Source: an uncultured Bacteroidales bacterium (GTDB lineage Bacteria > Bacteroidota > Bacteroidia > Bacteroidales > Bacteroidaceae). From it: a stretch of DNA of 37,949 bases. How positions within the stretch are numbered: position 1 is the first letter of the stretch; each line of letters starts with the position of its first letter. The notes beneath the pieces were generated by a model. That model saw only the letters and a list, made by a program, of their open reading frames with translations, had not been told where the DNA came from and did no database searches. The stretch spans positions 1 through 37,949 of the forward strand of contig CACXUA010000012.1 of NCBI GenBank assembly GCA_902770725.1, given 5' to 3'. The position numbers and the translations under genes are program-made. Below are positions 1 to 37,949 of the stretch, piece after piece.

Positions 1-1
1 C

Positions 2-346
2 ATCGGCGGCGGCAGGAATCCGATCGTCATCAAGACGGATGTGATCACTGCCGAGGGCCAGGACATCTACCTGAACGTCAGGTACTTCCTTAAGTCCGAC
101 GACGGCCTTCTGCCTGCGGGGCACGAGGTGGCCCACGACCAGATCATGATCAACGAGGCGGTGCCGTCCTTCCTCTTCAAGGGCGGGGACACCTTCGTCA
201 ACGAGAAGGGGGATGACCTTGTCTTTGAAGGCAAGGCGCAGGGGCGCATCCCCTGGGAGATCCGCCTGGACGAGAAGACGGGCGCCATCCATTCCTACAA
301 GGTGGGCGGCGTGCAGTATCTCTCCGGCCCGCTCCTGCCCTGTTTC
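2..346 (+). pseudogene. GH2 beta-galactosidase C-terminal fragment
   Basis: Reading plus from base 2, about 115 codons resemble the region of a GH2 beta-galactosidase just after the catalytic barrel. Visible stretches include LNVRYFLK, LPAGHEVA and HDQIMINEA, then IRLDEKTGAIHSYKVGG and SGPLLPCF, which in the family continues as W-R-A-P-T-D-N-D. Here the similarity stops at about 346 and the sequence continues as the antisense of a DUF58 gene. The fragment has neither its start nor its end. The continuous plus-strand reading frame that runs on to 994 is accidental beyond this point. It is either a chimeric contig end or the edge of an inversion. The family assignment rests on motif recognition only. 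Confidence 0.75.
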
Positions 347-989
347 GGCATCATGCACCTTCAGGAGTCCGATGTTGGGCAGCTCGGCCACACGCTTGTC
401 ATAGACCTGAATGGCCACGACGTCGTGCTTGTGGGCTGCGATGGAGAGGGGTTGCAGGAAGGAATGCTGGTCGAGGAAGTCGCTCAGCACAAAGGCGATG
501 CAGCGTCGCTTGATGGCCCTCGTCATGTACTCGAGGGCGAAGGCGATGTTCGTCTGCTGGCTCTCGGGCTTGTAGTCGAGGAGTTCGCGGATGATATAGA
601 GGATGTGCTTGCGGCCTTTCTTGGGTGGGATGAACTTCTCAATCCTGTCGGAGAAGAAGATGACGCCGATCTTGTCGTTGTTCTGAATGGCAGAGAAGGC
701 GAGCGTGGCCGCAATCTCAGTCACCATGTCGCGCTTGAACTGCTTTACGGAACCGAAGTCGAGGCTGCCGCTGACGTCAACCAGCAGCATCACCGTCAGC
801 TCGCGCTCCTCCTCGAAGACCTTGACGTAAGGCTTTCCAAAGCGAGCCGTCACGTTCCATTCGATGTCGCGAATGTCGTCGCCATACTGGTACTCGCGCA
901 CCTCGGAGAAAGTCATGCCGCGCCCCTTGAAGGCAGAGTGGTACTCGCCCGCAAAGATGTTGCTGCTCAGGCCACGAGTTTTAATCAAT
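331..989 (-). pseudogene. DUF58 protein (MoxR partner), truncated at both ends
   Basis: The minus strand encodes a DUF58/vWA-like protein with TRGLSSNIFAGEYHSAFKG, the family signature GDDIRDIEWNVTAR, and a MIDAS-like DVSGS in LLVDVSGSLDF. DUF58 proteins typically follow moxR and work with the MoxR AAA+ ATPase, often in envelope or metal-insertion functions. The C-terminus is lost at about 331-346, where the sequence becomes an inverted beta-galactosidase fragment. The N-terminus is also short: an in-frame TAA (990-992) stands directly before a TTG (987-989), so the usual first dozen residues before I-K-T-R-G are absent and replaced by an A/T repeat. Either the gene uses TTG and is short, or the start was lost. 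Confidence 0.8.
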
Positions 990-1014
990 TATGAATTGAG
1001 AATTATGAATTGCT

Positions 1015-2010
<996 letters not shown>

Positions 2011-2039
2011 ATTTAGTTAAGTTTATTTATATTCGGGCA

Positions 2040-2071
2040 CAAAATTACTGCTTTATCTGCTATCTGCCAAA
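2040..2071 (-). promoter_or_regulatory. Bacteroidetes-type promoter of moxR
   Basis: On the minus strand TTTG (2068-2071) is followed by exactly 20 bases and TAATTTTG (2040-2047). This matches the -33 TTTG / -7 TAnnTTTG promoter used by the Bacteroidetes primary sigma factor. Initiation is expected near 2033, giving a leader of about 23 bases. Confidence 0.75.
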
Positions 2072-2166
2072 CGAGAAATGATAAATAAAGTTATAGGGAT
2101 GTTTAACTTTGTTAAAAAACTATCAAAACAGTATATAAAGCTCTCGATGTGAGGGAAGCAGAAACC

Positions 2167-2298
2167 ACTCACGAGAACTTGATAAAATCGACACGTGGAT
2201 TTGATAAAATCGACACGTGGATTTTGCCAAATCGACACGAGGATTTTGGCAAATCCTCTGGAGGGTTTTGAAAAGAATTCACGAGACACTATTAAATC
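2167..2298 (-). repeat. 22-bp-period intergenic array A
   Basis: Six units start at 2167, 2189, 2211, 2233, 2255 and 2277 with no period change. On the plus strand a unit is a 10-base core (CGACACGTGG in units 2 and 3, CGACACGAGG in unit 4) followed by a 12-base tail (ATTTTGCCAAAT or close). The cores contain CACGTG, a palindrome, and the tails are near-palindromic around TTTGCCAAA. Outer units are degenerate. The array lies between the terminator of the ftsY operon (2362-2393) and the moxR promoter (2040-2071). No reading frame of note covers it. Together with the flanking signals it accounts for the 422-base gap 2011-2432; the remainder is A/T-rich without features I can name. Confidence 0.9.
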
Positions 2299-2361
2299 TG
2301 AAAATATAAGTTGGTTAAATTGACAATTATCTTAACCTTCCAATTCACTTTATCGTGTCAC

Positions 2362-2393
2362 AAAAAAAAAGGAGCTTTGCGGCTCCTTTTTTC
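2362..2393 (-). terminator. Rho-independent terminator of the ftsY-rimO-HU operon
   Basis: GGAGC and GCTCC arms (within 2371-2386, extended by A/T pairs) are flanked by A9 on the left and T6 on the right in the plus strand. It therefore reads as a hairpin plus T-tract in both directions. It lies 40-70 bases after the HU/LysM stop codon. Confidence 0.85.
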
Positions 2394-2432
2394 TTTCTTC
2401 TTATATTAATGCAGACCATGAATGGTCAAGCT

Positions 2433-3371
2433 TTACTCTATCTTCTCGAGCTCTGGCAGTTTGATTTCCATATTGACAGGAATGCTATCCGGATCGGTGA
2501 AAGCATTGTGGACAATGATGTACTTAGCAAACTCCTTGTCACCATACTCTTCTCTCGCTATTTTAGCAAGATAATCGCCTGGCTTCATGACGTACGTCTT
2601 GAGCGTACCTACTATCTTGTACTCGCCATCAGGCACTTGTGCGAACTCAGGCTCTGGGGCTGGTGCTTCTTCTACTGGAGTCTCCACTTGTGGCTGCACA
2701 GGTTCTTCCACCTTCACAGATGGTTTACCCAGGAACTTATATGCTAGAAATGCGAGCAGGCAAAGCAACAAAAGACCCAATAGCCAAGCCCAAAGGTGAC
2801 TACCTTTCTTCTCTTCTGATGGAGTGGTCGGTTCGTCTTTTTGCTCAGGAATAGAGACAGGGACGGGCTCAGGCTCGGCAACAGGTTCAGGAGTTGCCTC
2901 TTGTTCGGGCTCAGAAACAGGCGTGAATGCTTGAATCGGCTGAGCAGCAACCTCAGGCTCCGATTCATCAGGGTCTGTATCTCCTCCTGAAGCAAGCTGA
3001 GAGGTCTGAGTTGCTTCTGGCACTCTTTCCATCTCCTCAATGCTCGTTCCTTCGTTGAGGGCAACAGCTTGGAAGTCAGCAAAAGGTTTATTGATAAGGT
3101 CTTTGAGTGCTGTCTCTGGGGTGAACGAGAGCTTTGAGTGTCCAGGTATGACGATACGTTCGCCAGTGTTGACGTTGACGCTTTCACGGTCGAGGACTTC
3201 AATCAACTTAAACGTTCCAAGGCCTTTTATCTTGACAAGTTTGTCGGTGCTGACGTTTTGTGCAATGGAATCGAAGAATTCTTTCAAAAATGCCTCTGCA
3301 TCCCGTTGAGGGATGTTCTTCTTTTGCGCTAATGCTTTAGCAAGTTGCTGGAGGGTTATCTTGTTAGCCAT
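2433..3371 (-). CDS. Membrane-anchored HU protein with C-terminal LysM-like domain
   Basis: 312 residues. Residues 1-95 are an HU/IHF fold (MANKITLQQLAKALAQ, VKIKGLGTFKL, and the arm region ERIVIPGHSKLSFTPE). Residues 110-190 are a Pro/Glu-rich linker. Residues 192-213 are one hydrophobic transmembrane segment after a Lys-Gly-Ser anchor. A second acidic Pro-rich linker follows, and residues 257-306 resemble LysM (TYVMKPGDYLAKIAREEYGD ... IPVNMEIKLPE). The predicted topology puts the DNA-binding domain in the cytosol and LysM in the periplasm, which could tether DNA to peptidoglycan. That role is inference. It is the last gene of the ftsY operon, 5 bases after the HU gene. Confidence 0.85.
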   Translation of the reverse strand: MANKITLQQLAKALAQKKNIPQRDAEAFLKEFFDSIAQNVSTDKLVKIKGLGTFKLIEVLDRESVNVNTGERIVIPGHSKLSFTPETALKDLINKPFADFQAVALNEGTSIEEMERVPEATQTSQLASGGDTDPDESEPEVAAQPIQAFTPVSEPEQEATPEPVAEPEPVPVSIPEQKDEPTTPSEEKKGSHLWAWLLGLLLLCLLAFLAYKFLGKPSVKVEEPVQPQVETPVEEAPAPEPEFAQVPDGEYKIVGTLKTYVMKPGDYLAKIAREEYGDKEFAKYIIVHNAFTDPDSIPVNMEIKLPELEKIE

Positions 3372-3376
3372 AACTC

Positions 3377-3652
3377 TTAATTCTTAACTTTTAATTTCAA
3401 GGATGTGTTGGGTTTGAAGTTCACAGTCATTTTGGGAGGAATGAGCATGCGTTGTTTGGTGTTGGGGTTGACCAACACTCGCTCCAACTTCTTCTTGACC
3501 TCGAAGGTACCGAAGCCAGGAACAAGGATTGAGTTTTCTTCCAACAGCTCACCAATGATGGCTGAGACGGTAGCATTTACCATCGAAGCGGCTTCCCTGC
3601 TGTTCAACTTGGTGCGACTGGCTAAGTCTGCAATAAATTCTTTGTTATTCAT
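3377..3652 (-). CDS. HU/IHF-family DNA-binding protein
   Basis: 91 residues, the standard HU length. MNNKEFIADLASRTKLNSREAA is the N-terminal helical pair, ILVPGFGTFEVKKKLER is the beta region with the conserved G-F-G-T-F, and the arm ends in K-M-T-V-N-F-K-P. It should be a dimeric nucleoid protein that bends DNA. The start ATG overlaps the rimO stop codon as ATGA (3649-3652), indicating translational coupling. The stop codon sits inside a short A/T repeat that leads into the next gene. Confidence 0.93.
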   Translation of the reverse strand: MNNKEFIADLASRTKLNSREAASMVNATVSAIIGELLEENSILVPGFGTFEVKKKLERVLVNPNTKQRMLIPPKMTVNFKPNTSLKLKVKN

Positions 3653-4983
3653 ATTTGGTCGTTTAGTTGTTTAGTCGTTTGGTCATTTAGGATTGCAAAA
3701 AGATCGAATTCATCGGCACTTTCTATCTTTACATTGACGAATTGCCCTGTGTGAAGATTGAGAATTGGGCTTCTCTTGATGAGCACTTCCGGGTCAACCT
3801 CAGGCGAGTCGAACTCTGTGCGGCCTATGAAGTAATCACCCTCCTCGCGGTCTATGATGACTTTCAGCGTCTGTCCTACCTTATTCTCCTGAACATCTGC
3901 GCTTATCTGCTGTTGAACGCGCATCAACTTGCTGAGACGTGCCTGTTTCACTTCATCGGAAACATCGTCCTTGTAGTGTTCTGCAGCGTACGTCCCTTCC
4001 TCTTCACTATAGGCAAAGGCACCCATTCGCTCGAACTTCGCCCACTTCACGAAGTTGATGAGTTCCTGGAAGTCTTCGTCCGTCTCACCCGGGAAACCTA
4101 CCATGAGTGTCGTGCGAAGATGAATGTTGGGTACTTCCTTGCGGATTCTCTCGATGAAATCGTAGGTTTCTTGCTTTGTGATGTGACGACGCATAGCCGA
4201 AAGTTGGTTGTCGCTGATGTGCTGCAGGGCAATATCAAGGTACCTGCAAACATTCTTGTGACGTTTCATTACTTGTAGAAGTTCCCAAGGGAAATGTGCG
4301 GGATAGCCATAGTGAAGCCTTATCCATTCCACGCCAGGCACCTCGGCAATGCGGTCGATGAGCTCAGCTATCATCTGCTTGCCGTAGAGGTCTGTTCCGT
4401 AGCCCGTCAATTCCTGCGCAATTACCTGAAACTCCTTGACGCCTTTCGCCGCCAGACTCTCCACTTCAGCCACGATTTCCTCGATGGAATGGGACTTTTG
4501 TTTGCCTGTGATGATAGGAATGGCACAATAAGCACAATGCCGATTGCAGCCCTCGCTTATCTTCAAATAGGCATAGTGAGAAGGTGTCGTAAGGTGCCTC
4601 TCATTGGAGGCTTCCTTGTGATAGGTTCCATTCAAGTCTGTGATGATTTGCTCCCAATCGAACTTGCCGTAGAACTTATCTACTTCGGGCAGTTCCTGCT
4701 TCAGCTCCTCGAAGTAACGCTGCGAGAGGCATCCCATCACGATTAGCTGCTTTAGCTTGCCTTGCTCCTTTCGCTGCGCAAGTTCGAGTATCATATTGAT
4801 GCTTTCCTCCTTCGCGTCACCGATGAAACCGCAGGTATTGACGATAGCAATCTCCCCCTCGGGTTCCTCTGCATCATGTGTTACATTGAAGCCGTTCAGT
4901 TCCAACTGACGGATGAGCTTCTCGCTGTCAACAAGGTTCTTGCTGCATCCAAGCGTTATTATGTCTATCGTGCGAGACTTCAT
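3649..4983 (-). CDS. rimO: Ribosomal protein S12 methylthiotransferase RimO
   Basis: 444 residues. The N-terminal UPF0004 domain has the cluster cysteines C13 (LGCSKNLVDSEKL), C51 and C85. The radical SAM core has C146-x3-C150-x2-C153 (CNRHCAYC). The C-terminus is TRAM-like. RimO adds a methylthio group to an aspartate of ribosomal protein S12, using two 4Fe-4S clusters and S-adenosylmethionine. The start overlaps the ftsY stop codon (ATGA) and the stop overlaps the HU start. The last dozen or so codons run through a tandem 8-base repeat (about 3655-3690 on the plus strand), so the tail NDQTTKQLNDQI is encoded by repeat sequence and is unlikely to be functional. Confidence 0.96.
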   Translation of the reverse strand: MKSRTIDIITLGCSKNLVDSEKLIRQLELNGFNVTHDAEEPEGEIAIVNTCGFIGDAKEESINMILELAQRKEQGKLKQLIVMGCLSQRYFEELKQELPEVDKFYGKFDWEQIITDLNGTYHKEASNERHLTTPSHYAYLKISEGCNRHCAYCAIPIITGKQKSHSIEEIVAEVESLAAKGVKEFQVIAQELTGYGTDLYGKQMIAELIDRIAEVPGVEWIRLHYGYPAHFPWELLQVMKRHKNVCRYLDIALQHISDNQLSAMRRHITKQETYDFIERIRKEVPNIHLRTTLMVGFPGETDEDFQELINFVKWAKFERMGAFAYSEEEGTYAAEHYKDDVSDEVKQARLSKLMRVQQQISADVQENKVGQTLKVIIDREEGDYFIGRTEFDSPEVDPEVLIKRSPILNLHTGQFVNVKIESADEFDLFAILNDQTTKQLNDQI

Positions 4984-5933
4984 TTCTTGAAGAGTGAATC
5001 AACAAACTCTCTACGATTGAATGGTTGCAAGTCTTCTGCCCGTTCACCTAAACCGATGTAGCGAACAGGTATCTTGAACTGGTCACTAATGCCGATGACT
5101 ACGCCACCTTTGGCACTTCCGTCGAGCTTCGTGATGGCCATGCTCGTCACTTCAGTAGCGGTAGTGAACTGTTTGGCTTGTTCGAAGGCGTTCTGGCCAG
5201 TACTACCATCGAGGACGAGCATTACATCGTGCGGTGCATCAGGCATAAGTTTCTGCATAACGCGCTTAATCTTCGAAAGCTCGTCCATCAAGCCTTTCTT
5301 GTTGTGCAGACGGCCTGCAGTATCGATGAGAACGACATCTGCGTTGTTGGCTATTGCGCTGTTGAGTGTATCGAAAGCCACGCTGGCTGGGTCGCTTCCC
5401 ATCTTTTGCTTGACGACTGGGACGCCGATCCTTTCGCCCCAAATACTTATCTGCTCGACAGCAGCGGCACGGAAAGTGTCGGCTGCTCCAAGCACAACCT
5501 TCAAGCCGGCTTCTTTGAACTGATAGGCGAGTTTACCGATAGTGGTCGTCTTGCCTACACCATTCACGCCTACGACAAGGACGACGTATGGCCTTTTGTC
5601 GGCAGGAATCTGAAAACCTTCAGTGTCGTCTGTGTTGTTTTCCGTAAGTAATTGTGCGATTTCATCGCGAAGAATGTTGTTGAGCTCGTCAGTCGTGACG
5701 TACTTGTCTCGCTCAACTCGAGCCTCGATACGTTTGATAATGTTGAGGGTTGTATCTACGCCCACGTCACTGGTCACAAGGACTTCCTCCAGGTTGTCGA
5801 GCACCTCGTCATCTACCTTCGACTTGCCTGCAACGGCACGCGTCAGTTTGCCGAAGAAACTTTCCTTCGTCTTCTCAAGCCCTTGATCGAGCGTTTCCTT
5901 CTTCTCTTTGGTAAAGAAATTAAAGAATCCCAT
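4980..5933 (-). CDS. ftsY: Signal recognition particle receptor FtsY
   Basis: 317 residues with only a very short acidic N-terminus before the NG domains, as usual outside Enterobacteria. The P-loop is GVNGVGKTTT (about residues 122-131). G3 is DTAGR in VVLIDTAGRLHNKKGLMDEL and G4 is TKLDGSAKGG; the region GLGERAEDLQPFN closes the G domain. FtsY is the membrane-associated GTPase that receives SRP-ribosome complexes and hands them to SecYEG. It is the first gene of a four-gene operon behind a TATATTTG promoter. Confidence 0.97.
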   Translation of the reverse strand: MGFFNFFTKEKKETLDQGLEKTKESFFGKLTRAVAGKSKVDDEVLDNLEEVLVTSDVGVDTTLNIIKRIEARVERDKYVTTDELNNILRDEIAQLLTENNTDDTEGFQIPADKRPYVVLVVGVNGVGKTTTIGKLAYQFKEAGLKVVLGAADTFRAAAVEQISIWGERIGVPVVKQKMGSDPASVAFDTLNSAIANNADVVLIDTAGRLHNKKGLMDELSKIKRVMQKLMPDAPHDVMLVLDGSTGQNAFEQAKQFTTATEVTSMAITKLDGSAKGGVVIGISDQFKIPVRYIGLGERAEDLQPFNRREFVDSLFKK

Positions 5934-5961
5934 ATCTTTCTTTGCTTAGTTATTTCGCGTG

Positions 5962-5995
5962 CAAATATAGCAAAAAAAGCCCAATCCATCGCAAA
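5962..5995 (-). promoter_or_regulatory. Probable promoter of ftsY
   Basis: The minus strand has a perfect -7 element TATATTTG (5962-5969), with a TTTG (5992-5995) 22 bases further upstream. The spacing is two bases longer than usual, so the -33 call is less certain than the -7 call. Confidence 0.55.
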
Positions 5996-6036
5996 TAATA
6001 CCGAATTTTTAGTATTAATTAAGGAATAGGAAACAA

Positions 6037-6068
6037 CAAAAAACTCCTTCGTTTCGCAACGAAAGAGC
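6037..6068 (-). terminator. Terminator of the BlaI/M56 operon
   Basis: Arms CTCCTTCGTT and AACGAAAGAG (6044-6067) pair with one mismatch around TCGC. On the minus strand the hairpin is followed by six T. It lies about 45 bases after the M56 gene stop codon. The 178-base gap 5934-6111 otherwise holds only the ftsY promoter. Confidence 0.8.
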
Positions 6069-6111
6069 TGTATGGCGCCAAATTATTAACTTCTAAAAAC
6101 TATAAGCATTG

Positions 6112-8001
6112 TTATTGGGGGCTATTCCCTTCCTGACGCGCGCTGAGCCGGAACTGGATGGGCAGGTTGAAGCGGCTGCGGACAATATTACCGTCCTTAT
6201 CCTTGGCAGGTTCCCACTTCGGCATTGCCTTCAAGACACGCACTCCTTCTTCGTAGAGCAGTTCTCCTAAGTCTTGTCCCACTTTGGGCTCCTCTGTGCT
6301 CTCAGGATTCTTCTCCTTGTAGGAAGTCACATCAATCTCCGAGAGTTCCATGCCAGGTCCGCGCAGCTTCTTGATTTCCGTGATACTGCCGTCCTTCTCA
6401 ACAACGAAGCTTATGATGACGCGACCTTGCACACCAAATTGTTGGCAGAGCTTCGGATAGCGGATGTTCATCGACAAGAACTTAAAACATTCCGGGTCGC
6501 CTCCAGGGAACTTTGCCCTCTCCTTCACCACATTATAGATGGTGTCGTTATTGTTGAAGACTTCCTTGTCATTGAGCATTATCTTGGCGACGCTCTTGCC
6601 ATTGACTGTAATATTGCCGTCGTCGTCCATCTCTGCTCCGGGCAATTTCTTGACGAGGTCCTTGAGAACAGGGTCATTAGTTCCTGTCTGCTTGTTATAG
6701 ACAACATTCTGACTCTCAGGTTCCTTCGTTTCCTTCTTGGTAGTAATTACGATGACGCCATTGGAACCTTTGTCGCCCCATACTTTGGTGGCGGCATCAT
6801 TCTTCAGCACGGTAATGCTTTCGATGTCCTCCACATTAATATTCAGCAGAGATGAGAATTGCTCTTCACTGTTCATTGTTTCAAAGTTGACATCTTTGGA
6901 AACTTCGATGATTTTGCCGTTGAGGACAACCAGAGGCTGTGCATTATCATGACCACGCACACGCATCATGGTTGTACCAGAGGTTCCTTCATCCTTTATT
7001 TTCTCCTTTTTCCCTTCTAAAGCTTGCAGGTTTGGAGAATTCTCCGTACCTTTGCCTTCGAGTTTAGTTACAGTCTCCTCGATGGGAGCGACGAACTTAG
7101 GCGTTGCGAAGGCCGAGAGCGCCAACGCAGCGACCGGGATGACATAGAGCGCCTTGCTCTTCATCCAAGGATTTGATTTTGACTTCTTCATCATAGTGAT
7201 ACGTTTTTTAGTTAAACTATGGTTAAAGCTGTTGGCAAAAGGGTACCCACCGGAGCCAACGGCTTTTCTTATGAGCAATAACTGATAGCCTTGTGCCGAG
7301 ACGCCATGCTCGAGGACGAAGTTGTCGGCCTCATATTCGTGCACATCACGCAGGCTGATGCCCAGCACATAACAGAGCGGATTCCACCACTGAAGCATCT
7401 GCACGAGGGTGAGCAGCACGACGTCCCACGAGTGGCGGCCCTGAATGTGTCCCATCTCGTGAAGGACAATCTCGCGACCTGCTTCGTCGTAATCCTTCTC
7501 GTTAATCACGATGTTCCGCATCCAACTGAACGGCGCCACATCTCCCGAATGGCAATAGATGCGGACGCCCTGCTCGTCGTTGTGCCAAAGCACACCCTGC
7601 TTCAAGCCGAACTGCAGGCGGGCAATCTGCCAAAGCCTCATCAAGAGCAACGCCACCATACCTATTATATATATGAGACTGACGAGGAAGAAGACGCTGA
7701 AACGCGAGATCCCCTGACTTGCCGCACCCTCTGCCAGGACTTGCACCTCGGGCAAGACATGAACGGGAATGCCTAACTCGAGCATCTGCAACTGCGCCGC
7801 TTGCACGACAGGCTGGTGATCGAGCGACATCCAGGGTATGTTGCAGAGTGGCAAGACGAGCGACAAGAGCAGGATTCCCAGCAAAATCAAGCGATTGAAG
7901 CGAAAGAAACTCTCGCGCCTGAGCATCAGCATGTAGGGCAAGTACAGCATTGACAGTACGATAGCCGACTTGATGGAATACAGTAACAAAGCAGACATCA
8001 T
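6112..8001 (-). CDS. M56 (BlaR1-like) peptidase fused to TonB plug and TonB C-terminal domains
   Basis: 629 residues. Residues 1-270 are a BlaR1/MecR1-type M56 metalloprotease with hydrophobic segments near 5-25, 36-55 and 100-122, the zinc motif HEMGH (181-185) and a downstream E-Y-E-A-D (about 222-226). A TM segment near 287-303 leads outward. Next is a TonB-receptor plug-like piece (VVLNGKII, DIESITVLKNDAATKVWGDKGSNGVIVITTK), and residues about 510-629 are a TonB C-terminal domain (GVQGRVIISFVVEKDGSITEIKKLRG). It pairs with the BlaI repressor immediately upstream. By analogy it senses an envelope signal and inactivates the repressor; the inducer is unknown. This fusion is found in other Bacteroidetes. 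Confidence 0.88.
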   Translation of the reverse strand: MMSALLLYSIKSAIVLSMLYLPYMLMLRRESFFRFNRLILLGILLLSLVLPLCNIPWMSLDHQPVVQAAQLQMLELGIPVHVLPEVQVLAEGAASQGISRFSVFFLVSLIYIIGMVALLLMRLWQIARLQFGLKQGVLWHNDEQGVRIYCHSGDVAPFSWMRNIVINEKDYDEAGREIVLHEMGHIQGRHSWDVVLLTLVQMLQWWNPLCYVLGISLRDVHEYEADNFVLEHGVSAQGYQLLLIRKAVGSGGYPFANSFNHSLTKKRITMMKKSKSNPWMKSKALYVIPVAALALSAFATPKFVAPIEETVTKLEGKGTENSPNLQALEGKKEKIKDEGTSGTTMMRVRGHDNAQPLVVLNGKIIEVSKDVNFETMNSEEQFSSLLNINVEDIESITVLKNDAATKVWGDKGSNGVIVITTKKETKEPESQNVVYNKQTGTNDPVLKDLVKKLPGAEMDDDGNITVNGKSVAKIMLNDKEVFNNNDTIYNVVKERAKFPGGDPECFKFLSMNIRYPKLCQQFGVQGRVIISFVVEKDGSITEIKKLRGPGMELSEIDVTSYKEKNPESTEEPKVGQDLGELLYEEGVRVLKAMPKWEPAKDKDGNIVRSRFNLPIQFRLSARQEGNSPQ

Positions 8002-8047
8002 GATATTTACTATTTATCATTTAACAATTTACCATTTATCACTTTTG

Positions 8048-8431
8048 CTAAATGAGTGAGAGCAGTTCTTTCACCTCTTCGGCCGAGAGGTTCTCTTCCT
8101 TGACGAAATAGTTGAGCATCGACTTCACGCTGCCACCGAAGAAGTTCTGCTTCACCTCCTGCATCGTGCGGCGCGTGTATTCGGCTCGCGTTACGAGCGG
8201 CACATAGCGATGCGTCTTGCCCTGACCGCCCACTTTGTGGAAGTCGAGATAACCTTTCTCGTAGAGCACTTTCAGGTAGGTCGCGATAGTTGTGTATGCA
8301 GGCTTGGGCTCTTTGTAGTGCTCCAAAACGTCCCACGCACAAGCCGCTCCGTCGATGTCCCAAAGGATGTTCATCACTTCGAACTCAACCTTAGTCAATG
8401 TGTTGTCGTTGCGTTTCATATCATTCAACAT
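8048..8431 (-). CDS. BlaI/MecI-family transcriptional repressor
   Basis: About 127 residues from the ATG at 8431 (M-L-N-D-M-K-R-N); the ATG at 8419 (M-K-R-N) is the alternative. A longer frame exists only from a TTG at 8449. The winged helix is LTKVEFEVMNILW ... AYTTIATYLKVLYEKGYLDF, followed by the family's KTHRYVPLVTRAEYTR segment and a C-terminal dimerisation helix. BlaI repressors bind dyads near their own promoter and are released when an M56 partner triggers their cleavage. The M56 gene follows after 46 bases of A/T repeat. Confidence 0.9.
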   Translation of the reverse strand: MLNDMKRNDNTLTKVEFEVMNILWDIDGAACAWDVLEHYKEPKPAYTTIATYLKVLYEKGYLDFHKVGGQGKTHRYVPLVTRAEYTRRTMQEVKQNFFGGSVKSMLNYFVKEENLSAEEVKELLSLI

Positions 8432-8446
8432 GTTTGTTTCCGAGAG

Positions 8447-8473
8447 CAAAGTAAGGGAGTTTTGCTTAATCTC
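8447..8473 (-). promoter_or_regulatory. Possible promoter of the BlaI/M56 operon
   Basis: Minus-strand TTACTTTG (8447-8454) differs by one base from TAnnTTTG and has ATTG 20 bases upstream. Further upstream, in 8476-8560, the gap carries two short direct repeats (a GTTTAGATATTG pair and a pair of TAGTAAT-containing units 21 bases apart) that could be operator sites. No clean BlaI dyad was identified by eye. Confidence 0.4.
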
Positions 8474-8561
8474 GCAATGTTTAGATATTGGAAAGTTTAG
8501 ATATTGTCTGCTTTTTAACGTTTATTTGTAGTAATTGAACAGTTATTCGTAGTAATACAAA

Positions 8562-8596
8562 ACAAAAAGCTCCCTCGCGGGAACTACGAAGGAGCT
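8562..8596 (-). terminator. Terminator of the GH20 gene
   Basis: AGCTCC (8568-8573) pairs with GGAGCT (8591-8596), with further partial pairing inside. The minus strand continues as TTTTTG. It lies 25 bases past the stop codon at 8621. Confidence 0.85.
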
Positions 8597-8620
8597 AAAT
8601 GTTGTTGCTTTGTTACTTCC

Positions 8621-10237
8621 TTACGGACGCTTCGTTTGCAAGGGACGATACTGGATGCCCATCGCGTCGAGGCGCTTCAAGTGTGCTTGCAAGCGGGGGA
8701 AGAAGTCGTCCCAACTCTGTTCGCTTCGAGGCGTCCAAGCCTTCTCAGCCAATGCCAAAGCACGTGGGAAGACCATCCATTGCATACGGGCTTCCGTGGG
8801 AATGCGTTCGCACCAGATGTTTGCCTGCATGCCCTTGATGAGTTTCAGTTGCTCGGGCGTGAGGTCAACGGGCACGATGTCGCCGTCGTAGATGTGACGC
8901 AACGTGTTGTCGTCCTGCGCGTAATCAAAGTAAAGGAAGGTGAAGGGGCAGAGCACGACCTCGTTGCCCATAGCCGTTGCCTTCTGCGTCACGTCGGGAT
9001 GGTCGCCGCGCCACCAATGCACGGTCGCTGTCTTGGAGAGTCCGCCCTCGAGTATCTCGTCCCAGCCCAAGATGCGACGGCCGTGGGCGTTGAAGTACTT
9101 CTCCATCTTCTTTGTGAACCACGCCTGCAGCTCGCTGACGTCCTTCAAGCCCTCGCTCTCGATGCGCTTCTTGCACTCGCTGCATTCCGACCAGCGACGG
9201 CGGTTCACTTCATCGCCGCCGATGCTGACGTACTCGTATGGGAAGAGCTGGAAGACCTCGTCATAAACCTTTTCTGCGAACTCGATGGTCGAGTTGCGAC
9301 CAAGGCAAAGCGGCTCCCGACCGTCTTGTGTGCAGCTCAGCCAACGGTAGCACCAGCAAGCCGAGCCGTTGTGGCCGGGCATATCAATCTCGGGAATCAC
9401 GTCAATACCACGAACAGCAGCGTACTTCACCACGTCGCGAATCTCGTCCTGCGTATAGTAGCCGCCGTAAAGTTCACCGAAGCCCTCGACTTCCTTGAAG
9501 AACTTCCAAGGAATGAGCATCGCAGGATTGTTCTCCTTTGCAGCTCGGTCGAGGCACTGGCGGTCGTGACTGTTGAAGCGACGCCAAGCCATCGAATCAC
9601 CCGTCAACTCGGGATAAGCCTTTACCTCCATGCGGAAGCCCTCGTTGTCCGACAGGTGCCAATGAAACTTATTGAGCTTATAGAGCGCCATCTGGTCGAG
9701 CAAACGCTTCGTCTCTTCAACAGAGAAGAAGTGTCGCACAGGGTCGAGCATCAGTCCGCGCCAATGGAAGTTCGGGGCATCTTTAATAGTGACAGAAGGT
9801 ATTCCCCAATAGAATTTATGAAAGCCTCCGAACATACAATAGTTCCGCCTACATTTAATAGGCATTAACTGCCTCAGCGTCGCAATGCCGTTGATGATGC
9901 CACGATAGCTGTGGGCTGTGATGAGAACGCCTTTTTTGTCGCAGACAAGCTCATAGCTCTCGTCGTTTTCGTCGGGAAGGACAAGGCTGAGCTGGACCTT
10001 GCCTTTGCCAAGTTTTGTCTTGAAGCGGAAGCCCGTCTCATTTTCCAGCACTTCTTGCAGATAAGTGGCTGCAGGTTCCAGGCTCGCATCGCTGTAACCG
10101 ATGGTGAAGCCCTTTGTGAACACAAACTCACCCTCTTTCTCTACGACCGAAGTGGGTTTGGGAATGATGTTGACGGCAGCCATTGCCGTGCCTGCGCACA
10201 AAAGCAGGGAAGTAAAAAGAATAGAAAGTCTTTTCAT
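8621..10237 (-). CDS. Secreted GH20 beta-N-acetylhexosaminidase
   Basis: 538 residues from the ATG at 10237, which gives the clean signal peptide MKRLSILFTSLLLCAGTAMA; an in-frame ATG 21 bases upstream (10258) sits almost on the predicted transcription start. An N-terminal GH20b-like domain is followed by the TIM barrel: WRGLMLDPVRHFF, NKFHWHLSDNEGFRME, GIDVIPEIDMPGH, and the catalytic pair D342-E343 in VSIGGDE. It removes terminal GlcNAc or GalNAc from glycans by substrate-assisted catalysis. It stands alone between two terminators, so it is a single-gene unit. Host or dietary glycan degradation is plausible; linkage specificity cannot be read. Confidence 0.93.
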   Translation of the reverse strand: MKRLSILFTSLLLCAGTAMAAVNIIPKPTSVVEKEGEFVFTKGFTIGYSDASLEPAATYLQEVLENETGFRFKTKLGKGKVQLSLVLPDENDESYELVCDKKGVLITAHSYRGIINGIATLRQLMPIKCRRNYCMFGGFHKFYWGIPSVTIKDAPNFHWRGLMLDPVRHFFSVEETKRLLDQMALYKLNKFHWHLSDNEGFRMEVKAYPELTGDSMAWRRFNSHDRQCLDRAAKENNPAMLIPWKFFKEVEGFGELYGGYYTQDEIRDVVKYAAVRGIDVIPEIDMPGHNGSACWCYRWLSCTQDGREPLCLGRNSTIEFAEKVYDEVFQLFPYEYVSIGGDEVNRRRWSECSECKKRIESEGLKDVSELQAWFTKKMEKYFNAHGRRILGWDEILEGGLSKTATVHWWRGDHPDVTQKATAMGNEVVLCPFTFLYFDYAQDDNTLRHIYDGDIVPVDLTPEQLKLIKGMQANIWCERIPTEARMQWMVFPRALALAEKAWTPRSEQSWDDFFPRLQAHLKRLDAMGIQYRPLQTKRP

Positions 10238-10266
10238 AATAACAGTCGTTAGTTTCATATCGCTTG

Positions 10267-10274
10267 CAAAGATA
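10267..10274 (-). promoter_or_regulatory. -7 element of the GH20 promoter
   Basis: Minus-strand TATCTTTG matches TAnnTTTG 30 bases before the chosen start. No TTTG is seen at the usual distance upstream, so only the -7 element is supported. Confidence 0.5.
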
Positions 10275-10340
10275 CAACTTTATTCGGACATGGCAGCCGT
10301 TCTCCTCTAAAAAAGAGAAGGTGAAGCGACTGGACGAGAC

Positions 10341-10376
10341 AAAAAGCCCCCGACTGGCTTCGCAGCTGGTCGAGGA
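10341..10376 (-). terminator. Terminator of the sigma/anti-sigma/secreted-protein operon
   Basis: CCCCGACTGGCT and AGCTGGTCGAGG pair around TCGC with one mismatch and two G-T pairs. On the minus strand the hairpin is followed by TTTTTG. It lies 60-95 bases after the stop codon at 10436. Confidence 0.75.
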
Positions 10377-10435
10377 CATGAAAAGAAAAAATACCTTTAA
10401 TTTAAATGAGAAAATACTTTTTGCTTTGTAGTTGC

Positions 10436-11311
10436 TTACTTTTGTTTCATCTTCATTAGCAGGTCGCGTGCCCTTTGGAAGTAATTGCGGTCTGCCTCAT
10501 TCTTGGCTATTTCAATTAAAGAGTCAATGTCGGCCATTACCTTCTCCCACTTCTCTGTAGAGTCGGGACGTCTGAAGGCACCATACTCGACGCCCATCTT
10601 GCAAAGGTTATAGATGGAGACAGCCGTGACTGCCGTCAATTTCGTTTGATGATTGAAGTAATAATCCTTCAAGATGTTAAAGTCGGTGATGAAAGCGTCG
10701 TCATTCGCCTTTTCATTGATGTAGCCTATTTGGTTGGAAGGGATGCCCATGCCAATAACGGTGGTAGTCTGTGCCGAAGGTATCTTGGCGTACGTCACGA
10801 TGTATCGGGCGAAGACATTTCCCTTGTGGTCTTCCTTCCATTCGAGGGCATATGCGTACCGATGCGTCTTGGTGGTGTCGGCAGCATCAAGTATGTTGAT
10901 GTTGATGTAGTTGCCATATTGCTCGCCAATAGTGACGTAGCGGTTCACGTCCTCACCAATCATTAAGTTCCTTTTTCCTTCATTCTGCGGGTTTCCCGTC
11001 GTTAAAGTGTTGACACCGTAACAATTCGGATTGTAGGTTCCGTTTGCCTCGAAAGCCTTTATCATCTCGTCGAGCATGGAACGTTGTTTCTTTGGAAGCG
11101 TGAAGGTCATGATGTCGCAGCGCCACTTCAAGGGCGTTCCCTCCTTCGTTATGTCGCGTTCCTGACCAAGACTCTTGCTGACTTCCACCTTGTTGTCAAT
11201 GGTTTGAGAGATGAGACTACTCATCCAGGACTCAATGTCCTGCGCTACCACCTTTTGTGCGGAAGCGTTTAAACTGACGAGCATCAAGCTCGCAAGGATT
11301 AAGTTCTTCAT
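10436..11311 (-). CDS. Secreted protein of unknown function in an ECF sigma operon
   Basis: 291 residues with a signal peptide (MKNLILASLMLVSLNASAQ). No family was recognised. The mature part is mixed alpha/beta, with no cysteine pattern apart from single residues and a lysine-rich end. It contains a segment FTLPKKQRSMLDEMIKAFEANG and a C-terminal helical region rich in charged residues. It follows the anti-sigma-like gene by 21 bases and ends before a terminator, so it is the last gene of that operon. A periplasmic input or target of the sigma system is a reasonable guess only. Confidence 0.85.
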   Translation of the reverse strand: MKNLILASLMLVSLNASAQKVVAQDIESWMSSLISQTIDNKVEVSKSLGQERDITKEGTPLKWRCDIMTFTLPKKQRSMLDEMIKAFEANGTYNPNCYGVNTLTTGNPQNEGKRNLMIGEDVNRYVTIGEQYGNYININILDAADTTKTHRYAYALEWKEDHKGNVFARYIVTYAKIPSAQTTTVIGMGIPSNQIGYINEKANDDAFITDFNILKDYYFNHQTKLTAVTAVSIYNLCKMGVEYGAFRRPDSTEKWEKVMADIDSLIEIAKNEADRNYFQRARDLLMKMKQK

Positions 11312-11332
11312 ATTATATAAGGTATTAAGTGT

Positions 11333-11962
11333 TTAGAATGAAATGATTTGGTGTGACGTCTCGGGTTCTTCGCCCAGAAGCGTGGCGATGTATGCCCGCA
11401 GAGGTTCTGTCTGCTCATGCATCTCGTAGGCGACTTGCAAGACTTCCTCGGCGAGGAAGATATCGACGAGCGCCTGCTTTTCGGGCGAGATGACGGGCAG
11501 TTCCTCCTTTTCCTCCACCGAGGAGGAGGGGAAAACAGGCTCGGCCTCTGCAAGCAAAGGCTCGACCTGAGGCTCTTCGGGGACGATAGGCTTGCTGGGC
11601 TTTGGCTGATTGCCAAGTGTCTTCTGAGCTTTCTGAATAATCGGATTATTCTGAGTATTCAGAGGAGCGGGCTCTTTTGGCTCGATGGGCGTGTCGGCTT
11701 CCTGCTTTGGGAGCTCTGCGACGACTGTTGGAGCGGCTGGCCCAGGCTGCTGCGCCTGCTGGCGAGGCCAGAGGAAGAAGCCCACGACAAGTGCTGCCGC
11801 GATGCTGCTCACCCAGAAAGCTATTGTGCGCGGCTTGTTTCGTCGACGGGGCTCTACCTTCTGCAGGACCCTTTCGGCAAAGTCCGCCGAGAGGGGCGGC
11901 ACGTCTGCTGCCCGGCGCTCAAGCGCTGCCTTTAGCAGCTTATCCAGTTCCTTTTCCTTCAT
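11333..11962 (-). CDS. Probable anti-sigma factor, single-pass membrane protein
   Basis: 209 residues from the ATG at 11962 (MKEKELDKLLKAALERRA); an upstream TTG at 11980 lies inside an A/T repeat and is unlikely. A cytosolic N-terminus of about 45 residues ends in basic P-R-R-R-N-K-P-R, then a TM segment (about 48-65, IAFWVSSIAAALVVGFFLW), then a Pro/Glu-rich periplasmic part. It lies 21 bases after the ECF sigma gene. The assignment is from position and topology; no zinc anti-sigma motif is visible. Confidence 0.7.
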   Translation of the reverse strand: MKEKELDKLLKAALERRAADVPPLSADFAERVLQKVEPRRRNKPRTIAFWVSSIAAALVVGFFLWPRQQAQQPGPAAPTVVAELPKQEADTPIEPKEPAPLNTQNNPIIQKAQKTLGNQPKPSKPIVPEEPQVEPLLAEAEPVFPSSSVEEKEELPVISPEKQALVDIFLAEEVLQVAYEMHEQTEPLRAYIATLLGEEPETSHQIISF

Positions 11963-11983
11963 ATCCCTTTCAATTTTCAATCT

Positions 11984-12538
11984 TCAATCTTCAATTTTCA
12001 ACAGCTTCTTTAGTTTCTGCCTGATTCTTTGCAGGCGGCTGGCGAGCGGACCTGCTGCGACGTCCATCACCTCGGCTATTTCTGCGAGCGAACGCTCCTC
12101 GTAATAATGCAGGTGCAGGAGCGTCCGCTCCTCTGGGCGCAGGCTTTCGATGGCTTTGTCGAGGAGCATGAGCCGCTCGTTTCTTGCAGCCGTCTCCTCC
12201 TCATCCTGCGCCCAGAGTGCCCCGTCTGGCGGTCTGTAACGCTCCTCGTCGAGCGGCATGGATGCGAGTCCTCGGCTGCGAAGATGGTTCAGGGCGGTGT
12301 TGTAGGCGATGCGGCTGAGCCATGTCGGGAACGAGGCTCGCTCGGGGTCGAAGTCGGAGAGATGCCTGAAGGCACGCACGAAGACGTCCTGCGTCAGCTC
12401 CTCCACGTCGCGAACATCGCCGACCATCTGTGCCACAAGCAGCTGTACCTGCCGTCCGTACCTGTCCATCAGGTACTTATATCCGTCGGCCTGCCCGCGC
12501 TGGGCAGCGAGTATCATCTGCTTTTCCTGGTCTGCCAT
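11984..12538 (-). CDS. ECF-type RNA polymerase sigma factor
   Basis: 184 residues from ATG 12538 (MADQEKQMILAAQRG); a longer GTG frame to 12565 is less likely. Region 2 is YLMDRYGRQVQLLVAQMVGDVRDVEELTQDVFVRAFRHL ... FPTWLSRIAYNTALNHLR. Region 4 is LRPEERTLLHLHYYEERSLAEIAEVMDV ... SRLQRIRQKLKK. No extra C-terminal domain is present. It directs polymerase to an alternative promoter set when released by its anti-sigma partner, probably the next gene. The stop codon falls in a tandem GAAAATTGAAGATTGA-type repeat that runs into that gene. Confidence 0.93.
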   Translation of the reverse strand: MADQEKQMILAAQRGQADGYKYLMDRYGRQVQLLVAQMVGDVRDVEELTQDVFVRAFRHLSDFDPERASFPTWLSRIAYNTALNHLRSRGLASMPLDEERYRPPDGALWAQDEEETAARNERLMLLDKAIESLRPEERTLLHLHYYEERSLAEIAEVMDVAAGPLASRLQRIRQKLKKLLKIED

Positions 12539-12608
12539 AGTTATTCTTGCCACCCTTATATACACAAGAGCAGCAGAAATATGTCGCTGAAAAGAGAAAA
12601 ATTTTTGC

Positions 12609-13235
12609 TTACGGGAGGCGATAACGTGTCTGAGCGCCTTTGCCTTCGCGAACCAGACGACCCTCTCGAACGAGCCGACGCAACAGACTTGTAACGCGAC
12701 TACGGGTCAAGGTCTGTTCGAAAGCGACGGACACATCCTTATGCGTAATGTAGGTCCTGCTGGCAAAGAGCTCGGTGAGGCGTGTCTCGACCTCCGACTC
12801 CTCAGCATTGAACTTCCATCCGTACGGCACCTGGTCCACCTCGAAGCCACGCACCTCGGCCAGCAGCTCGCTGTCAGGACGGAACTGCAGACCTTCCACG
12901 CGGACATCTTTCCCGTGATAGTTGCCGTCCTTCACCTCGATGCTGCCCTTCAAGGAAAGGCGGAAAGTGCCGATGCCAGGCAGCGTGACGGCATTGCCCT
13001 TCTCGAGTTCATGCACCATCACCCTTTGCAAAGTGCTCAGAGCCGCCATCAGTTCGGCCTTCGGCAACACGGAAGGCAACCTGCCGCTGCTGCTCTGGAA
13101 CTCGATGGCATCCGTCGTCTGCGGACATTCCAACAAGACGCGAAGGCTCTCCAAATCAGCCGTTTCACTCAAATTCTCCTGCTGTCCTTCCGTGGGAAGA
13201 ACACCACGCCGGGCAATTGAAAATCGTATAGGCAT
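12609..13235 (-). CDS. HU-like (HU-HIG type) DNA-binding protein with C-terminal winged helix
   Basis: 208 residues. The N-terminus MPIRFSIARRGVLP and the HU-like core (LPKAELMAALSTLQRVMVHELEKGNAVTLPGIGTFRLSLKG ... VEGLQFRPDSELLAEV) match the Bacteroidetes HU-like class. Residues about 150-208 form a winged-helix-like tail (SRTYITHKDVSVAFEQTLTRSRVTSLLRRLVREGRLVREG). The fusion suggests a sequence-specific DNA-binding role rather than a bulk nucleoid protein. It has its own exact promoter and precedes the ECF sigma gene by 70 bases with no terminator between, so it may be co-transcribed with it. Confidence 0.82.
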   Translation of the reverse strand: MPIRFSIARRGVLPTEGQQENLSETADLESLRVLLECPQTTDAIEFQSSSGRLPSVLPKAELMAALSTLQRVMVHELEKGNAVTLPGIGTFRLSLKGSIEVKDGNYHGKDVRVEGLQFRPDSELLAEVRGFEVDQVPYGWKFNAEESEVETRLTELFASRTYITHKDVSVAFEQTLTRSRVTSLLRRLVREGRLVREGKGAQTRYRLP

Positions 13236-13260
13236 AATCGTATCGTTTTGGTTTACCCCA

Positions 13261-13292
13261 CAAAATTAGCAATTTTACCCCACTCCACCAAA
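13261..13292 (-). promoter_or_regulatory. Promoter of the HU-like/winged-helix gene
   Basis: Minus-strand TTTG (13289-13292), exactly 20 bases, then TAATTTTG (13261-13268). The leader would be about 20 bases. Array B begins about 16 bases upstream of the -33 element. Confidence 0.75.
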
Positions 13293-13307
13293 TGTTTTGC
13301 CAAGAAA

Positions 13308-13389
13308 ATGCAGTCAAGTTGTTTGCACATACATGTAAATTCAATTGCACATACATGTAGATGCAATTGCACATACATGTATGTGCAAT
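13308..13389 (-). repeat. 22-bp-period intergenic array B
   Basis: Three units begin with TTGCAC at 13323, 13345 and 13367, exactly 22 bases apart. The core of every unit contains the palindrome TACATGTA. Unit ends differ (ATTCAA, GATGCAA, TGTGCAA). The last unit with its flanks is a perfect 24-base palindrome (13366-13389, half-site ATTGCACATACA). The lead-in is ATGCAGTCAAG (13309-13319). It lies between the terminator at 13411-13446 and the promoter at 13261-13292. It shares its framework with array C. Confidence 0.93.
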
Positions 13390-13410
13390 AAAGTAACCCT
13401 GCCGAATGGC

Positions 13411-13446
13411 ACAAAAAAAGCTGCCACATCGGGGGACGTGGCAGCC
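13411..13446 (-). terminator. Terminator of the thioredoxin-like gene
   Basis: An 11-bp stem (arms GCTGCCACATC and GACGTGGCAGC, one G-T pair) at 13420-13445 is followed on the minus strand by seven T. It lies just after the stop codon at 13460. Confidence 0.9.
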
Positions 13447-13459
13447 TTAGGGGACTGGA

Positions 13460-15814
13460 TTACTGCATTTGCTGCAGCAGTTTGACGAGGTCGTCGAGGT
13501 CGCGGGCATCGATGTCCAGGTCGAGCATGTTGCCGTCGCGGTCGAAGAGCTTGTAAGTCGGGAAGCCGTGGACATCGAGGTGACGCTCGATGGCGCTCTG
13601 CTGCTCGGACGGCAGATTGTAGTGTGCCACGTTCTCTCCGCTGACGTTGTACTCCTTGATGACGTTCTCCCACGACTCCTGTGGGCTGTTATTGGCAAGG
13701 TAGAGGAACGCGATGTCGAAGTCTTTCAGACGCTCATACTCCTCCTGACTATGGGAGAGTGCCTCCTTGCAGGGGCCGCACCAAGTGCCCCAGACGTCGA
13801 GCAGCACGAACTTTCCCTTGTAGGGTTCCAGGAGTTTGCGTAGCAAAGCCTCGCCTTCGGAGAGGTCCTTCAGGTCGTCCGACGACTTGAGCACGAGCTT
13901 GTCGAACTCGCGGTTCTCCAACGCAATGTAGTAATCGTTCTTCTTCTCCACCATTTCGATGCCGATGGGGTTGGCTATCATCATCTTCAAGGAGTCGAAC
14001 ACTTCGGGAAGCAGCGCGACGCGGTTGTGTTCGAGTTCACCATAAACCTGTTGCGTGAACCAGAGGCTCTTCAGGAACGGCTCGGCACCTAGGCTGTCGA
14101 GGCTGTGCTCCTGTTCCCTCATCCTTGAGAGAAGCGACTTGCACGAAATGAACTTCTGAGCCTTCGAGCCATTGAGAACCTTCTCCGCAGCCTCGATGAG
14201 CTCCGCGTTCTTCGCGTTCTCTTCATCGGCGATACGCTCTTTTTCCTCCATCGTAGAGACCTGACCTATACGCTCCCGTGCTGTCTTCACCCATTCCTTC
14301 CAGCGGTTCAGGACGTCACGCTCCTCGTCGTTCTCGGCAATCTCGCTAATGTGATCGAGGTAGTTAAGACTGAACGAATAGCTGCGACGGTCGACAACAT
14401 CGCCAAGATAATCGCGCAGAAAGCCGCTCGTCTCGCGGTGCAGGGTCAAGGGCGACTCGAGTTTTGTCCAGAAAGTCTTGTAGGCATACTGGCATGCAAC
14501 CTCGGGAAATTGGTAATGTTCGCCGCGGAAGCGAGCCTGGCCGAAACAGAACGCCTGCTGCCAAAGCGTGTTGCCCTGGCGATATTGCCTGTAGCGATTG
14601 GAGAGCGAGGGATGTTCCTCGAATAGACGCTCCTGCTTTGCGAACTGAGTTTGCAACAGGCTGTCGGTCGAGGCGATGTACTTGTCGAAGTCCTTATCCT
14701 CGCGTTCCATCCTTACTGTCTGCCAGTCAACGGGGAACTTGAAGAGCTCGTTCTGTAGGCGGCAGTCGTCGCCCATGAAGTAGCGGCGTCCCTCCTTGAA
14801 GTCATAGAGCAGGAAGTAGGTCTTGCCCGGCTCGAGCATCGTCCGCATGAAGCAGCGCGACCAGTCGCAGAAGAACTCCGTGCTGTTCAGAAGCGGGAAG
14901 CTAACCTTGAAGCGTCCCTGTTCGTCGAGGTCGGCATAGACTGATTCCTCGTCGCCCGTAAAGAGGTCGCGGTAGCCGAACTCGAAGGTCTTCTCGCCCT
15001 TGTACTTGTCCGGCATGTCCTTTATCCAACCGACGACCGTCACCGTGTCTGCTTTGTAGTCGGTATCCACGAAGTCCGTGCGCGTGTCCTTCTGCGGGTA
15101 GTCGGGCATGAAGCGGCTGGTTATCATGCTGTACGAAGCCTTCTGGTCGCCTATCTGTATGGTGCGCTTGCCCTTCTTGTCCTTGCCGACAATGACCTTC
15201 AGGTCGTCCGTGCCTGACGACAGAAGCATTTCGGCCTCGCCCGTCTTCTGGTTGATGTCGAGCTTCTTGTAACGCCAGAACCGGCAATCATATATGGCTT
15301 GGTCCTCGAGGAAGGCAATCTTCCAGTCGCCCTTCTCGTCGCGCCAGTAGGAAGGCAGCAGTTGTCGCCAGCGTTCTTCCACAGGCTTGATGCCCGTGAT
15401 GGACCATGCGCCGCTGAAGTCTCCCTCGGTGAAGTCGAACGACTTGGTCGATAGGGGCAGCGGCTCGAAGTGGAGCACGACGTCGCTCGTGCCGTCGGGG
15501 CCTGTCTGCTGATGCGTGTCGAGCTGTATGCCGTCGGCGGATGTGATGGCGTACTGCTTGCCATCGGCCTTCAGATAAGAGCCGCTGGCGAACTGGAACC
15601 AATAGTCATCGTAGTCCGACCGCTGGCTGACTGTCATATGGACGAGCGTCTCGTTCTCCTTCAGCTCGACCTTCGTGATGTCGAGAGCCAAATTGAAGAA
15701 GCCGTCGCCATAGCTTGTGCTGAACTCCGTAGTGGGCTGCTCCCACACGATTTGCTTTCCCTGTGCCGCCCCTGCCGCTATGAACAGAAGGCACGCAATG
15801 AGTGTTTGTTTCAT
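13460..15814 (-). CDS. Large exported TlpA/thioredoxin-fold protein
   Basis: 784 residues with a signal peptide (MKQTLIACLLFIAAGAAQG). About 640 residues of mostly beta-rich, then helical, sequence precede a C-terminal thioredoxin domain with the active site W678-C679-G-P-C682 and the cis-proline region GFPTYKLFDRDG. Bacteroidetes have many such long TlpA-like proteins with an uncharacterised N-terminus; they are thought to be periplasmic thiol oxidoreductases. The N-terminal part matched nothing I can name. A 148-base gap separates it from the RND gene, with a small hairpin at 15860-15873 and no clear terminator, so it may be co-transcribed or have its own promoter. A tandem 16-base repeat precedes its start. 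Confidence 0.87.
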   Translation of the reverse strand: MKQTLIACLLFIAAGAAQGKQIVWEQPTTEFSTSYGDGFFNLALDITKVELKENETLVHMTVSQRSDYDDYWFQFASGSYLKADGKQYAITSADGIQLDTHQQTGPDGTSDVVLHFEPLPLSTKSFDFTEGDFSGAWSITGIKPVEERWRQLLPSYWRDEKGDWKIAFLEDQAIYDCRFWRYKKLDINQKTGEAEMLLSSGTDDLKVIVGKDKKGKRTIQIGDQKASYSMITSRFMPDYPQKDTRTDFVDTDYKADTVTVVGWIKDMPDKYKGEKTFEFGYRDLFTGDEESVYADLDEQGRFKVSFPLLNSTEFFCDWSRCFMRTMLEPGKTYFLLYDFKEGRRYFMGDDCRLQNELFKFPVDWQTVRMEREDKDFDKYIASTDSLLQTQFAKQERLFEEHPSLSNRYRQYRQGNTLWQQAFCFGQARFRGEHYQFPEVACQYAYKTFWTKLESPLTLHRETSGFLRDYLGDVVDRRSYSFSLNYLDHISEIAENDEERDVLNRWKEWVKTARERIGQVSTMEEKERIADEENAKNAELIEAAEKVLNGSKAQKFISCKSLLSRMREQEHSLDSLGAEPFLKSLWFTQQVYGELEHNRVALLPEVFDSLKMMIANPIGIEMVEKKNDYYIALENREFDKLVLKSSDDLKDLSEGEALLRKLLEPYKGKFVLLDVWGTWCGPCKEALSHSQEEYERLKDFDIAFLYLANNSPQESWENVIKEYNVSGENVAHYNLPSEQQSAIERHLDVHGFPTYKLFDRDGNMLDLDIDARDLDDLVKLLQQMQ

Positions 15815-15962
15815 ATTTATCTTTTCACCTTTTTATCTTTTCACCTTTATTATATATAACGCACGAGGGTGCGAAATGTTACGCCTCAAGGCAAAGATTT
15901 AAGTATCCTTAACTATTCTGCCAAGACAAAAGTAATCTTCCGTTTCCAGACGAAGGGAGTTT

Positions 15963-18900
15963 TCAGCTTTTCACCATGTGCCCGAAGCGGCTGTGGAGCC
16001 ATTGGAAGGGCATGTAAAGCACGGGCACGACGAAGAGCAACGCGATGGTGCCGACGAGCATACCGCCTGCGCAACCTACGCCGAGCGATATGTTGCCGTT
16101 GGCTCCCACGCCGTGTGCGAAGACGAGAGGCAACATGCCGAATATCATGGTGAGCGACGTCATCAGGATTGGGCGCAGACGAACCCTGGCGGCACTCATC
16201 GCGGCCATCGTGATGCTCATGCCCTTGCGGTGTCGCTCCGTGGCGTACTCGGTCAGCAGAATGGCTGTCTTGGCCAGGAGGCCGATGAGCATGATGAGAC
16301 CCGTCTGCATGTAGATGTTGTTCTCCAAGCCCCACATACGCGAGAAAAGGAAGCTGCCGAGCAGTCCGAACGGCACGCTCAGGATAACGGCAAGGGGGAT
16401 GAAGAGGCTCTCGTAGAGCGCACACAGTATAAGGTATATGAAGAGGACGCAGATGACGAAGATGATGGCGGTGGTGTTGCCGAGCGACGCTTCCTCCCTC
16501 GACATGCCGCCGAACTCGTAGCCATAGCCTTCGGGAAGCACTTTGGCTGCTGTGCGGCGGATGGCTTCCAGCGTCTGTCCGCTGCTGTAACCGTCGGCGG
16601 TCTGTCCCATGACAGCGATGCTGCTGAAGAGGTTGAAGCGGTTCAGACCCTCGCTGCCATAGACGCGCTCCATCGAGATGTACTGTGTGATGGGAATCAT
16701 CTGCCCGCTCTCACTGCGGACACGCATGTTGGAGAGCGATTTCTCGTCGAGACGGAACTCGGGCGACGCTTGTACGATGACGCGATAAAGCTTCGTGAAG
16801 CGCGTCAGGTTGCTGCTGTAGGTGCCGCCGACATAGCCCGAAAGCACCTTCAGCACAGCGTTCGGCGTCACGCCATCGCGCTTGCAACGGGCGGCATCTA
16901 CCTCCACGCGATACTGCGGATACTTTGTGTCGAAGGTGGTAAACGCGCGGGAGATGGCGGGCTCCTGGTTCAGGGAGTCGATGAGAACGCGTGTGATGCG
17001 CATCAGGTCCTCGATCTTGCCGCCCTTGCGGTCTTGCACGTGAAGCTCGAAGCCGCTTGTCGCACCATAACCCGATATCATGGGACGGGTGCTGACACGT
17101 ATCTGAGCCTGCGTGATGTCTGCAGTCCGGCGGTAGATTTCATCTATCACGGAGTTGATGTCGTCGCCTTTCGCCTTGCGCTCATCCCAGTTCTTCAGGC
17201 GGATATTAAACGAGCCGGCAGACGACGACTGGTCGAATGTCGAGCCACGACCTATGGTCATGTTGTAGAGGCGGAACTGCGGGATGTCCTTGATGCGACG
17301 TTCCACCTCGCGGGTTATCTTGCCTGTCACGGCCATGCTCGTGCCCGGAGCACATTGGACGTTGACGTTGATGGAGCCCATGTCCTCGTTTGGGACGAAG
17401 CCTGTCTTAGTTGTCTTGAGCATGTAGGCCAGCAAGAAGCAGACCGCCACAATGGATACCCAGGGCAGCCAGCGGTTGTGGAAGATGCGGAGGACGCCCC
17501 TCTGGTACTTGACGACAACGCGATGGAAGCCGACATTGAACGCCTCGTGGAAGCGGGCAGAGAAGCTGGTGTCGCCCTCTCGACGGGGGCGGAGCATCAG
17601 GGCACAAAGGGCGGGCGAGAGCGTCATCGCGTTGATGGTGGAGATGATCACGGCTATCGCCATCGTCACACCGAACTGGGTGTAGAAGACGCCCGTGGTG
17701 CCGCCCACGAAACAAACGGGGATGAAGACGCTCATGAAGACGATGGTGGTCGTGATGAGGGCAGAGGTGAGGCCTTTCATCGCATCGACAGAGGCGAGAT
17801 AAGGCGACTTGTAGCCCTCGTCGAACTTCGCCTGGACGGCTTCCACCACGACGATGGCGTCGTCCACCACCGTGCCGATTACCAAGACGAGGGCAAAGAG
17901 CGTCAGCAGGTTAAGGCTAAAGCCGATGAAGTAAAGCACGGCGAAGGTGCCTATCAGACTGACCACGATGGCGAGCGACGGGATGAACGTGCTCTTGAGG
18001 TCTTGCAGGAAGATATAGACGACAAGCACCACGAGCACGATGGCCTCGAGAAGCGTGCGCACAACATTGTGGATGCTGGCGTCGAGGAAGTCCTTCGTGC
18101 TCATCACGTCCACGAGTTCCATGCCCGGGGGCAACTCCTTCTTTATCTCGATGGCTGTCTTGTCGATGAGTTTTATTATCTCGTTCGCGTTCGAACCAGG
18201 CGTCTGGGCAATCATGCAATTAGCGCCTGCGTGGCCGTTTGTGCTGTTCTGGAAGGTGTAGTTCTGTATGCCGAGCTCCACGCGAGCCACGTCCTTGAGC
18301 CTCAGCACGCTGCCGTCGGGAAGCGACTTCACTACCATGTTCTCGTAGTTTCGCTCTTCTTCGTAGCGGCCCCGATACTTCAAGACGTACTGGAAGGTAT
18401 TGTCGGCATCGGCACCCAGCGTGCCTGTCGGGGCCTCGATGTTCTGCTCGGCAAGCACATTATCTATGTCGGAAGGCATGAGGCCATACGAAGCCATCTT
18501 GAGCGGGTCGAGCCAGATGCGCATACTATAGCTTGCGCCCCAGACATTCACCTCGCCCACGCCGGGCACTCTGGAGAGTCGCGGCTCGATGTTTATCTTC
18601 ATGTAGTTGGTCAGGAAGTCTGTGTCGTAGGCATCCGTCGGGCTATAAAGCGAGAGACTCTTGATGTTGCTCGTCTGACGTTTGCGCACCGTCACGCCGC
18701 TCCTGGTAACGTCCGCCGGCAGTTGTCCCTGCGTAGAAGCCACGCGGTTCTGCACGTTGACCATCGCCATATCAGCATCCGTGCCTTGCTTAAAGAAGAT
18801 GCTGATGTTGCCGGAACCCGTGTTGGAGGCCGAGGAGGTCATATACATCATGTTCTCCACGCCGTTGAGACTCTCTTCGAGGGGAATGATGACGCTCTTC

Positions 18901-19076
18901 TGGACGGTTTCCGCGTTCGCTCCAGTATAGTTGGCACGCACGCTGACCGTAGGCGGAGCAATCTCCGGGAACTGTTCGATGGGCAGGTTCAAAAGGGCTA
19001 TCAGCCCCAGCACAACAATGAAGACTGAGATTACGCCCGATAATATCGGCCTATCTATAAATACTTTCGGTGACAT
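15963..19076 (-). CDS. RND-family (AcrB/HAE1-like) efflux pump
   Basis: 1037 residues, normal for a hydrophobe/amphiphile RND pump. The N-terminus is FIDRPILSGVISVFIVVLGLIALLNLPIEQFPEIAPP, periplasmic loops contain MVNVQNRV and PGVGEVNVWG, and the TM4 proton-relay aspartates are in GTVVDDAIVVVEAV. Conserved TM regions run from about 335 to 500 and 875 to 1030. It exports toxic compounds across both membranes using proton motive force with the fusion protein encoded immediately upstream. No TolC-type outer membrane gene is present in the window. Substrate cannot be inferred. A 1016-codon antisense frame on the plus strand is a shadow. Confidence 0.95.
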   Translation of the reverse strand: MSPKVFIDRPILSGVISVFIVVLGLIALLNLPIEQFPEIAPPTVSVRANYTGANAETVQKSVIIPLEESLNGVENMMYMTSSASNTGSGNISIFFKQGTDADMAMVNVQNRVASTQGQLPADVTRSGVTVRKRQTSNIKSLSLYSPTDAYDTDFLTNYMKINIEPRLSRVPGVGEVNVWGASYSMRIWLDPLKMASYGLMPSDIDNVLAEQNIEAPTGTLGADADNTFQYVLKYRGRYEEERNYENMVVKSLPDGSVLRLKDVARVELGIQNYTFQNSTNGHAGANCMIAQTPGSNANEIIKLIDKTAIEIKKELPPGMELVDVMSTKDFLDASIHNVVRTLLEAIVLVVLVVYIFLQDLKSTFIPSLAIVVSLIGTFAVLYFIGFSLNLLTLFALVLVIGTVVDDAIVVVEAVQAKFDEGYKSPYLASVDAMKGLTSALITTTIVFMSVFIPVCFVGGTTGVFYTQFGVTMAIAVIISTINAMTLSPALCALMLRPRREGDTSFSARFHEAFNVGFHRVVVKYQRGVLRIFHNRWLPWVSIVAVCFLLAYMLKTTKTGFVPNEDMGSINVNVQCAPGTSMAVTGKITREVERRIKDIPQFRLYNMTIGRGSTFDQSSSAGSFNIRLKNWDERKAKGDDINSVIDEIYRRTADITQAQIRVSTRPMISGYGATSGFELHVQDRKGGKIEDLMRITRVLIDSLNQEPAISRAFTTFDTKYPQYRVEVDAARCKRDGVTPNAVLKVLSGYVGGTYSSNLTRFTKLYRVIVQASPEFRLDEKSLSNMRVRSESGQMIPITQYISMERVYGSEGLNRFNLFSSIAVMGQTADGYSSGQTLEAIRRTAAKVLPEGYGYEFGGMSREEASLGNTTAIIFVICVLFIYLILCALYESLFIPLAVILSVPFGLLGSFLFSRMWGLENNIYMQTGLIMLIGLLAKTAILLTEYATERHRKGMSITMAAMSAARVRLRPILMTSLTMIFGMLPLVFAHGVGANGNISLGVGCAGGMLVGTIALLFVVPVLYMPFQWLHSRFGHMVKS

Positions 19077-19096
19077 TAATCGTCAATGTTCAATGG

Positions 19097-20194
19097 TCAA
19101 TGTTCAATGGATATCCCTTCTTTCAGCAGTCCGGCGCCTTCTGCGATGATGGTGTCGCCCTCTTTCAGGCCGCTTTCCACGATGTAGGTCTTGCCGTCGT
19201 CGAGCGGCGCAACCTCGATTTCCGTCTGCCGCGTCTTGCCATCAACGACACTATACACAAAGACTTTGTTCTGCAACTCGAAGGTCGCGGTCTGCGGAAT
19301 CACGATGACACCCTCCCTTACAGTCGAGACGACGACCGTTCCGGTGCCGCCATTTCGCAAAAGATGCTGGGGATTGGGGAAGACGGCACGCAGCGAAACG
19401 GCTCCCGTGCTGGCATCGACAATGCCGCTCACCGCATCTACCCTACCCTTCTGACTGTATTCCTGGCCGTTCGAGAGCAGAAGTGAGACGTCGGGCATCT
19501 CGCTCATGAAGCGCTCGAGGCTGCCGTACTTCATCGAGAGGTCGGTCACTTCTCGCTCGCTCAGGCTGAAATAGACCCACATCTCGCTGTCGTCGCAGAC
19601 CGAAATCAAAGGCTCCGCGATGTTACTTCCAACGAGTGCTCCGATGTGATAAGGTATCATGCCGGCCACACCGCTGAGTGGGCTCTTCACAATTGTATAG
19701 CTAAGACTGTTGCGGGCATTCGTCACACCGGCCTGCGCTTGCGCCACTTGCGCCTGAGCCGACAGGAGTGCCTGCTGAGCGGTCTGCAGTTCGAAGTCGC
19801 TGATGACCTGCTGGTCGAGCAACTGCTTCTTGCTATCGTAGTTGAGTTGGGCCGTCGCCTCAGCAGCTTTAGCCGATTTCAACGAGGCCTCAGCCGTGTT
19901 GAGTGCGGCTTGATAAGGCACCTGGTCGATGATGAAAAGCGCCTGTCCCTTGTGAACCTTCTGCCCTTCTGCGGTCAGAATCTTCGTGATGAGACCGCTC
20001 ACCTGCGGCCTGATTTCCACAATCTCCTTGCCTTTCATGGTGGCGCTATACTGCGTCTTGACCGTCTGGCTGGAGCGTTCCACCTTCATCGTCTTATAGA
20101 CCTGAGCCGTTTGCTCTGCCTTCTTTTCCTTGCAGGAAGCAAGCACGACGAGCCCCAGCACGAGGCATAACACAATCCTTCTTACCATAAACAT
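19097..20194 (-). CDS. RND efflux membrane fusion lipoprotein
   Basis: 365 residues. The lipoprotein signal ends in LASC (about residues 18-21) after a short hydrophobic helix; the alternative ATG is two codons downstream. The lipoyl halves are VEIRPQVSGLITKILTAEGQKVHKGQALFIID and YTIVKSPLSGVAGMIPYHIGALVG, with an alpha-hairpin rich in Ala, Gln and Lys between them, then beta-barrel and membrane-proximal domains. It bridges the RND pump to an outer membrane channel. The stop codon lies within a 16-base tandem repeat (about 19081-19108) that ends just before the pump's ATG. It starts 12 bases after the GH51 stop. Confidence 0.94.
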   Translation of the reverse strand: MFMVRRIVLCLVLGLVVLASCKEKKAEQTAQVYKTMKVERSSQTVKTQYSATMKGKEIVEIRPQVSGLITKILTAEGQKVHKGQALFIIDQVPYQAALNTAEASLKSAKAAEATAQLNYDSKKQLLDQQVISDFELQTAQQALLSAQAQVAQAQAGVTNARNSLSYTIVKSPLSGVAGMIPYHIGALVGSNIAEPLISVCDDSEMWVYFSLSEREVTDLSMKYGSLERFMSEMPDVSLLLSNGQEYSQKGRVDAVSGIVDASTGAVSLRAVFPNPQHLLRNGGTGTVVVSTVREGVIVIPQTATFELQNKVFVYSVVDGKTRQTEIEVAPLDDGKTYIVESGLKEGDTIIAEGAGLLKEGISIEH

Positions 20195-20206
20195 ATAAAG
20201 GTTTCT

Positions 20207-22663
20207 TTACTTCAACTTTGTAGTGATGATGTTAACGCTGAATGGCGCGACGTCAAAGGAAAGGCGACGACCTTCGTCTGAGGTCGTGACCTTTGCCGGA
20301 CGCGGCACAATGTTGTCTGGGTACTGCATGGTGTTCTCGTCGTCGCCTGTCATGCCTGCCAGCCTTACCATCTCCGCTTCTGCTGCCGTGCCGCCCGAAA
20401 GTTCGATGTTGCCATTGGTGCCGGTTTCGCAAAGGTTTACAATCTTTGTGTAGAGTGTACCTGTCTTCTCGTCGAGCGTCGAGTTGGCATAAACGCCGTG
20501 CAGCAGGCCGCTTTTCTTCTTGCCCTTATAAACTTGCTTTCCATCGACGAAAGCTGTGATGTCCTCGCCATCCACATCGAGCTGGATGTCATACCAGCGG
20601 CCTGTCTCATAGCTGTCGCTGTGTGCACCGTCCAGGGTATTGCGGTTGCCGCTCATGGTAGTCTCAACGGAAGTCCTCGTGTTGCCCCATCCGCCGAGGT
20701 TGAGCCAATCGAAGTTCTTCTCGTCCACGTAGTTGAAGACAATCACGAAGGCCTCCGCTCCACCATCTTTCCTTGCCTGCACCTTGTAGGTATAGCGTTT
20801 GGCTTTCATCCTGTCTGGAGAGACGTGCATACTCTCTTCAGCATTACTCGTTTGACGCAGAGTGCCGCCTTCCACGCTCCAATTGCCCTGATACTCAGGC
20901 TTCGAGTTGCCCGACGTCCAGTTCTTCATGTCAGAGAGCTGCACCTCAGTGCCCTCAATCAGGAGTTGCGGATTGCGATAAGTGGCTTGCGTCTTCCATG
21001 TAGCCACGCCAACACCAAATGGAATCATATTTTCCACCTTCCTCTCCGGAATGCTCCACTGCAAATCGCTCTTCACGAGACGGTTGCCGATGTGCGTCGG
21101 GAAGAGTTGCTGCACCCAATAGCTCGGCGTGCCGAACGACTTGCTGCTGTTGAAGCGAATCATGTCGGGTCGCCACTGAATGCGGTTCTCGTTGACGAAG
21201 ATAGGCGCATAACTGCTCATGCGGACAATGTCGGCGTTGTTCTCCATGCCGAGCATAAAGACGGCTTCGCCCATCGCCGCATTCATGTTGCCCGTCGTGC
21301 CGTAGCCATTCGTTACAGCATACTCGCCAGGATAGATGATGGGGCCTTTGCGGTCGTAGTTGTCGAAACGATGATACTGGCTGATGAACCAGGCAGGATT
21401 GCGATAATAATGCTCATCGACGATATCGACGGGATGCTCATTGCGCCAGCGAGGATGGTCCGTGCCCCATGACTCGACGTTGCCAATGCACTTTACTTCA
21501 GGGAAGCGGGCCTTGATGGCGTCGTAGAACATTCGATATCGCTCGGGATAGTGGTCGCTCTGGTCGGAATTGTCGTCCATGTGCCAGTTGTAGTTCTCGT
21601 TACCTATTTCTATATAGGCGATGTTGAAGGGTTCTGGATGACCGTTCTCGGCACGCATCTTGCCGTAATGACTTGTGACGGGACCGTTGGCGTACTCCAG
21701 GGCACCAAGGCATTCATCAATCCACGGCTGCAACTCATTCAGGGGTGTGCAGCCGCCGTGCCAAATGCCGATATTGACGACATAGAGGGGCTTGGCTCCG
21801 AGATCCTCGGCGAGTTGCAGGAACTCATGGAAGCCGAGGCCGTCCGTCGTGGGATAACCCCAGTTAGCATTCATGTGACCCGGACGTCTTTCTATCGGGC
21901 CAACGGTTCTCTCCCAATGGTAGGCGTTCTCGGGCTTAATGTTGCCTTCCACGTAGCAGCCGCCTGGGAAGCGCATGAAGGCAGGATGAAGGGCCTCGAG
22001 CTTCTCAGCCAAATCGATGCGGCAGCCGTTCTCGCGGCCTTTGTAGGTAGGGGGGAAGAGGCTCACGACATCAAGAAGGACGCTGCAGGGATTCTGGAAG
22101 GTGAGGTGGAAGACGGCTTGAGGGTCGCTCTCAGTGGCTACGATGTTGGCCTCCACCTTCTGCCAGCCCTTACGGAACTTGACGTCGATGGTGGTGGCGC
22201 CAAGTGTGTGGTCACGCTTGGTGGCGAGGCGAGCGAGCAGGGAGCCTGGCTTGCCGTGAAGAACCTTTACCCAGAACGACAGCTTGTACTGCGTCCCTGC
22301 CACTACATTGATGCCCCAATAGCCTTCGTTGCTAATGCCGGCTGCAGGGATGGGACTTTTGACCAGAAGGGCATGACCTTGCTTCTCGTTGAGGAGGTCA
22401 TCGCTGACAAGACTGATCTCGCTCCTCTCTGCCTTCCAATGGACTGGTCTCTCGGCATCAAACTCAAAGGAGCGGTTCCTGATGAGCTCAGCATAGAGGC
22501 CGCCATCGCTAGCGAAGTTGATATCTTCGTAGAAGATGCCGTAGAGTGTTGGACTGATTTCGATGCCCTTCTGTGCCACATCGACCTTGATATTGACCTG
22601 CGCCCGACTGCTTACAGCGAAACAGGCCAGCATTGAGGCAAAAAGCAATTTTAGTACGTTCAC
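20207..22663 (-). CDS. Secreted GH51 alpha-L-arabinofuranosidase with laminin-G/DUF1080-like insert
   Basis: 818 residues with a signal peptide (MNVLKLLFASMLACFAVSSRAQ). An N-terminal carbohydrate-binding-like region is followed by the GH51 barrel: FMRFPGGCYVEG, the acid/base in IEIGNENYNW (E356), VDEHYY, and a probable nucleophile glutamate in PGEYAV (about E447). Residues about 580-730 form a beta-rich insert resembling a DUF1080/LamG fold (WYDIQLDVDGEDITAFVDGKQVYKG), and a C-terminal beta domain ends the protein. It should release arabinose from arabinoxylan or arabinan side chains. Its close spacing to the RND genes makes it the apparent first gene of that unit. Confidence 0.92.
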   Translation of the reverse strand: MNVLKLLFASMLACFAVSSRAQVNIKVDVAQKGIEISPTLYGIFYEDINFASDGGLYAELIRNRSFEFDAERPVHWKAERSEISLVSDDLLNEKQGHALLVKSPIPAAGISNEGYWGINVVAGTQYKLSFWVKVLHGKPGSLLARLATKRDHTLGATTIDVKFRKGWQKVEANIVATESDPQAVFHLTFQNPCSVLLDVVSLFPPTYKGRENGCRIDLAEKLEALHPAFMRFPGGCYVEGNIKPENAYHWERTVGPIERRPGHMNANWGYPTTDGLGFHEFLQLAEDLGAKPLYVVNIGIWHGGCTPLNELQPWIDECLGALEYANGPVTSHYGKMRAENGHPEPFNIAYIEIGNENYNWHMDDNSDQSDHYPERYRMFYDAIKARFPEVKCIGNVESWGTDHPRWRNEHPVDIVDEHYYRNPAWFISQYHRFDNYDRKGPIIYPGEYAVTNGYGTTGNMNAAMGEAVFMLGMENNADIVRMSSYAPIFVNENRIQWRPDMIRFNSSKSFGTPSYWVQQLFPTHIGNRLVKSDLQWSIPERKVENMIPFGVGVATWKTQATYRNPQLLIEGTEVQLSDMKNWTSGNSKPEYQGNWSVEGGTLRQTSNAEESMHVSPDRMKAKRYTYKVQARKDGGAEAFVIVFNYVDEKNFDWLNLGGWGNTRTSVETTMSGNRNTLDGAHSDSYETGRWYDIQLDVDGEDITAFVDGKQVYKGKKKSGLLHGVYANSTLDEKTGTLYTKIVNLCETGTNGNIELSGGTAAEAEMVRLAGMTGDDENTMQYPDNIVPRPAKVTTSDEGRRLSFDVAPFSVNIITTKLK

Positions 22664-22691
22664 AATAGTTTCGTTTTAGTTGTTTCCACTG

Positions 22692-22699
22692 CAAATATA
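22692..22699 (-). promoter_or_regulatory. -7 element of the GH51 promoter
   Basis: Minus-strand TATATTTG matches TAnnTTTG about 29 bases before the start codon. The upstream element is only TTCG at a 19-base spacing, so the -33 match is partial. Confidence 0.55.
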
Positions 22700-22839
22700 C
22701 GATTTTTTTCTTAATTGCGAAGGAAGCAAGGCAAAAGTAAACCTCTTTTTCCTATTTTATTGTTTCCGAGCGAGAGTGCCTTTGCCATGATTTCAGTTAG
22801 CAACTATGCCCCCTCTCGCCAGACAAATTGCCCGAGACA

Positions 22840-22919
22840 TGCAGTCAAGATGATTGCACGGTCGCGACAATTCAATTGCACGGTCGCGATGATGCAATTG
22901 CACAGTCGCGACGCTGCAA
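22840..22919. repeat. 22-bp-period intergenic array C
   Basis: Three units begin with TTGCAC at 22854, 22876 and 22898, exactly 22 bases apart. The core of each unit contains TCGCGA, the full palindrome being GTCGCGAC in units 1 and 3. Unit ends are ATTCAA, GATGCAA and CTGCAA, and the lead-in is ATGCAGTCAAG, the same positions and nearly the same letters as array B. The array sits in the 386-base divergent gap 22664-23049. The rest of the gap holds the two -7 elements and a GTCGAGC/GCTCGAC inverted repeat (about 22937-22996) of unknown role. Confidence 0.93.
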
Positions 22920-23020
22920 CGGACTTCACCTGTCAAGTCGAGCAAAAGGACAAGAGAACTCCACTCCCAAAAGATGTTAAAAGAGGTGGCTCGACAAGTC
23001 AGAATGTCGAATTTTATTCG

Positions 23021-23028
23021 TACCTTTG
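23021..23028 (+). promoter_or_regulatory. -7 element of the metallophosphatase promoter
   Basis: TACCTTTG on the plus strand matches TAnnTTTG and lies 21 bases before the chosen ATG. No TTTG occurs at the expected -33 distance. The position rules out the upstream TTG (23026) as the start codon. Confidence 0.5.
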
Positions 23029-23049
23029 CCGGCAGAAGGACAAATAAGA

Positions 23050-24147
23050 ATGTTTGCACGAATGATGATGCTACTGTTTCTGCTGATTCCGTTGCTGGCC
23101 CTCGCGTATGTCTGCTGGCATGTCTGGCTTTTGCTCCCCCTAAAGGGGTTTTGGGGGTCTTTTATTCTCCTGTTGATGGTGAGCGCTTTCGCCATGCTCT
23201 TCGCCAGCATCTTCCGTACGACGGACCGCTTGCCGATGCCCTTGGCGACGGCAGTTTACGAGGTGGGGACGTCGAGCATCATCGTCTTGCTCTACCTCTT
23301 CATGCTCTTTGTTGTTCTTGATTTAGGGCGACTCCTGCATCTGCTGCCTGCCGCATGGCTGCGCGACAACTGGTGGACCGCCGGCGGCATCGTGCTCCTC
23401 CTCTTCGGGCTTTTCGTTTACGGCAACCTCCACTACCGCCACAAGTACCGCGAGGAAATGACGATTCGCTCGACGAAGGTAACGAAGCCCGTCAAGTTGG
23501 TGTTGATGAGCGACTTGCATCTCGGCTATCACAACCGCCGGAAAGAGTTCGCGCGATGGGTTGACCTTATTAATAATGAGCATCCCGACATGATTCTCGT
23601 GGCTGGCGACATCATCGACGGCAGCATGCGACCACTTCGCGAAGAGCGGATGTACGAGGAGTTCCATCGGCTCGATGCGCCCGTCTTTGCCTGCCTGGGC
23701 AACCACGAATACTTCAGCGGCGAGCCAGAGGCACAAAGGTTCTACAGAGATGCCGATATCTGCCTGCTGCAAGACACGACGACGCAGCTGGGTGACCTCT
23801 GCATCATGGGGCGCGACGACCGCATGAATCGCCGCCGTCTTCCGCTCAAAGACCTCGTCGCGTCAGCCGACAGAAGCAAATATCTCGTCCTCCTCGACCA
23901 CCAGCCTTACCACTTGGAACAGGCCGAGCGCGAAGGCGTGGACTTTCAATTCAGCGGTCATACCCATCATGGACAGGTCTGGCCTATCTCGTGGATAACC
24001 GACATGATGTATGAATGCGCCTTCGACACCTACCAGCGCGGCTCGACAAGCTACTACGTCAGCAGCGGTATGGGCATTTGGGGCGGCAAGTTCCGCATCG
24101 GCACCCGCTCGGAATATCTCGTCCTGACGATTGAGCCAGCCAGCTAA
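23050..24147 (+). CDS. Membrane-anchored calcineurin-like metallophosphoesterase
   Basis: 365 residues from ATG 23050; a longer TTG frame would overlap the promoter. Three or four hydrophobic segments in residues 3-126 precede a cytosolic-type metallophosphoesterase domain with SDLHLG (D155, H157), AGDIIDG (D187), GNHE (N218, H219) and GHTHHGQ (H304, H306). This layout matches the YkoQ/YaeI-like group, some of which act on lipid-linked phosphates; the substrate here is unknown. It is the only complete plus-strand gene, facing a convergent neighbour. Confidence 0.92.
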   Translation: MFARMMMLLFLLIPLLALAYVCWHVWLLLPLKGFWGSFILLLMVSAFAMLFASIFRTTDRLPMPLATAVYEVGTSSIIVLLYLFMLFVVLDLGRLLHLLPAAWLRDNWWTAGGIVLLLFGLFVYGNLHYRHKYREEMTIRSTKVTKPVKLVLMSDLHLGYHNRRKEFARWVDLINNEHPDMILVAGDIIDGSMRPLREERMYEEFHRLDAPVFACLGNHEYFSGEPEAQRFYRDADICLLQDTTTQLGDLCIMGRDDRMNRRRLPLKDLVASADRSKYLVLLDHQPYHLEQAEREGVDFQFSGHTHHGQVWPISWITDMMYECAFDTYQRGSTSYYVSSGMGIWGGKFRIGTRSEYLVLTIEPAS

Positions 24148-24168
24148 CCCATGCGAGATAAAACACGA

Positions 24169-24200
24169 GTGACAGGCTTGCATCTACGCAAACCTGTCAC
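24169..24200. terminator. Hairpin between convergent genes
   Basis: GTGACAGG and CCTGTCAC form an 8-bp stem that continues inward with TTGC/GCAA. There is no T-tract on the plus side and only a weak one (TTTT) on the minus side. Position 22 bases after one stop codon and 34 after the other suggests a shared terminator. Confidence 0.6.
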
Positions 24201-24233
24201 CCTCATGTATCTCAACAACTCTTTCTGCCTCTC

Positions 24234-24992
24234 CTATCTAGTAAGAACACGGACGGGGCGGACGCTTCGACCGTAGCTGCGGTCAAAGTCGTTCCAGCTG
24301 ATGTAGGCCGAGTTGAAGAACAGGAAGTATGCGCTGCTGATGCCGTCCGTGCCGAGCGAACGCGACCAGTAGTGGCTGCGGCTGCCTGCGTGGTCGAGAC
24401 TCGTGTCGTTGCGGTAGCCCGCAGCGGGCAGGAAAATGGAGTTCCCGTTGCTATTGCTCGTTATCTTCCTGCCGTTGATGCCGTTCTGTGTCGTCCAAGT
24501 CGTTGTGGTGTAGCTGCTGTTGTACAGCTCAATTATCTGACTGAAGCTCGGCATTCGCCAGTTGCTGCCCCAGTTCACGGCGGCTGCATCGTCCTCGGGG
24601 TCGAGCTCCTTCTTGCCGTCCGTGAAGCCGTTGTAGCCATAGTCGCTTTGGGCGCAGTACTTAGTCATTGTATCGTTCGAGCCTTTGCAGTACTTGTATG
24701 TGCTCCAGCTATAGTTATCCTTTGGCTCTATCTCGCCCCAGGCGAAGTAGTCGCCATATTCTTCCGGGCTGTTGGCGCCGACATTGCACGTCGCCCAAAG
24801 TGTGCCGCTCGGCAAACCGAGGTCAACCCACTCGTGCTCCTCGGCCTCTACAAACGCAACCTCCTTTACTTGCGAAATACTGTAAGTTACTTTACTGTTG
24901 TCATTCAGCGTGACAATCATCTTCTGTGCCATCGCTGTCTGCACGCCTGCCACCAATAGCAGCAGGGCTGCAAGAATGCTTTTTACCTTCAT
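24234..24992 (-). CDS. Secreted FISUMP/DUF1566-type surface protein
   Basis: 252 residues with a signal peptide (MKVKSILAALLLLVAGVQTAMAQ). A short region (MIVTLNDNSKVTYSISQVKEVAF) of the kind that often precedes surface domains in Bacteroidales is followed by one domain with WVDLGLPSGTLWATCNVGA, YGDYFAWGE, NWRMPSFSQIIEL, FLPAAGYR, YWSRSL and the end GRSVRPVR. This is the pattern of the Fibrobacter succinogenes major paralogous domain family, common as multigene paralogs in Bacteroidales. The ligand is unknown. It has an exact promoter and a G10 tract upstream. Confidence 0.85.
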   Translation of the reverse strand: MKVKSILAALLLLVAGVQTAMAQKMIVTLNDNSKVTYSISQVKEVAFVEAEEHEWVDLGLPSGTLWATCNVGANSPEEYGDYFAWGEIEPKDNYSWSTYKYCKGSNDTMTKYCAQSDYGYNGFTDGKKELDPEDDAAAVNWGSNWRMPSFSQIIELYNSSYTTTTWTTQNGINGRKITSNSNGNSIFLPAAGYRNDTSLDHAGSRSHYWSRSLGTDGISSAYFLFFNSAYISWNDFDRSYGRSVRPVRVLTR

Positions 24993-25036
24993 AACAAATA
25001 TGTATAATAATTATAATAATTATGTGTTTCTTGCCA

Positions 25037-25068
25037 CAAAGGTACAACTTTTCACCTTACCCTCCAAA
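25037..25068 (-). promoter_or_regulatory. Promoter of the FISUMP-type gene
   Basis: Minus-strand TTTG (25065-25068), exactly 20 bases, then TACCTTTG (25037-25044). Transcription should start near 25030, with a leader of about 37 bases made largely of TAATTATTA-like repeats. Confidence 0.75.
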
Positions 25069-25107
25069 CAATCTTGCTCTTTCCCACAAAAAACTATTGC
25101 AGTCTGA

Positions 25108-25117
25108 GGGGGGGGGG
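25108..25117. repeat. Homopolymeric G10 tract
   Basis: Ten consecutive G on the plus strand lie about 40 bases upstream of the -33 element of the FISUMP promoter. Length-variable G/C tracts at such sites can vary promoter strength, but no variation can be seen in one sequence. Confidence 0.7.
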
Positions 25118-25198
25118 ACGACCCGCAGGGCTATATTCTCCGGATACCAATAAAAGAAAACAAAAAAAAACGCAAGGCTCAAGTGCAGATTTTTGTTC

Positions 25199-25286
25199 TC
25201 TCCGTGGAGCATTACAAAACGCGGCACGCCAAATTCGCAAACATGGCATGCCAAGTTGGGCAACGCGGCACGCCATGTTTTTGCTC
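25199..25286 (-). repeat. 22-bp-period intergenic array D
   Basis: Four units start at 25199, 25221, 25243 and 25265. Units 2 and 4 have the 10-base core GCGGCACGCC and unit 3 has ATGGCATGCC, which makes the inner eight bases a perfect palindrome. Tails are 12 bases (AAATTCGCAAAC, AAGTTGGGCAAC, ATGTTTTTGCTC). It lies between the rpoC terminator and the FISUMP promoter, in the 415-base gap 24993-25407. Outside the array, that gap holds the promoter, the G10 tract, an A9 run (about 25162-25170) and no credible gene. Confidence 0.88.
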
Positions 25287-25334
25287 GTCACTAGCCGTAT
25301 TGCAACTCTTTGTGTATGAGCAGACTAAAGGAAA

Positions 25335-25366
25335 CAAAAAAACCGCAGGGCTTTCGCCTTGCGGTC
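25335..25366 (-). terminator. Terminator of rpoBC
   Basis: ACCGCAGGG pairs with CCTTGCGGT (one mismatch) around CTTTCG at 25342-25365, followed by TTTTTTTG on the minus strand. It lies about 45 bases after the rpoC stop codon. Confidence 0.9.
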
Positions 25367-25373
25367 TTAAATA

Positions 25374-25407
25374 TCCCCCTCCCTTAAGGGAGGGATGGGG
25401 AGGGTCT
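25374..25407. repeat. G/C-rich palindrome between the rpoC stop and its terminator
   Basis: An 18-base perfect palindrome (half-site CCCTCCCTT) is followed by ATGGGGAGGG, giving nested CCCTCC/GGAGGG pairings. It directly follows the rpoC stop codon and precedes the terminator hairpin. It could be an mRNA 3'-end stabiliser or a dispersed repeat. Confidence 0.6.
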
Positions 25408-29741
<4,334 letters not shown>

Positions 29742-29744
29742 TCA

Positions 29745-32700
29745 TTATTCCAAACTTACACGCAATCCCAGACCGCGCAACTCATGGAGCAGCACGTTGA
29801 GAGATTCGGGAATGCCCGGCGTGGGCATGTGATCACCCTTGACGATGGCTTCGTAAGCCTTGCTGCGACCTACGACGTCATCACTCTTGATGGTGAGGAT
29901 CTCCTGCAATACATGTGAAGCACCGAAGGCCTCGATAGCCCAAACCTCCATCTCACCGAAACGCTGACCACCAAACTGTGCTTTACCACCGAGAGGCTGC
30001 TGAGTGATGAGTGAGTACGGGCCGATGCTACGAGCGTGCATCTTGTCTTCAACCATGTGACCGAGCTTCAGCATGTAGGAAACACCTACGGTTGCAAGCT
30101 GGTCGAACGGTTCGCCAGTAGCACCATCGTAGAGCTGTGTAGAGCAGTAGCGAGGCAGGCCTGCCTTGTCTGTCCATTCACAGAGGTCATCGAGAGATGC
30201 ACCGTCGAAGATAGGCGTTGCAAACTTGACGCCAAGCTTCTGGCCTGCAGCGCCAAGCACGGTCTCGAAGATCTGACCGATGTTCATACGAGAAGGCACA
30301 CCCAGCGGGTTGAGCACTACGTCGACAGGTGTACCGTCGGCCAAGAATGGCATGTCTTCCTGACGAACCACCTTGCTGACAATACCCTTGTTACCGTGAC
30401 GACCGGCCATCTTATCGCCGACACCAATCTTACGCTTCTTGGCAATGTAAACCTTAGCAAGCTGGATGATGCCGTTGGGCAGCTCGTCACCGAGGCTGAT
30501 GGCAAACTTCTTACGCTTCATCTCAGTCTCAAGCAACTTGTACTTCTTGAGGTAGTTGATGATGAGCTTGCCGATGAGCTCGTTGATGTGCTCGTCGTTG
30601 GTCCAGCCTCTGAGCTGAACGGTAGTGTAGTCGATAGTCTCGAGCACGTTGGCAGTGATAGCGCTGTTCTTTGCAACAAGCACAACACCCACGTTGTCCA
30701 CGATGCCCTGACTCTTCTTGCCCTTGGTGAGCTCGAGGAGTTTATCCACGAGGATAGCCTTCAGGTCTTCTACCTTGCTATTGAACTCTTCGTCGATAGC
30801 AGCCAGACGAGGCTTGTCCTGCAACTTCACCTTACCGGTCTTGGAGGCCTTGGTGAAGAGCTTCTTGTCGATAACTACACCATTGAGAGAGGGACTTGCC
30901 TTGAGGGAAGCATCCTTCACGTCGCCAGCCTTGTCACCAAAGATGGCACGAAGCAGCTTCTCTTCAGGACTGGGATCGCTCTCGCCCTTAGGTGTAATCT
31001 TACCAATCATGATGTCGCCAGGAGCCACACGAGCACCGATACGAATGATACCGTTCTCGTCGAGGTCCTTGGTTGCCTCTTCGCTGACATTAGGAATGTC
31101 GGCTGTGAGTTCCTCCATGCCACGCTTTGTCTCACGAACCTCGAGGGAGAACTCCTCGACGTGAACGCTGGTGAGGATATCTTCGCGAACGACACGCTCG
31201 TTGAGCACGATGGCGTCCTCGTAGTTGTAACCCTTCCAAGGCATGTAAGCCACGAGCAGGTTCTTACCGAGTGCCAATTCGCCGTCCTCCGTAGAGTAAC
31301 CTTCTGTCAGAATCTGACCCTTCACAACCTTGTCACCCTTGTTGCAGATAGGACGAAGGTCGATGGTCATGTTCTGGTTTGTACGACGGAACTTTGGAAT
31401 GCGATATTCCTTCAGAGCGGGCTCGAAGCTAACGAACTCCTCGTCTTCAGTACGGTCATAAAGGATGCGGATGGTAGTTGCGTCAACATATTCGACAACG
31501 CCATCGCCTTCGGCGGTAATCATCGTGCGAGAGTCTTCGCAGACCTGACGCTCGATGCCTGTGCCGACGATAGGAGCCTCGGTGCGCATCAAAGGCACTG
31601 CCTGACGCATCATGTTCGATCCCATCAATGCACGGTGAGCATCGTCGTGCTCGAGGAAAGGAATGAGGGCTGCAGCGATTGATGCAATCTGCTGAGGAGC
31701 AACGTCCATGAGGTTGACCTCCGAGGGAGGAACCACTGGATAGTCGTCGTCCTGACGGCACTTAACCTTCGTGCGGATGAAGGTACCGTCGTCGTTGAGA
31801 GGTGCGTTACCCTGACCGATGATGAGACCCTTCTCTTCTTCGGCAGTCATGTAGCGAACACCTTCTGGCGTGAGGTCAACCTTCGCATTCTCAACCTTAC
31901 GGTATGGTGTCTCGATGAAGCCCAGGTCATTAATCTTTGCATAGACGCAAAGAGATGAAATCAGACCGATGTTTGGACCTTCAGGAGACTCGATAGGACA
32001 GAGACGTCCGTAGTGTGTGTAGTGTACGTCACGGACCTCGAAGCCGGCACGCTCACGAGAAAGGCCGCCGGGGCCGAGGGCAGAGAGACGACGCTTGTGC
32101 GTCACTTCGGCAAGAGGATTGGTCTGGTCCATGAACTGGCTCAGCGCGTTGGTGCCGAAGAAGCTGTTGATGACACCGCCCAGGCTCTTGCTGGTCAACA
32201 GGTCTGTAGGTGTGAACACCTCGTTGTCGCGGACGTTCATGCGTTCGCGAATGGTGCGGATCATACGAGCCAGACCGATGGCGAACTGATTAGCGAGCTG
32301 CTCGCCTACAGTACGAACGCGACGGTTGCTCAGGTGGTCGATATCGTCCACCTGTGCCTTAGAGTTGACAAGCTCAATCAAGTACTTGATAATCTCGATG
32401 ATGTCTTCCTTGGTCAACACACGCACGCTTGGGTCTGTATCCAGGCCAAGCTTGTGGTTGATACGATAGCGGCCCACCTCGCCGAGGTCATAACGCTTCT
32501 CGCTGAAGAAGAGGTTGAGGATGACTTCCTTGGCACTTGCATCATCAACGGGATCTGCATTACGCAACTGACGATAGATGTAGCTGATGGCTTCCTTCTC
32601 GCTGTTGGTAGCATCCTTCTGGAAAGTGTTGAAGATGATGCTGTAGTCGGAAGACTGTGCATCTTCCTTGTGCACGAGGATAGAAGGCACATTGCTGGCC

Positions 32701-33554
32701 ATAATCTGCTCGATGGCTTCCTCGTCGAGGACGCTCTCACGTTCGAGAATAATCTCGTTACGTTCGATAGATACCACTTCGCCGGTATCCTCGTCGACAA
32801 AGTCCTCAATCCAGCTCTTAAGTACGCGGGCTGCGAGCTTCTGGCCGAGATGTTTCTTCAGGTTCTCGCGAGTAGCCTGAACTTCCTCTGCGAGGTTGAA
32901 GATCTGAAGAATGTCTTTATCGTTTTCGAAGCCGATGGCACGAAGCAGTGTCGTTACGGGCAACTTCTTCTTACGGTCGATGTACGCGTACATTACATTA
33001 TTAATGTCTGTAGCGAACTCGATCCAACTACCCTTGAAGGGAATGATACGGGCAGAATAGAGCAGAGAGCCATTGGCATGCACACTGCTGCCGAAAAATA
33101 CACCAGGTGAACGGTGCAACTGTGAAACCACAACGCGCTCGGCACCATTGATGATGAAGGTACCATTGTCGGTCATGTAAGGGATAAAGCCCAGGAACAC
33201 ATCCTGAACAACTGTGTCGAAGTCTTCATGATCGGGGTCGTCGCAGCTCAACTTCAGCTTTGCCTTCAAGGGCACGCTGTAGGTGAGGTCACGCTCCAGA
33301 CACTCCTCGATAGTATAGCGAGGGGGATCAATGAAGTAATCGAGAAACTCCAGATTAAAGTTGTTGCGAGTGTCATTAATCGGGAAATTCTCAGAGAAGA
33401 CTTTGTACAAACCATCGTACTTCCTCAGTTCTGGAGGAGTATCGAGTTGGAGGAAGTCTTTGAAAGACTTCAGCTGCACTTCCAGGAAGTCCGGATAAGC
33501 CAGCGGACTCTTCACGGAAGCGAAATTAACTCTCTGATTCTTTTTGTTAGCCAT
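29745..33554 (-). CDS. rpoB: RNA polymerase subunit beta
   Basis: 1269 residues, intact and typical of Bacteroidetes. The rifampicin-binding region reads [46 protein letters not shown]. The C-terminal part contains [15 protein letters not shown] and the clamp-connecting [22 protein letters not shown]. It forms the active-site cleft with beta'. The gene is separated from rplL by a terminator/attenuator and array E, so it is probably expressed by read-through plus a promoter I could not place; no exact TTTG-N20-TAnnTTTG is seen in the gap. Confidence 0.98.
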
Positions 33555-33588
33555 CTAAACTTGTATTGTTTTCTCGTGATTGTTTATG

Positions 33589-33719
33589 TAGCACGTCTAA
33601 CTTGTCAACTAGCCACGGTTAGTTTGTCAATTAGCCACGTCTAGTTTGCCAATTAGCCACGCCTAGTTTGCCAATTAGGCACGTCTAGTTTGCGAACTAG
33701 GCACGTTGTGTTTTTGGAG
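33589..33719 (-). repeat. 22-bp-period intergenic array E, rplL-rpoB gap
   Basis: Six units start at 33589, 33610, 33632, 33654, 33676 and 33698, all 22 bases apart except the first step (21). Plus-strand cores are TAGCCACGTC, TAGCCACGCC, TAGGCACGTC and close variants; tails are TAGTTTGCCAAT (twice), TAGTTTGTCAAT, TAGTTTGCGAAC and degenerate outer copies. It begins 35 bases upstream of the rpoB start and ends before the rplL terminator. The surrounding 296-base gap (33555-33850) otherwise holds only that terminator. Confidence 0.92.
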
Positions 33720-33785
33720 GCAAAACATCGCCTGAAAAATAAGGACTTAGCTCAAGGACTTAAACTCACTAAGAAGTTTATAGAC

Positions 33786-33825
33786 ACAAAAAGGCAAAGA
33801 ACCCTCTACCAGAGGATCCTTTACC
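33786..33825 (-). terminator. Terminator/attenuator between rplL and rpoB
   Basis: On the minus strand GGTAAAGGATCCTCT pairs completely with AGAGGGTTCTTTGCC (15 pairs including four G-T) around a GGT loop, followed by TTTTTG. It lies 26 bases after the rplL stop. Attenuation at this point, setting ribosomal protein against polymerase expression, is well known in the rplJL-rpoBC operons of other bacteria. Confidence 0.88.
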
Positions 33826-33850
33826 TAAGTCCCATTTTCAGGGATGAGTA

Positions 33851-34158
33851 TTACTTCAGTTCAACTTCAGCGCCAGCTTCCTCGAGGGTCTTCTTCAGAG
33901 CCTCTGCGTCAGCCTTAGGCATGCCTTCCTTCAGCACGCTGGGAGCGCCGTCAACCATTTCTTTTGCTTCCTTCAGGCAACGTCGAAGTCGGTCTTCTCC
34001 TCGGCAGCTGCAGCACCACCTTCACCACCAGCAGCAACTACTACAGCAGCAGCAGCGGGCTCGATGCCATAAGTTTCCTTAAGTTCGTTCTTAAGATCGA
34101 TTACTTCCTGTACTGTGAGCGCTACGAGCTCAGCAGCAATAGCCTTAATATCAGCCAT
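33851..34158 (-). pseudogene. rplL: Ribosomal protein L7/L12, internally deleted and frameshifted
   Basis: The N-terminal dimerisation domain and Ala/Gly hinge ([19 protein letters not shown] ... EEKTDFDV, 60 codons) are followed at about 33976-33981 by a frame change and a TGA (33973-33975). The rest of the C-terminal domain continues in another frame ([18 protein letters not shown] ... [10 protein letters not shown]) to a TAA at 33851-33853. Compared with the family, about 23 residues from the start of the C-terminal domain are missing (the V-L-K-x-A-G-A-A-K-L region through the G-L-G before L-K-E-A-K). L7/L12 recruits translation factors and is needed for growth, so this is most likely an assembly defect. 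Confidence 0.93.
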
Positions 34159-34196
34159 TTCTTTAATGTATTTAAGTTGTTATTATACTTGGTTAA

Positions 34197-34814
34197 TTAC
34201 TCAGCAGCAGCTTCGGCTGCGGGTTCTGTTGCAGGCTCGGCAGCAGGTTCAGCTGCGGGTTCAGCCACAGGCTCAGCTGCAACTTCGGCAGCGGGCTCGG
34301 CAGCAGGCTCGGCAGCAGGTTCTACAGCCTTTGCATTCTCCTTGTTCTCCAGAGCGCTCAAAACGTTCATAATCGGAGATTCGAGAGCAGCAATTACGTC
34401 TGCAATCAGTTCGTTCTTACTCTTCAGAGCAGCGAGAGTCGTCAACTGGTCAGCACCAACATAGATAGCACCCTCGGCATAAGCAGCCTTGAAAGCGGGC
34501 TTCTCCTGTTTCTTGCTGTTCAGTTCCTTGATGAGCTTAGCAGGAGCATTAGCAGTCTCCGTAAGGAGCAATGCGGTTGTTCCAACCAATACGGGCTTCA
34601 GCTCATCGAAGTTCTCTTTTGCTTTTTCAAGAGCCTTAATCATCAGAGTGTTCTTGACAACGACCATCTTGAGGCCCTTCTCAAAACACTTGCGACGCAA
34701 GCTGCTCGTGCTGGCAGCATTCATGCCCTCTACATCTACGAGGTAGAAGTGAGGATACTGCTTCAACAGTTCGCCAAGTTGCGCGATAACTGCAATTTTA
34801 TCTTCCTTTCTCAT
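34197..34814 (-). CDS. rplJ: Ribosomal protein L10 with Ala/Pro/Glu repeat tail
   Basis: 205 residues. The L10 core (MRKEDKIAVIAQLGELLKQ ... FYLVDVEGMNAAS, VVKNTLMIKALEKA, ELIADVIAALESPIMNVLSALEN) occupies about residues 1-160 and ends where the family usually ends. The last 45 residues are tandem P-A-A-E units and variants, encoded by a 12-base repeat at about 34197-34330. L10 anchors L7/L12 dimers on the stalk. The tail is not part of the canonical fold; its role is unknown. Confidence 0.95.
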   Translation of the reverse strand: MRKEDKIAVIAQLGELLKQYPHFYLVDVEGMNAASTSSLRRKCFEKGLKMVVVKNTLMIKALEKAKENFDELKPVLVGTTALLLTETANAPAKLIKELNSKKQEKPAFKAAYAEGAIYVGADQLTTLAALKSKNELIADVIAALESPIMNVLSALENKENAKAVEPAAEPAAEPAAEVAAEPVAEPAAEPAAEPATEPAAEAAAE

Positions 34815-34828
34815 GATGTTACAGCTTT

Positions 34829-35527
34829 TTAGATTTCCTCAGTAGCCTTAGGATCAATCTTGATGCCGCGGCTCATTGTACTTGAAAGATAAATACTCTT
34901 GATGTATGTACCCTTAGCAGCAGCGGGCTTCAACTTGTTGATAGTTGAGATGAACTCCTTTGCATTCTGAGCGATCATGTCAGCAGTGAAAGACACCTTG
35001 CCGATAGAGGTATGCACGATACCAGTCTTGTCGACCTTGAAGTCAATCTTACCCTGCTTCACTTCACGGACAGCCTTGGCTACATCCATAGTTACAGTTC
35101 CACTCTTGGGGTTTGGCATCAAGCCACGAGGACCGAGCACACGACCCAGCGCACCAATCTTACCCATGATGGAGGGCATCGTGATGATGACGTCGATATC
35201 AGTCCAACCACCCTTAATCTTCTCGATGTACTCATCGAGACCTACATAGTCAGCACCTGCTTCCTTAGCAGCAGCTTCAGCATCTGGTGTGCAGAGGCAG
35301 AGCACGCGAGTCACTTTACCCGTTCCGTTGGGCAGTGAAACGACGCCACGAACCATTTGGTTTGCCTTTCTGGGGTCAACGCCCAGACGCACATCGATAT
35401 CAACAGAAGCGTCAAACTTGGTGGTGGTAATCTCCTTCACCAAGGCAGCAGCTTCTTTCAAGGTGTATGCCTTCCCTGCTTCAATCTTATCAGCTACCAA
35501 CTTCTGATTCTTTGTCAGTTTACTCAT
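34829..35527 (-). CDS. rplA: Ribosomal protein L1
   Basis: 232 residues, full length. [35 protein letters not shown] and [14 protein letters not shown] are the L1 signatures. L1 binds 23S rRNA at the E-site stalk and in many bacteria represses translation of its own rplKA message. It lies 17 bases after rplK and 14 before rplJ, in the usual order. Confidence 0.98.
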
Positions 35528-35544
35528 TTTAATTGAAGTTTAAA

Positions 35545-35985
35545 TTATTCACCAGGGAACTCACCCTTGACAGTGATACCCATACTTCTGGCTGTACCTG
35601 CAACCAATTTCATTGCAGACTCAACTGTAAAGCAATTCAAGTCAGGCATCTTGTCCTGAGCGATGGTGCGAACCTGATCCCAAGTAATCTGGGCAACCTT
35701 CTTACGGTTGGGCTCTGCGCTACCGCCCTTGAGCTTGGCAGCCTCCATCAACTGTACTGCTACAGGAGGAGTCTTGACGATGAAGTCATAAGACTTGTCT
35801 GTATAGTAAGTGATGATAACAGGCAGCACCTTACCGGCACGATCCTGTGTTCTGGCGTTGAATGCTTTGCAGAAATCCATGATGTTGATTCCCTTAGAAC
35901 CCAAAGCAGGGCCTACTGGGGGAGATGGATTTGCAGCGCCTCCTTTAATCTGTAATTTGATTAATCCAGCAACTTCTTTAGCCAT
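35545..35985 (-). CDS. rplK: Ribosomal protein L11
   Basis: 146 residues. The N-terminus [36 protein letters not shown] with its proline-rich switch and the C-terminal rRNA-binding domain ([11 protein letters not shown]) are intact. L11 binds the GTPase-associated centre of 23S rRNA and is needed for stringent-response sensing. Confidence 0.98.
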
Positions 35986-36042
35986 TTGATTATACTTTTT
36001 ATTATTGATAATGTGAGGCTTCAGGGCACGTAACAGAATGCC

Positions 36043-36597
36043 TTAAAGCTTCTCGACCTGAGTGAAACCAAGCTCCACGGGCGTCTTGCGTCCGAAGATC
36101 TTGACCATAACCTTCAGCTTCTTCTTTTCGTTATTAACCTCTTCGACTGTGGCATCGAATCCGCTGAACGGACCGTCGGTCACCTTGACGCTCTCACCAA
36201 CCTCGAAGGAGATGAAAACATCTTCGGGCATCTCTGCCATCTCGTCGATGGTGCCCAGCATCTGACTGACCTCAGCAGGTCTCAGAGGCATGGGCTTGTT
36301 GCTTGAACGGGAATCATTGAGGAAGCCCATCACGTTAGACACCTCGCGCAAACGAGCCTGAGTTTCTCCTACCAGTTCTGCCTCAACGAAGACATAACCG
36401 GGGTAGCGGTTCTTCTCTTTGATTTTGCGCTTGCCTGCGGAGACGGTAACTACCTTCTCAGTAGGAATCAGCACTTGAGAGACATGTTTGGCGAAATCGG
36501 GCACATTGTTCATCAGCGCCTCGATAACTTCCTTTACCTTGCCCTCTTTACCACTGATAGCACGCAGTACGTACCATTTCATTCCAGCGTCTGCCAT
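36043..36597 (-). CDS. nusG: Transcription antitermination factor NusG
   Basis: 184 residues. The NGN domain begins [23 protein letters not shown] and contains [13 protein letters not shown]. The C-terminal KOW domain reads [31 protein letters not shown]. NusG binds polymerase and couples transcription to translation or Rho. It follows secE by 15 bases. Confidence 0.97.
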
Positions 36598-36612
36598 TTC
36601 CTGAGAGATTCT

Positions 36613-36810
36613 TTATCGCAGCAAACCATAGATGACTTCCATTCCAGACTGGAACACGAAGTCCATAACGAAAACTACCAGTGCTATGCATAGGGAAGCA
36701 GTTAATACTACAACAGCACTGTTCATAAGCTCTGAACGTGTAGGCCAAGTTGTTTGGTTTACCAGTTCGTTGTATGATTCTTTACAATACTTCTTAATCT
36801 TTTCAAACAT
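36613..36810 (-). CDS. secE: Preprotein translocase subunit SecE
   Basis: 65 residues from ATG 36810 (MFEKIKKYCKESYNELVNQTTWPTRSEL); a GTG at 36819 is in frame but only 8 bases from the tRNA end. A single TM segment (SAVVVLTASLCIALVVFVMDFVF) follows the amphipathic W-P-T-R-x-E-L helix, as in short single-span SecE. It clamps SecY in the translocon. Confidence 0.95.
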   Translation of the reverse strand: MFEKIKKYCKESYNELVNQTTWPTRSELMNSAVVVLTASLCIALVVFVMDFVFQSGMEVIYGLLR

Positions 36811-36826
36811 AACTTTCACAGTTTAG

Positions 36827-36899
36827 CACGGGAAGTAAGACTCGAACTCACGACCCTCGGTTTTGGAGACCGATGCTCTACCAACTGAGCTATTCCCGT
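36827..36899 (-). tRNA. tRNA-Trp (CCA anticodon)
   Basis: A 73-base cloverleaf: acceptor arms ACGGGAA/TTCCCGT with discriminator G, D-arm GCTC/GAGC with AGTTGGTA, anticodon arm TCGGT-CTCCAAA-ACCGA (anticodon CCA), variable loop, and T-arm GTGAG/CTTAC with TTCGAGT. CCA is not encoded. It lies between tuf and secE, a common bacterial order. Confidence 0.97.
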
Positions 36900-36902
36900 A
36901 TT

Positions 36903-36933
36903 TTGGGTGGGCAGACGATGTCCACCCACCCAA
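36903..36933 (-). other. Hairpin between tuf and tRNA-Trp
   Basis: TTGGGTGGG pairs with CCCACCCAA (9 bp), with GAC/GTC pairing in the loop. No T-tract follows on the minus strand, so it looks more like a processing or pausing structure upstream of the tRNA than a terminator. Confidence 0.55.
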
Positions 36934-36970
36934 TTCTATTGTCTTTGAGTATTACCTCAAAAGCTGTTTC

Positions 36971-37949
36971 TTAGTCGAATACTTCAGTAATCTGACCAGA
37001 GCCTACGGTGCGACCACCCTCACGGATAGCGAAGCGGAGACCTACGTTCAGAGCCACGGCGTAGATGAGCTCAACCTTGATCTCAACGTTATCACCAGGC
37101 ATTACCATTTCGATTCCATCGGGGAGGTGAATCTCACCGGTGCAGTCCATGGTGCGCAGATAGAACTGAGGACGATACTTGTTGCCGAACGGAGTGTGAC
37201 GGCCACCCTCTTCCTTCTTCAGTACATAGATAGAAGCCTTGAAGCCCTTGTGAGGAGTGATTGCACCCGGGTGGGTGATAACCATACCACGCTTAACTTC
37301 CTGCTTGTCGATACCACGGAGGAGCAGACCTACGTTATCGCCAGCTTCACCTTCGTCGAGGATCTTGCGGAACATCTCGACACCAGTGATGACAGACTTC
37401 TTGTCCTCACCAAGACCGAGAATCTGAACTTCGTCACCAACCTTAACGACACCAGTCTCGATACGACCAGTAGCAACGGTACCACGACCTGTGATAGAGA
37501 AGACGTCCTCAACGGGCATCAAGAATGCCTTATCCTTGTCGCGCACGGGCTCCTGAATCCAAGTATCGCAAGCATCCATCAGCTCCATAACCTTGTCTTC
37601 CCACTCCTTAACACCATTCAAGGCACCAAGAGCAGAACCGCGGATGATAGGAGTATCCTCTTCGAACTCATACTGCTCGAGGAGCTCACGCATTTCCATT
37701 TCAACGAGCTCCAGCATTTCCTCATCATCAACCATATCACACTTGTTCAGGAACACAACCAAACGGGGAACGTTTACCTGACGAGCGAGCAGGATGTGCT
37801 CACGAGTCTGAGGCATAGGACCGTCAGTTGCAGCAACTACGATGATAGCGCCGTCCATCTGAGCAGCACCAGTTACCATGTTCTTCACATAGTCGGCGTG
37901 TCCAGGGCAGTCCACATGAGCATAGTGACGCTTTGCTGTCTCATACTCG
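36971..37949 (-). CDS. tuf: Elongation factor Tu (5' end outside the window)
   Basis: 325 codons are present, starting inside the G domain at [11 protein letters not shown] and ending at the natural stop. G3 is DCPGHADY and G4 is [10 protein letters not shown]. Domain 2 contains [21 protein letters not shown], and domain 3 ends [24 protein letters not shown]. The P-loop lies beyond 37949. EF-Tu delivers aminoacyl-tRNA to the ribosome. The GTG at 37915 is an internal valine, not a start. Confidence 0.98.

Follow-up and report, generated by a model that had tools for sequence, protein, structure and literature searches.

The window, the whole stretch of 37,949 nucleotides from an uncultured Bacteroidales bacterium analysed here, carries five arrays with a 22-bp period. 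Closely related gut-type species usually carry such arrays in the orthologous gaps, at some loci with unrelated units. We tentatively regard the arrays as dispersed extragenic elements that act at the DNA level between transcription units, their sequence being largely free and their architecture kept. As species share occupied sites while the sequence can be swapped, possession of an array and possession of a given sequence come apart, which opens a structural or topological role to direct testing. The replacement of sequence was observed at four loci. The five arrays, none assigned to a strand, are:

Array A, 2167..2298: CACG-class units TTGATAAAATCGACACGTGGAT and variants, with cores at 2170, 2192, 2214, 2236, 2258 (degenerate) and 2280. 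Both flanking genes lie on the minus strand, an HU-family gene (2433-3371) upstream and a MoxR-like ATPase (1015-2010) downstream.
Array B, 13308..13389: three units TTGCA-nn-TACATGTA-nn-TGCAA (family F2), with cores at 13331, 13353 and 13375. The right arm of unit 1 is divergent; the outer arms L1 and R3 are perfectly complementary.
Array C, 22840..22919: B-type frame with a TCGCGA core (22862, 22884 and 22906) and divergent genes on either side.
Array D, 25199..25286: CACG-class units with cores GGCACGCC/GGCATGCC at 25203 (degenerate), 25225, 25247 and 25269. An rpoC-like ORF pair lies upstream, and an ORF on the minus strand (24234-24992) downstream.
Array E, 33589..33719: six CACG cores in exact 22-bp steps (33592, 33614, 33636, 33658, 33680 and 33702), located between rplL (L7/L12 side) and rpoB.

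At each of the five places, Tandem Repeats Finder detected a repeat of period 22 and 0% indels (A, 2179-2270, in rows that overlap; B, 13323-13389; C, 22853-22919; D, 25217-25275, the weakest of the five with 72% matches and a score of 62; E, 33592-33706). Scanning for self-matches over 44 bp with a lag of 22 picked out five places in the window, which were arrays A-E, and none in ten first-order Markov simulations. All other lags from 13 to 40 combined gave three places (threshold 28 of 44). The five arrays of the preliminary description are thus confirmed, and its proviso that they might be no more frequent than in shuffled sequence does not hold. Its core and tail classes were also broadly right: A, D and E have CACG/CGTG-type cores, and a TTGCA...TGCAA frame around different cores is common to B and C. 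HU-like proteins are indeed encoded in the window, but any tie to the arrays is conjectural. The 21-bp step reported in E is absent, as all steps between its core positions are 22. Codon-model gene calls agree that C lies in a divergent gap, and they make the gaps of A, B, D and E, which had been placed between a terminator and the following promoter or gene start, co-directional. Of the twelve window gaps that reach 100 bp, five contain an array; these are five of the six longest, the sixth being a tRNA gap.

Six close species, with RpoB at least 97% identical to that of the window (61 genomes searched, 52 with a match), yielded 189 period-22 arrays in stretches totalling 1,384,566 bp (1.38 Mb). 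At the same threshold of 28, lag 20 gave 2 arrays, lag 21 gave 31 and lag 23 gave 1. By comparison, 79 named rpoB loci from other records (1.54 Mb) contained two period-22 arrays. The window's genome (G000) has 58 arrays in 385 kb at threshold 28. The stretches of the five relatives were mostly picked around array-B-region or rpoB hits, and part of those from G000 around array-A hits, so density and TACATGTA counts are inflated. In nine G000 stretches chosen without array hits (contigs 1, 4, 5 and 6; ~170 kb) we found 20 arrays, or about one per 8.5 kb, which extrapolates to a few hundred loci. A further 26 same-genus stretches chosen in the same way (508 kb) gave 18 arrays in 15 of the 26 genomes (threshold 28). 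Several of these 18 arrays are weakly palindromic. Absence from close relatives, which the preliminary description had allowed for, is not what we found. Most arrays consist of three or four 22-bp units, and the units fall into 26 clusters at 16 of 22 identities, fewer with a looser cut-off.

The codon-model calls place 112 of the 189 arrays in co-directional gaps, 32 in convergent and 25 in divergent ones, with 4 within called genes and 16 at the ends of stretches. They supersede earlier calls that left 59 arrays outside gaps, many in apparently spurious short ORFs. Counting gaps of 100 bp or more, the mean number of arrays is 0.39 for a co-directional, 0.60 for a convergent and 0.26 for a divergent gap. 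Gaps rarely hold more than one: of 333 that span at least 150 bp, 128 have a single array, 5 have several and 200 have none.

The sites are shared between species to a large extent. Where a gap contains an array, the orthologous gap is also occupied in 56 of 66 directional comparisons, against 11 of 101 for empty gaps (odds ratio 46); these comparisons are non-independent, the 42 distinct array pairs coming from 15 loci. In 13 of the 42 pairs, seven of them at rpoB, similarity did not exceed the 95% point of shuffled units, and unrelated units occur in some arrays at 4 of the 15 loci. In the rpoB gap, the units are in one case unrelated between species whose flanks are 98% identical. The gap of array E holds a period-22 array in all five relatives (G005, G035, G012, G024 and G013); its unit is unrelated to that of E in G005 and not clearly related in G013. 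In G005 the gap of array A holds a comparable array that is short of it by about one unit; in G035 it holds a TACATGTA array instead. For array B, the same family is present in the orthologous gap of G005, G012 and G024. Array C, with its TCGCGA core, aligns with ACATGT arrays in G005 (L170:3306-3412) and G035 (L190:2416-2520), where only the metallophosphatase side is common and the other flank differs; a match on two flanks was not found in these two genomes. Sites that are kept while the sequence is replaced at some of them suggest that something besides the exact letters is preserved. The earlier idea of a dispersed element with exchangeable cores gains support from the 58 arrays in 385 kb and from the unrelated units at 4 of 15 loci.

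Consensus units are more palindromic than shuffled ones (mean 7.6 of 11 pairs vs 5.8); an earlier palindrome statistic, diluted by flanks, put 23 of 195 arrays above the 95% point of the null. Perfect complementarity between neighbouring half-units is, in turn, avoided, with 25 cases in 672 compared to 63.6 (sd 4.8) after permutation, counted over those 119 of the 189 arrays whose dyad axis falls clearly between bases. Near-complementary neighbours (at least 6 of 8) are enriched in the CACG class, so the avoidance concerns only perfection. It may merely reflect the instability of perfect palindromes. The TACATGTA family shows mirror outer arms around a mismatched centre in three species: the R1-L3 pair is complementary in 18 of 28 arrays (5.6 permuted), neighbours in 1 of 75 cases (13.2 permuted) and the central unit in 0 of 28 (4.5 permuted). 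In G000, R1-L3 is complementary in two of five TACATGTA arrays. In the 29 near-identical G035 copies this pair never is, against an expected fraction of 0.33, and only the outermost pair L1-R3 is complementary (0.90 vs 0.72 expected). Outside this family, we found no mirror symmetry in a test covering 131 of the 189 arrays, the others being too short or having no clear dyad axis (offset 1.07 vs 1.13 permuted, P = 0.28); in the CACG class, 13 mirror pairs compare with 12.6 permuted.

In a generic permutation test of folding energy, 91 of 156 arrays came out lower than permuted ones, a small effect (P = 0.002). Complementarity of the flanks outside the arrays, relative to swapped controls, reached P = 0.05 in G000 and was not significant in G005 and G035. 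We rejected three structural candidates. Small hairpins in a row, each with its centre in the 4-nt spacer, are no general rule, as perfect neighbour complementarity is rarer than in permuted arrays. A unique outer-stem hairpin for each array was a by-eye impression from a few arrays, and the flanks barely beat swapped ones. A whole-array mirror hairpin for all families fails in that we found the symmetry only in the TACATGTA family, where G035 keeps just the outermost pair. Of the roles suggested in the preliminary description, a cruciform or hairpin is backed by sequence in the array-B family alone, and there with exceptions among species. A dimeric protein may bind the units as dyads: the fixed two-turn spacing would suit it, but a plain palindromic operator would not lead one to expect the avoidance of perfect neighbouring dyads.

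The main rival, which we consider possible but rather doubtful, is that the arrays are selfish, non-autonomous mobile repeats (MITE- or REP-like) without a host function, moved by an unknown enzyme; with similar doubt, the shared sites would then be explained by insertion in or beside existing arrays or operon ends. The TACATGTA elements of G035 do look like a recent spread, being numerous and near-identical (within-species identity 0.971 for 25 elements) and lying in both orientations (9 plus and 14 minus among 23 aligned). Orthologous pairs between G005 and G035 (0.84, n = 4) are not more alike than the full set of pairs between these two species (0.852), so the copies appear to be homogenised within species, as judged from four pairs. 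Matches to PF01797 (Y1/RAYT transposase) occur in 22 of the 61 same-genus genomes, including G013 and G035, the latter above the family cut-off, but there are none in G000, G005, G012 and G024; these genomes are incomplete, so the absence is not final. A RAYT-driven REP was rejected because the window's genome has no match, although G013 and G035 do. Moreover, array sites are common to different species, and a single mover is not obviously the source of one 22-bp period across unrelated sequences. For the G005 rpoB array, no near-identical donor was found among the 40 of 58 G005 candidates scored, only partial matches of 70-84%. An assembly or chance artefact is hardly credible: the assemblies are fragmented and mostly incomplete, but independent genomes repeat the arrays with flank-to-flank alignment, and the simulations gave none.

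It is improbable that the arrays act as RNA, forming mRNA 3'-end hairpins with a role in the termination, protection or processing of transcripts. In co-directional gaps the upstream stop is the nearer end for 82 of 112 arrays, convergent gaps are the densest and divergent ones poorer, and arrays fold better than equal-length, possibly coding DNA ~400 bp away (-0.356 vs -0.231 kcal/mol per nt). However, sense and antisense folding of the 112 co-directional arrays did not differ at three flank lengths (P = 0.31, 0.80 and 0.12), and a sense-strand RNA element was dropped since the strands fold alike. TTTTT follows within 25 nt downstream in only 7 of the 112, so that the hairpin and T-run of an intrinsic terminator do not describe them. 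Divergent gaps are also occupied, Rfam gave nothing in the window except one tRNA at the gathering threshold, and RNA hairpins need no fixed 22-nt step. We find it unlikely, too, that the arrays are operators bound by a ParB/Noc-like protein or by a set of dimeric, sequence-specific regulators, with one reader per family. Two-turn phasing, dyad-like units and a species-specific consensus in one family fit such operators, but an unrelated family can take over the same site, perfect dyads are avoided, and the sites are very many, given their density in unselected stretches.

Returning to DNA-level elements between transcription units, 22 bp corresponds to two helix turns and would place the dyad-like cores on the same side. 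An array could form a multi-dyad platform or a long imperfect hairpin or cruciform, on which a putative nucleoid protein or topoisomerase would act by shape. Neighbouring transcription units would thereby be topologically separated; loss of an array would be selected against, and new arrays would be copied from other loci. A more specific version, which is possible at best, sees a new kind of chromosomal element whose geometry and site, not its sequence, define it: an array of 22-bp-phased imperfect dyads is kept at particular transcription-unit boundaries, where a putative shape-reading factor insulates the units, while inter-array copying continually rewrites the letters and perfect neighbour pairing is disfavoured. 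Neighbour avoidance and the fixed two-turn step place quantitative constraints on any model.

We found no description of these arrays in the open-access literature, which is weak evidence of absence as most subscription papers lay outside its scope. Plasmid replication iterons are likewise tandem repeats with a step near two helical turns; they differ in lying at a single locus beside a Rep gene and are not known to be palindromic. Although extragenic palindromic repeats are an old finding, no one function is agreed for them, and several hypotheses are on record (PMC3733652). As described there, REP/BIME elements (GTAG and CGTC superfamilies) are short palindromic extragenic repeats, present in many copies, often clustered and species-specific; they lie mostly in co-directional and convergent gaps near 3' ends, with proposed roles in supercoiling, termination and mRNA stability (PMC3733652, PMC2817692). 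The BrickBuilt MITE of Porphyromonas gingivalis is an intergenic tandem 23-nt repeat with predicted long stem-loops, a single element that has a leader, a tail and inverted repeats at its ends and is present in 19 copies in one strain (PMC4596501). The arrays resemble BrickBuilt in being intergenic tandem repeats of near-equal unit (22 vs 23 nt) in Bacteroidales. They differ in their period (period 23 gave one array in 1.38 Mb), in their 26 unit clusters at 16/22 identities, and in an extrapolated few hundred loci against 19 copies.

With REP/BIME, the arrays share the extragenic location and the co-directional and convergent bias (0.39 and 0.60 vs 0.26 divergent per gap). Unlike them, they are strict 22-bp tandems in which several unrelated units have one period, they also occupy divergent gaps, and the window's genome, which is incomplete, has no RAYT match. 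Scored as presence anywhere in the unit, GTAG/CTAC occurs in 8.5% of the 189 consensus units vs 15.0% of shuffled ones; CGTC, scored by presence and not position, occurs in 13.8% vs 11.6%. Although they show neither an enriched GTAG or CGTC motif nor, in the window's genome, a RAYT match, the arrays are, in our best reading of their sequence, sequence-tolerant boundary elements that would work in a REP/BIME-like manner.

All five period-22 arrays of the preliminary description (A, 2167–2298; B, 13308–13389; C, 22840–22919; D, 25199–25286; E, 33589–33719) were recovered in the window with Tandem Repeats Finder as well as by a 44-bp self-match scan at lag 22, and nothing else was found at this period. 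Chance origin was checked by simulation, and the simulated sequence produced none. The 21-bp step claimed for array E was an error, since all its steps are 22. The genome, of which the window forms contig 12, is incomplete (2.26 Mb in 134 contigs); within the window, five of the six longest gaps are occupied by arrays and one by a tRNA.

In 384,926 bp of this genome, G000 (the window and 20 further stretches), the scan returned 58 period-22 arrays at a threshold of 28 matches of 44 and 57 at 29. Other lags from 13 to 50 gave 0 to 8 each at threshold 29, except the harmonic 44 (43). Relatives were ranked by RpoB, with the gene confirmed by Pfam and a match in 52 of 61 genomes; five were at least 97% identical to the window's RpoB, and the next 89%. 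In all five, the rplL–rpoB gap had an array of period 22. Across the six genomes (1,384,566 bp), we counted 189 arrays at lag 22, two at lag 20, 31 at lag 21 and one at lag 23. No period-22 array was seen at 24 other loci from the RpoB search, and 80 named rpoB loci gave two, neither in the rplL–rpoB gap, some loci ending too near rpoB to show it. With one locus left out as an apparent genus member (others may be members too), the remaining 79 (1,542,006 bp) held two, one of them a poly-C end. Other genus members had fewer arrays with differing units, e.g. GAGTCCATGTGCGTGGACTCAA in G029. Period-16 repeats were commoner in stretches L169–L188 of the relative G005 (13 in 369 kb, threshold 29) than in similar-sized stretches of G000 and the relative G035 (one each).

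According to codon-model gene calls, 112 of the 189 arrays lay in co-directional gaps, 32 in convergent and 25 in divergent gaps, four within called genes and 16 at the ends of stretches. Counted over gaps of 100 bp or longer, the density was 0.39, 0.60 and 0.26 arrays per gap for co-directional, convergent and divergent gaps, respectively. The array was closer to the upstream stop in 82 of the 112 co-directional cases. Gaps of 150 bp or longer numbered 333, of which 128 held one array, five more than one and 200 none. We also observed four arrays with differing units within ≈ 1 kb of one long divergent gap on contig 3 of G000 (L016:12890–13870).

The units are imperfect dyads. Consensus units formed a mean of 7.6 of 11 possible circular pairs, compared to 5.8 for shuffled units, and the best axis fell between bases in 173 of 195 arrays, a set including six from other genus members. 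Three units were present in 96 of the 189 arrays and four in 52. The consensus of the class of A, D and E is AACTYRRC-RY-GYYRAGTT-KGCM (264 units, 63 arrays), and that of the array-B class is TTGCAnnTACATGTAnnTGCAA. The family count depends on the cut-off, because clustering at 16/22 identities gave 26 clusters (73 and 63 units in the two largest, 18 single), whereas at 15/22 one cluster fused 169 units. Two mosaic arrays of the relative G013 (L221:3896–3996 and L221:11352–11448) had TCGCGA-type outer and TACATGTA inner units.

Perfectly complementary neighbouring arms were avoided in all classes pooled (25 of 672 versus 63.6 permuted; 119 arrays). In the TACATGTA family, with two free bases per arm and 75 of 76 tallied matches used, 1 of 75 neighbouring arm pairs in five genomes was perfectly complementary versus 13.2 permuted. 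The mirror pair R1–L3, i.e. the right arm of the first unit and the left arm of the third, was complementary in 18 of 28 three-unit arrays versus 5.6 (G005 12/19, G013 4/4, G000 2/5), and the central unit's own arms in 0 of 28 versus 4.5, so that each array of these three genomes can be read as one extended inverted repeat whose centre does not pair. The G035 variant does not fit that pattern and was scored apart: in its 29 near-identical arrays the outermost pair was complementary in 0.90 (0.72 expected), R1–L3 in none (0.33 expected), and neighbours R1–L2, L2–R2 and R2–L3 in none. For the CACG class (A, D, E), perfect pairs numbered 5 versus 12.7 across the spacer (P = 0.0005) and 14 versus 16.9 inside the unit, the latter difference not being significant, while pairs with at least 6 of 8 matches were somewhat enriched. 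Mirror symmetry was not found beyond the TACATGTA family.

Orthologous gaps held an array in 56 of 66 directional comparisons starting from an occupied gap and 11 of 101 from an empty one; comparisons begun from arrays gave 74 of 88, the 74 rows representing 42 distinct pairs at 15 loci. In 13 pairs, unit similarity did not exceed the 95% point obtained with shuffled units (12/22), our cut-off for unrelated units; eight pairs were intermediate and 21 clearly related. The 13 came from four loci, with seven at rplL–rpoB and two at the array-A gap. At rplL–rpoB, four species share a CACG-type array. The G005 array has an unrelated unit, though its flanks are nearest the window's (97.9%), and is most simply a replacement in the G005 line; the G013 array is not clearly related to the others (9–14 of 22). 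Sequence differences also extend some tens of bases beyond the array. The segment GTTTATAGACACAAAAAGGCAAAGAACCCTCTACCAGAGGATCCTTTACC next to array E (about 33775–33845), perhaps a terminator on the rplL side, is constant in the six species, while the adjoining array varies.

Three further observations concern the window's own loci. The rpoC region (25408–29717, minus strand) consists of overlapping ORFs, 25408–27972 and 27966–29717, dividing the Rpb1 domains, either an assembly frameshift or a genuine split. An ORF at 33973–34158 (minus strand), with an L7/L12-like start recognised by eye, ends after 61 aa; as assembled here, rplL thus seems to be interrupted. Around array C (22634–23175; G005 C42:22246–27956; G035 C61), gene order differs between genomes: in G005 and G035, the array adjoining the counterpart of the window's 22.8–24 kb segment is succeeded by DNA resembling the window's 12.6–13.4 kb (HU-HIG) segment.

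That several unrelated sequences share a fixed two-turn period points to a constraint on the geometry of duplex DNA, and no one-strand RNA signal was seen at the arrays. A kept site with changeable sequence argues that structure, rather than letters, matters, and the avoidance of perfect neighbours that short hairpins with perfect stems do harm or are unstable. Together, these favour, tentatively and at somewhat under even chances, DNA-level boundary elements: the array would mark a boundary, a reading factor would recognise its shape, and copying would renew it. The main rival, a functionless mobile repeat, is somewhat less likely in our estimate. Copying is indicated by the near-identical G035 elements, by a Y1 transposase match in G035 and by homogenisation. 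The TACATGTA copies look homogenised within species, judging from four pairs, because G035 elements are 97% identical to one another and ≈ 84–85% identical to G005 elements, whether or not these are orthologous.

No description of these arrays was found in the portions seen of PMC3733652, PMC2817692, PMC4596501, PMC5771137, PMC8040213 and PMC13155455. The features tested rejected a RAYT-kind REP in the window's genome and an intrinsic terminator; a known Rfam family was rejected for the arrays inside the window. The window encodes three HU-family proteins (two with PF00216, one with HU-HIG PF18291):

2433–3371, minus strand, HU-family protein
3377–3652, minus strand, HU-family protein
12609–13235, minus strand, HU-family protein

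Two consecutive genes lie beside array A and the third beside array B, and only by analogy are their products candidate readers of the arrays.
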